The position numbers and the translations under genes were made by a program. From Gemmatimonadota bacterium (GTDB lineage Bacteria; Gemmatimonadota; Gemmatimonadetes; Gemmatimonadales; Gemmatimonadaceae): a stretch of DNA of 48,598 nucleotides. The stretch is from assembly GCA_016218305.1 (NCBI GenBank), contig JACREJ010000085.1, positions 1 through 48,598 of the forward strand, written 5' to 3'. Numbering within the stretch: the stretch's first letter is position 1; every line of letters begins with the position of its first letter. The notes beneath the pieces were generated by a model that was not told where the DNA came from, did not search any database, and saw nothing but the letters and a program-made list of their open reading frames with translations. Positions 1 to 48,598 of the stretch are shown piece by piece.

Positions 1-139
1 CGATCCGGCCCTCCGCCGGGCCGTCGACGTGCCATGGCTGGTGGGTGACAACTCGAAGCTTCGCTCCACGACCGGCTGGGCTCCCCGCCGCTCGCGTTCC
101 GACATCATAGACGACCTGTTGAATGCCGCGTCGCACTGA
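1..139 (+). CDS. C-terminal end of an NAD-dependent sugar-nucleotide epimerase/reductase (GDP-6-deoxy-D-mannose reductase-like), partial
   Basis: An open frame whose first full codon begins at base 2 runs to a TGA at 137-139. Its 45 residues contain [20 protein letters not shown] and end [12 protein letters not shown]. The pattern P-x-DVP-x-L-x-GD-x-SK followed by GW-x-P is typical of the C-terminal substrate-binding lobe of GDP-mannose 4,6-dehydratase and GDP-4-keto-6-deoxymannose reductase (Rmd) proteins. These belong to the extended short-chain dehydrogenase family and make GDP-deoxyhexoses for surface glycans. The stop lies 17 nt inside carB, so the two are probably cotranscribed. The catalytic domain is outside the window, so the exact enzyme is uncertain; the sugar genes downstream fit a polysaccharide role. 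Confidence 0.6.
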
Positions 140-3100
140 CATCCACCGCATCCTGCTCATCGGCTCCGGGCCCATCGTCATCGGGCAGGGCGCCGAGTTC
201 GACTACTCGGGCACCCAGGCCGCGAAGGCGCTGCGGGAGGAAGGGTTCGAGGTCATCCTCGTCAACTCGAATCCGGCGACGATCATGACCGACCCGGAGC
301 TCGCCGACCGCACCTACATCGAGCCGGTGACGCCGGAGTACGTGGAGCTCATCATCGCCCGCGAGCGCCCCGACGCGCTGCTGCCGACGATGGGCGGGCA
401 GACGGCGCTCAACGTCGCCATGGCCCTGCACGAGAACGGCGTGCTCGCCAAGTACGGCGTCGAGCTCATCGGCGCCAACGCCCGCGCCATCGCGGTGGCC
501 GAGGACCGCAAGCTGTTCGGCGAGGCGATGGAGAAGATCGGGCTCAAGTGCCCGCAGGGGCGCATCGCGACGACGATGGACGAGGCGCTCGCGATCGTCG
601 ACTTCACCGGCTTTCCCGCCATCATCCGGCCGGCCTTCACCCTCGGCGGATCCGGCGGCGGCGTCGCGTACAACCGCGACGAGTTCATCGCCATCGTCAC
701 GCGCGGGCTCGCCGAGTCGCCGATCTCGCAGGTGCTCATCGAGCGGTCGCTCATCGGCTGGAAGGAGTTCGAGCTCGAGGTGATGCGCGACAAGGACGAC
801 AACGTCGTCATCATCTGCTCCATCGAGAATCTCGACCCGATGGGCGTGCACACGGGCGATTCGATCACCGTGGCGCCGGCGATGACGCTCACCGACCGCG
901 AGTACCAGGAGATGCGCGACGCGGCGGTGAAGGTGATTCGCGAGATCGGCGTGGACGCCGGCGGCTGCAACATCCAGTTCGCGCTGAACCCGGCGAACGG
1001 CGACATGATCGTCATCGAGATGAACCCGCGCGTCTCGCGTTCGTCGGCGCTGGCCTCCAAGGCCACAGGCTTCGCGATCGCGAAGATCGGCACCAAGCTG
1101 GCCGTGGGCTATCGCCTCGACGAGCTCGCCAACGACATCACCAAGACGACGCCGGCCAGCTTCGAGCCCGTGCTCGACTACGTCGTCGTGAAGTGCCCGC
1201 GCTTTGCCTTCGAGAAGTTCCCGGCGGCCAACGCCGGCCTGACCACGATGATGAAGTCGGTGGGCGAGTCGATGGCGATCGGCCGCACGTTCAAGGAAGC
1301 GTTCCAGAAGGGGCTGCGCGCGCTCGAGACGGGGCGGCAGGGCTGGGACGTCGGCGAACGGCTCATCGACGACCGCCTCGCCGACGATTCGATCGAGGCG
1401 CTCACGGCGGCGCTGTCGGTGCCGACGCCCGAGCGCATCTACCAGATCAAGCGCGCCCTGATGGCGGGGATGAGCCACGACGCCATCTACGAGATCACCT
1501 TCGTGGACCGCTGGTTCCTCGCCCAGATGCAGGAGCTGGTGGACGCGGAGCGCGAGTACGCCGCGCTCCCGTCGGTGAGTCCGGCGGTGACGCATCGCAT
1601 GAAGAAGATGGGCTTCGCCGACGTGCAGCTCGCCCGCCTGCGTGGGTGCAAGGAGGAGGAGGTCAGGGAGCAGCGGTGGAAGGCCGGAATCCGCCCTGTA
1701 TACAAGATGGTCGACACCTGCGCCGGCGAGTTTCCGTCGAGCACGCCGTACCTCTACAGCACGTGGGACGAAGAGGACGAGGCCCCGCGCACGGGGCGGA
1801 AGTCGGTCATCATTCTCGGCTCGGGCCCCAATCGCATCGGGCAGGGTGTGGAGTTCGACTACTGCTGCGTGCGCGCCGTGATGGCGCTGCGCGAGCAGGG
1901 ATACGAGACGATCATGATCAACTCGAACCCCGAGACCGTCTCCACCGACTACGACACCAGCGACAAGCTGTTCTTCGAGCCGCTCACGCTCGAGCACGTG
2001 CTCGAGATCGTCGCGCGCGAGCAGCCGCTGGGTGTCATCGTGCAGCTGGGCGGCCAGACCCCGCTCAAGCTGACGCGCGGGCTCGAGGCGGCCGGCGTGA
2101 CGATCCTCGGCACCTCGCCCGACGCGATTGACGAAGCCGAGGACCGCCGCCGCTTCGACGCGATCGCGCGGCGCCTCCACGTGGCGCAGCCGCCCAACGG
2201 GACGGCGACGAGCGTCGAGGGGGCGGTGGAGATCGCCTCGCGCATCGGCTATCCCACGCTCGTCCGCCCGAGCTACGTGCTGGGCGGCCGCGCCATGGAA
2301 ATCGTCTACGACGAAACCTCGCTGCGCGACTACTTCCAGCGGGCGGTCCGCGTCTCCGAAGACCGGCCGGTGCTCATCGACCGCTTCCTCGAAGATGCCT
2401 TCGAGGCGGACGTGGACGCGCTGAGCGACGGCGAGACGGTGGTGATTGGCGGTGTCATGGAGCACATCGAGAACGCCGGCATCCACTCCGGCGACTCGGC
2501 CTGCGCCCTCCCGCCCATCCAGCTGCGGAAGGAGGACGCCGACCAGATGCGCGTCCACACGGTGGCCTTCGCCAAGGCGCTCGGCGTCGTCGGGCTGATC
2601 AACGTCCAGTACGCGGTGAAGGACGGCGTCGTCTACGTGCTCGAGGTCAATCCGCGCGCGTCGCGCACCATTCCGTTCGTCTCCAAGACCATCGGCGTGC
2701 CGCTCGCGTCGCTCGCCGCGCGCGTCATGCTTGGCGAGCGGCTCAAGGACATCGGGTTCACCGAGGAGATCATCGCGCCGTACGTGGCCGTGAAGGAGGC
2801 GGTCTTCCCCTTCGCCAAGTTCCGCGAGTTCGATCCGATTCTCGGCCCCGAGATGCGCTCCACGGGCGAGGTGATGGGCATCGCCGACGCGTTCGGCACC
2901 GCCTTCGCCAAGGCGCAGATCTCCGCCGGCAACGGCCTGCCGCTGCAGGGGCAGGTGATGCTGACGGTCAACGACTACGACAAGCCGGCGGCCACGGTCA
3001 TCGCGCGCCGGTTCCACGCCATGGGCTTCGGCCTCGTCGCCACGACCGGCACGGCGCGCTACCTGCGGGAGCACGGCGTGCCGTGCGAGCCGGTGAAGAA

Positions 3101-3350
3101 GGTCGCCGAGGGGCGCCCGAACGGCGTGGACCTCATGGTGAACCGCGAGGTGCAGCTGCTGGTCAACACGCCGCTGGGCAAGCGCTCGGCCAAGGACGAC
3201 TACTCCCTGCGGCAGGCCGCCATCACGCACCGCGTGCCGTACACGACGACGCTGTCGGCGGCGAGCTCGGCTTGTGACGCCATCGAGTCGCTGCGGACGC
3301 GCGAGAAGACGGTGCGCAGCGTGCAGGAGTGGCTGGCGGACATCGCGTGA
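123..3350 (+). CDS. carB: Carbamoyl-phosphate synthase large subunit
   Basis: Makes carbamoyl phosphate from bicarbonate, two ATP and ammonia supplied by the CarA glutaminase, feeding pyrimidine and arginine synthesis in the cytoplasm. The 1075 residues match the usual CarB length. The two internally homologous halves are clear: [17 protein letters not shown] near residues 15-30 and [16 protein letters not shown] near 565-580, each followed by an ATP-grasp domain ([14 protein letters not shown] near 170; [15 protein letters not shown] near 715). The C-terminal MGS-like allosteric domain starts near 945. The ATG at 123 gives the canonical [17 protein letters not shown] opening. It overlaps the upstream sugar gene by 17 nt and the FkbM gene by 4 nt. 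CarA is not in the window. A very long open frame on the opposite strand is a codon-bias shadow. Confidence 0.98.
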
Positions 3351-4189
3351 GCTGGGTGCGCCGCGCGGCGTCGGCGCTGCTGCCGGGCGCCGTGGCGGAG
3401 CCCCTGCGCCGCCTGCTGCGGCGCTTCGCCGTGGCCCGGTTCCGCGCCTACGACGCCCGGCACCGATACGGTGGACAGTCGCTGGTGGTCCATATCGCCG
3501 ACCCGCTGGCCCGCGGATGGTATGACCACGACTGGGACCTCGGCGCTGAGGTCGCGCTGCTGCAGCGCCGGGGCCGCCTGCGGGCGGGCGCGCGGGTGTT
3601 CGACGTCGGGGCGCATCAGGGCGTGGTGGCGCTCCTGCTGGCGGGCATCGTCGGGCCCGAGGGGCAGGTGGTGGCGGTCGAGGCGGTGGCGCACAACGCG
3701 CGCGTCGCGACACGGAACGCCGCAGCCAACGGGTTTTCCCAGCTGACGGTCGTGCATGCGGCCATCGGCGACGCGGACGGGTGGCTCTGGTTCGAGGACC
3801 GCTGGAACGGGGCCGTGAGCCGGCAGGCGGGCGTCGGCGCGCGCGTGGAGGCACTGACCATCGACACGCTCGCGGCCAGGTTCGGGGCGCCCGACGTGCT
3901 GTTCATCGACGTCGAGGGCTTCGAGCTGCACGCCCTGCGCGGGGCGGCGGGGACGCTGACGAGGCACCAGCCGGACCTGTATGTCGAGGCGCACGTCGGC
4001 GCGGGACTCGAGCGCTATGGCAGCGTGGCCGACCTCCTGGCGCTCATTCCCGCGGGCTACGAGCTGTTCGTGGCCCCCGGGGAAGCGGGAGATTTCGTGG
4101 CGCTCGAGGCCGGACGCGCCCTGCTGGCGGAGCGGTTCCGACTTGTGGCATTCGCCCCGCGCACCAGCGAGATTAGGGTCCATGACTGA
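3347..4189 (+). CDS. FkbM family SAM-dependent methyltransferase
   Basis: A 280-residue protein with a class I methyltransferase core. SAM motif I is [16 protein letters not shown] (residues 84-99), followed by [22 protein letters not shown]. The FkbM signature [18 protein letters not shown] lies near residues 184-201. FkbM proteins O-methylate sugars and other small molecules, and in polysaccharide loci they commonly cap or decorate glycan chains; the substrate here cannot be read from sequence. The GTG at 3347 makes a 4-nt GTGA overlap with carB. An upstream ATG at 3329 is in frame but lies inside carB and adds only six residues. The gene overlaps wbpD by 8 nt, which supports translational coupling in a surface-glycan operon. 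Confidence 0.85.
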
Positions 4190-4766
4190 AGCCTGGGTAC
4201 ACCCCTCCGCGTTCGTCGACGACGGCGCGGCCCTCGGCGCCGGCACCAAGGTGTGGCATTTCTGCCACGTCATGCCGGGCGCCGTCATTGGCGAGCACTG
4301 CTCGCTGGGCCAGAATGTCGTCGTGATGAACGGCACGACGATCGGCAACAACGTGAAGATCCAGAACAACGTCTCGATCTACGAGGGCGTGGTGCTGGAG
4401 GACGACGTCTTCTGCGGCCCGTCCATGGTCTTCACCAACGTCATCAACCCCCGCAGCGCCGTCTCGCGGAAGCACGAGTACAAGCAGACGCTCGTGAAGC
4501 GGGGGGCGTCGATCGGCGCCAACGCCACGGTGGTCTGCGGCGTGACGCTCGGACGATACTGCTTCGTCGGGGCCGGGGCGGTGGTGTCGCGTGATGTGCC
4601 CGACTACGCGCTCGTGACGGGCGTGCCGGCGCGGCGGACCGGCTGGATGTGCGAGTGCGGCGTGAAGCTGCGCGAGGACATCATGCAGCTCGAGTGCCCC
4701 GCCTGCGGCAGGCAGTACTCGCGCAAGGGCGAGAAGGTCGCACGCATCGCCGGAGGCGAGCTGTGA
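4182..4766 (+). CDS. wbpD: UDP-2-acetamido-3-amino-2,3-dideoxy-glucuronate N-acetyltransferase (WbpD/WlbB-like)
   Basis: A 194-residue left-handed beta-helix acyltransferase. Hexapeptide repeats run from about residue 15 to 145, including GNNVKIQNNVSIYEGVVLED and the loop VNPRSAVSRKHEYKQTLVKRGASIGANATVV seen in WbpD/WlbB/QdtC-type enzymes. A C-terminal Cys4 zinc-ribbon-like tail (CEC near 160 and CPAC near 177) is also characteristic of this subgroup. The family uses acetyl-CoA to acetylate the 3-amino group of UDP-GlcNAc3NA, the last step before C2 epimerisation in the P. aeruginosa O-antigen pathway. The ATG at 4182 overlaps the FkbM gene and the stop overlaps wbpB by 4 nt. Finding wbpB, wbpE and wbpA close by makes the assignment strong, although the final sugar is not proven. 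Confidence 0.88.
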   Translation: MTEAWVHPSAFVDDGAALGAGTKVWHFCHVMPGAVIGEHCSLGQNVVVMNGTTIGNNVKIQNNVSIYEGVVLEDDVFCGPSMVFTNVINPRSAVSRKHEYKQTLVKRGASIGANATVVCGVTLGRYCFVGAGAVVSRDVPDYALVTGVPARRTGWMCECGVKLREDIMQLECPACGRQYSRKGEKVARIAGGEL

Positions 4767-5806
4767 GCGCACGCGAGTTCAAGGTCGCGCTGGTCGGCTG
4801 CGGCCGCATCGCGCGCAACCACTTCGAGACCATCGCCGAGCTCGACGGGCTGGCGCTCAGCGCCGTCTGCGACATCGTGGAGGAGCGGGCGCGCGAGGCC
4901 GGCGAGCAGTGGGGCGTGCCGTGGTACACGTCCTACGACGACATGCTCAAGCAGGCGGCGTGTGACGTCGTGGTCATCGCGACGCCCTCGGGCATGCACC
5001 CGGCGCACGGCATCAAGGCGGCGCAGGCCGGCAAGCATGTGATCTGCGAGAAGCCGATGGCGATTTCCCTCGCATCGGCCGACGCGCTGGTGCAGGCGTG
5101 CGACGATGCCGGCGTGCGGCTCTTCGTGGTCAAGCAGAACCGGCTGAACCCGGCCATCCAGCTCGTGCGGCGCGCCATCGATCGCGGCCGGTTCGGGCGC
5201 ATCTACATGGCCAACGCCACCGTCCGCTGGGCGCGACCGCAGGAGTACTACGACCAGGCGCCGTGGCGCGGCACGTGGGAGTTCGACGGCGGCGCGTTCA
5301 TGAATCAGGCGTCGCACTACGTGGACCTCATCCAGTGGCTCGTCGGCCCGGTCGAGACCGTGATGGCGCGCACCGCCACGCTCGCCCGTCGCATCGAGGC
5401 CGAGGATTCCGGGGCGGCGATCCTCAAGTTCCGCAACGGCGCCATCGGCGTCATCGAAGTCACGATGCTCACGTATCCGCGGAACCTCGAGGGCTCCATC
5501 ACGATCGTCGGCGAGACGGGAACGGTGAAGATCGGCGGCACCGCCGTGAACAAGGTGGAGCACTGGCAGTTCGCCTCCTACGATGACGACGACAAGCTCA
5601 TCGAGGCGGCCGCCACCAACCCGCCCAACGTGTACGGCTTCGGGCATGCCGGCTACTATCGCAACGTCCTGTCGGTGCTGCGCGACGAAGCCGCGCCCGA
5701 CACCGACGGCCGCTCCGGCCGGAAGTCGCTGGAGCTGATCCTCGGGATTTACGAGTCGGCGAAGACGGGCAGGGAAGTGCCGCTTCCGTTGCGGGCGCAG
5801 CGCTGA
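4763..5806 (+). CDS. wbpB: UDP-N-acetyl-2-amino-2-deoxyglucuronate 3-dehydrogenase, Gfo/Idh/MocA family
   Basis: A 347-residue Gfo/Idh/MocA oxidoreductase. The N-terminal Rossmann fold opens FKVALVGCGRIARNHFETI, followed by IATPSGMHPAHGIKAAQAGKHV and the family EKP motif (CEKPMAISL). The segment VVKQNRLNPAIQLVRRAI matches the WlbA/WbpB subgroup, and GAFMNQASHYVDLIQWL carries the His/Tyr region of the substrate site. WbpB oxidises C3 of UDP-GlcNAcA, with NAD recycled by 2-oxoglutarate; WbpE then transaminates the ketone. The GTG at 4763 gives a GTGA overlap with wbpD. A palindrome and a strong terminator follow, so this is the last gene of its transcription unit. Confidence 0.88.
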   Translation: MSAREFKVALVGCGRIARNHFETIAELDGLALSAVCDIVEERAREAGEQWGVPWYTSYDDMLKQAACDVVVIATPSGMHPAHGIKAAQAGKHVICEKPMAISLASADALVQACDDAGVRLFVVKQNRLNPAIQLVRRAIDRGRFGRIYMANATVRWARPQEYYDQAPWRGTWEFDGGAFMNQASHYVDLIQWLVGPVETVMARTATLARRIEAEDSGAAILKFRNGAIGVIEVTMLTYPRNLEGSITIVGETGTVKIGGTAVNKVEHWQFASYDDDDKLIEAAATNPPNVYGFGHAGYYRNVLSVLRDEAAPDTDGRSGRKSLELILGIYESAKTGREVPLPLRAQR

Positions 5807-5807
5807 C

Positions 5808-6048
5808 GGGGAGGGGGAGGAGTACAGGGGTGTAGGACGGGGAGGAGTGGAGAGATGGGTGAGGGAGAGGAGGCGTCCCTCGCATTCTTCGGGGCACGAT
5901 GGTCGCCACTGGCGGCGCTGTCGGGCCCTTCGTGTCTTCGGGCAGGTGAGGGATACGGCGGCCCCTCCGGGCTCGCGCAGGCCCCCTCGCCCCTCCCTCC
6001 GCACTCCACTCCTCACCCCTCCCAGGCCCCTGCACTCCTCCCCCTCCC
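5808..6048. repeat. Long imperfect palindrome, GA/CT-rich class (copy 1)
   Basis: This fills the gap between wbpB and wbpE. The left arm is purine-rich (starts GGGAGGGGGAGGAGTACAGG at 5808). The right arm is the complementary pyrimidine-rich stretch ending CCCCTGCACTCCTCCCCCTC-CC at 6048. The arms pair over some 60-70 nt with mismatches, and the symmetry continues inward to a short centre CGCCACTGGCG at 5904-5914. A second element with the same words lies at 40101-40238; the 16-mer GCCCCTGCACTCCTCC is identical at 6026-6041 and 40208-40223. The open frames crossing it are artefacts of its composition. Function unknown. Confidence 0.8.
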
Positions 6049-6051
6049 AAG

Positions 6052-6094
6052 AGCGTCGGCGACTCCCGTTAGGGAGCCGCCGACGCTAACTTTC
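6052..6094 (+). terminator. Rho-independent terminator after wbpB
   Basis: AGCGTCGGCG (6052-6061) pairs perfectly with CGCCGACGCT (6078-6087). Inside, after one mismatch, CTCCC pairs with GGGAG around a GTTA loop. The run AACTTTCT follows. This is the clearest intrinsic terminator in the window, and it divides the sugar-nucleotide genes into two transcription units. Confidence 0.85.
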
Positions 6095-6109
6095 TCCGGC
6101 TACCCCAAC

Positions 6110-6125
6110 TATAAAGGGGATCCCC
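6110..6125 (+). promoter_or_regulatory. Possible -10 box and adjacent palindrome upstream of wbpE
   Basis: TATAAA at 6110-6115 is an AT-rich hexamer just after the terminator. It is followed directly by the perfect palindrome GGGGATCCCC (6116-6125), near where transcription would begin. No good -35 is visible at the usual spacing. A promoter is expected here because the upstream unit is terminated; the palindrome could be an operator or chance. Confidence 0.35.
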
Positions 6126-6150
6126 GAATCCCCCCTTCCGATACCTGCCC

Positions 6151-7263
6151 ATGTCCGTCCCTCTCCTCGACCTCCGCGCCCAGCACGCCACCATCCGCGA
6201 CGAGATGGTCGCTTCGATCATGAAGGTGGTGGATGACCAGGCGTTCATTCTCGGCAAGCCGGTCGCCGACCTCGAGGCCGAGGTCGCCAAGTTGTCGAAT
6301 GCCAAGTACGCGGTCGGCTGCGCCAGCGGCACGGACGCCCTGCTCATCGCGTACCGCGCGGTCGGGGCGGGGGCGGGGAGCGAGATTGTCACCTCGCCCT
6401 TCACCTTCTTCGCCACGGCCGGCGCCATCCACAACGTCGGCGCCCGTCCAGTCTTCGTGGATATCGACCCGAAGACGTTCAACATCAATCCAGCGGCGGT
6501 GGGCGCGGCCATCAACGCGAAGACCAAGGCCGTCGTGCCGGTGGACCTTTTCGGACAGGTGGCCGCGGTCGAGGAAGTGGCCAGGGTCGCCAAGGGGATC
6601 CCGGTCATCGAGGATGCCGCCCAGAGCATCGGTGCGCGGCGCAAGATCGACGGTACGTGGCGCATGGCCGGCGAAGCGGCGACCATCGGCACCTTCTCGT
6701 TCTTCCCCTCGAAGAACCTCGGCGGGTACGGCGACGGCGGCGCGGTGGTGACGCAGGACGAGGGGCTCTACAACGAGCTCATGCGCCTCCGCACCCACGG
6801 CAGCACGAAGACCTACATCCACGAGATCGTCGGCTACAACTCGCGCCTCGACGCGCTGCAGGCGGCCGCCCTGCTGGCCAAGCTCCCGCACCTGCCGGCC
6901 TGGAGCGCGAAGCGCCGCGCCAACGCGGCGTTCTACAACCAGGCCTTCGCCGACGTTGCCGAGATCACCACGCCGTACACCGAGCCGGTGAGCGAGTCGA
7001 TCTTCAACCAGTACACCATCCGCGTGTCGCGCCGCGACGACCTGAAGGCGCACCTCGCGTCGAAGGGAATCGGCCACTCGGTCTACTACCCGCTCCCGCT
7101 GCACCTGCAGCCGTGTTTTGCGTATCTCGGCTACACGGCGGGGCAGTGCCCCGAAGCCGAGCGCGCGTCGGCCGAAGTCGTGTCGCTCCCGATCTATCCG
7201 GAACTCACGCAGGGCCAGCTCGACGAAGTCGTGTCGGCCGTGCGCGGCTTCTTTGGCAAGTAA
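6151..7263 (+). CDS. wbpE: UDP-2-acetamido-2-deoxy-3-oxo-glucuronate aminotransferase, DegT/DnrJ/EryC1/StrS family
   Basis: A PLP-dependent sugar aminotransferase of 370 residues. Visible family motifs are PLLDLRAQH at the N terminus, CASGTDALLIAYRAVG (residues 57-72) for phosphate binding, VVPVDLFGQ (128-136), IEDAAQS (153-159) and the catalytic lysine K188 in FFPSKNLGGYGDGGA. It transfers an amino group from glutamate to C3 of the WbpB ketone product; wbpD then acetylates it. The ATG at 6151 starts the protein exactly at the conserved N terminus; no Shine-Dalgarno is obvious. wbpA follows after 16 nt. The family also includes aminotransferases for other dideoxy sugars, but the wbpA/B/D neighbours favour WbpE. 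Confidence 0.88.
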   Translation: MSVPLLDLRAQHATIRDEMVASIMKVVDDQAFILGKPVADLEAEVAKLSNAKYAVGCASGTDALLIAYRAVGAGAGSEIVTSPFTFFATAGAIHNVGARPVFVDIDPKTFNINPAAVGAAINAKTKAVVPVDLFGQVAAVEEVARVAKGIPVIEDAAQSIGARRKIDGTWRMAGEAATIGTFSFFPSKNLGGYGDGGAVVTQDEGLYNELMRLRTHGSTKTYIHEIVGYNSRLDALQAAALLAKLPHLPAWSAKRRANAAFYNQAFADVAEITTPYTEPVSESIFNQYTIRVSRRDDLKAHLASKGIGHSVYYPLPLHLQPCFAYLGYTAGQCPEAERASAEVVSLPIYPELTQGQLDEVVSAVRGFFGK

Positions 7264-7279
7264 ACCGGACACTCCGACC

Positions 7280-8629
7280 ATGACGAGCATTCGCGATCGG
7301 CTGCAGCAGCGCATCGACTCCCGCCAGGCGGTCTGCGCCGTGGTGGGCCTCGGCTACGTCGGGCTCCCCCTGGTGATGGAGCTGTGCGAGGCCGGATTCC
7401 ACGTGATCGGCTACGACGTGCAGCAGCGCGTCGTGGACTTGCTCATGCGCGGCGAGTCGCACATCCAGGATGTGCCGGCGGCGCAGGTGGCGAAGCACGT
7501 GAAGGCCGGGCTGTTCACGGCCACGACGGAGGAGGCCCGGCTCTCCGAGGCCGACACGGTGTCCATCGCCGTGCCGACGCCGCTCGCGAAGACGCGCGAC
7601 CCCGACATGACGTACGTGCTCGCGGCGGCTGACGCGATTGCGCGCCAGTCGCATCCGGGCATGCTCGTCGTGCTTGAGAGCACCACGTATCCGGGGACGA
7701 CGCGCGACCTGATGATGCCGCGCCTCGAGGCGCGCGGGCTGACGATCGGCGAGGACGCGTTCCTCGCCTTCTCGCCCGAGCGCGTCGATCCCGGCAACCC
7801 GGTCTGGAACACGAAGAACACGCCCAAGGTGGTCGGCGGCATCACCGCCGCCTGCACCGACATGGCGTCGCGCCTCTACTCCGCGTGCATCGACCGCACC
7901 GTCCCCGTCTCGTCGCCCGAGGCGGCCGAGCTGGTGAAGCTGCTCGAGAACACGTTCCGCTCCGTCAACATCGGCCTCGTCAACGAGATGGCCATTGTCT
8001 GCGACCGGCTGGGCGTCGACGTGTGGGAAGTGATCGAGGCCGCGGCCACCAAGCCGTTCGGCTTCATGAAGTTCACGCCCGGCCCCGGCATCGGCGGCCA
8101 CTGCATCCCGCTCGACCCGCACTACCTCGCGTGGAAGATGCGGACGCTCAACTACAAGACGCGCTTCATCGACCTCGCGTCCGAGATCAACAGCGCCATG
8201 CCGGCCTACGTGGTGGAGAAGGTGGCGCGTGCGCTCAACGACGTGAAGAAATCCGTCAACGGCTCGCGCGTGCTGGTGCTCGGTGTCGCCTACAAGAACG
8301 ACATCGACGACATGCGCGAGAGCCCGGCCCTCGACGTCATCAAGCTGCTCGAGGCGCAGGGGGCGCACGTCGAGTACCACGACCCGCACGTGCCGCGCTA
8401 TCGGGAGGACGGCCACGAAGTCGTGGGCGTGCCCCTCACCGATGAGGTGCTGGTGGCCGCGGACGTGGTCGTGATCGTCACGAACCACAAGGCCGTCGAC
8501 TACCAGCGCGTGGTGAACCTCGCGTCGCTCGTGGTGGACACGCGCCACGCCACGGCAACCCTGAAGCCCGGCAAGGCGCGCATCGTCTCGCTGACCCCCG
8601 ACGCCCCCCGCCAGCACGCCACGGTCTAG
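7280..8629 (+). CDS. wbpA: UDP-N-acetylglucosamine 6-dehydrogenase (WbpA-type nucleotide sugar dehydrogenase)
   Basis: A 449-residue UDP-glucose/GDP-mannose dehydrogenase family protein that oxidises C6 of a UDP-hexose to the uronic acid with two NAD+. The N-terminal Rossmann motif is VVGLGYVGLPLVMELCEAGF (residues 21-40). The central domain has FSPERVDPGNPVWNTKNTPK, and the catalytic cysteine C275 sits in GPGIGGHCIPLDPHYLAW. The PERVDPGN and GHCIPLDPHYL segments are those of the WbpA/WecC subgroup rather than Ugd, so UDP-GlcNAc is the likely substrate, giving UDP-GlcNAcA for WbpB. The ATG at 7280 was chosen over an upstream in-frame start inside wbpE. A 48-nt repeated tract separates it from ugd. 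Confidence 0.87.
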   Translation: MTSIRDRLQQRIDSRQAVCAVVGLGYVGLPLVMELCEAGFHVIGYDVQQRVVDLLMRGESHIQDVPAAQVAKHVKAGLFTATTEEARLSEADTVSIAVPTPLAKTRDPDMTYVLAAADAIARQSHPGMLVVLESTTYPGTTRDLMMPRLEARGLTIGEDAFLAFSPERVDPGNPVWNTKNTPKVVGGITAACTDMASRLYSACIDRTVPVSSPEAAELVKLLENTFRSVNIGLVNEMAIVCDRLGVDVWEVIEAAATKPFGFMKFTPGPGIGGHCIPLDPHYLAWKMRTLNYKTRFIDLASEINSAMPAYVVEKVARALNDVKKSVNGSRVLVLGVAYKNDIDDMRESPALDVIKLLEAQGAHVEYHDPHVPRYREDGHEVVGVPLTDEVLVAADVVVIVTNHKAVDYQRVVNLASLVVDTRHATATLKPGKARIVSLTPDAPRQHATV

Positions 8630-8677
8630 TCTGTTGTCTCTCTGTTGTTTCTCTGTTTTCTCTCTGTTGTCTCTCTC
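8630..8677 (+). repeat. Half-element of the CTCTGTTGT tandem-word class before ugd
   Basis: The whole gap between the wbpA stop and the ugd ATG is four degenerate copies of a word of about 12 nt (TCTGTTGTCTCT). It matches the right arm of the palindrome at 47177-47224 at 43 of 48 positions without gaps. In both places the tract ends flush against a gene boundary. No Shine-Dalgarno is present, so ugd is either translated from this leader or coupled to wbpA. Confidence 0.8.
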
Positions 8678-9982
8678 ATGAACATCACTGTCATCGGTTC
8701 AGGATACGTTGGTCTGGTGGCCGGCGCCTGCTTCGCGGAGACCGGGTCGAGCGTCACGTGCGCCGACATCGATCACGGGAAGATCGACGGGCTGAAGCAG
8801 AACGTCCTGCCCATCTACGAGCCCGGGCTCGACACCCTCGTCGAGCGCAACCAGGCGGCGGGACGCCTGCAGTTCACCACCGACATTGGCGTGGCCGTCG
8901 CCTCGGCCGACGTGGTGTTCATCGCCGTCGGCACCCCGCCCGACGAGGACGGATCGGCTGACCTCAAGCACGTGCTCGCCGTTGCCGACACGATCGGCAG
9001 GCACATGACGCGGGAGACGGTGGTCGTCACCAAGTCCACGGTGCCGGTCGGTACGGCCGACAAGGTGCGCGCCGCGGTCTCCGTGCACGCCAGGTTCCCG
9101 TTCCACGTCTGCTCCAACCCCGAGTTCCTCAAGGAAGGCGCCGCCATCGACGACTTCCTCAAGCCCGACCGCGTCGTGCTTGGAGTCGAGAGCGATTTCG
9201 CGCGCTCGGTGATGGCCGAGTTGTACGCGCCGTTCGTCCGCACCGGCAAGCCGATCATCTTCATGGACATTCCGTCGGCCGAGATGACCAAGTACGCCGC
9301 GAATGCAATGCTGGCGACGCGCATCTCGTTCATGAACGAGATGGCCGGGCTGTGCGAGAAGGTGGGCGCCAACGTGGACCTCGTGCGCAAGGGCATTGGC
9401 AGCGACAGCCGCATCGGGCCGGCGTTCCTCTTCCCCGGTCCGGGATACGGCGGTTCCTGCTTCCCCAAGGACGTGCAGGCGCTGCTGCGCACCGCGCACG
9501 GCGTCGGCGCACCGCTCTCCGTGCTGGAGGCGGTGGAGGAGGCGAACGCGCGGCAGAAGACCGTCGTCGGGGCCAAGCTCGAGAGTGCGCTCGGCTCGCT
9601 CAAGGGCAAGCGCATTGCCGTCTGGGGGCTGGCCTTCAAGGCCAACACTGACGACATGCGGGAATCGCCGGCGCTCGTGCTGGTCGAGCAGGTGCTCGCC
9701 GCCGGCGGCACGGTCTGCGCGCACGATCCCGCCGCGATGCACGAGGCGAAGCGCCGCCTCGGCGACCGTATTCGGTACGCGGAGACCAACTACGCGGCGC
9801 TCGAGGGGGCGGACGCGCTGGTCGTGGTCACCGACTGGAACGAGTATCGGTTCCCCGACTTCGCGCGCATCAAGGCCGCGCTCAAGGCGCCGGTGCTCAT
9901 TGACGGGCGCAACCTGTACGACCCGGCGAAGATGGAGCGGTTCGGCTTCACCTACCGTTCGATTGGACGGGAGCGCGCATGA
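8678..9982 (+). CDS. ugd: UDP-glucose 6-dehydrogenase
   Basis: A 434-residue enzyme converting UDP-glucose to UDP-glucuronate with two NAD+. The N-terminal Rossmann motif is [66 protein letters not shown] and [19 protein letters not shown] are all canonical Ugd blocks. The catalytic cysteine is C261 in [12 protein letters not shown]. The FLKEGAAI and SCFPKD segments distinguish it from the WbpA paralogue just upstream. The ATG at 8678 gives the standard start; in-frame upstream codons would translate the repeat tract. It overlaps uxs by 4 nt (ATGA), and UXS uses its product directly. Confidence 0.95.
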
Positions 9983-10938
9983 GGGTGCTCATCACCGGCG
10001 CTGCGGGCTTTCTGGGCTCGCACCTGTGCGACCGCTTCCTGCGCGACGGTCACGAGGTCGTGGGGCTCGACAACTTCATCACCGGGCACCCGGACAACAT
10101 CGCGCACCTGACCGGGAACGATCGCTTCTCTTTCGTGCGCCACAACATCTCCGAGTTCACGTACGTGGCCGGCCCGCTCGACGGCGTGCTCCACTTCGCG
10201 TCGCCGGCGAGTCCCATCGACTACCTCGAGCTCCCCATCCAGACGCTGAAGGTGGGGTCGCTCGGCACGCACAACGCGCTGGGCATCGCCAAGGCGAAGG
10301 GGGCGCGGTTCTTCCTTGCTTCCACGAGCGAAGTGTACGGTGATCCGCTGGTGCACCCGCAGGTCGAGTCGTACTGGGGCAATGTGAACCCCATCGGCCC
10401 GCGCGGCGTGTACGACGAGGCCAAGCGCTTCGCCGAGGCGATCACGATGGCGTACCACCGCACGCACGGCGTGGACACGCGCATCGTCCGGATCTTCAAC
10501 ACCTACGGCCCGCGCATGCGCCCGCGCGACGGGCGCGTGGTGTCGAACTTCATCGTGCAGGCGCTCAACGGCGAGCCCATCACCATCTACGGCGACGGGT
10601 CGCAGACGCGCTCCTTCTGCTACGTGGACGATGAGGTGGAGGGGCTGTACCAGCTCTTCCTCCGCGGCGATGCCAACCCGTGCAACATCGGCAATCCCGA
10701 CGAGTACACCGTGAAACAGCTCGCCGAGATCGTCGTGGAGCTTACCGGGTCGAAGGCGCCCATCACCTTCGAGCCGCTGCCCGAGGACGATCCCAAGGTG
10801 CGCAAGCCCGACATCTCCCGCGCCAAGGCCCTGCTGGGCTGGACGCCGAAGGTGGACGTCCGCACCGGGGTGCAGCGCACCATCGACTACTTCCGCACGC
10901 TCACGGGGTCGCCGCGCATGGCCCCGCGCGGCCGCTGA
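9979..10938 (+). CDS. uxs: UDP-glucuronate decarboxylase (UDP-xylose synthase)
   Basis: A 319-residue extended SDR that oxidises, decarboxylates and re-reduces UDP-glucuronate to UDP-xylose with bound NAD. The cofactor motif GAAGFLGSH lies at residues 7-15 and the catalytic Y145-x3-K149 is in YDEAKR. The block [13 protein letters not shown], followed by [20 protein letters not shown], is the signature of UXS and separates it from RmlB and GalE. The ATG overlaps the ugd stop by 4 nt, so precursor and product enzymes are coupled. UDP-xylose, or its derivatives, would feed glycan assembly. The protein lacks the N-terminal membrane anchor of eukaryotic UXS. Confidence 0.93.
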
Positions 10939-10978
10939 CCTGCTGAACCACCGCCCCCTTGCCGGGTACTTCTCTGTC

Positions 10979-11764
10979 GTGACCCATCGCTACCGCGTCC
11001 TCCTCCTCCTGCTCGTCGCGTCCGCGGCGTGCCGGCCGGCGTTCAAGCTCCGGAACTACACGACCAATGAGGCGCTCTACAAGGCCTCGCTCGAGCGCTT
11101 GCAGAAGCGAAAATGGTCGGACGCCGTGGCGGGCTTCGAGAAGCTGACGCTCGACCTGCCCGCGCGCGACACGCTGCTCCCGACGGCCTACTGGCATCTC
11201 GCCAGGGCGCACACCGGGCTCGCGGAGCACCTCCTCGCGGCGCAGGAGTACACCAAGCTTGCCGAGAACTTCGCCGACGACACGCTGGCCGACGACGCGC
11301 TCTTCCAGTCGGGGCGCAGCTATGCGCGCCTCTGGCGCCGCCCGTCGCTCGATCCGCAGTACGGCCAGCTCGCGCAGGTCCAGTATCGCCTCATGGTGAC
11401 GCTCTACCCGGACTCGCCGCTGCGAAAGAACGCCGACGCGGAGTTGCTGCGCCTCGACGAGTGGTTCGCCACCAAGGACTTCGATACGGGTGACGGCTAC
11501 TATCGCCGCAAGGCGTACGATTCGGCGATCATCTACTTCCGCGACGTGGTCAAGAACTACCCCAACACGGACCGGGCGCGGCAGGCGATGATCAAGATGG
11601 TGCAGGCGTATCGCTCGCCGGTGATGAACTACCGCGAGGACGCGCGCGAAGTCTGCGCGACGCTGTTCACGTTGTACCCGACGGATCCAGAGGTCCTGAA
11701 GGCGTGTGAAGGCATGAAGCCAGCGGCCGATACGACGGCGGTGCCGGCCAAGCCGGCACCCTAG
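10979..11764 (+). CDS. bamD: Outer-membrane assembly lipoprotein BamD-like (TPR)
   Basis: A 261-residue lipoprotein. A basic N terminus, hydrophobic run and lipobox SAAC put the acylated cysteine at C18. TPR-like repeats follow: YKASLERLQKRKWSDAVAGF, AYWHLARAHTGLAEHLLAAQ, then the BamD-typical blocks ADDALFQSGRSY, YRLMVTLYPDSPLRKNAD and YYRRKAYDSAIIYFRDVVKN-YPNTDRARQA. BamD partners BamA in inserting beta-barrel proteins into the outer membrane. The start is a GTG at 10979, 40 nt after uxs. nadD begins 3 nt after its stop. BamA and other Bam genes are not in the window, so a paralogous TPR lipoprotein cannot be excluded, but length and repeat order fit BamD. Confidence 0.8.
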   Translation: MTHRYRVLLLLLVASAACRPAFKLRNYTTNEALYKASLERLQKRKWSDAVAGFEKLTLDLPARDTLLPTAYWHLARAHTGLAEHLLAAQEYTKLAENFADDTLADDALFQSGRSYARLWRRPSLDPQYGQLAQVQYRLMVTLYPDSPLRKNADAELLRLDEWFATKDFDTGDGYYRRKAYDSAIIYFRDVVKNYPNTDRARQAMIKMVQAYRSPVMNYREDAREVCATLFTLYPTDPEVLKACEGMKPAADTTAVPAKPAP

Positions 11765-11767
11765 TCC

Positions 11768-12331
11768 GTGCGGATCGGCATTTTCGGCGGGACCTTCGAC
11801 CCGCCGCACGTGGGGCACTGGCTCGCGGCGGTGGATGCCGTCGAGGCGCTGGCGCTCGACGAGGTAGTGTGGGTGCCGGCGGCGCAGCAGCCGTTGAAGG
11901 CTGGCGTCTCATCGGCTGACACGGCGCATCGCCTCGCGATGGCCCGGCTCATGGTGCTGGGAGACACGCGGTTCAGGGTGGATGCGGTGGAACTGGAGCG
12001 GGGCGGGCTGTCGTTCACCGTGGATACGCTCCGGGCCTATCGGGAGCGATATCCCGACGCGGCACTGTTCCTGCTCTTAGGGAGAGACGCGGCGGCCAGC
12101 CTGCCGAAGTGGCGGGAGCCCGAGGTCATCCGGGAACTGGCGGAAATCGTGGTACTGACGCGGGGCGGGGAGGCGGCGTCGCTCCCCTCCGGCGTGCGGG
12201 AGTTGCCGACGCGTCGCGTGGACGTGTCGGCGACCGAGATTCGGGAGCGGGTGGCGGCGGGGCGCTCCATCCGCGGGTTCGTGCCGGACGCCGTGGCCGC
12301 GTATATCGCGGCGCACGGCCTGTACCAATAG
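11768..12331 (+). CDS. nadD: Nicotinate-nucleotide adenylyltransferase
   Basis: A 187-residue nucleotidyltransferase that adenylates nicotinate mononucleotide to deamido-NAD in NAD synthesis. The N-terminal motif GIFGGTFDPPHVGHW contains the HxGH nucleotide-binding signature (residues 15-18), and the C-terminal region has VSATEIRERVAAGRS, the SxTxIR motif that closes on ATP. VVWVPAAQQPLK matches the family segment VWFVPAxxPPxK. The start is GTG at 11768, 3 nt after bamD, and secA follows 10 nt after its stop. rsfS, a frequent neighbour of nadD, is absent. Confidence 0.93.
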   Translation: MRIGIFGGTFDPPHVGHWLAAVDAVEALALDEVVWVPAAQQPLKAGVSSADTAHRLAMARLMVLGDTRFRVDAVELERGGLSFTVDTLRAYRERYPDAALFLLLGRDAAASLPKWREPEVIRELAEIVVLTRGGEAASLPSGVRELPTRRVDVSATEIRERVAAGRSIRGFVPDAVAAYIAAHGLYQ

Positions 12332-12341
12332 AGGACACTGA

Positions 12342-15578
<3,237 letters not shown>

Positions 15579-15705
15579 CGCCCCGCGGGGTGGGTGCACC
15601 CGTGGCGGTCGGCTGCCACGTGGTGCGCGCCCCATTGCGGAATGGTGCAGACGGTCCAAGACTTCGGGCAGACGCCGTACACCCCCGTTCGTTGGTGGAG
15701 GGTCC

Positions 15706-17106
15706 ATGCGATTCCTGAACACCGCGGTGCTCCTGATGGCCTGCGCCGTCAGCGCGTCGGCCCAAGGGTTACGGCCGCTCGATGCGACGTTGCGGCGTGG
15801 CTCGCTCGAGCCGCTGTTCTACGTGGACCAGCCCGCCTACGTCGCCGTCTTCGAAGTCATCCCCGGGCGGGGCGTGCAGCAGATCTTCCCGCGTTCCGCA
15901 CACCAGGCGTCCGCGCCCGTTGAGCCGGGCGAGTACCTGCTGGGGCGCCCCTTCCGTTCGCAGCTCGACAACTACGGATGGAGCGCGGCCAGGGAGTATG
16001 CCCGGCCGATGTACATGCTGGACAGCCGCGGCCGCATCATCTCGTACTACTACTCCACGGGCTGGACCGGATACGACGGGGGGTGGGGAGGGGAGGGCGT
16101 CGGCCCCATGCGGACGCTGCTGCTCGTGGCGTCGCGCGCGCCGCTGCGCCTCGTCAGCTCCCCCGACGCGGCCCGCCAGTGGCTGCAGCACGTCGTCGGA
16201 TTCCGCGCCATCACCAACACGATCGTCGCACCGCAGTCGATGCTCACCGACATCGTGGCCGCGGTGATTCCGACGGGCACCAACATGGACGACGTCGTCG
16301 TGGATGTGCTCGAGGTCCAGGACGACCTCAACTACGGGTCGAGCCGCTGGATCGGCCAGAGCATCACGTTTGCGTGCCCGGGCGGCTACTACCGGGTGCC
16401 GGCGCAGTTCTTCTTCGCGCATGGCACCTTCTACTGCCCCGTGGCCCGGCCGTACGCGGACACGCCGGGAGGGACGCCGACGGCGCCGGCCCCGGTCGAT
16501 ACCGTGACGCGCGAGGAGCTGCAGCGCCCCGGCCGGAAGGTCCCGCCGAAGTATCAGGTGGATGAGGATGCGGTCCAGCTGCGCGGCGGCATTCGCACCA
16601 CGACGCCAATGATGCCGCCGGCGCCGGGGGAGGAAGGATATCGGCCCTACCGTCGTGGTGGCGTCGCAGCCGAGGAGGGCTTCCGCGCGTACGGTCGCGG
16701 CGTTGGCAGCACGGAGGCGCCGCGTGCGGTCCTCACGGTCGGCGCGCCGGTCGTTCCCGAAGGCGTGCAGTCCGCGCGCCTGATCCCGTCCACTGGGGCG
16801 TGGGTACCGCCGATCCCGGGAGCCTCATCGAGCGAGTACGGCTACGGCGCTGGCCGGTTCACACCGTCGGGCACCTATGGCGGCTACGGCAGCCCGGCGG
16901 GCGGCTCGACCCATCGCTCCGGCGACGTGTCGCGTTCCACGGCGCCAACGTCGTCGACTGCTTCGAGCGCGTCCTCGAGCACGGCCGCCACATCCTCGGC
17001 GCCCAGTCAGACGCCGTCACAGGCGCAGGCGGAGCGCAGCGCCGCCTCGCGTGCCGAAGTGAGCGCCACGCGCGCGGCGGGCGGCAAGCCGAACCCTGAC
17101 CCGTAA
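15706..17106 (+). CDS. Secreted protein of unknown function with DUF4384-like N-terminal region and low-complexity tail
   Basis: I do not recognise a named gene. The 466-residue product has a signal peptide (MRFLNTAVLLMACAVSASAQ, cleavage likely after SASA). The region around residues 20-90 (YVDQPAYVAVFEVIPGRGVQ, IFPRSAHQASAPVEPGEYLL) resembles DUF4384-type beta domains, in which an exported module reports a value against a P-x-G-type motif; this is a weak analogy. A Tyr/Gly-rich stretch (YYYSTGWTGYDGGWGGEG) follows, and two cysteines (CPGGYY and FYCPV) sit near 225-250 and could form a disulfide. From about residue 270 the sequence is Pro/Gly/Ser/Thr-rich and probably disordered. It stands alone between the secA 3' region and a terminator. 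Confidence 0.7.
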   Translation: MRFLNTAVLLMACAVSASAQGLRPLDATLRRGSLEPLFYVDQPAYVAVFEVIPGRGVQQIFPRSAHQASAPVEPGEYLLGRPFRSQLDNYGWSAAREYARPMYMLDSRGRIISYYYSTGWTGYDGGWGGEGVGPMRTLLLVASRAPLRLVSSPDAARQWLQHVVGFRAITNTIVAPQSMLTDIVAAVIPTGTNMDDVVVDVLEVQDDLNYGSSRWIGQSITFACPGGYYRVPAQFFFAHGTFYCPVARPYADTPGGTPTAPAPVDTVTREELQRPGRKVPPKYQVDEDAVQLRGGIRTTTPMMPPAPGEEGYRPYRRGGVAAEEGFRAYGRGVGSTEAPRAVLTVGAPVVPEGVQSARLIPSTGAWVPPIPGASSSEYGYGAGRFTPSGTYGGYGSPAGGSTHRSGDVSRSTAPTSSTASSASSSTAATSSAPSQTPSQAQAERSAASRAEVSATRAAGGKPNPDP

Positions 17107-17127
17107 GCGAGCGCGGTGAGGGAACGC

Positions 17128-17168
17128 GGCCCGGAGCGCAACATCGCGCACCGGGCCGTGTGCTTTTG
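17128..17168 (+). terminator. Probable terminator after the secreted-protein gene
   Basis: GGCCCGG (17128-17134) pairs with CCGGGCC (17151-17157), and an inner GCGC/GCGC extends the stem around AACATC. GTGTGCTTTT follows. It lies 22 nt after the stop codon at 17106. Confidence 0.65.
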
Positions 17169-17194
17169 GTGACGGTCCGAAGTGCGGGGACCGC

Positions 17195-17200
17195 TACCCT
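17195..17200 (+). promoter_or_regulatory. Possible -10 box of a leaderless radC transcript
   Basis: TACCCT at 17195-17200 matches TANNNT and is separated from the radC ATG by only 5 nt (GCGGC), so a start site at or next to the ATG is implied. No convincing -35 is seen. Support is by analogy with uvrB and the epimerase gene at 27465. Confidence 0.3.
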
Positions 17201-17205
17201 GCGGC

Positions 17206-17898
17206 ATGACCATCGTCTCCGTGGCCCCGCAGGGGCTCTCGCCCACCGATCGACCGCGGGAGCGGCTGCGCGCCCTCGGCGCGCGTGCCCTCTCGGCGCC
17301 CGAGCTGCTCGCTTTGGTCATCGGCGCCGGGACTCGCGGCCGGCCCGCGCTGACCCTAGCCCACGAGGTGCTGAGCCGGGCCGACGGATCGCTCCGTCGA
17401 CTTGGCGACCGGCCGCTCGCCGCGCTCGCCGCGGTGCCGGGGCTCGGCGCGACGCGCGCCGTGGCCATCCATGCCGCGCTCGAACTCGGCCGGCGGCTCG
17501 CGGGCGAGGCAAACGGTGAGGCCCTGCCGCTGCGCGCGCCGCGCGATGTCTGGCGCGCCTTCGCGCAGACGCTCGAGGACCTGCCGGTCGAGGAGTTTCA
17601 CGTGGCGATTCTCGACGCGCAGCACCGGCTGGAGCGCGACGTTTGCGTCACGCGCGGCATCCTGAATTCCTCGCTGGTGCATCCGCGCGAGGTCTTTCGC
17701 GAGGCCATCGCCGAGCGCGCCGCGGCCATCATCCTCGTGCACAACCATCCGAGCGGCGACCCGACGCCGAGCGCCGATGACCGTGCGGTGACGGAGCAGT
17801 TGGTGGCGGCGGGACGTCTGCTCGACATCCCGGTGCATGATCACGTGGTCATTGGGCGGGGGCGATACGTGAGCTTTGCGGAAACGGGGATGCTCTGA
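17206..17898 (+). CDS. radC: RadC family JAMM-domain protein
   Basis: A 230-residue RadC protein. An N-terminal helix-hairpin-helix-like UPF0758 domain (residues 1-100, with PRERLRALGARALSAPELLA and VPGLGATRAVAIHAALELGR) is followed by an MPN/JAMM domain. The metal ligands are H179 and H181 in HNHPSGDPTPSADD, with S189 and D192 completing HxHx7SxxD. VCVTRGILNSSLVHPREVF is the conserved block before the site. RadC was named as a DNA-repair protein, but its biochemical role is not settled; JAMM proteins are usually metalloproteases. The ATG at 17206 gives the usual N terminus; an upstream GTG at 17182 is in frame but would overlap the putative promoter. Confidence 0.92.
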   Translation: MTIVSVAPQGLSPTDRPRERLRALGARALSAPELLALVIGAGTRGRPALTLAHEVLSRADGSLRRLGDRPLAALAAVPGLGATRAVAIHAALELGRRLAGEANGEALPLRAPRDVWRAFAQTLEDLPVEEFHVAILDAQHRLERDVCVTRGILNSSLVHPREVFREAIAERAAAIILVHNHPSGDPTPSADDRAVTEQLVAAGRLLDIPVHDHVVIGRGRYVSFAETGML

Positions 17899-17950
17899 CT
17901 GAGGGGGAGGGGAAGGGGGCAGGGTGTGGTGCGGCGGGAGGGGTGGGGGA
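17899..17950 (+). repeat. Degenerate GA-rich half-element after radC
   Basis: The purine-rich run beginning CTGAGGGGGAGGGGAAGGGG resembles the left arms of the palindromes at 5808 and 40101 but has no matching pyrimidine arm nearby. GGTGCGGCGGG (from about 17928) can pair, with bulges, with CCCGCCGTGCGGCACC up to about 17975, so the tract may end in a terminator-like hairpin. Confidence 0.45.
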
Positions 17951-18058
17951 CCGCGACGCCCCGCCGTGCGGCACCAGTCATGATCTCTGCGCCGCGATCG
18001 TCGCGAGTTCCCCTTGACATGGGTGGTCTCGGCGTCAGTTTGAGGGAAGAGTCAAGCC

Positions 18059-18096
18059 AACGGGGTCCCGCCGCACTCGCGGTGGACCCCGTTGTT
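18059..18096 (+). terminator. Stable hairpin between radC and rel
   Basis: AACGGGGTCC (18059-18068) pairs perfectly with GGACCCCGTT (18084-18093), and an inner CGCCGC/GCGGTG extends it around ACTC. GTTGTCG follows, so the U-run is weak. It is 160 nt past radC; terminator or 5'-leader structure of rel are both possible. A TTGACA lies at 18014-18019 but no matching -10 is visible. Confidence 0.45.
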
Positions 18097-18108
18097 GTCG
18101 CACGCCGC

Positions 18109-18187
18109 GGGAATCGCGCATCCCATCCCCAATCAGCATCGCGAATCCCAACCCGCAGTCCCAATCCGAGCTCCCAATCCCCAATCG
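18109..18187 (+). repeat. Half-element of the AATCCCAATCGCG word class before rel
   Basis: About 80 nt of degenerate copies of a 13-nt word (CGCGAATCCCAA and variants) end 5 nt before the rel start codon. The 20-mer CGAGCTCCCAATCCCCAATC here (18167-18186) also occurs just before tolQ (28493-28512), and a close variant occurs in the full palindrome at 20386-20600. Confidence 0.75.
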
Positions 18188-18191
18188 TAGT

Positions 18192-20381
18192 GTGATCACG
18201 CCCGTCCTCACCGACATCATCCCCAAGTGGGAGCTCAGCGTCGACGCCCATCCGGAGCGCCTCGATGCCGACCTGGTGTCGCGCGCCTACCGGTTCAGCG
18301 AGAAGGCGCACGCGGGCCAGACGCGGCGCAACGGGGACCCGTACGTCACGCACTGTGTCGAGGTCGCCAAGATCCTCGCCGAGCTCCAGCTCGACACGGT
18401 GACGGTGGCGAGCGCGCTCGTCCACGACGTCATCGAGGACACGGACGTCACCCGCGAGGACGTCGAGCGCGAGTTCGGGCGGGAAGTCGCCCAGATCGTC
18501 GACGGCGTCACGAAGATCGGCCACCTGCCGGCGAGCTCGCGCGAGGAGCGGCAGGTCGAGAATTACCGCAAGCTCCTGCTGTCGATCGCCAAGGACGCCC
18601 GCGTCATCCTCATCAAGCTCGCCGACCGCCTCCACAACATGCGGACGCTCGAGCACCTCCCCGAGGACAAGCGCCGCCGGATCGCGCTCGAGACGCGCGA
18701 CCTGTACGCCCCGCTGGCGCACCGGTTCGGCCTCGCCGCGATGAAGGCGGAACTCGAGGACCTCGCCTTCCGCTACCTCGAGCCCGAGGAGTATCGCACC
18801 CTCGCCCGCCTCGTGCAGCAGAAGCGTGCCGACCGCGAGGCGATGATCCAGGAGATGGTCGGCCCCCTCACGCGCCGCCTGAAGGACAGCGGCGTGATCG
18901 TGCACGAGGTGAGCGGGCGCCCGAAGCACCTGTGGTCCATCCACAAGAAGATGATGAAGGGCGACAAGTCGTACGACGACGTCTACGACCTGTACGCGAT
19001 CCGCGTCCTCGTGGAGAACGTGCCGGAGTGCTACCACGCGCTTGGCGTCATTCACGGCGCCTGGTCGCCGCTGCAGGAGCGCATCAAGGACTACATCGCC
19101 CAGCCGAAGTCGAACGGCTACCAGTCCCTGCACACGACGGTCTTCGGGCCCAACGGCACGCTGTTCGAGATCCAGATCCGCACGCTCGAGATGCACCGCA
19201 CGGCCGACTACGGCATCGCGGCGCACTGGCGCTACAAGGAAGGCGACCGCCAGCGCGGCGACGAGCTTGACCGCGCGCTCCACTGGTTCCGGCAGGTCCT
19301 CGAGCTGCAGCTCGACGCCGAGACGCCCGACCAGTTCCTTGAGTTCCTGAAGCTCGACCTGTACCAGGACGAGATCTTCGTCTTCACGCCGAAGGGCGAC
19401 GTGATCCAGCTCCCGAAGGGGGCGACGCCCATCGACTTCGCGTTCGCGGTGCACACGGAGCTGGGCCTGCACGTGCACGGGGCCAAGGTGAACGGGCGCA
19501 TCGTGCCGCTCTCGCGCGAGCTGCGCAACTCGGAGACGGTCGAGATCTCGCGCTCGCCGCTGGCGCGCCCGAGCCGCGACTGGCTGGCGCACGTGCGCAC
19601 CGGCCGCGCGCGGCACAAGATCCGGCAGTGGCTGCGCGTCGAGGAGCACAAGGCGTCGCGGCAGATCGGCCGCGAGATTCTCGATCGCGAGCTGCGCCGC
19701 CGCAAGATGACGAAGCTGACGGACGACGACCTGGCGCGCGCCGCCGAGGCGCTCAAGCTCGTGGACGCCGACCATGTGCTCGCGTCCATCGCGCAGGGCG
19801 ACATCACCATCACGCATGTCCTGAAGGCGCTCTTCCCCGACGTGGACGAGAACGCCGAGCCGCAGCAGCTCAAGGCGAGCCCGCTCGAGCGCCTCCTCGA
19901 TCGCATGAAGCGGTCGGACACGTCGCGCGGCATTCGCGTGCAGGGCGCCGACGGCCTGATGGTGCGCTACGCGCAGTGCTGCCAGCCGGTGCCGGGCGAC
20001 AAGGTGGTCGGCTACGTGACGCGCGGGCGCGGGGTGAGCATTCACCGCGCCGACTGCCCCAACCTGCTCTTCCTGGTGCACGAGCCGGAACGGCGGCTCG
20101 AGATCGACTGGAAGGAGAGCGAGGGCGAGCGTTTCGTCATCCGCCTGCACATCGAGGGCAACGATCGCCGCGGCCTCTACGCCGACCTCGCCGCCGCCGT
20201 CAGCGGCACCGGCACCGACATCAAGACGCTCGAGCTGAAGTCCACCGACGGCCGCGTCACCGGCGCCGCGCTCGTCGAGGTGGAGAACCGCGCGCATCTC
20301 GCCAAGATCATCCGCGCGGCGCGGCGGGTGAAGGGCGTGACGGAAGTGTCGCGGCGGGAGCGGCTCACGGCGGACGGTTGA
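18192..20381 (+). CDS. rel: Bifunctional (p)ppGpp synthetase/hydrolase (Rel/SpoT family)
   Basis: A 729-residue stringent-response enzyme. The N-terminal HD hydrolase domain keeps its metal ligands: H54 (YVTH), H78-D79 with E82-D83 (VHDVIEDT) and the ADRLHNMRTL block near 145. The synthetase domain has GRPKHLWSIHKKM and, at 297-300, the motif RIKD in RIKDYIAQPKSNGYQSLHTT; RxKD is the form found in bifunctional Rel/SpoT rather than the ExDD of synthetase-only RelA. A TGS domain (VFTPKGDVIQLPKGATPIDF), a Cys-Cys ribosome-contact region (RYAQCCQPVPGDKVVGYVTR near 593) and a C-terminal ACT domain (from about 655) complete it. The start is GTG at 18192 with no Shine-Dalgarno, directly after a repeat half-element. 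Confidence 0.96.
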   Translation: MITPVLTDIIPKWELSVDAHPERLDADLVSRAYRFSEKAHAGQTRRNGDPYVTHCVEVAKILAELQLDTVTVASALVHDVIEDTDVTREDVEREFGREVAQIVDGVTKIGHLPASSREERQVENYRKLLLSIAKDARVILIKLADRLHNMRTLEHLPEDKRRRIALETRDLYAPLAHRFGLAAMKAELEDLAFRYLEPEEYRTLARLVQQKRADREAMIQEMVGPLTRRLKDSGVIVHEVSGRPKHLWSIHKKMMKGDKSYDDVYDLYAIRVLVENVPECYHALGVIHGAWSPLQERIKDYIAQPKSNGYQSLHTTVFGPNGTLFEIQIRTLEMHRTADYGIAAHWRYKEGDRQRGDELDRALHWFRQVLELQLDAETPDQFLEFLKLDLYQDEIFVFTPKGDVIQLPKGATPIDFAFAVHTELGLHVHGAKVNGRIVPLSRELRNSETVEISRSPLARPSRDWLAHVRTGRARHKIRQWLRVEEHKASRQIGREILDRELRRRKMTKLTDDDLARAAEALKLVDADHVLASIAQGDITITHVLKALFPDVDENAEPQQLKASPLERLLDRMKRSDTSRGIRVQGADGLMVRYAQCCQPVPGDKVVGYVTRGRGVSIHRADCPNLLFLVHEPERRLEIDWKESEGERFVIRLHIEGNDRRGLYADLAAAVSGTGTDIKTLELKSTDGRVTGAALVEVENRAHLAKIIRAARRVKGVTEVSRRERLTADG

Positions 20382-20385
20382 TTTG

Positions 20386-20600
20386 GGAGGGTGATCTCGG
20401 ATGGGGATCCGCGATTCGGATTTGCGATGCGGATCAACGATCGGGATCGCGATGCACCCGCGCCGCGCGCTGCCGGAAACCGCTCCACCTCGTTCCCGGT
20501 TGTATCCTTAATCCCAATCGCGAATCCCAATCGCGAATCCCAATCGCGAATCCGAATCGCGAATCCCAATCCGAGCTCCCAATCCGAGCTCCTCATCCCC
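20386..20600. repeat. Long imperfect palindrome built of AATCCCAATCGCG words
   Basis: The gap between rel and the next gene is one element. The right arm holds four tandem 13-nt units at 20510-20561 (three of AATCCCAATCGCG and one AATCCGAATCGCG), then AATCCCAATCCGAGCTCCC and a partial repeat. The left arm (about 20386-20455) carries the complementary words (GATCTCGGATGGGGATCCGC, GATTCGGATTTGCGATGCGG), more diverged. The arms could form a mismatched stem of about 65 bp around a loop of about 55 nt. There is no terminator U-run. Half-copies occur before rel and tolQ. Confidence 0.8.
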
Positions 20601-20608
20601 CGGTCCCC

Positions 20609-21055
20609 ATGTCCCCTGTCGTCCTCGCCCTTCATAACAGCCTCCGCTGGCTCATCCTCCTCTTCGCCGTCGTCGCGCTCCTGCGCGCCCTGAAGGGACT
20701 CAACGGCGGCGTGGACTACGCCGCCGGCGCCAGGCGGGCGCTCTCGATCTTCGTGATCTCAGTGCACCTCCAGCTCATCCTCGGCATCGTGCTCTTCGGC
20801 GTGAGCTCGATCACGCGGCCGGCGATGGCTGACATGGGGGCGGCAATGCGGGATCCCGGCGTCCGCTACTTCGTCGTCGAGCACCCCACGCTGATGCTCC
20901 TCGCGGTCATCGCGGCCACGCTCACGGGGGTCATCGCCCGCCGCGGTCCCGATGACACCGTGCGCCATCGCCGCGCCGCCATCGGCATCGCGCTCACGAT
21001 CGGCCTGATGCTCGCTGGCATCCCCTGGCAACGGCCGCTGATCCCGAACTTCTGA
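20609..21055 (+). CDS. Small four-helix membrane protein with conserved histidines (cytochrome b-like family of FCB bacteria), function unknown
   Basis: 148 residues with four hydrophobic segments: SLRWLILLFAVVALLRAL (residues 11-28), ISVHLQLILGIVLFGVS (50-66), TLMLLAVIAATLTGVIA (93-109) and AIGIALTIGLMLAGIPW (125-141). Histidines sit at H9 (LHNSLRW), in HLQLILG and in VEHPTLML, at the ends of helices, and the protein ends IPWQRPLIPNF. From memory this resembles a short membrane family in Bacteroidota that is sometimes labelled cytochrome b; haem binding is unproven. The ATG at 20609 follows the repeat element by 8 nt. A strong hairpin terminator follows, so it may be monocistronic. Confidence 0.75.
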   Translation: MSPVVLALHNSLRWLILLFAVVALLRALKGLNGGVDYAAGARRALSIFVISVHLQLILGIVLFGVSSITRPAMADMGAAMRDPGVRYFVVEHPTLMLLAVIAATLTGVIARRGPDDTVRHRRAAIGIALTIGLMLAGIPWQRPLIPNF

Positions 21056-21064
21056 GTGCCGGCG

Positions 21065-21094
21065 GGGGGTGCGACCGGGGTCGCACCCCCGTTT
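21065..21094 (+). terminator. Intrinsic terminator after the four-helix membrane protein
   Basis: A perfect 11-bp stem, GGGGGTGCGAC (21065-21075) with GTCGCACCCCC (21080-21090), closes a CGGG loop and is followed by GTTTGCGTT. It lies 10 nt after the stop codon. Confidence 0.8.
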
Positions 21095-21197
21095 GCGTTG
21101 ATCGGGCGCCGGGCGGGGCGCTGAGCTGGCCCTAGGGCCTGCGCTGGGCCCGCCGAAAGGGCCGTCGGACGGTCCTACCGAACAAACGCCGAATCGC

Positions 21198-21203
21198 TAT
21201 ATT
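21198..21203 (+). promoter_or_regulatory. -10 box of a probable leaderless uvrB promoter
   Basis: TATATT (21198-21203), then TCACGG and the uvrB ATG at 21210. The hexamer-to-ATG distance (6 nt) puts the expected start site on the A of the ATG. The epimerase gene at 27465 has the same arrangement, TAGCTT-TCACGC-ATG. There is no Shine-Dalgarno. A terminator just upstream makes a promoter necessary here. The -35 is not recognisable. Confidence 0.55.
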
Positions 21204-21209
21204 TCACGG

Positions 21210-23282
21210 ATGCCCTCCGTCTCCTTCGACCTGCAGGCGCCCTTCGAGCCCGCCGGCGACCAGCCCAAGGCGATCGCCGAGCTGACCGCCGGCATCGCGC
21301 GCGGCGACCGCTTCCAGACGCTGCTTGGCGTCACGGGGTCGGGGAAGACGATGACCATCGCCAACGTCATCCGGAACGTCGGCAAGCCGACCCTCGTCCT
21401 CTCGCACAACAAGACGCTCGCCGCGCAGCTCTACGGCGAGATCAAGTCGTTCTTCCCGAACAACGCCGTCGAGTACTTCATCTCGTACTACGACTACTAC
21501 CAGCCCGAGGCGTACGTCCCGACGAGCGACACGTACATCGAGAAGGACGCCTCGATCAACGAGGACATCGACCGGCTGCGCCTCCGCGCCACGTCGTCCC
21601 TGATGGAGCGCGAGGACGTGATCATCGTCGCCACGGTCTCGGCGATCTACGGCCTCGGCGATCCCGTGCAGTACCGCGAGCAGATGGTGCATCTCAAGGT
21701 AGGGGACAAGGTAGCGCGGGATGATGTCCTGCGCGGCCTCGTGAAGATCCAGTACGGCCGCAATGATGTCGCCTTCGAGCGCGGCACCTTCCGCGTGCGC
21801 GGCGACACGGTGGAGATCTTCCCGGCCTACGAGGAGCAGGCGGTGCGCGTCGAGATGTGGGGCGACGAAATCGAGCGCATCTCGAAGATCAACCCGATGA
21901 CCGGCGAGACCGTCACGCCGCTCACCCGCGCGGCGATCTACCCGGCCAAGCACTTCGTGACGTCGCGCGCCACGCTCGAGCGGGCCATCCGGCTCATCCA
22001 GGAGGAGCTGCGTGAGCGCCTCGCCGCGCTGAAGGAGGCGGGCAAGCTGCTCGAGGCGCAGCGCCTCGAGTCGCGCACGAACTTCGACATCGAGATGCTC
22101 CTCGAGGTCGGCACCTGTGCCGGCATCGAGAACTACTCGCGCCACATCTCGGGGCGTGGCGCCGGCGAGCGCCCCGCCGTCCTCTTCGACTACTTCCCGG
22201 AGGACTTCCTCGTCGTCGTGGACGAGTCGCACGTGACGCTGCCGCAGATCGGCGGGATGTTCAACGGCGACAAGTCGCGCAAGACGACGCTCGTCGAGTA
22301 CGGCTTCCGCCTCCCGAGCGCGCTCGACAATCGCCCGCTGATGTTCGACGAGTTCCTGACGCTGACGCCGCGCGCCATCTTCGTCTCCGCCACGCCCGCC
22401 GACCTCGAGCTGCAGCTCTCGCAGGGCGTCGTCGTCGAGCAGATCATCCGCCCGACCGGGCTCGTGGACCCCATCCTCGAGATCCGCCCCGTGCGCGGCC
22501 AGGTGGACGACCTGCTCGGCGAGATCCGCATCCGCGAGCGGAAGGGCGAGCGCGTGCTCGTCACGACGCTGACCAAGCGGATGGCCGAGGACCTCACCGA
22601 CTACTTCCAGCAGATGGGCGTCCGCGTGCGCTACATGCACGCCGACATCGACGCCATCGAGCGCATGGAGATCGTGCGCGGCCTGCGCCTCGGCGAGTTC
22701 GACGTGCTGATCGGCATCAACCTCCTGCGCGAGGGGCTCGACTTGCCGGAAGTGTCGCTCGTCGCCATCCTCGACGCCGACCAGGAGGGGTTCCTGCGGT
22801 CGGACCGGTCGCTCATCCAGACGGTGGGGCGCGCGGCGCGCCACGGGGAGGGGCGCGCCATCCTGTACGCGGACCGCATCACGGGCTCCATGCAGCGTGC
22901 GATGGATGAGACCAACCGCCGCCGCGCGGTGCAGGAGGCGCACAACACGGCGCACGGCATCGTGCCGCGCGGCGTGACGAAGAGCACCGAGCAGATTCGC
23001 GTGCTGACGCGCGTTGCCGACGCGCGCGAGGAGCGCGAGGGGCGCGAGCGCGAGCGGGCCGGCACCAAGCAGCAGCGCAAGGTCGCCGAGGCGGCCGCGC
23101 ACTACGGCGTCGAGGACCTGCCGAAGCTGGTCGTCCAGCTCGAGGAGGAGATGAAGGAGGCGGCGAAGGCGCTGGACTTCGAGACGGCCGCGCGCCTGCG
23201 CGACGAGCTCTTCGAGATCAAGGCGGCGATGGGCGAGCGCAGCAGCACGCGGCGCGCCGCGCCGTGGCGCGGAGGGCGGTAG
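21210..23282 (+). CDS. uvrB: Excinuclease ABC subunit B
   Basis: The damage-verifying helicase of UvrABC nucleotide-excision repair; 690 residues, the usual length. Walker A is GVTGSGKT at residues 40-47. The damage-probing beta-hairpin is the [20 protein letters not shown] block near 92-111. Helicase motifs include [14 protein letters not shown]-type VDESH near 337, SATPADLEL, and [30 protein letters not shown]. The C-terminal UVR domain that binds UvrA/UvrC is [20 protein letters not shown] near 641-660. The ATG at 21210 gives the standard N terminus ([17 protein letters not shown]). tsaE begins 1 nt after its stop. Confidence 0.98.
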
Positions 23283-23283
23283 C

Positions 23284-23736
23284 GTGACGTCAAGGGCGGA
23301 CCCGATGAGCACCGGCGGCGAGCGCGTGATGACGCTCGACGAGCTCAATGAATTCGGGGCCTCGCTCGGGCGCGCGCTCATCGGGTGGGTGCCGAAGGTC
23401 GTCACGCTGAGCGGCGACCTGGGGACGGGCAAGACCACGCTGACGCGCGCCATCGCGCGCGGCTTCGGCGTCGAGGAGCCGGTCACCAGCCCCACCTTCG
23501 CGCTCGTGCACGAGTACGTCGCGAACGATGGCCGCCGGCTTTTCCACCTCGACCTCTACCGCATCAAGGCGACGCACGAACTGGCCAACATCGGCTGGGA
23601 GTCGCTGCTCGAGGCGCAGGCGCTCGTCATCATCGAGTGGCCCGACCGCGCCGGCGACCTGGTGCCGTCCAACGCGCTGGCGATCACGCTCGATTATGTC
23701 GAGGGCGATGAGTCGCGGCGGCTGGTGACGTGGTGA
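23284..23736 (+). CDS. tsaE: tRNA threonylcarbamoyladenosine biosynthesis ATPase TsaE
   Basis: A 150-residue P-loop ATPase that works with TsaB and TsaD to form t6A37 in ANN-decoding tRNAs. Walker A is LSGDLGTGKTTLTRAIARG. SPTFALVHEYV and LFHLDLYRI are family blocks, and LVIIEWPDRAGDLVP carries the WP-D/E motif. The GTG at 23284 gives the longest product; ATGs at 23305 and 23329 are in frame and would also leave a complete domain, so the exact start is open. It overlaps tsaB (GTGA), which together with rimI forms the common tsaE-tsaB-rimI cluster. Confidence 0.93.
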   Translation: MTSRADPMSTGGERVMTLDELNEFGASLGRALIGWVPKVVTLSGDLGTGKTTLTRAIARGFGVEEPVTSPTFALVHEYVANDGRRLFHLDLYRIKATHELANIGWESLLEAQALVIIEWPDRAGDLVPSNALAITLDYVEGDESRRLVTW

Positions 23737-24419
23737 GCGCGCGCCTCGCCACGCGCAGCGCGGCGCCGGGGCTGACCCTCGCGCTCGACGCCTCCACCTA
23801 CGTGGGGACGGTGGCCGTGTTGCGCGACGGCCTCGTCGTCGCCGCGCGCGAGGCGCTGATGCGCGGCGAGCACGAGGAGCGGTTGATGCCCGCGGTGCTC
23901 GCGGCGCTGGCTGACGCGCAGGCGGTGCCGCGCGACGTCGCGCGCGTCGTCTGCGGGGCGGGGCCGGGGAGCTTCACTTCGCTGCGCATCGCGGCGGGGA
24001 TCGCCAAGGGCATTGCGCACGGCGCCGACGTGCCGCTCTTCGCCGTCTCGTCACTCGCGCTCGTGGTCGCCGCCGCCGCGCCCGCCCTCCCACCGGGCCG
24101 CTACATCGCTGCCCTCGACGCGATGCGGGGCGAGCGCTACGCGCAGGACGTCGTGGTGCATGCCGACGGGCGGGTGGCGGCGGATGGTTCGGCGGCGATT
24201 GCCACGCTCGAGCAGCTCGCCGCCTCCCGTGCGTCGGTGATTGGACCGCTCGAACCCGGCGCGCACGCGCCGCACGCGCGCGGCGTGGCCGCGATGCTCG
24301 ACGCCTGCCTCGCCGAGGGTCCTGTGGATCTCGACGCGTGGGAGCCATCGTACGGCCGGCTTGCGGAGGCCCAGGTGCGATGGGAGGCGGCGCACGGTCG
24401 GCCGCTGGCCAGCGGCTAG
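23733..24419 (+). CDS. tsaB: tRNA threonylcarbamoyladenosine biosynthesis protein TsaB
   Basis: A 228-residue ASKHA-fold protein, a partner of TsaD and TsaE in t6A synthesis. The N terminus has LTLALDASTYVGTVAVLRDG. GEHEERLMPAVLAAL and CGAGPGSFTSLRIAAGIAKG are the TsaB signature blocks, and RYIAALDAMRGERYAQDVV follows. TsaB lacks the metal site of TsaD and acts as a scaffold. The start is GTG at 23733, overlapping the tsaE stop; a GTG one codon earlier is equally possible. Its TAG shares one base with the rimI GTG. Confidence 0.93.
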   Translation: MSARLATRSAAPGLTLALDASTYVGTVAVLRDGLVVAAREALMRGEHEERLMPAVLAALADAQAVPRDVARVVCGAGPGSFTSLRIAAGIAKGIAHGADVPLFAVSSLALVVAAAAPALPPGRYIAALDAMRGERYAQDVVVHADGRVAADGSAAIATLEQLAASRASVIGPLEPGAHAPHARGVAAMLDACLAEGPVDLDAWEPSYGRLAEAQVRWEAAHGRPLASG

Positions 24420-24865
24420 TGCCCACGGTCCGTCCGGCCACTGAGGCCGACCTCGCGGCCATCGCCGCCATCGAGAGCGCCTCGTTCAGCGACCCGTGGT
24501 CGTTGAAGAGCTTCGGCGACTCGCTGGCGCATGGCTTTGTGCGGATGTGCGTGGTCGAGGACGACGCCGGCATTGCTGGCTACTCCGTCGTCTGGGTTTC
24601 CGGCGAGGAATGCGAACTCGCGAACCTCGCGGTGGACCCGGCGCGTCGCCGCTCCGGACTCGGCGCGCTCCTCCTCGACGCGTTGCTCGAGCGGGCGCGT
24701 GAGGAGGCGCTCTTCGTGATCTTCCTCGAGGTGCGGGCATCGAACACGGCCGCGCAGGCGCTGTACGCGAGCCGAGGGTTCCACGAGGTGGGGCGGCGAC
24801 CGCTGTACTACAAGAACCCCGCCGAGGATGCGCTCATCCTGCGGCGGGACTTGAAGGCGAACTGA
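24419..24865 (+). CDS. rimI: Ribosomal protein S18-alanine N-acetyltransferase
   Basis: A 148-residue GNAT enzyme. The family opening PTVRPATEADLAAIAAIESA is followed by SFSDPWSLKSF, the segment typical of RimI. The acetyl-CoA site is LAVDPARRRSGLGALLLDAL, then EVRASNTAAQALYASRGFHE and VGRRPLYYKNPAEDALIL. RimI acetylates the N-terminal alanine of S18. GTG at 24419 (sharing the G of the tsaB TAG) gives this canonical start; an in-frame ATG at 24380 would overlap tsaB by 40 nt without adding conserved sequence. A terminator follows the stop. Confidence 0.92.
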   Translation: MPTVRPATEADLAAIAAIESASFSDPWSLKSFGDSLAHGFVRMCVVEDDAGIAGYSVVWVSGEECELANLAVDPARRRSGLGALLLDALLERAREEALFVIFLEVRASNTAAQALYASRGFHEVGRRPLYYKNPAEDALILRRDLKAN

Positions 24866-24869
24866 AATG

Positions 24870-24894
24870 GCCTGCGCCGGACCGCAGGCGTTTG
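24870..24894 (+). terminator. Terminator between rimI and ssb
   Basis: GCCTGCG (24870-24876) pairs with CGCAGGC (24883-24889) around CCGGAC, followed by GTTTGG. It is 4 nt after the rimI stop. The T-run is short, and TTTG of it may double as the -35 region of ssb. Confidence 0.6.
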
Positions 24895-24920
24895 GTTGTG
24901 TCATTCCGGGCAGGTATCTT
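24891..24920 (+). promoter_or_regulatory. Probable ssb promoter
   Basis: TTTGGT (24891-24896), an 18-nt spacer and TATCTT (24915-24920) followed by TA, i.e. TANNTTTA. The layout also fits a TTTG-N20-TANNTTT reading like Bacteroidota promoters. A Shine-Dalgarno AGGAGG lies downstream at 24955-24960, 4 nt from the ssb GTG, so the transcript would have a leader of about 38 nt. Confidence 0.5.
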
Positions 24921-24964
24921 TACCGTCAACGACGACGTACGGACTTCATACGACAGGAGGAGTT

Positions 24965-25456
24965 GTGAGCCGCAGCTTGAACAAGGTGATGCTGATCGGG
25001 AACCTCGGGGCCGACCCGGAGATCCGCACGACGTCGAACGGGAGCAAGGTGGCGCAGTTCTCGCTGGCGACCAGCCGGTCGTGGGGCGGGCAGGGCGGGG
25101 GCGAGAAGCAGGAGAAGACCGAGTGGCACAAGTGCGTGGCCTGGAACTCGAAGGGGCCCGGCACCGGGCTGGCCGACATCATCGAGCGCTACTGCAAGAA
25201 GGGCGAGAAGATCTACGTCGAGGGGCGCATCGAGTACCGGCAGTACCAGGACAAGGAGAACCAGACCAAGTACGTCACCGAGATCAACGTCCGCGAGATC
25301 ATGCTGCTCGGCGGCAAGGGCGGCGGTGACTTCGACGGCGGCTCCGCGCCACGCGCGCGCTCTGCGCCGGCCAAGGGCGGCGCGGCCGCGGCTCCGTCGG
25401 GCGACTTCGAAGAGTTCCCGGGTGGTCTGGAGGCGGACGACGACTTGCCGTTCTGA
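24965..25456 (+). CDS. ssb: Single-stranded DNA-binding protein
   Basis: A 163-residue SSB that coats ssDNA as a tetramer. The OB fold covers residues 1-110: SLNKVMLIGNLGADPEIRTT, KVAQFSLATSRSW, TEWHKCVAWN, LADIIERYCKKGEKIYVEGR and YVTEINVREIMLLGG. A Gly/Ala/Pro-rich linker leads to the acidic tip DDDLPF, which recruits replication and repair partners. GTG at 24965 is chosen because AGGAGG sits 4 nt upstream and the protein then begins MSRSLNKVMLIGNL. This is one of only two perfect AGGAGG sites I noticed at gene starts here (the other is tatA). Confidence 0.97.
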   Translation: MSRSLNKVMLIGNLGADPEIRTTSNGSKVAQFSLATSRSWGGQGGGEKQEKTEWHKCVAWNSKGPGTGLADIIERYCKKGEKIYVEGRIEYRQYQDKENQTKYVTEINVREIMLLGGKGGGDFDGGSAPRARSAPAKGGAAAAPSGDFEEFPGGLEADDDLPF

Positions 25457-25488
25457 GTCTCGTTAAGCCGTTCGTCCGTGTTCTTCAG

Positions 25489-25644
25489 CACAGAGACACG
25501 GAGGATCACGGAGGGCCGCGGAGGACGACAACTGCCACCGCTTGGAGGAACTGCGAGCGCCACGCGAAGATCGCGTGGCGCATCGTTGTTCCCTCCCGTA
25601 GCTGCAGTCCTCTGTGGCTCTCTGTGCTCCTCCGTGTCTCTGTG
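25489..25644. repeat. Long imperfect palindrome of CACAGAGACACGG words
   Basis: This sits between ssb and a lipoprotein gene. The left arm starts CACAGAGACACGGAGGATCA (25489). The right arm read on the other strand starts CACAGAGACACGGAGGAGCA (from 25644). The first 16 positions are identical and similarity continues to GAGGAC. The exact centre is a perfect hairpin, GCGCCACGCGA (25557-25567), AGA, TCGCGTGGCGC (25571-25581). The arms are tandem variants of a word of about 11 nt (CACGGAGGA/CACAGAGAG). It could terminate transcription on either strand, though no U-run follows. Confidence 0.85.
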
Positions 25645-25742
25645 ATTATGCGAACGTCAGTTCCACGGTGCTTCCACCGCCCATGCTATCCACGCGCCAG
25701 AATCGGTTGTATCCTAGCAGCAGCGAACCTCCGGAGCCCCCA

Positions 25743-26171
25743 ATGAAGTCCCTCGCCGTTACGGCATTCCTGCTGGCCATGGCCTGCTCGTCCAAGGACG
25801 CGAGCACGGCGCCCGCCACCGCGAACACGACGACCGTGACCCTCGGCCCGGCGGTCGCGACGGACACGTACCGGCCGAGCGGAATCCCGGCGACGTGGAC
25901 CGGCTTCTGCCCGGTGGCCAGCCCGAGCACGGTGACGCTGACGGCAGGCAGCGCGTACCAGGTTAGCAACCAGTCCGGTCGGTCCCTCGACCTCATCACG
26001 CTCCCGAATCGCTCCGCGATTGAGACCATCGCCGCCGGCGCGACGGGGGCGAAGCACGTGGAGTACGGTGCGGTCAGCCAGTCGGCCTTCACCTTCACGG
26101 TGTCCGTCAACGGCTGCACCGACACGCAATCAGGCCAGGGGCTCTTCAACGTGACGGTGAACAGCAAGTAA
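25743..26171 (+). CDS. Small lipoprotein of unknown function
   Basis: I do not recognise it. 142 residues with a type II signal peptide: MKSLAVTAFLLAMAC, lipobox LAMAC, acylated C15, then a Ser/Thr/Ala-rich spacer. The rest is predicted beta-rich and polar, with two more cysteines (FCPV near 58 and GCTD near 124) that could form a disulfide. ATG at 25743 is chosen because it starts the signal peptide and has CGGAG upstream; an earlier in-frame start at 25614 would translate the palindrome. TATCCT at 25710-25715 may be a -10 box. It has no operon partner. Confidence 0.65.
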   Translation: MKSLAVTAFLLAMACSSKDASTAPATANTTTVTLGPAVATDTYRPSGIPATWTGFCPVASPSTVTLTAGSAYQVSNQSGRSLDLITLPNRSAIETIAAGATGAKHVEYGAVSQSAFTFTVSVNGCTDTQSGQGLFNVTVNSK

Positions 26172-26329
26172 CCCCTGGCGAGCCCTGCCGTCCTCGTCTG
26201 TCCTCTGCCATTTCGCAACCTTCGAGCCCCTCGCTCGTCCAATTATCAGTTGGCGTCCGTCCCCGCCTTGAGGGTGGGGGCGGGTTCTGCCATGCTTTTC
26301 CACGACTTCACCGTCGACCGGACCCGTCC

Positions 26330-27424
26330 ATGGCCCGCATTCGCGCTACGCTGCTTGCCTCCGCTCTTCTTGGCACTGCCCTCACCCTGCAGGCGCAGGT
26401 GCCCGCCCAGCAGCCCGCCCAACCGGCGGCCACGTCGGCCACGCACACGGTGGCGCGCGGCGAGACGCTTTGGAGCCTCGCCAAGCAGTACCTCGGCGAT
26501 GCCTACCTCTGGCCCGAGATCTACCGCCTGAATACGGCCGTGATCGAGGATCCGCACTGGATCTATCCGGGTGAGGTGCTGAAGCTCCCAGGCGGCGTCG
26601 CGCCAGCCGCGGATGCCCAGGCGGCGCCAGCCGCACCGTACGACCCGAATGCCTCGACGGTGTTTGATCGCCGCCGCACCCAGCCGCCGCGCCGGACGCG
26701 TCAGTCGGCCGAGCTCCTCAAGTCGCGGTTCGCCGTGCGCGCGGGCGAGTACCTCGCGGCGCCCTTCGTCTGGAGCGTGGGCGGCCCGGGCGGCGCGGGA
26801 CGGGTGCTGAAGACCGCGGTCTCTCAGATCATCGAGCCCACGCTCGAACAGCGCATCTACCAGTCGCAGGAGGCCATCTACATCCGGCTTCCGCTGGGCG
26901 CGGCGCGCGTCAATGGCGAGCGCTTCATGACGTACGAACTCGGCCCCGTTCTCGAGGGGCAGGGGCAGGTGGTCATCGTCACCGGCATCATCGAGCTGCA
27001 GGCCGACCCGACTGCCGGCGATGGCCGAGCGGTCATCCTCCAGCGCTTCCGGCAGGTCCTGGAAGGGCAGGGTGTCGTCGCCATCGATTCGCTGCTGCCG
27101 CGCCTTGACCAGCACCCGTCGTTGGTGGAGTTCGGGGCTCCGACGAAGCTCGCGTGGGTGCTCGATACGCCCGTGCTCGTCCAGCTCGGCCAGTACGTGA
27201 TCCTCACGCTGACGAGCAGGGACGGCGTCGTGCCGGGCGACCAGGTGACGCTCGTGGCGGGCATGGGTGCCGGCGAACAGGGTGAGCAGCACGTTCCGGA
27301 AGCGGCGGCCGTGGTGCAGCTCCTGCGCGTCACCCCGTTTGGCGCCTCGGCGATCGTGCTGAATCGCTCGCAGGCCGCGATCACCACCGGCATGAACGGA
27401 CGCGTCACCGCCAAGATGCCCTGA
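26330..27424 (+). CDS. Secreted LysM-domain protein
   Basis: A 364-residue exported protein. The signal peptide is residues 1-22 (ARIRATLLASALLGTALTLQ, then AQ), followed by a Pro/Ala/Gln linker. One LysM domain lies at about 38-88: HTVARGETLWSLAKQYLGDA, then YLWPEIYRLN and WIYPGEVLKLPG, a peptidoglycan- or chitin-type glycan-binding fold. The remaining 270 residues are not recognised; they look beta-rich, with FAVRAGEYLAAPFVWSVGG near 130 and a repeated theme of G-x-V and VIVTGIIELQ segments. It probably anchors at the cell wall in the periplasm. The 158-nt gap upstream shows no clear promoter. The start ATG has no strong Shine-Dalgarno. Confidence 0.8.
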   Translation: MARIRATLLASALLGTALTLQAQVPAQQPAQPAATSATHTVARGETLWSLAKQYLGDAYLWPEIYRLNTAVIEDPHWIYPGEVLKLPGGVAPAADAQAAPAAPYDPNASTVFDRRRTQPPRRTRQSAELLKSRFAVRAGEYLAAPFVWSVGGPGGAGRVLKTAVSQIIEPTLEQRIYQSQEAIYIRLPLGAARVNGERFMTYELGPVLEGQGQVVIVTGIIELQADPTAGDGRAVILQRFRQVLEGQGVVAIDSLLPRLDQHPSLVEFGAPTKLAWVLDTPVLVQLGQYVILTLTSRDGVVPGDQVTLVAGMGAGEQGEQHVPEAAAVVQLLRVTPFGASAIVLNRSQAAITTGMNGRVTAKMP

Positions 27425-27452
27425 CACGGGGGCATCGTCGCGCTCGGCGGAT

Positions 27453-27458
27453 TAGCTT
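27453..27458 (+). promoter_or_regulatory. -10 box of a probable leaderless promoter for the epimerase gene
   Basis: TAGCTT (27453-27458), then TCACGC and the ATG at 27465. The box, spacer length and spacer sequence match uvrB (TATATT-TCACGG-ATG). No Shine-Dalgarno lies in the gap. A -35 is not apparent. Confidence 0.5.
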
Positions 27459-27464
27459 TCACGC

Positions 27465-28418
27465 ATGACAAAGCGCGCGCTCGTCACCGGCGGCGCGGGG
27501 TTCATCGGCTCGCACATTGCCGACGCCCTGCTCGCCCGGGGACTTCAGGTGGTCGTTCTCGATGATCTCTCCACCGGTCGGCGTGAAAACGTGCCGGCCG
27601 GCGCTGAATTCCAGCAGTGTGACGTGCGAAGTGCGGACGCCGCGCGCGTGGTGCGCGAGGGCGGCTTCGACGTCGTCCTGCACCAGGCCGCGCAGATCGA
27701 CGTGCGCAAGAGCGTCGCGGACCCGGTGCACGATGCATCGATCAACATCCTCGGTGCGCTGAACCTCCTGGAGGCCGTGCGCACGGCGGCCAGGCGCCCG
27801 CGGTTCCTCTTCGCGTCCACCGGCGGCGCGATCTACGGCGACTTCGTGACGCCGCCGAACCTCGAGGACTACGCCAAGGACCCCGACTCGCCTTACGGCA
27901 TCGCCAAGCTCGCCGTCGAGCACTACCTGGCCTACTACGGACGGGTGCACGGCGTGGAGGGGGCGGTGTTGCGCTACGCCAACGTCTACGGACCGCGGCA
28001 GGACCCGCACGGCGAGGCGGGTGTCGTCGCGATCTTCTGCAACCGCCTGCTCGACGGCAAACCGCTGACGGTGTTCGGTGACGGCACGCAGACCCGCGAC
28101 TACGTGCACGTGAAGGACGTGGCCGCCGCCAATGCCGCCGCCGCGACGGCCTCGCTTCCCGCGGTCGGAACGCTCGACGTGCGGGCCATGAACATCGGCA
28201 CCGGCGTGGAGACGGACGTGCTGACGCTGGCCGAGACCTTGCGCGCCGTCAGCGGCCGCGACGCCGAAATCGAGTTCGCGCCGGCTCGCCCCGGGGAACA
28301 GCTGCGCTCCGCGGTCAGTATCGGGAAGGTACAGAAGCTCCTCGGCTGGAAGCCCGAGCGCACGCTGGAAGCGGGATTGAAGGAGACGTTTGACTATTTC
28401 GCCGCGCAGCGGGGCTGA
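27465..28418 (+). CDS. NAD-dependent epimerase, UDP-glucose 4-epimerase-like
   Basis: A 317-residue extended SDR. The cofactor motif GGAGFIGSH is at residues 9-17, followed by VVVLDDLSTGRRENVPAG. VLHQAAQIDVRKSVADP is the GalE-type segment after the second strand. The catalytic triad is S118/T119 in ASTGGAIYG, Y144 and K148 in SPYGIAKLAVEHYL. LRYANVYGPRQDPHGEAGVV and TRDYVHVKDVAAAN are typical of short prokaryotic UDP-glucose/UDP-GlcNAc 4-epimerases. It interconverts the C4 stereoisomers of UDP-hexoses for glycan synthesis. It is not adjacent to the wbp genes; tolQ follows after a repeat. The substrate (Glc, GlcNAc or a uronate) cannot be fixed from sequence. Confidence 0.85.
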   Translation: MTKRALVTGGAGFIGSHIADALLARGLQVVVLDDLSTGRRENVPAGAEFQQCDVRSADAARVVREGGFDVVLHQAAQIDVRKSVADPVHDASINILGALNLLEAVRTAARRPRFLFASTGGAIYGDFVTPPNLEDYAKDPDSPYGIAKLAVEHYLAYYGRVHGVEGAVLRYANVYGPRQDPHGEAGVVAIFCNRLLDGKPLTVFGDGTQTRDYVHVKDVAAANAAAATASLPAVGTLDVRAMNIGTGVETDVLTLAETLRAVSGRDAEIEFAPARPGEQLRSAVSIGKVQKLLGWKPERTLEAGLKETFDYFAAQRG

Positions 28419-28475
28419 GTCGCACACGGACCCATCGCCATCGCCATCCAAGTCGACATCAGAATCGCCACTCCC

Positions 28476-28512
28476 GATCGCGAATCCCAATCCGAGCTCC
28501 CAATCCCCAATC
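28476..28512 (+). repeat. Half-element of the AATCCCAATCGCG word class before tolQ
   Basis: GATCGCGAATCCCAATCC is followed by the 20-mer CGAGCTCCCAATCCCCAATC (28493-28512), identical to the one before rel. It ends 7 nt before the tolQ ATG. Upstream (28430-28475) are weaker CATCGCCAT-type repeats. Confidence 0.75.
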
Positions 28513-28519
28513 CGCACTC

Positions 28520-29209
28520 ATGAACGAAGCCATCCCAACCACCCCACTCGAGCTCATCACCAACTCCGTCCTCGCCACGAAGGTGGTGCTGGCGATCCTG
28601 CTCGTGCTGTCGCTGTACAGCTGGGGCATCATGCTGGCGAAGTGGCTCGAGTTCCGGCGGACGAGCCGGGCGTCGCTGGCCTTCATGCGCGAGTTCGCGC
28701 GGGCGACGCGGCTCGAGCAGGCCGTGGCGCTGGCGCGCAAGGCGCCGCCGTCGCCCTTCAATCGCGTCTTCGCCCGCGCCATCAACTTCCTGCAGGACAC
28801 GGTCGTGAAGGATGGCGAGGGAAATGCGCGGCCCATTCGCGAATCGCAGGTCGAGGCGATGCGCCTCCTGCTCGACGCCGAAGTGACCGCGGAGCGCGAC
28901 GCCCTCGGCCGCTTCATCCCGTCGCTCGCGGTCATCGGGTCGGCCAGCCCGCTCATCGGCCTGCTCGGCACGGTGCTCGGCATCATCGACGCCTTCCTCG
29001 GCGTCGCCATCAAGGGGTCGGGCAACCTCGGGGCGGTGGCTCCGGGCGTCGCCGAGGCGCTCATCGCCACGGCGGCGGCGCTGGCCGTCGCGATTCCGGC
29101 CACGTTTGCGTACAACATCTTTGCCGCGCGGCTCAACCGGTTCGACGGCGAGCTCGAGGGATTCGGCTCTGAAGTCATCGCGCTGATGGCGCGCGAGGGA
29201 CGCGTCTAG
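28520..29209 (+). CDS. tolQ: Tol-Pal system proton channel TolQ (MotA/TolQ/ExbB family)
   Basis: A 229-residue inner-membrane protein with three helices: VVLAILLVLSLYSWGIMLAK (near 22-41), PSLAVIGSASPLIGLLGTVL-GIIDAF (near 134-158) and GVAEALIATAAALAVAIPAT (near 174-193). GSASPLIGLLGTVLGI and the second AEALIATAAAL-AIP block are the family signature. With TolR it uses the proton motive force to power TolA across the envelope during division. The start ATG at 28520 follows a repeat half-element with no Shine-Dalgarno. tolR starts on the base after its stop. ExbB is the alternative name, but tolB-pal-cpoB downstream settle it. Confidence 0.95.
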   Translation: MNEAIPTTPLELITNSVLATKVVLAILLVLSLYSWGIMLAKWLEFRRTSRASLAFMREFARATRLEQAVALARKAPPSPFNRVFARAINFLQDTVVKDGEGNARPIRESQVEAMRLLLDAEVTAERDALGRFIPSLAVIGSASPLIGLLGTVLGIIDAFLGVAIKGSGNLGAVAPGVAEALIATAAALAVAIPATFAYNIFAARLNRFDGELEGFGSEVIALMAREGRV

Positions 29210-29626
29210 GTGCGCCGCCGCACGCACGGGGAACGCACGCCGCTCAACGCCGACATCAACGTCGTGTCGCTGATCGACGTCATCCTGCTGCTCCTCGTCA
29301 TTTTCATGATCACCGCGCCGCTCATGCAGGGCGGGGTGGACGTCTCGCTCCCCAAGACCGAGTCGCGCGCCCTCGCGCCGAAGGGCGGGCTCGTGGTGAG
29401 CATCACCGCCAACGGGCGCGTCTACGCGGACGAGACGGCGATGTCGCTGAGCGAGTTCAAGGCGTCGTTCAAGATGCTGTCGTCGCGGGCCGGCCGAGAA
29501 GGCGTGTACGTGCGCGCCGACCAGGGGGCGCCCTACGGCATCGTCGCCCAGGTGCTCGCGACCATCCAGGCGGCCGGCATCGTCAACGTCGGCCTCGTCA
29601 CTGCACCGGAGACCGTGCAGCCGTGA
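29210..29626 (+). CDS. tolR: Tol-Pal system protein TolR (ExbD/TolR family)
   Basis: A 138-residue protein with one N-terminal membrane helix, VVSLIDVILLLLVIFMITAP (residues 18-37), carrying the conserved Asp D23 of the proton path. The periplasmic domain follows: VDVSLPKTESRALAPKGGLV, then VYVRADQGAPYGIVAQVLAT, the ExbD/TolR signature. It works in the TolQRA motor. The start is GTG at 29210, directly after the tolQ stop, and it overlaps tolA by 4 nt (GTGA). Confidence 0.95.
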   Translation: MRRRTHGERTPLNADINVVSLIDVILLLLVIFMITAPLMQGGVDVSLPKTESRALAPKGGLVVSITANGRVYADETAMSLSEFKASFKMLSSRAGREGVYVRADQGAPYGIVAQVLATIQAAGIVNVGLVTAPETVQP

Positions 29627-30318
29627 TCCGCGCAGAGGCGCGCCAGACGGGGATCGCCGCGCCGCTGGTAGCATCGGCCGTCCTGCACGTGTTGCTTGCC
29701 GCGGCCGTCGTCGTCGCGTCGCGCACCGGCGGCAACGTCACGCTGCCGCCGATGTACAAGGTGGAACTCATCGCGGCGCCGCCGGGACCGCCCGCGATTG
29801 GCACGGTGACCGATGCGCCGACACCAGACGCCGCCAAGGCCACCACGCCGCCGAAGCCGACGCCGAACGCCGTCCCGATCAAGAAACCGGCCGCGAAGAG
29901 CGCGAAGGCGCCGACCAAGGCGACGCCGGTGCCGGCGACGAAGGCCGGCGCTGCCGCGCCGCGAGCCGGCGGGGGCGCGGTGGGAGGGGCTGGGGCGGAC
30001 GTCGCGAATATCCGCACCGAGGGGATCGACTTCCCGTTTCCGGGGTACCTGCAGAACATCGTCCGTCAGGTGCGCCTGAACTTCGCCCCGTCGGACAAGT
30101 CGTTGCGGACGGCGGAGGTCTTCTTCTTCATCCGTCGCGACGGGTCCATGGCCGGCTTTCGCTTCCTGCAGCGCAGTGGGTCTTACTCGTTCGACCTGGA
30201 GTGCGAAGGGGCCGTCGAGGCCGCGGCCGCCACGAAGTCGTGGGGACCGCTCCCGGCGCAGTTCATGGACGACGTGCTACCTGTCATCTTTCGTTTCGAC
30301 CCGAAGACCCTTCGTTGA
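29623..30318 (+). CDS. tolA: TolA/TonB-like periplasm-spanning energy transducer
   Basis: A 231-residue protein with one N-terminal membrane anchor, APLVASAVLHVLLAAAVVVA (residues 13-32). A Pro/Ala/Lys-rich extended linker covers about 50-125 and the C-terminal TonB/TolA-like domain about 135-231: FPFPGYLQNIVRQVRLNFAP, VFFFIRRDGSMAGFRFLQRS and FDLECEGAVEAAAATKSWGP. It links TolQR to TolB/Pal at the outer membrane. It is much shorter than E. coli TolA (421) because the long helical domain is replaced by the Pro-rich stretch. The start is GTG in the GTGA overlap. The stop overlaps a TTG start of tolB. Confidence 0.88.
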   Translation: MIRAEARQTGIAAPLVASAVLHVLLAAAVVVASRTGGNVTLPPMYKVELIAAPPGPPAIGTVTDAPTPDAAKATTPPKPTPNAVPIKKPAAKSAKAPTKATPVPATKAGAAAPRAGGGAVGGAGADVANIRTEGIDFPFPGYLQNIVRQVRLNFAPSDKSLRTAEVFFFIRRDGSMAGFRFLQRSGSYSFDLECEGAVEAAAATKSWGPLPAQFMDDVLPVIFRFDPKTLR

Positions 30319-31637
30319 CGCCCTTGAGACCTCGCCTACTGCACCACGTCCCGTTGTTCCGCCTCCTCGTGGTGGCTGGGGCCCTGTGCCTCTGCCCGCC
30401 GCTGATGGTCGCCCAGGACACCATTCCCACCGGCGTGCGCGTCGGCCTGACCTACGATCCCAGCACGCGCCCCGGCGTCTTTGTGACGGCGGTGGCGGGC
30501 GAGCAGGGCGACTCGGTGCGGGCGATGCTCGCGCGCGACCTCGACTTTGGGGACCGGCTGACGGTCATCAGCGCCGACGCGGGGCCGCCGCCCAGCGGCC
30601 GCTTCAACTACGAGCTGTATTCGAAGCTGGGTGCCTCGGCCATCGTGCAGGCCTCGGTGACGCCCCAAGGGTCGCTGCACCTGGCCGTGCACGATGTCGC
30701 GGCCAAGCGCGTGCTCAACGTGGCCGATTTCGCCTTCAACGGGGCCGCGCCGCTTTCGGCGGAGTGGCGCATGGCCGTGCATCGCGCGAGCGACGAGGTG
30801 GAGCGCTGGATCACGTCGGTCCGTGGCATCGCGGCCACCCGCATCGCCTTCGTGCGCGACCAGCGGCTCTGGTTCGTGGACTCCGACGGCGCCAACCTGA
30901 CGCCGGTCGGCGTGGGCGGCATCGCCCTGTCGCCGGCCTGGCATCCGACTGCCCGCTACCTCGCCTATGCGTCCATGGGCGATGACGGTACCCACATCAA
31001 CGTGCGCGAACTGACGAGTGGGCAGACGCGCCGGATCCGGAGCCAGGGCGGCACGAACATCACGCCGGCTTTTTCACCGGACGGCAGCACGCTGGTCTTC
31101 TCGGCCGGCGACGACGGCACGGACCTGTTTGCGGTCGCGCCGTTCGGGAGCGAGGCGCCGCGCCGGGTCACGTTCGGGCGGGGCACCCCGACGTCGTCTC
31201 CGACCTTCAGTCCCGATGGCCGTCGGATCGCCTATATCTCGGGTCGCCTCGGTCACCCTGAGGTGTATATTACCGATGCGGACGGAACGAACGCGGAACT
31301 GCTGACCGAATCGCCGAGCGGGGACCGGCCGTATCGCGCCAGCCCCGATTGGTCACCCGACGGCCGTGCCGTGGCGTTCACGTCGCAGGAAGGACCGAAT
31401 CTGCAGGTGATGGTGATCAACATGCGCGACCGCAAGATCAGGCAGCTGACCGGCGACGCGCGCAATGAAGACCCGTCGTGGGCACCGGATGGACGGCACG
31501 TGGTGTTCACGTCAACCCGATCTGGCGCCAAGCAGCTCTGGGTGCTCGATACGGAATCAGGGCGGACGCGGCAACTGACGCGGGGTGCCGGTGTCGCTCG
31601 CATGGCTGCGTGGTCGCCGCGGATGGAACAACCGTAG
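30315..31637 (+). CDS. tolB: Tol-Pal system beta-propeller TolB
   Basis: A 440-residue periplasmic protein. A signal peptide (LFRLLVVAGALCLCPPLMVA near residues 14-33) is followed by the N-terminal alpha/beta domain (about 40-180) and a C-terminal six-bladed propeller with WD40-like PD40 repeats: FSPDGSTLVFSAGDDGTDLF, FSPDGRRIAYISGRLGHPEV, WSPDGRAVAFTSQEGPNLQV and WAPDGRHVVFTSTRSGAKQL. TolB binds Pal and TolA. The TTG at 30315 in a TTGA overlap with tolA gives a complete signal peptide. Longer in-frame starts lie inside tolA and a second TTG lies at 30324, so the exact start is uncertain. Confidence 0.93.
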   Translation: MTPLRPRLLHHVPLFRLLVVAGALCLCPPLMVAQDTIPTGVRVGLTYDPSTRPGVFVTAVAGEQGDSVRAMLARDLDFGDRLTVISADAGPPPSGRFNYELYSKLGASAIVQASVTPQGSLHLAVHDVAAKRVLNVADFAFNGAAPLSAEWRMAVHRASDEVERWITSVRGIAATRIAFVRDQRLWFVDSDGANLTPVGVGGIALSPAWHPTARYLAYASMGDDGTHINVRELTSGQTRRIRSQGGTNITPAFSPDGSTLVFSAGDDGTDLFAVAPFGSEAPRRVTFGRGTPTSSPTFSPDGRRIAYISGRLGHPEVYITDADGTNAELLTESPSGDRPYRASPDWSPDGRAVAFTSQEGPNLQVMVINMRDRKIRQLTGDARNEDPSWAPDGRHVVFTSTRSGAKQLWVLDTESGRTRQLTRGAGVARMAAWSPRMEQP

Positions 31638-31671
31638 TCGCTCTCGTATGACCCCCACTGGAGACCCTGTT

Positions 31672-32295
31672 ATGCACGCTCGCATTCGCACCCTTGCCCT
31701 GGCTGCCCTTGCACTCGCCGCAGTGACGACGACGGCCTGCAAGAAGAAGCCGGTCGTTGCGCCGGCGCCGGCGGTTATTCCGTTCAATCAGGATTCGGCG
31801 ACCGCCGCCGAAGCCGCCAAGCGCGCCGCCGCCGAGGCTGCCGCCAGGGCCGCCGCCGAGAAGGCTGCCGCCGAGAGGGCCGCCGCCGCCGAGGCCGCCG
31901 CCAGGCTGGCCGCCGCTGTTGCCGCCGCCAAGGCCGAGTTCGCCACGCCGGTCTATTTCGACTACGACATGTCGAGCATCCGTGACGACCAGCGCGCCAC
32001 GCTCGAGGCCAAGCTTCCGATCTTCGCGGCCAATCCGGACATGCGCATTCGCGTCGCCGGCCACACCGACAACCGCGGCTCCGACGAGTACAACCTGGCG
32101 CTCGGCCAGCGCCGTGCCGCCGAGGTGAAGCAGTACCTCATCGCCCGGGGCATCGCCGCCGATCGCATCGACGTCGTGAGCTTTGGCGAGGAGCGCCCGG
32201 CCGTGGGGCAGGACAACGAGGATGCGTGGGCCAAGAATCGCCGTGGCGAGTTTGAGATCATCGCCGGCGCCAACCCCTTCAAGCTTCCCCGGTGA
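31672..32295 (+). CDS. pal: Peptidoglycan-associated lipoprotein Pal
   Basis: A 207-residue outer-membrane lipoprotein. The signal peptide ends at C23 (TTTAC then KKKP). An unusually Ala-rich helical stretch (residues about 45-90, AAEAAKRAAAEAAARAAAE and repeats, with charged residues every 3-4 positions) forms a likely coiled coil. The OmpA-like peptidoglycan-binding domain spans about 95-205: FDYDMSSIRDDQRATLEAKL, VAGHTDNRGSDEYNLALGQR-RAAEV and FGEERPAVGQ. ATG at 31672 begins the signal peptide and has GGAG 8-9 nt upstream. An ATG at 31648 is in frame but adds only polar residues. It overlaps cpoB by 4 nt. Confidence 0.95.
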   Translation: MHARIRTLALAALALAAVTTTACKKKPVVAPAPAVIPFNQDSATAAEAAKRAAAEAAARAAAEKAAAERAAAAEAAARLAAAVAAAKAEFATPVYFDYDMSSIRDDQRATLEAKLPIFAANPDMRIRVAGHTDNRGSDEYNLALGQRRAAEVKQYLIARGIAADRIDVVSFGEERPAVGQDNEDAWAKNRRGEFEIIAGANPFKLPR

Positions 32296-33113
32296 CCAGT
32301 CGCTTCGTTCGTGTCTTGATCGCTCCGGCCGTCATCCTGGCGGCCGGGGCGTGCTTCGCCACGCGCAATGACGTGCGCGTCCTGCAGGGCGACATCGCCC
32401 GGCTCCAGCTCGCGGCGGCGCAAGCGGCCGCCGCGGATACGGCACGGTCCGTCCAGCTGCGCCGCATCATCGCTTTGCTGAGCACCATCTCGGACTCCAT
32501 TCGCATCACCAACACAAACCTGCAGCGCTTCCAGGGCGACGTCTCGATCTCCATGCGCCAGGTGCTGGAGCAGCTGCTGACGGTGCAGGAACTGACCGGC
32601 CAGAGCCGCAAGCAGGTCGAGTCGCTGCGCGCGCAGCTCGAGGCGCGCGCCGCCGAACAGGTGCCGGTGGTTCCGCCGCCGTCGCCGACGGGTGAGGCCG
32701 GGGCGGCAGCCCCAGCGGCCGCCCCGGGGGCGCCGTCACCCGGTCCGTACCAGCTCCTCGATCTGGGACGGCAGCAGCTCGCGCGCGGCGCGACGTCCGC
32801 TGCCCGCGCGGCGTTCAGCGACCTGCTCACGCAGTATCCGACGTCGGACCTCGCCCCCGAGGCCCAGTACTGGATCGCCGAGGCGTACGCCTCCGCCGGC
32901 AACGCGGTGGAAGCCGACTCGGTCTTCGCGCTCGTCGCCGAGAAGTATCCGAACTCCGAGCGTGCGCCGGTGGCCATCTACAAGCGCGCCGTGGCGCTCA
33001 AGGTGGCCGGGCAGACGCGCCAGGCGCGCACCCTGCTGCAGCAGGTGCTCGACAAGTATCCCAAGTCCGAAGCGGCGACCCTGGCCGCGGCCTTGCTGCG
33101 GGACCTGAAGTAG
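32292..33113 (+). CDS. cpoB: Tol-Pal coordinator CpoB/YbgF-like lipoprotein
   Basis: A 273-residue protein. The type II signal peptide has lipobox AGAC with C21 (E. coli CpoB is not a lipoprotein). A helical coiled-coil region lies at about 25-125 (DVRVLQGDIARLQLAAAQAA and RQVLEQLLTVQELTGQSRKQ). A Pro-rich linker follows, then TPRs from about 150: YQLLDLGRQQLARGATSAAR-AAFSDLLTQYPTSDLAPEAQ and YWIAEAYASAGNAVEADSVF. CpoB couples peptidoglycan synthesis to Tol constriction. Its GTG overlaps pal, and the position after pal is the standard tol-pal order. tatC starts 13 nt later. Confidence 0.9.
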   Translation: MTSRFVRVLIAPAVILAAGACFATRNDVRVLQGDIARLQLAAAQAAAADTARSVQLRRIIALLSTISDSIRITNTNLQRFQGDVSISMRQVLEQLLTVQELTGQSRKQVESLRAQLEARAAEQVPVVPPPSPTGEAGAAAPAAAPGAPSPGPYQLLDLGRQQLARGATSAARAAFSDLLTQYPTSDLAPEAQYWIAEAYASAGNAVEADSVFALVAEKYPNSERAPVAIYKRAVALKVAGQTRQARTLLQQVLDKYPKSEAATLAAALLRDLK

Positions 33114-33126
33114 CGCGGGGGCGGGC

Positions 33127-33930
33127 GTGGCCGCGGCGGATCAGCGTGACGAACAGGCGGAGATGCCGTTCCTCGATCATCTCGAGGAACTGCGGTGGCG
33201 GCTCATCTGGAGCGGAGCCGCCCTTCTCATTGCCTTCGCAATCTCGTTCACCGTCGTCTACCAGTTCGACGTCATCGAGATCCTGAAGTACCCGGCGGCC
33301 GAGTTCTTGAAGGATGGCAAGCTGATCTACACGCACCCCGCCGATCCCTTCAACATCCTGATGCAGGTGTCGTTCGGGCTCGGGCTCGTCCTCGCGAGCC
33401 CGGTGATCGGCTACCAGATCTGGGCCTTCCTGTCGCCGGCGCTGCATCCGCACGAGAAGCGGGTCATCATCCCCGTCCTCATTGGCGCGGTGGGGCTGTT
33501 CCTGATCGGCTGCACCCTCTCCGTGCTCTGGGTGCTCCCCATCACGCTCGAGATGCTCGGCAACATCGCATCGGCGTCGCTGCAGCAGATGATCTCGGCG
33601 GCCGACTACTTCTCGTTCGCCGTGTCGCTGACGCTTGCGTTCGGCGCCGTCTTCGAGCTGCCCATCCTGATCGTCGCGCTCACCGGACTCGGCCTCGTGA
33701 CGCCGCGCACGCTGGCCAACTTCCGGCGCCATGCCTTTGTCGGGATGCTCGTCGTCTCGGCGCTCATCACGCCGGGCGACATGCTCATCTCGACGGCGAT
33801 GATCTTCGTGCCGCTGTACGGGCTGTACGAGGCGAGCATCGTCCTGTCGTGGCTCGTCTACCGGGCCAAGCAGCGGAAGGCGCGCCGCGAGGAGGAGGCG
33901 GAACGCGTCGCGTCCGCCTCCAACCGTTGA
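33127..33930 (+). CDS. tatC: Sec-independent protein translocase subunit TatC
   Basis: The twin-arginine substrate receptor; 267 residues with six predicted helices. The family opening EMPFLDHLEELRWRL is at residues 12-26, followed by WSGAALLIAFAISFTVVY, FGLGLVLASPVIGYQIWAFL-SPALHPHEKR (TatC block with the conserved Glu/Pro), then IIPVLIGAVGLFLIGCTLS, FELPILIVALTGLGLVTP and ISTAMIFVPLYGLYEASIVL. GTG at 33127 is used here, but the ATG at 33163 (MPFLDHLEELRWRL) is an equally good start. The TGA overlaps the ATG of lptD by one base. tatA is far away at 46832. Confidence 0.95.
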   Translation: MAAADQRDEQAEMPFLDHLEELRWRLIWSGAALLIAFAISFTVVYQFDVIEILKYPAAEFLKDGKLIYTHPADPFNILMQVSFGLGLVLASPVIGYQIWAFLSPALHPHEKRVIIPVLIGAVGLFLIGCTLSVLWVLPITLEMLGNIASASLQQMISAADYFSFAVSLTLAFGAVFELPILIVALTGLGLVTPRTLANFRRHAFVGMLVVSALITPGDMLISTAMIFVPLYGLYEASIVLSWLVYRAKQRKARREEEAERVASASNR

Positions 33931-36917
33931 TGCGTCGCGCGCTCGCCGCGCTGCGGCTGGTCGCTGCGGTGTCCGTGCTCGACGGCGCGGTGCTCGTGCC
34001 GGACGCCGCGGCGCAGGTGCCCGCCGGCCAGCCCGGCGGCGTGCGTCCCGGGGCCCGCGCCACGGCGCCGCGGGCGACGCCGACGCGCGAGTCGCTGCCG
34101 GCGGGGGCCGACAGCACCAGGAAGGACACGGCGCTCGTGCACTGGCTGCCCGCCGACTCCGTCGCCAACGCCCTGATGGACCGCAAGGGCTACGTGGTGG
34201 TGCGCTATCAGGCCGACTCGGTGAACTTCGAGGCGCGCGACCGCACCATCACGCTGGTCGGGCGCCCCGCCGAGCGGGCGGTGGTGCAGCGCGATCCGAC
34301 GACGATCGCCGCCGACACCATCCGCTACAGCGACTCGACCAACATGGCGGTCGCGCTCGGCCCGGCGATCGTCGTGCGAGAGGCCGGGCGCGACGACATC
34401 AATGCGAGCGGGCGGACGACGTACGACATCGCCGCCAAGCAGGGGATCGGCACCAACATCCGGACGGTGGAGCAGAGCGGCGAACGCTGGGTCGTCTCGG
34501 CGCACGTCGGCGGATTCGCCGGCGACTCGGCGTCGGGTGAGATGACGTACGGCCGGGACGGCACCATCACCAGCTGCGAAGACTCCCTGCCGCATTACCA
34601 CTTCCAGTCGAAACAGATCAAGCTCGTCAGCAAGAGCATGATGGTGGCGCGCCCGGCCGTGCTGTACCTGCAGGGCGTCCCCGTCTTCTGGCTGCCGTTC
34701 ATCTTCCAGGACATTCGCTCCGGACGTCGCAGCGGCGTGCTCACGCCGCGCTTCGGCTTCGCCGAACTCGTCCGTAACAGCCCGACGTACCGGCGGACGA
34801 TCGAGAACGTCGGCTACTACTTCGCGCTGGGCGACTACACCGACCTCTCGGTCTCGCTGGACTGGCGCTCCGCCGCCCGGGCCAACGACGCGGATCCCGG
34901 CTGGCTGCGCCTGAATTCCCAGTTCCACTACAACTGGCGCAACCGCTTCCTCCAGGGCCAGGTGGCGGTGTCGCGGCACACGCTGAGTTCGGGCTTGACC
35001 AACACGCAGGTCTCCTGGAACCACACGCAGGAATTCTCGGCCTCGTCGCGGCTGACGTCGAACCTCAACTACGTCACCAGCACCACGGTGCAGCGGCAGA
35101 CGGCGCTCAACGCGATGTCGGCGCTGGCGACCATCAGCTCGATGCTCAACTACTCGCGCTCCGTGGGACCGTTCTCGGTCTCCGTCGGCGGCACGCGGCG
35201 GCAGTATCCCGGGCGCGAGCAGGTGGACCAGGACTTCCCGAGCGTCAACGTCTCCTCCAAGGCCATCCACATCGGCCGCTTCGTCGAGTGGACGCCGAGC
35301 TTCAATTCCTCCGCGTCGAGCAGCCAGCACCTCGACGCGCAGGGCGATTTCAAGTACCGGTACTTCGAGCGCAACGGCGTGCTCGACTCCACGAAATTCG
35401 ACCGGTCCACGTCGTCCTCGACCGCCTCGTTCAGCTCGCCGTTCAAGATCGGGAAGTTCAACCTGCCGCTCTCGTTCAACTTCAGCGACCGGATGAACGA
35501 CTTCCCGGAGGTGCGGCTCATCGTGAACCCCGCGGACACGAGCCGCCGCGAGACGCGCATCTACAGCCGCACCTACCTGACGACGCTCGATTGGCGCACG
35601 GCCGTCACGCTGCCGACGTTCTTCCAGGGGTCGTGGAACCTGGTGCCAACGGTCTCCATCGAGAACGTGGACCCGGCCGGCTTCTGGGTGCGCAGCGAGC
35701 GCACCGGCAACAACTTCGTCTCACAGAGCAAGCGCCTCTCGTGGGGCGTCGGCATCGCGCCGACCTTCTTCGGCCTCTCGCGCTGGGGCATCGGCCCGGT
35801 CGCCCGCTTCCGGCACTCCATCAACCCGACGCTCTCGTGGTCGTTCTCACCCAAGGCGCGCGTCAGTGACGCGTTCCTCGAGGCGCTGGGCAAGACCCCC
35901 GCCGGATACCTCGGCGCCCTCGCGCAGAACCGCCTGTCCCTCGGTTTCAACCAGTCGTTCGAGGCGAAGCTCAAGAAGTCGGCGTCCGACACCTCGTCGA
36001 GCGAGGAGGGGAAGAAGGTCAAGCTCCTGTCGCTCGGCTTCACGCCGCTCGTGTACGACTTCGAGCGCGCCAAGACGACCGGCGGCAGCGGATTCGCGAC
36101 GGACCGCATGAACATCAACATGAACTCCGAGCTCCTGCCGGGACTGTCGTTCGACATCGGGTACTCGCTGTTCGAGGGGTCGGTGCTCAGCGACACGGCC
36201 AGGTTCAGCCCGTATCGCGAGTCCATTTCCGCCTCGATGCAGATCAATCGGCAGACGCCGTTCATTCGCTGGATCGCGCGGCTCTTCGGCGTGGGCACCG
36301 ACACGGCGTCTGCGCCGGCGCCGACGGATGCCATGAGCGGGCAGTTCGGGCAGGGCATGGGAAGCTCCCAGCAGATCGCGGGAGCCGGCATGCGGCAGCA
36401 GTTGAGCGCCGTCCCCACGGGGCGCGGCTTCGACGCCAGCATCAGTCTCAGCGCCAACCGCCAGCGCCCGCCGGGCGGCGACGGCCGCGTCGTGCAGTAC
36501 GATCCGACGCTCCAGTGTGAGGCGCTGAAAACCAATCCCATTCAGTACGACGTCTGCGTGCGCAACGCGCTCGTCGCGCCGCCGGTGGACTACACGCAGT
36601 TCTCGTCCACCACGGCCGGCGGCTCGTTCTTCCGCGTGCCGCCGCAGACCAGCGTCAACTGGCGCACGAGCTTCGACCTCACGCCCAAGTGGGCGGTGCA
36701 GTGGAGCACGAGCTACGACGCGGTGCGCAAGGAGTTCGCGAGCCACCAGGTGACGCTGCAGCGTGACCTGCACGACTGGCGCGCGATGTTCGGCTTCACC
36801 CAGGCGCCCAACGGCAACTTCTCGTTCACGTTCTTCGTGTCGCTGAAGGCCGAGCCCGACCTCAAATTCAACTACGACCGCGCCAGCTACCGGCAGTCAA
36901 TGGTGCCCCTGCCATGA
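33930..36917 (+). CDS. lptD: LPS-assembly outer-membrane protein LptD
   Basis: A 995-residue protein with a signal peptide (residues 1-28, LVPDAAA then QV) and a Pro/Ala/Thr-rich spacer. The periplasmic OstA-like beta-jellyroll is about 75-220 (DTIRYSDSTNMAVALGPAIV and TTYDIAAKQGIGTNI), followed by SCEDSLPHYHFQSKQIKLVS and VARPAVLYLQGVPVFWLPFI-F, the LptD block that joins the jellyroll to the barrel. Alternating beta-strands fill the rest to a final aromatic-rich strand. It inserts LPS into the outer leaflet with LptE. Three cysteines are visible (SCED, QCEAL and DVCVRN) versus four in E. coli. ATG at 33930 overlaps the tatC stop; the stop overlaps hutH (ATGA). Confidence 0.88.
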   Translation: MRRALAALRLVAAVSVLDGAVLVPDAAAQVPAGQPGGVRPGARATAPRATPTRESLPAGADSTRKDTALVHWLPADSVANALMDRKGYVVVRYQADSVNFEARDRTITLVGRPAERAVVQRDPTTIAADTIRYSDSTNMAVALGPAIVVREAGRDDINASGRTTYDIAAKQGIGTNIRTVEQSGERWVVSAHVGGFAGDSASGEMTYGRDGTITSCEDSLPHYHFQSKQIKLVSKSMMVARPAVLYLQGVPVFWLPFIFQDIRSGRRSGVLTPRFGFAELVRNSPTYRRTIENVGYYFALGDYTDLSVSLDWRSAARANDADPGWLRLNSQFHYNWRNRFLQGQVAVSRHTLSSGLTNTQVSWNHTQEFSASSRLTSNLNYVTSTTVQRQTALNAMSALATISSMLNYSRSVGPFSVSVGGTRRQYPGREQVDQDFPSVNVSSKAIHIGRFVEWTPSFNSSASSSQHLDAQGDFKYRYFERNGVLDSTKFDRSTSSSTASFSSPFKIGKFNLPLSFNFSDRMNDFPEVRLIVNPADTSRRETRIYSRTYLTTLDWRTAVTLPTFFQGSWNLVPTVSIENVDPAGFWVRSERTGNNFVSQSKRLSWGVGIAPTFFGLSRWGIGPVARFRHSINPTLSWSFSPKARVSDAFLEALGKTPAGYLGALAQNRLSLGFNQSFEAKLKKSASDTSSSEEGKKVKLLSLGFTPLVYDFERAKTTGGSGFATDRMNINMNSELLPGLSFDIGYSLFEGSVLSDTARFSPYRESISASMQINRQTPFIRWIARLFGVGTDTASAPAPTDAMSGQFGQGMGSSQQIAGAGMRQQLSAVPTGRGFDASISLSANRQRPPGGDGRVVQYDPTLQCEALKTNPIQYDVCVRNALVAPPVDYTQFSSTTAGGSFFRVPPQTSVNWRTSFDLTPKWAVQWSTSYDAVRKEFASHQVTLQRDLHDWRAMFGFTQAPNGNFSFTFFVSLKAEPDLKFNYDRASYRQSMVPLP

Positions 36918-38443
36918 CCCAGACCACCCCGCTCGCGCTCGACGGGAATTCGCTCACGCTTGCCGATGTGCGCGATGTCGCCGTCCACCGCCGGCCCGTG
37001 ATGCTCGCCGACGCGGCACGCGCGCGCATGCTGGCGACGCGCGCCGTCGTCGCCGACATCGTGCAGCGCAACGACGTCGTCTACGGCGTCACCACCGGCT
37101 TCGGCAAGCTCTCCGACATCGGCATTCCGGCCGACAAGCTGGCACAGCTGCAGGTGAACCTCGTCCGCAGCCATGTCGCGGGCGTTGGCCCGGAACTGGC
37201 CGAGCCCGAAGCGCGCGCCATGATGCTGCTGCGCGCCAACGTGATGGCGAAGGGCTTCTCGGGAGCGCGGCCGGACCTGCCGGACCTCGTCTGCGCGATG
37301 CTCAACGCCGACCTCTGGCCCGTGGTGCCGGAGCAGGGCTCGGTGGGCGCCAGCGGCGACCTCGCGCCGCTCGCTGCGCTCGCCGTGACGCTCATCGGCG
37401 AAGGGATGCTGCATACGCCGGATGGACGCCTCCTCCCGGCCGCCGAGGCCCTGAAGTTTGCCAAGCTCCATCCCGTGACGCTGGCCCCCAAGGAGGGGCT
37501 GACGCTCATCAACGGGACGCAGGCGCACACCGCCGTGGCGGCGCTCGCCGTCGCCGAGGCGCGCGCCCTGTGGGAAGCGGCGCACGTGGCCGGCGCGCTG
37601 TCGCTCGAAGCGCTCAAGGGGTCGCCCACCGCCTTCGACGAGCGCATTCACGACGCACGCGGCCAGGAGGGCCAGGCGGTCAGCGCCGCGCTGCTGCGCA
37701 CGCTGCTCGAGAACAGCCCGCTGCGCGAATCGCACCGTGACGGCGATCCGCGCGTGCAGGATGCCTACGCGCTGCGCTGCATGCCGCAGGTGCACGGGCC
37801 GGTGCTCGACGCCATTCGCTTCGCCGAGGGGCTGATCGGCCGCGAGCTGAACGCCGCCACCGACAACCCGCTCGTCTTCACCAACGGCGAACTGCTCAGC
37901 GGCGGCAACTTCCACGGGCAGGCGGTGGCGATGGCGCTCGACGTGCTCGCCATTGCGATGACGAATCTCGCGACCATCGCCGAACGCCGCATTGACCGCC
38001 TCGTGCACCCCGACCTCAACGAAGGGCTGCCGCCCTTCCTCTCGGCTGCGGCCGGGCTGAACAGCGGCTTCATGATGGCGCAGGTCTCCGCCGCCGCGCT
38101 GGCCAGCGAGTGCAAGGTGCTCTCACATCCGGCCAGCGTGGATACCATCCCCACCGATGGCAGCAAGGAAGACGTCGTGCCGATGGCGATGGGCGCGGCG
38201 TGGAAGCTGCGCCGCATCATCGGCAACGTGCGCCACGTCCTTGCCATCGAGCTGATGTGCGCGGCGCAGGGGCTGGAATACCGGCGGCCGCTGCGCAGCA
38301 GTGACGCGGTCGAGCGCGCCCACGCCGCCGTCCGTCGCGTCGTGGCGCCGCTCGGCGACGATCGCATGCTGACCCCAGATATCCAGGCCATCGCCGCCGC
38401 CCTCCTGCGGCGTGCATTCGCCGTGGCCGAAGGAGAGGCCTGA
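36914..38443 (+). CDS. hutH: Histidine ammonia-lyase
   Basis: Converts L-histidine to urocanate and ammonia, the first step of histidine degradation. The 509 residues match the family. The MIO cofactor forms from A146-S147-G148 in [33 protein letters not shown] near 56-67, [13 protein letters not shown] near 196, [22 protein letters not shown] and [20 protein letters not shown] are further active-site blocks. The ATG overlaps the lptD stop and the TGA overlaps the hutU ATG, so it lies in one coupled run with envelope genes. Confidence 0.97.
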
Positions 38444-40101
38444 TGACCGCTGCCGCCCACGAAGTCCGCGCGCCGCGCGGTTCCGCCATCTCCTGCAAGG
38501 GATGGCAGCAGGAAGCCGCCCTGCGCATGCTGATGAATAACCTCGACCCCGACGTCGCCGAGCGTCCGGACGACCTCGTGGTGTACGGCGGCACCGGAAA
38601 GGCCGCGCGGAACTGGGAGTGCTTCGAGGCCATCGTGCGCGCCCTGCGCGCGCTCGAGCACGATGAAACCCTGCTCGTGCAGAGCGGCAAGCCCGTCGCC
38701 GTCTTTCGCACGCACGCGCACGCGCCGCGCGTGCTGATCGCCAACAGCAACCTCGTGGGGCGGTTTGCCACGTGGGAGCACTTCCGCGAGCTCGAGCGGA
38801 AGGGGCTGATGATGTACGGCCAGATGACGGCCGGGTCGTGGATCTACATCGGCTCGCAGGGCATCGTGCAGGGGACGTACGAGACGTTCGGTTCGCTGGC
38901 CCGCAAGCACTTCAACGGGTCGCTGGCCGGCAAGTTCGTGCTCACTGCCGGGCTCGGGGGCATGGGCGGCGCCCAGCCGCTCGCCGCCACGATGAACGAC
39001 GCCGCCTTTCTCGGCGTCGAGGTGGACCCGTCGCGCATCGAGAAGCGGCTGGCCACCGGCTACTGCGACAAGATGACGGCCGACCTCGACGAGGCGCTGG
39101 CGTGGATTCGCGAGGCGCAGCGTGACACGCGAGGTCTCTCCGTCGGACTCGTGGGCAATGCCGCTGAGGTGCTGCCCGAACTGGTGCGTCGCGGCGTGAT
39201 CCCCGATGTCGTCACCGACCAGACCAGCGCGCACGACATGCTCAATGGCTACGTCCCGTCGGGCATGTCCCTGGAAGAAGCCTCCGTTCTCCGCACCCGT
39301 TCCCCCGACACCTACCTGAAGCGCGCCGTGGCGAGCGTCGTCGAGCACGTGCGCGCGATGCGCGCCATGCAGGACCGTGGCGCCGTTGCCTTCGACTACG
39401 GCAACAACATCCGCACCGTGGCGTTCGACGCCGGGCTCAAGGACGCGTTCACGATCCCGGGTTTCGTTCCCGAGTACATCCGCCCGCTGTTCTGCGAAGG
39501 GAAGGGGCCGTTCCGCTGGGCGGCGCTCTCCGGCGATCCTGCCGACATCGCGCGCACGGACGAGCTGGTGCTCTCGCTCTTCCCGCACGACGCGCACCTG
39601 AAGCGCTGGATCACGATGGCGCAGGAGCGCATTCACTTTCAGGGGCTGCCGGCGCGCATCTGCTGGTTGGGGCAGGGGGACCGCGCCACGTTCGGGGTGG
39701 CGCTCAACGACCTCGTCGCGCGCGGCGAGGTGTCGGCGCCCATCGTCATCGGGCGTGACCACCTGGACACCGGCTCGGTGGCGTCGCCGTTCCGCGAGAC
39801 CGAGGGGATGAAGGACGGCACCGATGCCGTGGCCGACTGGGCGATCCTCAACGCGCTGCTCAACGTCGCGAGCGGAGCGAGCTGGGTGTCATTCCATCAC
39901 GGCGGCGGCGTCGGCATCGGTAACTCCCTGCACGCCGGCCAGGTCATCGTCGCCGACGGCACGCCCGAAATGCGCCTCCGCCTCGAGCGCGTCCTGACGA
40001 ATGACCCGGGGATCGGCGTGGCACGGCATGCGGATGCGGGATACGAGATTGCGGTGCAGACGGCTCGGGCGAAGGGATTAGATCTGCCAATGCTGGGGTG
40101 A
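38443..40101 (+). CDS. hutU: Urocanate hydratase
   Basis: Adds water to urocanate to give imidazolonepropionate, with tightly bound NAD. 552 residues, as expected. The N terminus has [50 protein letters not shown] and [19 protein letters not shown] contain the NAD site. [18 protein letters not shown] holds the conserved Cys, and [19 protein letters not shown] the C-terminal block. ATG at 38443 shares its A with the hutH stop. A GA/CT palindrome begins at the stop codon. Confidence 0.98.
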
Positions 40102-40238
40102 GGGGAGGGGTGCAGGGGTTTGGAAGGAGCGAGGAGTGGAGAGAGGGGTGAGAAGAGAGGAGGCCTCCTCTCTCCTCCCTCCTGCCTCCACTCCTCTCTC
40201 CTACTAAGCCCCTGCACTCCTCCTCCTCCTCCCCTCCC
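40101..40238. repeat. Long imperfect palindrome, GA/CT-rich class (copy 2)
   Basis: It starts at the hutU stop and ends 15 nt before the next gene. The left arm has GGGGTGCAGGGG and GAGGAGTGGAGAGAGGGGTG; the right arm has CTCCACTCCTCTCTCC and GCCCCTGCACTCCTCC. The exact centre is the perfect 18-mer palindrome GAGAGGAGGCCTCCTCTC (about 40155-40172). It pairs over nearly its full length. It is homologous to 5808-6048, with the central region unrelated. There is no U-run after it. Confidence 0.85.
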
Positions 40239-40253
40239 GTATCTTGCTCCCAC

Positions 40254-41222
40254 ATGCTAAGCCCCAAGTTCAAACCCTGGCACCTAATCCCCTTCGCCCT
40301 CAAGTACGCCCGGCTGCGGCTGCAGCGTCGTCCGGTCCTCGTCAACTTCGAGGTCACGATGCGCTGCAACGCGTCGTGCGGCGGCTGCGACTACTGGCAG
40401 ACGCCCGCGTCGGAGAAGGCGAGTGAGCTGAAGTCGTTCGCCGACGCCGCGCGCGCCTTCGACCCGATGATGATCACGTTCACGGGGGGCGAACCGACGC
40501 TGCGGCGCGACCTCGAGGACATCGTCGCCGAGGTCGCGAAGGCGGTGCCGTACTGCTACATGAGCCTGCTGACGCACGGCGGCATGCTGACCCTCGAGCG
40601 CGCCCAGGCGCTGTGGGACGCCGGGCTCGCGCAGTTCAGCATCTCGCTCGACTACCTCGACGAGCGCCACGACACGGTCCGCGGCATTCCCGGCCTCGCC
40701 GCCAAGATCCTCGCGCTCGCGCCGCAGTTGAGCGCGCGGGGCATGGCGGTGCGCTTCAATACGGTCATCCGGGATGACAACCTCGACGACATCCTCCCCA
40801 TCGTACGGCACGCGCACGCCGTCGGCGCCGGCGTCAACCTGTCGGTCTACACCGACATGAAGAACGGCAGCAAGGACCACCTCATCCGCGCCGACCAGCA
40901 CGCGCGCGTGCAGGGGCTGGTGGACGACCTGCTCGCCTTCAAGCGCGCTCACCGCGGCGTCATCACCAACTCCGACTGGTACCTGCAGCAGCTGCCGCGC
41001 TACCTGCGCAACGAGATGCCCGAGCCGTGCCGGTCAGGCGAGACGACGATCCACATTGATCCGCGCGGCCTCGTGCGCCGCTGCCCCGACTTCCCGGCCG
41101 ACGCGCACTGGACCGAGTACAACGGCTACACGCCGATCGCGTGCAATGCCTGCTACTACGCCTGCCGCGGCGAGGCCCAGGCCCCGCTGACGCTTTCGCG
41201 GTTCCAGGACCTGCTGGCGTAG
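40254..41222 (+). CDS. Radical SAM protein with C-terminal cysteine cluster, function unknown
   Basis: A 322-residue radical SAM enzyme. The 4Fe-4S/SAM motif is C38-N-A-S-C42-G-G-C45 (CxxxCxxC) in FEVTMRCNASCGGCDYW, followed by MMITFTGGEPTLRRDLEDIV (the GGE motif) and YMSLLTHGGMLTLERAQALW. QFSISLDYLDERHDTVRGIP is typical of the MoaA/SPASM superfamily. The C-terminal region has Cys in EPCRSGE, RCPDFP and CNACYYACRGE, suggesting an auxiliary Fe-S cluster (SPASM or Twitch-like). No precursor peptide or partner is adjacent, so the substrate is unknown. It lies between hutU and hutI, flanked by palindromes. Confidence 0.8.
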   Translation: MLSPKFKPWHLIPFALKYARLRLQRRPVLVNFEVTMRCNASCGGCDYWQTPASEKASELKSFADAARAFDPMMITFTGGEPTLRRDLEDIVAEVAKAVPYCYMSLLTHGGMLTLERAQALWDAGLAQFSISLDYLDERHDTVRGIPGLAAKILALAPQLSARGMAVRFNTVIRDDNLDDILPIVRHAHAVGAGVNLSVYTDMKNGSKDHLIRADQHARVQGLVDDLLAFKRAHRGVITNSDWYLQQLPRYLRNEMPEPCRSGETTIHIDPRGLVRRCPDFPADAHWTEYNGYTPIACNACYYACRGEAQAPLTLSRFQDLLA

Positions 41223-41237
41223 CCGCGCCCGCGCGTC

Positions 41238-41308
41238 GCCGGGGCGCTTCGGTCGAACGGGGAGGCGGGGGTGCGCGCCGCCGGGGCGCTTCGGTCGGAC
41301 GGGGAGGC
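41238..41308 (+). repeat. Direct repeat, two copies of a 29-nt unit
   Basis: GCCGGGGCGCTTCGGTCGAA (first 20 nt of the copy at 41238-41266) recurs at 41280-41308 with one mismatch (A to G). The second copy is also the left arm of the palindrome that follows. Confidence 0.75.
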
Positions 41309-41397
41309 CCTCGCTCAATTCTCGGGTTCGCGAGCGCGCTGAGCGCGCCCGCGGACCCTCGAGTATTCGCGAGAACCTCCCCGTCCGACCGAAGCGC
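41286..41397. repeat. GC-rich imperfect palindrome downstream of the radical SAM gene
   Basis: The outer 22 nt on each side (41286-41307 and 41376-41397) are perfect inverted repeats (GCGCTTCGGTCGGACGGGGA and its complement). The exact centre is a perfect 7-1-7 hairpin GCGCGCT-G-AGCGCGC (41335-41349). The intervening arms pair with mismatches. It begins 64 nt after the stop codon. A shorter pairable region (GTGGGGCG from 41400 with CGCCCCCAC to 41468) follows. Confidence 0.8.
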
Positions 41398-41479
41398 GCG
41401 TGGGGCGCCGCGTGAGGAGTCGCGCGATCGAACTCCGGCGCTGGCGCGAAGCGCCGTCACGCCCCCACACCAGTGGTCG

Positions 41480-41595
41480 GCGGCGCGGCGCGGGGGATCC
41501 TTCCCGCGAATACAGGAGGGCTCAACAGAGGCGCGCGAAGCGCGCCAGTCAGGCCCGACAATTGAGCGGGAGGGATTCCCCGCGCCGCGCCGCGA
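41480..41595. repeat. Second GC-rich imperfect palindrome, upstream of hutI
   Basis: GCGGCGCGGCGCGGGGGATC near 41480 pairs with GATTCCCCGCGCCGCGCCGC ending at about 41595. The centre is a perfect hairpin GGCGCGC-GAA-GCGCGCC (41530-41546). The two palindromes and the region between them fill 41223-41600, where I see no credible gene; the open frames there are side effects of the symmetry. Confidence 0.75.
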
Positions 41596-41610
41596 AACCA
41601 CGAAGTGAAG

Positions 41611-41616
41611 TAACTT
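41611..41616 (+). promoter_or_regulatory. Possible -10 box of hutI
   Basis: TAACTT (41611-41616) is an AT-rich hexamer in GC-rich DNA after the palindromes, which would give a 5' leader of about 46 nt for hutI. The -35 is not clear. The leader holds an ATG at 41622 that opens a 26-codon frame overlapping hutI. Confidence 0.35.
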
Positions 41617-41668
41617 CCATCATGGCAGGTCCGACGCATTCCGCGCTCCAAGTCCTCAATCAGTCAGC

Positions 41669-42922
41669 ATGCCGCTCCTCTTCGACAACGCCGCCCAAGT
41701 AGTCACCTGTGCCGGCCCCCCCCGCGCCCGCCGCGGCAACGAGATGGGAGGCCTCGAGGTGCTGACGGGGGCGGCCGTCGTCACCGAGGGCGATCGCATC
41801 GTCGCCGTCGGTCCGCGTGACACGGTGCGCGCCGCGCACCCCGGGGCCGCGGTCGTGGACTGCGGCGGGCGTGTCCTGATGCCGGGCCTCGTCGATTCGC
41901 ATACGCACGGGATCTTCGGCAAGCCGCGGCACGAGGAGCAGGAATTGCGGGCCGCCGGCGTCGGCTACATGGAAATCGCCAAGCGCGGCGGCGGCATCCA
42001 CAGTTCGGTGCGCGACCTGCGCGCGCGCTCGGAGGACGACCTCTTCGCCCTCGCGCTGCCGCGCCTGCGGCGCCTCGCCGCGCACGGCACCACCACCGTC
42101 GAGGTGAAATCGGGCTACGGCCTCACCCCCGACGATGAGATCAAGTCGCTCCGCGTGATCCGCCGCCTCCAGCAGGCGCTTCCGCTGCGCCTCGTGCCCA
42201 CCTTCCTCGGTGCGCACGAGATTCCCGTCGAGTACCGCGCCGCGCCGCGCACCCGGGAGGAGTACATCGCGCTGATCGTGGAGGACATGCTGCCGCGCGT
42301 CGCCGCCGAGGGGCTCGCCGCCTTTGCCGACATCTTCTGCGAGCCCGGCGTCTATACGACCGACGAAGCGCGCGTCATCCTCGGCGCGGCGCGGCGGCAC
42401 GGCCTCCAGCTCAAGCTCCACGCCGATGAGCTCGAGACCGCCGGCGCCGCCGAGCTTGCCGCCGAACTCGGCGCTGTCAGCGCCGATCACCTCGCGGCCG
42501 TGTCGGAGGGAGGCATCAAGGCGCTGGCCGCCGGGCAGACGGTGGCGACGCTGCTCCCCGGAACGATGCTCTTCCTGGGCCGGCCTCGGCAGGCCCCGGC
42601 GCGGACGCTGATCGACGCAGGCGCCGCCGTTGCCCTCGCGACCGATTTCAATCCCGGCACCTCACCCACGGTCAACTTCCCGCTCGTCCTGACGCTGGCC
42701 GTGAGCCAACTCCGCCTGCGCGTCAGCGAGGCGGTCCTCGCCGCGACCGTCAATGGGGCGGCCGCCCTCGGCCTGGCCGCCGAAACGGGGCAGGTGGCCC
42801 CCGGCTACTCGGCGGATCTCGCGCTGTTCGACATCGAGGACGTGCGCGAACTTCCGTACTGGTACGGCGACCAGCGCTGCCACGCCACGTGGGTCCGCGG
42901 CGTCCCCGCCCACGGGGCCTGA
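41669..42922 (+). CDS. hutI: Imidazolonepropionase
   Basis: Hydrolyses imidazolone-5-propionate to N-formimino-L-glutamate, the third step of histidine degradation. 417 residues of the amidohydrolase superfamily: RVLMPGLVDSHTHGIFGKPR carries metal ligands H78 and H80; GYMEIAKRGGGIHSSVRDLR, AHGTTTVEVKSGYGLTPDDE, PTFLGAHEIPVEYR and KLHADELETAGAAELAAELG follow, and ALATDFNPGTSPTVNFPLVL closes the site. The HTH block reads HTHGIFGKPRHEEQE where many HutI have HTHxVFxGxRxxEF; the Arg is kept. hutG or hutF for the final step is not in the window. ATG at 41669 lacks a Shine-Dalgarno. Confidence 0.95.
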   Translation: MPLLFDNAAQVVTCAGPPRARRGNEMGGLEVLTGAAVVTEGDRIVAVGPRDTVRAAHPGAAVVDCGGRVLMPGLVDSHTHGIFGKPRHEEQELRAAGVGYMEIAKRGGGIHSSVRDLRARSEDDLFALALPRLRRLAAHGTTTVEVKSGYGLTPDDEIKSLRVIRRLQQALPLRLVPTFLGAHEIPVEYRAAPRTREEYIALIVEDMLPRVAAEGLAAFADIFCEPGVYTTDEARVILGAARRHGLQLKLHADELETAGAAELAAELGAVSADHLAAVSEGGIKALAAGQTVATLLPGTMLFLGRPRQAPARTLIDAGAAVALATDFNPGTSPTVNFPLVLTLAVSQLRLRVSEAVLAATVNGAAALGLAAETGQVAPGYSADLALFDIEDVRELPYWYGDQRCHATWVRGVPAHGA

Positions 42923-42974
42923 GCGGGGGGACAGGCGGTCTCCCGTCTACCCCCTGCCACCTACCATCTGCCCG

Positions 42975-43004
42975 TTGTCATACTCCCCGTCCGCGGCGTA
43001 CCTT
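42975..43004 (+). promoter_or_regulatory. Probable promoter of the TPR gene operon
   Basis: TTGTCA (42975-42980), an 18-nt spacer and TACCTT (42999-43004) followed by TC (TANNTTTC form). It is the best -35/-10 pair in the window and gives a leader of about 58 nt before 43069. Upstream, 42925-42955 has a weak G-run/C-run pairing that may end hutI transcription. Confidence 0.55.
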
Positions 43005-43068
43005 TCCAACCGGACGATTACGCCCGTCTAAGGTTGTGAACCTGGCCTGAAATTGCGCGCCGACCCCT

Positions 43069-45537
43069 ATGGCTGATCTCGCCAAGCTCAAGAAGAAGGC
43101 TGCCGACTTCGAAGCCGCGAAGAAGTTCGACAAGGCGATCGCAGCGTATCGCGAGGTCCTTGACGTCTACGACGCGGGCGACGAAGCCGACATCGAGGTC
43201 GCCCTCTACAACCGCGTCGGCGACCTGCTCATGCGCCATGGGGAGACCGCCGAGGCGGTCACGCTCTACGAACGCGCGGTGGACCTGTACGCCGAGGGCG
43301 GGTTCTTCAACAACGCCATCGCGCTGTGCAACAAGGTGCTGCGCTCCTCGCCGGGACGCGCCTCGGTCTACTACAAGCTCGGCAAGATCTCCGCGGCCAA
43401 GGGCTTCAAGGGCGACGCCAAGCAGAACTTCCTCGAGTACGCCGACCGCATGCAGAAGGCCGGCAACAAGAACGAGGCGTTCCGCGCGCTGAAGGAATTC
43501 GCCGACCTCTGCCCCGACCAGGACGACATCCGCCTGATGCTGGCGGACCAGCTGCTGAAGGCCGAGCGGAAGGACGAGGCCATCGAGCAGCTCTCGAGCC
43601 TGCTCGAGCTCTATCAGGCCAGCGGCCAGTCGGCTGAGGCGGACGCGACGCTGGAGCGCATTCGCGCCATTGACCCGTCGGCCACGCCGCGCACGGCGCG
43701 GCGCTCCGTCGAGGCCAAGGCCGCCGATGACCTGATCTTCCTCGATCTCGATGCGCCGACCCCGCCGCGCAAGACGCGGATGTCTACGGTCGCGCCCGTC
43801 GTCACCATGCCGGTGGAGCCGCCGACAACGCCCAAGGCGCCGACGCCAGGAGCCCCGGAGCCCGAGCCGCTGGTCGAGATGCCGGCCCTCGAGGGCATCG
43901 AGGCCACGCACTTCGATGCGAGCGCGACGACGGCCGACGCCGGTTCGATGCTCGGCCTCGAGACGACATCGCTTGTCCCGGATGCCGCGGATGAGTCGGC
44001 GCCGATGACGGCCGGGGAGTTCGCGGAACTCGATCTCTCCGTGGTGGAGGAGGTCCGGTCGCCGATGCGCGAATCCGCGCGCGGCCTCGCCCTGACGGGC
44101 GACCTGCCGATCATCGATACCTCGGCCCGACTGGGAGGGGCGACCGCCGAGGAGGAGACGGCCGACATTCCGCTGCTCGATTTGACGGACGGGCCCGCCG
44201 ACACCGGCGCCACCCCGACCCTCGACATCGAGTTGCCGATGATCGAGGTTGGCGTCTCGTCGCCCGCCGTCGAGTCGGCGCCCGCCGCGGCGGACGATCT
44301 CGGCTTCATCGACCTCGATGCGGCGCCGGTGGAAGCGGCCGCCGCGCCGGAAGTGGATGCGCCCACCGACTTCGGCGAAGTGGACGTCGACATCGTCGAG
44401 GCGCCGACGCCGCCCGTGCGCCGCACGACGTCGATGGCCATCCCCATGCTTGCCTCGAGCATCGAGGACCTGCGCGAGCAGGTGGCCCGCGAGCCGGAGA
44501 ACTGGAACCTGCGGCGGCAGCTCGCCGAGACGATGCTCGACGAGGGCCATCGCGAGGAAGGGCTCGCGATGCTCGAGGAGACGATGTCGGGCTTCGAGCG
44601 CGCCGGGCAGATCCACGAGGCGCGTTCGGTGGCCGACGAGGTCGTCCGCCTCAACCCGTCGTCGGTGCGTCATCACCAGAAGCGCGTCGAGTTCGCGTTC
44701 CGCGACGACGACAAGGCGGGGCTCGCCCAGGCGTACCTCGATCTCGCCGATGCGCTCTTCCGCGACGGCCATCCGGACAAGTCGAAGGCGGTCTACCAGC
44801 GCGTCCTCGAGATCGCGCCGACCGACGCTCGCGCCCTCGCGGCCCTCGAATCGCTGTCCGCCCTCGAGGCGCCCGCGCCGGCCCCGGAGCGGCGTCCCAC
44901 CGCCGCGGTGCCGCCGCCCGCGGCCGGCAAGCGCTACACGGGGATGATCACCGCCATTCCCGAGCCGCCGCCGAAGCCGGCTGCCGCACCCGCGGCTGCC
45001 GCGGACGAGGACTTCGTGTCGCTCGGCGACTGGCTGCGCGAGGACGAGGAACCCAAGTCCACGCGCATGGTGGTCGAGGAGAAGGAACCGACGGGCGATG
45101 AGGACGCGGACTTCCAGGACATGCTGCGCAAGTTCAAGCAGGGCGTCGCGCAGAACGTCGAGGAAGGGGACCACGAGTCGCATTACGACCTCGGCGTCGC
45201 CTACAAGGAGATGGGGCTGCTCGACGAGGCCATCGCCGAGTTCCAGAAGGCGCTGCGCGGCGCGCAGCTGCGGGTGCGCACCTATGAGGCGCTCGGCATG
45301 TGCTTCCTCGAGAAGGGGCAGCTGCCGGTGGCGCTCACCATCCTGCAGCGGGCGCTGGCCGAGCCGGGCGTCGGCGACGAACAGCTCGTCGGCGTGCTGT
45401 ACCTGCTCGGGTACGTTTCCGAGGGGCTCAAGAAGCCGGCCGAGGCCAAGGGGTACTACGAGCGCGTCTTCGCCGTGGACATCCAGTTCCGTGACGTGGG
45501 TGATCGGTTGAGCGCCGTCGAGGCGTCCATCTCGTGA
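43069..45537 (+). CDS. Large TPR-repeat protein with acidic disordered linker, function unknown
   Basis: An 822-residue cytoplasmic-looking protein (no signal or membrane segment). N-terminal TPRs cover about 1-215: KKAADFEAAKKFDKAIAAYR, YNRVGDLLMRHGETAEAVTL-YERAVDLYAEGGFFNNAIAL and YKLGKISAAKGFKGDAKQNF. A linker of about 250 residues, rich in Asp, Glu, Pro, Ala and Thr, follows (215-460). A second TPR block lies at about 465-600 (RQLAETMLDEGHREEGLAML and YLDLADALFRDGHPDKSKAV), then another Pro/Ala linker, and final TPRs from about 700 (YDLGVAYKEMGLLDEAIAEF-QKALR). TPRs bind proteins, and similar TPR-linker-TPR proteins occur in Gemmatimonadota and Acidobacteriota as far as I recall; no role is assigned. 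It overlaps the polyprenyl synthase gene by 4 nt. Confidence 0.8.
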   Translation: MADLAKLKKKAADFEAAKKFDKAIAAYREVLDVYDAGDEADIEVALYNRVGDLLMRHGETAEAVTLYERAVDLYAEGGFFNNAIALCNKVLRSSPGRASVYYKLGKISAAKGFKGDAKQNFLEYADRMQKAGNKNEAFRALKEFADLCPDQDDIRLMLADQLLKAERKDEAIEQLSSLLELYQASGQSAEADATLERIRAIDPSATPRTARRSVEAKAADDLIFLDLDAPTPPRKTRMSTVAPVVTMPVEPPTTPKAPTPGAPEPEPLVEMPALEGIEATHFDASATTADAGSMLGLETTSLVPDAADESAPMTAGEFAELDLSVVEEVRSPMRESARGLALTGDLPIIDTSARLGGATAEEETADIPLLDLTDGPADTGATPTLDIELPMIEVGVSSPAVESAPAAADDLGFIDLDAAPVEAAAAPEVDAPTDFGEVDVDIVEAPTPPVRRTTSMAIPMLASSIEDLREQVAREPENWNLRRQLAETMLDEGHREEGLAMLEETMSGFERAGQIHEARSVADEVVRLNPSSVRHHQKRVEFAFRDDDKAGLAQAYLDLADALFRDGHPDKSKAVYQRVLEIAPTDARALAALESLSALEAPAPAPERRPTAAVPPPAAGKRYTGMITAIPEPPPKPAAAPAAAADEDFVSLGDWLREDEEPKSTRMVVEEKEPTGDEDADFQDMLRKFKQGVAQNVEEGDHESHYDLGVAYKEMGLLDEAIAEFQKALRGAQLRVRTYEALGMCFLEKGQLPVALTILQRALAEPGVGDEQLVGVLYLLGYVSEGLKKPAEAKGYYERVFAVDIQFRDVGDRLSAVEASIS

Positions 45538-46541
45538 CCGCCGGTCCGCCCCCCGTCCGCATGCCGCTGGCGCCCGCGCTCCTGGACATCCAGGCCCCGG
45601 TCCGCGAGCGCCTCGCCCGCGTCCCGGAGGAGATGTGGCGCATCGTGCGTGCCGACGCCCCCATCGTCGAGTCGGTGAACGCGCACCTGACCGGCATGAA
45701 GGGGAAGATGTTCCGCCCCACGGTGCTGCTCCTCGCGTCGCAGATCGCCGGCACGCCCGATGATCGCGGCATCCGCCTGGCGGCCATCACCGAGCTCGTC
45801 CACCTCGCCAGCGTGGTGCACGACGACTCGGTGGACCACTCGCCGCTGCGCCGCGGGATGCCCACGATCAACGCGCTCTTCTCGCACCAGGTGGCGGTCA
45901 TCGCGGGCGACTATCTCTACTCGCGCGCGCTGGCCGAACTGGTCGCCGTCGGCGACTTCGAGCTGCTGCGCGTGATGCTGGGGGCGTCCAACGACATGAC
46001 GCTGGGCGAACTGCGCCAGCTGGCCTCGTACGACGCGCTGCAGTTCACGGAAGCGGATTACTGGCTGCTGGTGCAGGCGAAGACGGCGTCGCTCCTCGGG
46101 GCGGCCGCCGAGGCGGGCGCGCTCTGCGGCGCCCCGCGCTTCCGGCAGCAGCTGGCCAGGTTCGGCCACCTGCTGGGCATGGCCTTCCAGGTGGCCGACG
46201 ACCTGCTCGACTATACCGAGACCGAATCGGTGACCGGCAAGCCGAGCGGCAACGACCTGAAGGAACACAAGGTGACGCTGCCGCTCATCGCCTCGCTGCC
46301 CAGGATGTCGCGCGCCCAGCGCGCGCGCGTGGAGGCGTTGTTTGCCGCACCCATTCCCACGGACGCGGAGATTACCGACGTGGTGGCCATCGTGCATGAA
46401 TGCGGGGGCATCGATTTCGCCCGCCGCAAGGGTGAGGAGTTCGCCGCCGACGCCGAGTCGGCGCTCGTGGACGTCCCGGCGTCCGAGGCGCGCCAGTCGC
46501 TCATCGACGCGCTGGGCTACGTCATGGACCGGAGGTCCTGA
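45534..46541 (+). CDS. Long-chain all-trans polyprenyl diphosphate synthase
   Basis: A 335-residue trans-prenyltransferase that extends allylic diphosphates with isopentenyl diphosphate. The first Asp-rich motif is D97-D98-S-V-D101 in ASVVHDDSVDHSPLRRGMPT and the second is D222-D223-L-L-D226 in FQVADDLLDYTE. GKMFRPTVLLLAS carries the family Arg. Small residues at positions -4 and -5 before the first motif (A92, S93) allow a long product such as a quinone side chain (hepta- to decaprenyl). SGNDLKEHKVTLPLI is the conserved GxDLxExKxTLP block. It starts at GTG 45534 in a GTGA overlap. Product length is inferred; ispB, hepT or sds-type names all fit. Confidence 0.93.
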   Translation: MTAGPPPVRMPLAPALLDIQAPVRERLARVPEEMWRIVRADAPIVESVNAHLTGMKGKMFRPTVLLLASQIAGTPDDRGIRLAAITELVHLASVVHDDSVDHSPLRRGMPTINALFSHQVAVIAGDYLYSRALAELVAVGDFELLRVMLGASNDMTLGELRQLASYDALQFTEADYWLLVQAKTASLLGAAAEAGALCGAPRFRQQLARFGHLLGMAFQVADDLLDYTETESVTGKPSGNDLKEHKVTLPLIASLPRMSRAQRARVEALFAAPIPTDAEITDVVAIVHECGGIDFARRKGEEFAADAESALVDVPASEARQSLIDALGYVMDRRS

Positions 46542-46822
46542 TGGCCCTCTCCGGATCTTCCAAGCACCGGCCGGGGTTCCATGCCGTGGTGCTCGCCATC
46601 GGGTTCATCGTGGGCGGGTTTCTCACCCAGTTCGCCCGCATGTTCCTGCCGACCGGGGCGGTGAAGGAGTTCCTCACCACCGGGGTCACGCCGGCCATCG
46701 GGCCGCTGACTATTAACCTGATCATCGTTAACATTGGCTTGGGGCCCATCGCGCTCGACGTCTCGTTGCTGAGCCTCGTCGGGGTCCTCGTCGCTTACCT
46801 CATCGCGCGCTCGCTCTTCTAG
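46541..46822 (+). CDS. Small membrane protein, DUF4321-like
   Basis: A 93-residue protein with two or three hydrophobic segments: GFHAVVLAIGFIVGGFLTQF (residues 12-31), TINLIIVNIGLGPIALDVSL (57-76) and LLSLVGVLVAYLIARSLF (76-93). The plan of glycine-rich first helix, amphipathic loop PAIGPLTIN, then I-x-L-x-LIG-like last helix matches DUF4321 proteins of Firmicutes in outline. Function unknown. ATG at 46541 shares its A with the polyprenyl synthase stop. Its TAG overlaps the first bases of the tatA Shine-Dalgarno, so the four genes from 43069 look like one operon. Confidence 0.65.
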   Translation: MALSGSSKHRPGFHAVVLAIGFIVGGFLTQFARMFLPTGAVKEFLTTGVTPAIGPLTINLIIVNIGLGPIALDVSLLSLVGVLVAYLIARSLF

Positions 46823-46831
46823 GAGGCATCT

Positions 46832-47083
46832 ATGTTTGGACTCGGCCCGGGCGAAATGCTGATGGCCCTCGTGGCTATCCTGCTCCTGTTTGGCGCCAAG
46901 CGCATTCCGGAGATCGCCGGCTCGTTCGGCAAGGGCATCCGGGAATTCAAGAAGAACATGAGTGATGTACAGAAGGAAATAGAGGCTCCTGAATCGCGGC
47001 CGGTCGATCGCTTGCCCAGCGCCTCGGAGCGCGCCGAGCGCGTCGCGGATGAGGACAGGCCGGAGCCCAAGAAGCTCATCTAG
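46832..47083 (+). CDS. tatA: Twin-arginine translocase TatA/TatB-type protein
   Basis: An 83-residue protein: GLGPGEMLMALVAILLLFGA (residues 3-22) forms one membrane helix, KRIPEIAGSFGKGIREFKKN is the amphipathic helix, and the tail is charged. The FGxxxIPEIxxxxGKGIxxFK pattern is canonical TatA. It forms the pore element recruited by TatC. The Shine-Dalgarno AGGAGG (46821-46826) is 5 nt from the ATG at 46832 and overlaps the preceding stop codon. It is separated from tatC by 13 kb. No TatB is seen in the window, so this one protein may do both jobs. Confidence 0.93.
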   Translation: MFGLGPGEMLMALVAILLLFGAKRIPEIAGSFGKGIREFKKNMSDVQKEIEAPESRPVDRLPSASERAERVADEDRPEPKKLI

Positions 47084-47086
47084 GCG

Positions 47087-47224
47087 CAGAGAAACAACAG
47101 AGAGACAACAGAAAGACAACAGAGGAACAACAGAGCGGGGCGCCCCGATTTCCGAGGCGCCCCGTCCCGTTGCAAGTCTGTTGTCTTTCTGTTGCTTCTC
47201 TGTTGTTTCTCTGTTGTCTCTCTT
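47087..47224. terminator. Bidirectional palindrome of ACAACAGAGAG words between convergent genes
   Basis: The gap between tatA and the convergent foldase gene. The left arm is tandem ACAACAGAGAG/ACAACAGAAAG words (47087-47135). The centre is CGGGGCGCC (47136-47144) with GGCGCCCCG (47156-47164) around CCGATTTCCGA. The right arm (47177-47224) is the complement of the left-arm words and ends at the stop codon of the minus gene. The GC hairpin with AT-richer flanks on both sides suits a terminator serving both strands. Confidence 0.75.
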
Positions 47225-48598
47225 CTACGTCGCTTGGCGACGTAGAGAAGCTTGGATCTTCTTCCGCCGATCCTCGATCTTCGCGTCCTTGCGGAGCGCG
47301 CCGATGAAGGACTGCACGCGGCTGTCGCGCATCGCGTTGATTGCCTGCTGGCGCTGCGTGGCCTTCTGCTGCTCGAACGCCGCGCGGTCCGCCGCGACCC
47401 GCTTGTCCACGCGAATCACGAAGACGCCGTCATTGGTGCGCACCGGCTCGCTGATCGCGCCCACCGGCAGCGTGAACGCGGCGCCAACGGCCTGGTTGAG
47501 CTGGCCCATGCCCATCACGAAGCCGACGCGCGTGATGAGCGGCGAGGTCTGCACCGAACGCCCGGCCGCCTTGGCCGCGTTCTCCAGCCCCGTCGTCGCC
47601 GCCGCCTGCGCCACGAGCTTCGCCGCCGCCATCTTGTCGTCGAGCGACTTGCGGACGGCGATGCGCTCGCGCACCTCGTCCTTCACCGCGCTCAGCGGCT
47701 GCTCGCCCCCCTCTTGCAGCGAGTCCAGCCGCGCGAGCATGTACATGTTCTCGTCGTCGAACAGGTCGCTCGATTCGCCGGGATGCACGCCGCTGAATGC
47801 CCACGCGCTCACGCCCGGCGCAACCTGGTTCAGGTACTGCGCCGGCTGGCCTTCCACGACCTCGATCTGCGTCACGAGCAGCCCGAGCTGCTTGGCGGCC
47901 GAGTCGAACTTGGCCGCTTCCAGCGCGCCGGCGCCGATGCGCGCCAGCTCGTCGGCGCGGCGGTCCGTCTTCACGGCCGACGTGTCGCTCTGCTTGATCT
48001 TCACCAGGATGTGGCGCAGCGAGAGCGTGTCGCCCTTGCGCGAGTCCACCTTGATGATGTGCCAGCCGAAGCTGGTGCGCACCGGCGCCGACAGCTGGCC
48101 CGGCTGGAGCCGGTAGGCCGCGTCGTCGAACTCCTTGATGAAGCGCCCGCGGCCGCCTGAGCCGAGGTCGCCGCCGAGGGCGCCGCTCACGGTGTCATCG
48201 GACGCGCGGCGCGCCACGTCGTCGAACTTCGCGCCCTTCGCCACTTCGTCACGCAGCGCCTGCGCGCGCTTGAGCGCGTCGGCGCTGTCGGCTGCATTCG
48301 CGATGCGCGGGATGTTCACCATCGAGAGCACCGCGCGGCCGGGTCGCGTGAACTCCTTCGCGTGCTCGGCGTAGTACTTCTGGATCTCCGCCTCGGTCAC
48401 CGACTTGGAGAAATTGTCCACGTCCGACGGCACCCAGGAGATGAACGACACCGCCACCGAGTCGTGGCGATCCTGGTACATCTGCCACAGCCGCGCGTCG
48501 CTGACGTACGCGTCCGACGCGACCTGCGTGAAGAGCTTCTCCTTCGGGATCTCCGTGCGGTAGTACTGCTCGAGCTGCGCGAGGATGCCCTGCTGGCG
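47225..48598 (-). CDS. Peptidyl-prolyl isomerase/chaperone, PpiD/SurA family, partial (5' end outside window)
   Basis: 457 residues are visible on the minus strand; the frame is open to base 48598, so the N-terminal part, including any membrane anchor, is missing. A parvulin (PPIC) domain spans about visible residues 85-190: GRAVLSMVNIPRIANA, GGDLGSGGRGRFIKEFDDAA-YRLQPGQLSAPVRTSFGWHI-IKVDS. A degenerate second parvulin-like stretch (LRHILVKIKQ, with AAKFDSAAKQLGL) and a helical C-terminal part (VRERIAVRKSLDDKMAAAK) follow, as in PpiD. It would fold proteins at the periplasmic face of the inner membrane. It is convergent with tatA and ends in a GACGTAG hairpin-like stop region. PpiD is preferred over SurA because of its length and C-terminal tail, but the missing start decides this. 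Confidence 0.85.
   Translation of the reverse strand, partial: RQQGILAQLEQYYRTEIPKEKLFTQVASDAYVSDARLWQMYQDRHDSVAVSFISWVPSDVDNFSKSVTEAEIQKYYAEHAKEFTRPGRAVLSMVNIPRIANAADSADALKRAQALRDEVAKGAKFDDVARRASDDTVSGALGGDLGSGGRGRFIKEFDDAAYRLQPGQLSAPVRTSFGWHIIKVDSRKGDTLSLRHILVKIKQSDTSAVKTDRRADELARIGAGALEAAKFDSAAKQLGLLVTQIEVVEGQPAQYLNQVAPGVSAWAFSGVHPGESSDLFDDENMYMLARLDSLQEGGEQPLSAVKDEVRERIAVRKSLDDKMAAAKLVAQAAATTGLENAAKAAGRSVQTSPLITRVGFVMGMGQLNQAVGAAFTLPVGAISEPVRTNDGVFVIRVDKRVAADRAAFEQQKATQRQQAINAMRDSRVQSFIGALRKDAKIEDRRKKIQASLRRQAT

What the first reader, a model, noticed from the sequence alone, without database searches (positions are those of the whole stretch)
5808..47224. Shared palindrome architecture across unrelated intergenic sequence families
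At least six long imperfect palindromes (5808-6048, 20386-20600, 25489-25644, 40101-40238, 41286-41397 with 41480-41595, and 47087-47224) sit in the gaps between genes. Most have arms built of degenerate tandem copies of one short word of about 9-14 nt, and several have an exact centre that is a strong hairpin. The words differ wholly between families (GA-rich; CACAGAGACACGG; ACAACAGAGAG; GGGATTCGCGATT; GC-rich), so no common mobile ancestor is visible, yet the plan is the same. A shared making process (slippage plus templated inversion), a structural role at transcript ends, or an RNA/DNA-cruciform function are all possible. This is the main candidate for something new here.
Basis: partly seen in the sequence, partly recalled or inferred. 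Interest (0 to 1): 0.7.

Follow-up and report, generated by a model that had tools for sequence, protein, structure and literature searches.

The report
Dispersed palindromes paired with S23 genes
The odd palindromes between genes in this bacterium look like gene-less offshoots of small genes (the S23 'intervening-sequence' family and its like) that sit inside arms of the same repeated word, which offers a handle on what those puzzling proteins do.

Summary
The palindromes are real: the seven cited score 70-113, against at most 55 in ten shuffles. The plan is genome-wide: 52 gap palindromes in 495 kb here and 27 in 365 kb of a congener, none in shuffles. Many abut stop codons.

The 'unrelated' word families have a hidden common denominator. 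In this genus, genes for the four-helix-bundle S23/23S-rRNA-IVP protein (PF05635) lie inside inverted arrays of the same words: 27 of 37 loci examined. Of 189 control genes one scored 60 or more, the IVP gene itself. Families F1, F2, F4 and F6 each have their own IVP paralog in matching arms; F3 and F8 palindromes lie beside GxxExxY genes (PF13366). IVP clades track word class. IVP 'masters' keep their orthologous loci while their words differ between species, and ORF-less copies mostly resemble their own genome's master. The arrangement recurs in other phyla.

Best reading: a REPIN-RAYT-like master/satellite system without a known transposase. Association is shown; mobilisation is inferred. 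F7 (41275-41593) has no partner; no clear target-site duplication was found.

The parts
5809..6048 (.). F1 palindrome (GGAGTGCAGGGG.. arms) after the stop at 5806
   Evidence: score 90; arms match those around IVP gene L363 (G000:C57), 79 v 30 shuffled
8630..8676 (-). one-armed F4 array (TCTGTTGTCTC x4.3), directly after the stop at 8629; no left arm
   Evidence: tandem repeat; F4 match 79, right arm only
18103..18191 (-). one-armed F2 array ending at the relA/spoT start; the left end of the same gap (17899 on) looks F1b-like by eye only
   Evidence: right-arm F2 match 84 for the gap, no left-arm match at 40 or more; boundaries read by eye from the sequence
20393..20578 (.). F2 palindrome (GGATTGGGAGCTCGG / GGGATTCGCGATT words) after the relA/spoT stop (20381)
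   Evidence: score 101; arms match those around IVP gene L362 (G000:C87), 99 v 25 shuffled
25489..25644 (.). F3 palindrome (CACAGAGACACGGAGG) in the gap after ssb
   Evidence: score 79; best match to the arms beside GxxExxY gene L276 of congener G006 (51 v 26 shuffled); best own-genome probe only 21
28463..28513 (-). one-armed F2 array just upstream of the next start (28520)
   Evidence: tandem repeat; right-arm F2 match 89
40095..40233 (.). F1 palindrome beginning in the last codons of hutU (stop at 40101) and filling the gap to the radical-SAM gene
   Evidence: score 111; 85 v 37 shuffled against L363 arms; congeners carry F1-like or F1c palindromes or nothing here
41275..41408 (.). F7 palindrome (..GCTCAATTCTCGGG.. 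/ ..CCCTCGAGTATTCGC..), no partner gene found
   Evidence: score 95; no match to the partner arms examined
41480..41593 (.). second palindrome in the same gap, F7-like inner motif by eye, no partner gene found
   Evidence: score 70; no match to the partner arms examined
47087..47213 (.). F4 palindrome (ACAACAGAGAG, period 11) around a GC-rich hairpin (about 47136-47164), filling the tatA/PPIase convergent gap
   Evidence: score 113; matches arms of IVP gene L285 (G000:C19), 84 v 29 shuffled; a GC-rich hairpin is seen by eye in all 10 gap sequences read (own and nine congeners), word arrays vary

Best explanation
The gap palindromes are ORF-less satellites of small 'master' genes. A master is a PF05635 gene (S23p / 23S rRNA IVP / four-helix bundle), or for other word families a PF13366 GxxExxY gene, lying inside (or, for most GxxExxY genes of this genus, beside) inverted arrays of a short word. 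Shown: masters and satellites in one genome share words; protein clade goes with word class; IVP masters keep orthologous loci; words differ between species and satellites mostly resemble their own genome's master; satellites sit at gene ends. Inferred: the protein recognises its own word stem, as DNA or RNA hairpin, and helps copies of the arms to be seeded into gaps at gene 3' ends, where they do least harm and may be kept as 3'-end hairpins; slippage then changes word number and sequence. This works like REPIN-RAYT (vertically inherited master, non-autonomous palindromic satellites) but with a protein that is not a known transposase.
For: 27 of 37 PF05635 loci examined (of 54 matches in the genus) lie inside word arms, 25 at score 60 or more (a 28th hit, L374, is coding and dropped); control genes of 250-620 nt: 1 of 189 at 60 or more, itself the IVP gene. 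The four main IVP-linked families here have one matching master each: F1-L363, F2-L362, F4-L285, F6-L299. Word class on the IVP tree: 8 changes v 21.9 shuffled, 0 of 200 as low. Masters at conserved loci, by flanking proteins on at least one side: clade B in 11 of 11 genomes, clade A in 7, with different words. Satellites: 37 of 52 (G000) and 23 of 27 (G001) match a partner's arms; best partner in own genome (ties included) 24 of 37 and 19 of 23, one of the latter a self match. F2: 7 of 7 G000 copies nearest the G000 master and 5 of 5 G001 copies nearest the orthologous G001 master. Copy-to-master similarity exceeds copy-to-copy in 6 of 6 families, and exceeds similarity to one chosen foreign master in 5 of 5. 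Other phyla: 17 of 30 IVP loci and 22 of 30 GxxExxY loci inside inverted arms, after dropping 3 and 1 hits whose arms are not words.
Against: No clear target-site duplication. No catalytic function of IVP is known to me. F7 has no partner; F5 has none with its word (one of three copies matches GxxExxY arms L268, 45 v 19). F3 of this genome has no F3-armed GxxExxY gene among the three PF13366 matches found. Fifteen of 52 G000 and 4 of 27 G001 palindromes match no partner. At the tatA gap the own genome's masters rank first in only 3 of 9 genomes that have armed ones; several congeners share nearly the same word. One F4 copy of G000 (L077) is nearest a G001 master, and two F1c copies of G000 are nearest the G001 probe. 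Palindromes are sparse in two of three other-phylum genomes sampled (2 in 200 kb Longilinea, 1 in 100 kb Fibrobacteres, 7 in 100 kb Acidobacteria). The F1c partner in G001 is only an adjacent palindrome. Arms of different families can share a gap, and single arms exist, which whole-element insertion does not predict.
Confidence: 0.6

Rival explanations
1. Regulon model. The IVP (or GxxExxY) protein binds its word stem in RNA or DNA and controls itself and many transcripts; the palindromes are its binding sites, spread by ordinary recombination and kept by selection at 3' ends. Nothing is mobile.
For: Word class follows protein clade; sites abut stop codons; position kept while sequence turns over; IVPs at one orthologous locus are kept without arms in eight genomes.
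Against: About 29-32% of gaps of 30-1500 nt carry arms (68 of 235, 58 of 182), wide for a regulon; families swap at the same gap between species; no clear G-U bias on the transcript strand; divergent gaps are not free of elements.
Confidence: 0.2
2. Passenger model. Word palindromes spread by unknown means; IVP and GxxExxY genes are parasites that home into palindromes of the word they recognise.
For: Masters differ from solo copies by the ORF in the centre and can occupy the same kind of site (clade A sits between two convergent stops). GxxExxY matches Pfam's PDDEXK_3 (name; that this superfamily is of nucleases is recalled), which would suit homing.
Against: IVP masters keep orthologous loci across the genus rather than hopping between palindromes; copies resemble the master more than each other on average.
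Confidence: 0.1
3. One reading: local slippage plus templated inversion at terminators, with no master gene.
For: Arrays vary in copy number (about 13 near-identical words on one side of the G010 tatA gap); the GC hairpin at tatA lies inside the arms.
Against: The same long arms at many unlinked sites and the tie to IVP and GxxExxY genes are unexplained.
Confidence: 0.07
4. Conventional MITE or REP: satellites of a transposase or RAYT not yet identified.
For: Dispersed inverted-repeat elements.
Against: No Y1_Tnp hit in G000, 2 of 11 in the genus; no RVT_1 in G000, 1 of 11; no clear target-site duplication. DDE transposases were not searched.
Confidence: 0.03

Closest known systems
REPIN-RAYT systems
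   Same: Dispersed palindromic non-autonomous repeats; a master gene that is single-copy and vertically inherited (as stated for RAYTs in PMC8049555, passages read). That RAYT genes are flanked by their own repeats is recalled.
   Different: Master is a four-helix-bundle S23/IVP or a GxxExxY protein, not a tyrosine transposase; arms are often tandem arrays of short words; no RAYT found in this genome.
23S rRNA intervening sequences (IVS) with the S23p ORF
   Same: Same protein family; the Coxiella IVS carries tandem heptamers (GACAGAT) before its S23p ORF (PMC4990558, passages read). IVP ORFs are also reported in insertions of 16S and 23S rRNA genes of CPR bacteria (PMC11270868, passage read).
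   Different: These lie between protein genes, not in rRNA, and have ORF-less copies.
Multicopy intergenic sequences of Geobacter genomes
   Same: Palindromic families and direct repeats of 6-42 nt in many gaps, insertion called not random (PMC2996986, passages read); elements of four heptanucleotide repeats (PMC2700814, passages read).
   Different: The passages seen name no partner gene; whether any of those families match ours was not tested.
Avd, accessory protein of diversity-generating retroelements
   Same: PF05635 is said to resemble Avd, with sequence and structure alignment suggesting homology (PMC10053308, passages read).
   Different: No reverse transcriptase hit in 10 of 11 genomes of the genus.
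IVP genes in cas loci
   Same: 18 IVP genes found in CRISPR-Cas loci, often with nuclease genes (PMC3936711, passage read).
   Different: No word arms are mentioned in the passage seen; no CRISPR link was looked for here.

Membership tests
REPIN-RAYT | Dispersed palindromic repeats in gaps | tested here: met
REPIN-RAYT | RAYT (Y1_Tnp, PF01797) master | tested here: not met
   0 in G000, 2 of 11 in the genus
REPIN-RAYT | Master vertically inherited at a fixed locus and flanked by the repeat | tested here: met
   met by IVP in place of RAYT: clades A and B share flanking genes across 7 and 11 genomes; arms around 27 of 37 loci
REPIN-RAYT | GTAG or CGTC tag at one end (from the title and abstract start of PMC3733652 in a listing) | not tested
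   not looked for
rRNA intervening sequence (IVS) | PF05635 ORF between complementary ends | tested here: met
   masters only; the solo copies have no such ORF
rRNA intervening sequence (IVS) | Located within an rRNA gene | tested here: not met
   no rRNA in the 20 of 30 other-phylum IVP loci searched with Rfam nor in the window; the genus loci were not searched
rRNA intervening sequence (IVS) | Excised by RNase III | not testable with these tools
   needs RNA work
MITE | Target-site duplication | tested here: not met
   longest shared flank word 3.30 v 3.06 re-paired (50 elements; 10 of 200 re-pairings as high) and 3.07 v 2.96 (27; 59 of 200); shared words of 5 or more in 1 of 50 and 3 of 27; element ends are uncertain
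MITE | Related autonomous transposase with the same ends | tested here: inconclusive
   only PF01797 and PF00078 were searched
Intrinsic terminator | GC-rich hairpin followed by a run of T | tested here: inconclusive
   strong hairpins, but terminator-like sites near shuffled counts in two stretches; among the cited elements scanned only 47087-47213 held any

The most novel reading that the evidence does not exclude
S23/IVP four-helix-bundle proteins and GxxExxY proteins are the founders of a widespread class of bacterial and archaeal master/satellite elements: each protein recognises a hairpin made of its own tandem word and drives, without a classical transposase or reverse transcriptase, the seeding of that word as palindromes at gene ends; rRNA intervening sequences are the special case in which such an element sits in an rRNA helix.
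Probability: 0.4. Interest if true: 0.93.

Novelty: new variant of a known kind. Interest (0 to 1): 0.8.

Why it matters
PMC4990558 (2016; passages read) says that the functionality and origin of IVS elements remain unclear and that S23p proteins have no known function. Here a single genus offers several S23 paralogs, each with a distinct word and a population of ORF-less copies that can be counted, compared and assayed. If the reading holds, it explains a common kind of repeat in gaps (heptad arrays, and the CACAGAG word, seen in 16 named bacterial phyla and one archaeal phylum) and gives a protein family of unknown function a testable target: its own word. I found no paper that ties PF05635 or PF13366 to such repeats (searches; open-licence PMC papers only, and only listings or passages were seen).

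Tried and rejected
Rfam on the window: no match. Text search for the words themselves: six papers, none relevant by title and abstract start. RAYT and reverse transcriptase as movers: no hit in this genome. Target-site duplications: none clear. RNA selection seen as a G-U bias: none clear (one search ran the same test with an A-C double count, so its A-C figures are not used). Gaps over 200 nt between arms in the sampled genomes: apart from one IVP element they are genes that lie between two solo copies (a metallo-beta-lactamase-like gene, by eye, in both genomes; an ORF in L015), a long coding symmetry (L010) and F2 or F7 pairs; not counted as masters. In one search I dropped L303, L320 and L331 (IVP) and L349 (GxxExxY) from the word-arm counts because their arms are not words or the gap between them is far too long; one kept IVP locus, L311, has short arms with no clear period. 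Loci cut by a contig end were not held to the match interval by the script; I checked the kept ones against their coordinates by eye. First family labels were rough: L075 and L081, labelled F2, carry GxxExxY-type words, and L083:1214, labelled F3, is not F3; they are left out of the F2 count. The ORF 25646-26242 (-) used at first gave way to 25743-26171 (+), whose place next to ssb is kept in congeners, so the ssb gap is tandem, not convergent.
Full report
CHECK OF THE OBSERVATION. The window is the whole contig C28 of a 2.0-Mb unnamed assembly in 116 contigs; the window is 69% G+C. A dynamic-programming scan for inverted repeats finds all seven cited palindromes at scores 70-113; ten dinucleotide shuffles never exceed 55. 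Genes were called by codon composition, not by a standard gene finder, so gene starts are approximate. All seven lie in gaps. No call names the organism; handles G000 and on are the tool's.

GENOME-WIDE. Window plus 40 stretches (494,924 bases) hold 54 palindromes at 60 or more, 52 of them noncoding; congener G001 (364,917 bases) has 30, 27 noncoding; shuffles give none. In tandem gaps the element begins a median of 7 (G000) and 6 nt (G001) after the stop codon; in convergent gaps it mostly reaches from one stop codon to the other. By gap type, 34 tandem, 9 convergent, 5 divergent and 4 unplaced in G000, against 100, 20 and 31 gaps of 100 nt or more; 15, 9, 2 and 1 in G001, against 65, 20 and 29. 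So divergent gaps are poorer but not empty. The left arm is more than half purine in 46 of 52 and 26 of 27, so on either strand the purine-rich arm usually comes first. With the arms found around partner genes as probes, 68 of 235 and 58 of 182 gaps carry at least one arm, against none in shuffled gaps and 1 of 301 and 1 of 212 windows inside genes (a few gaps, as in L027 and L100, hold the probe loci themselves). Single left arms in tandem gaps abut the upstream stop (medians 3 and 4 nt by my count of the list); single right arms tend to lie near the next start.

FAMILIES ARE DISPERSED AND TURN OVER. Eleven F1 copies of G000 align along their 60-nt arms. At the hutU gap, G000 has F1, G002 an F1-like element, G001, G005 and G010 the variant F1c, and G004 and G008 nothing; of 23 farther relatives only G024 (word CGGCGCT) and G027 (GGTAAGGGC) show such a palindrome there. 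In the tatA/PPIase gap a GC-rich hairpin is seen by eye in all 10 sequences read, while the word arrays around it are ACAACAGAG, AAAGCAGAG, ACGACAGAG, AAGACGACAG, one-sided GGTAGATGG or GGATGGCGG, or absent. Elsewhere one gap holds different families in different species: F4 v F6 in one, F7 v F2 v F6 in another, F3 v F1 after ssb. The exact F3 word CACAGAGACACGGAG is patchy: 8 of 200 genomes of the phylum, and one of the four congeners in that sample.

THE PARTNER GENES. The word CACAGAGACACGGAGGA occurs widely: the scan stopped at 120 stretches, of which 80 are listed, in 16 named bacterial phyla and Methanobacteriota, with two records of no stated phylum; 51 of 80 sit in a palindrome at 45 or more and 64 of 80 have further word copies nearby. 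In one of these (L160) I read, by eye, the start of a GxxExxY-like frame, which prompted searches for PF13366 and PF05635. In the genus PF13366 is found in 8 of 11 genomes and PF05635 in 11 of 11. Of the 54 PF05635 matches I examined 37: the 20 returned as loci and 17 more, among them all of G000 and G001. Twenty-seven lie inside inverted word arrays 445-648 nt apart that hold the ORF. Eight of the other ten are one orthologous locus, at which two other species (L282, L283) do have arms; L292 is unarmed, and L367 has an F1c palindrome beside it. Under the same test 6 of 189 control genes reach 45 and 1 reaches 60, the IVP gene itself. Of 16 PF13366 matches in the genus, 15 were tested: 3 inside arms, 9 with a palindrome within 300 nt, 3 with none; one of the nine neighbours (L274) is no recognised word.

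MASTERS AND COPIES. G000 has an IVP in F4 arms (L285), F6 arms (L299), F2 arms (L362) and F1 arms (L363), and an unarmed one (L364). NCBIfam names the four TIGR02436 four helix bundle and Pfam, for the three tested, PF05635; the solved structures matched by L285 are 2gsc and 2rld. On an IVP tree the word class changes 8 times against 21.9 in shuffles, 0 of 200 as low; near-copies make such clustering easier and some forks are weak. Clade B sits at the same locus in 11 genomes and clade A in 7, by conserved flanking proteins, though their words differ. Solo copies of G000 match partner arms in 37 of 52 cases, with the own genome best (one tie included) in 24; in G001 23 of 27 and 19, of which one is the very palindrome used as probe. 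By my count the own genome supplied 9 of 66 (G000) and 12 of 66 (G001) probe arms. The probe set is uneven: F1- and F2-type masters were fetched only from G000 and G001. The cleanest case is F2, where the two masters are orthologs: 7 of 7 G000 copies are nearest L362 and 5 of 5 G001 copies nearest L366 (two mislabelled G000 elements left out). Copies are on average nearer the own master than one another in 6 of 6 families, and nearer it than one foreign master in 5 of 5 tested; those foreign masters were chosen by me, and for F4 other congeners have the same word. At the tatA gap the own master ranks first in 3 of 9 genomes.

OTHER PHYLA. In 26 named genomes picked from the 80 word-bearing loci, PF13366 occurs in 23 and PF05635 in 17 (16 over the cut-off), against 3 and 0 of 14 control genomes. 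These 26 were chosen because they carry the F3 word, so the rates are not those of bacteria at large. Of the 30 loci fetched for each, 17 IVP and 22 GxxExxY loci lie in inverted arms after the drops named under tried and rejected. GxxExxY arms follow one grammar by eye (CACNGAG, CACAAAG, CGCGGAT and the like); IVP arms are mostly heptads, best period 7 or 14 in 13 of 17. None of 20 IVP loci searched lies in rRNA. An Acidobacteria genome has solo copies of its own master's word (L395 and L396 against L308, by eye), but Longilinea and a Fibrobacteres genome have few palindromes.

HOW IT MOST LIKELY WORKS. Shown: association, agreement of protein clade and word class, masters at orthologous loci, copies that mostly follow the own master, location at gene ends. 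Inferred: recognition of the word stem by the protein and its help in seeding copies. The lack of clear target-site duplication, of RAYT and of reverse transcriptase leaves the chemistry open: a host enzyme, replication-linked template switching, or in GxxExxY elements the predicted nuclease itself. A regulon of binding sites is the main rival. Left unexplained: F7, F5, chimeric gaps, single right arms before start codons, and the purine-first rule.

NOVELTY. It works like REPIN-RAYT but fails the test for the RAYT; it shares its ORF with IVS elements but is not in rRNA where that was tested. I therefore file it as a new variant of a known kind (master plus satellite repeats).

Noticed in passing
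window 41275-41593; L070:203-307, L077:7415-7572, L083:4844-4949, L087:2800-3082, L096:731-849 and 3414-3509: F7: strong GC-rich palindromes with a recurring asymmetric inner motif (by eye, CTCAATTCTCGGG opposite CGAATACTC), in both genomes, with no partner gene found.
   Followed up: partly
L116 (G010 tatA/PPIase gap): About 13 near-identical copies of the word AAGACGACAG on one side and a similar long array on the other, a sign of recent expansion.
   Followed up: no
L364, L369, L373-L378 v L282, L283: One orthologous PF05635 locus is unarmed in eight genomes and has TACGCT-word arms in two; several of the unarmed proteins share an SRPRSTS-like C-terminal tail, as if kept for another job.
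   Followed up: partly
window 38443-42922: hutU and hutI with a radical-SAM gene between them; hutU followed by the radical-SAM gene recurs in the congeners compared.
   Followed up: no
window 25646-26242: A long open frame on the minus strand overlaps a plus-strand gene (25743-26171) kept in congeners; probably not a gene.
   Followed up: partly
window 40500-40727: A palindrome of score 62 inside the radical-SAM gene, one of two at 60 or more in the G000 sample that are at least 30% coding.
   Followed up: no
window 42923-43068: A right-arm F6 match just at the cut-off of 40; may be a decayed single arm.
   Followed up: no
L268 (G001:C21): GxxExxY gene with an F3 palindrome on each side, giving a giant nested inverted repeat (score 319).
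   Followed up: no
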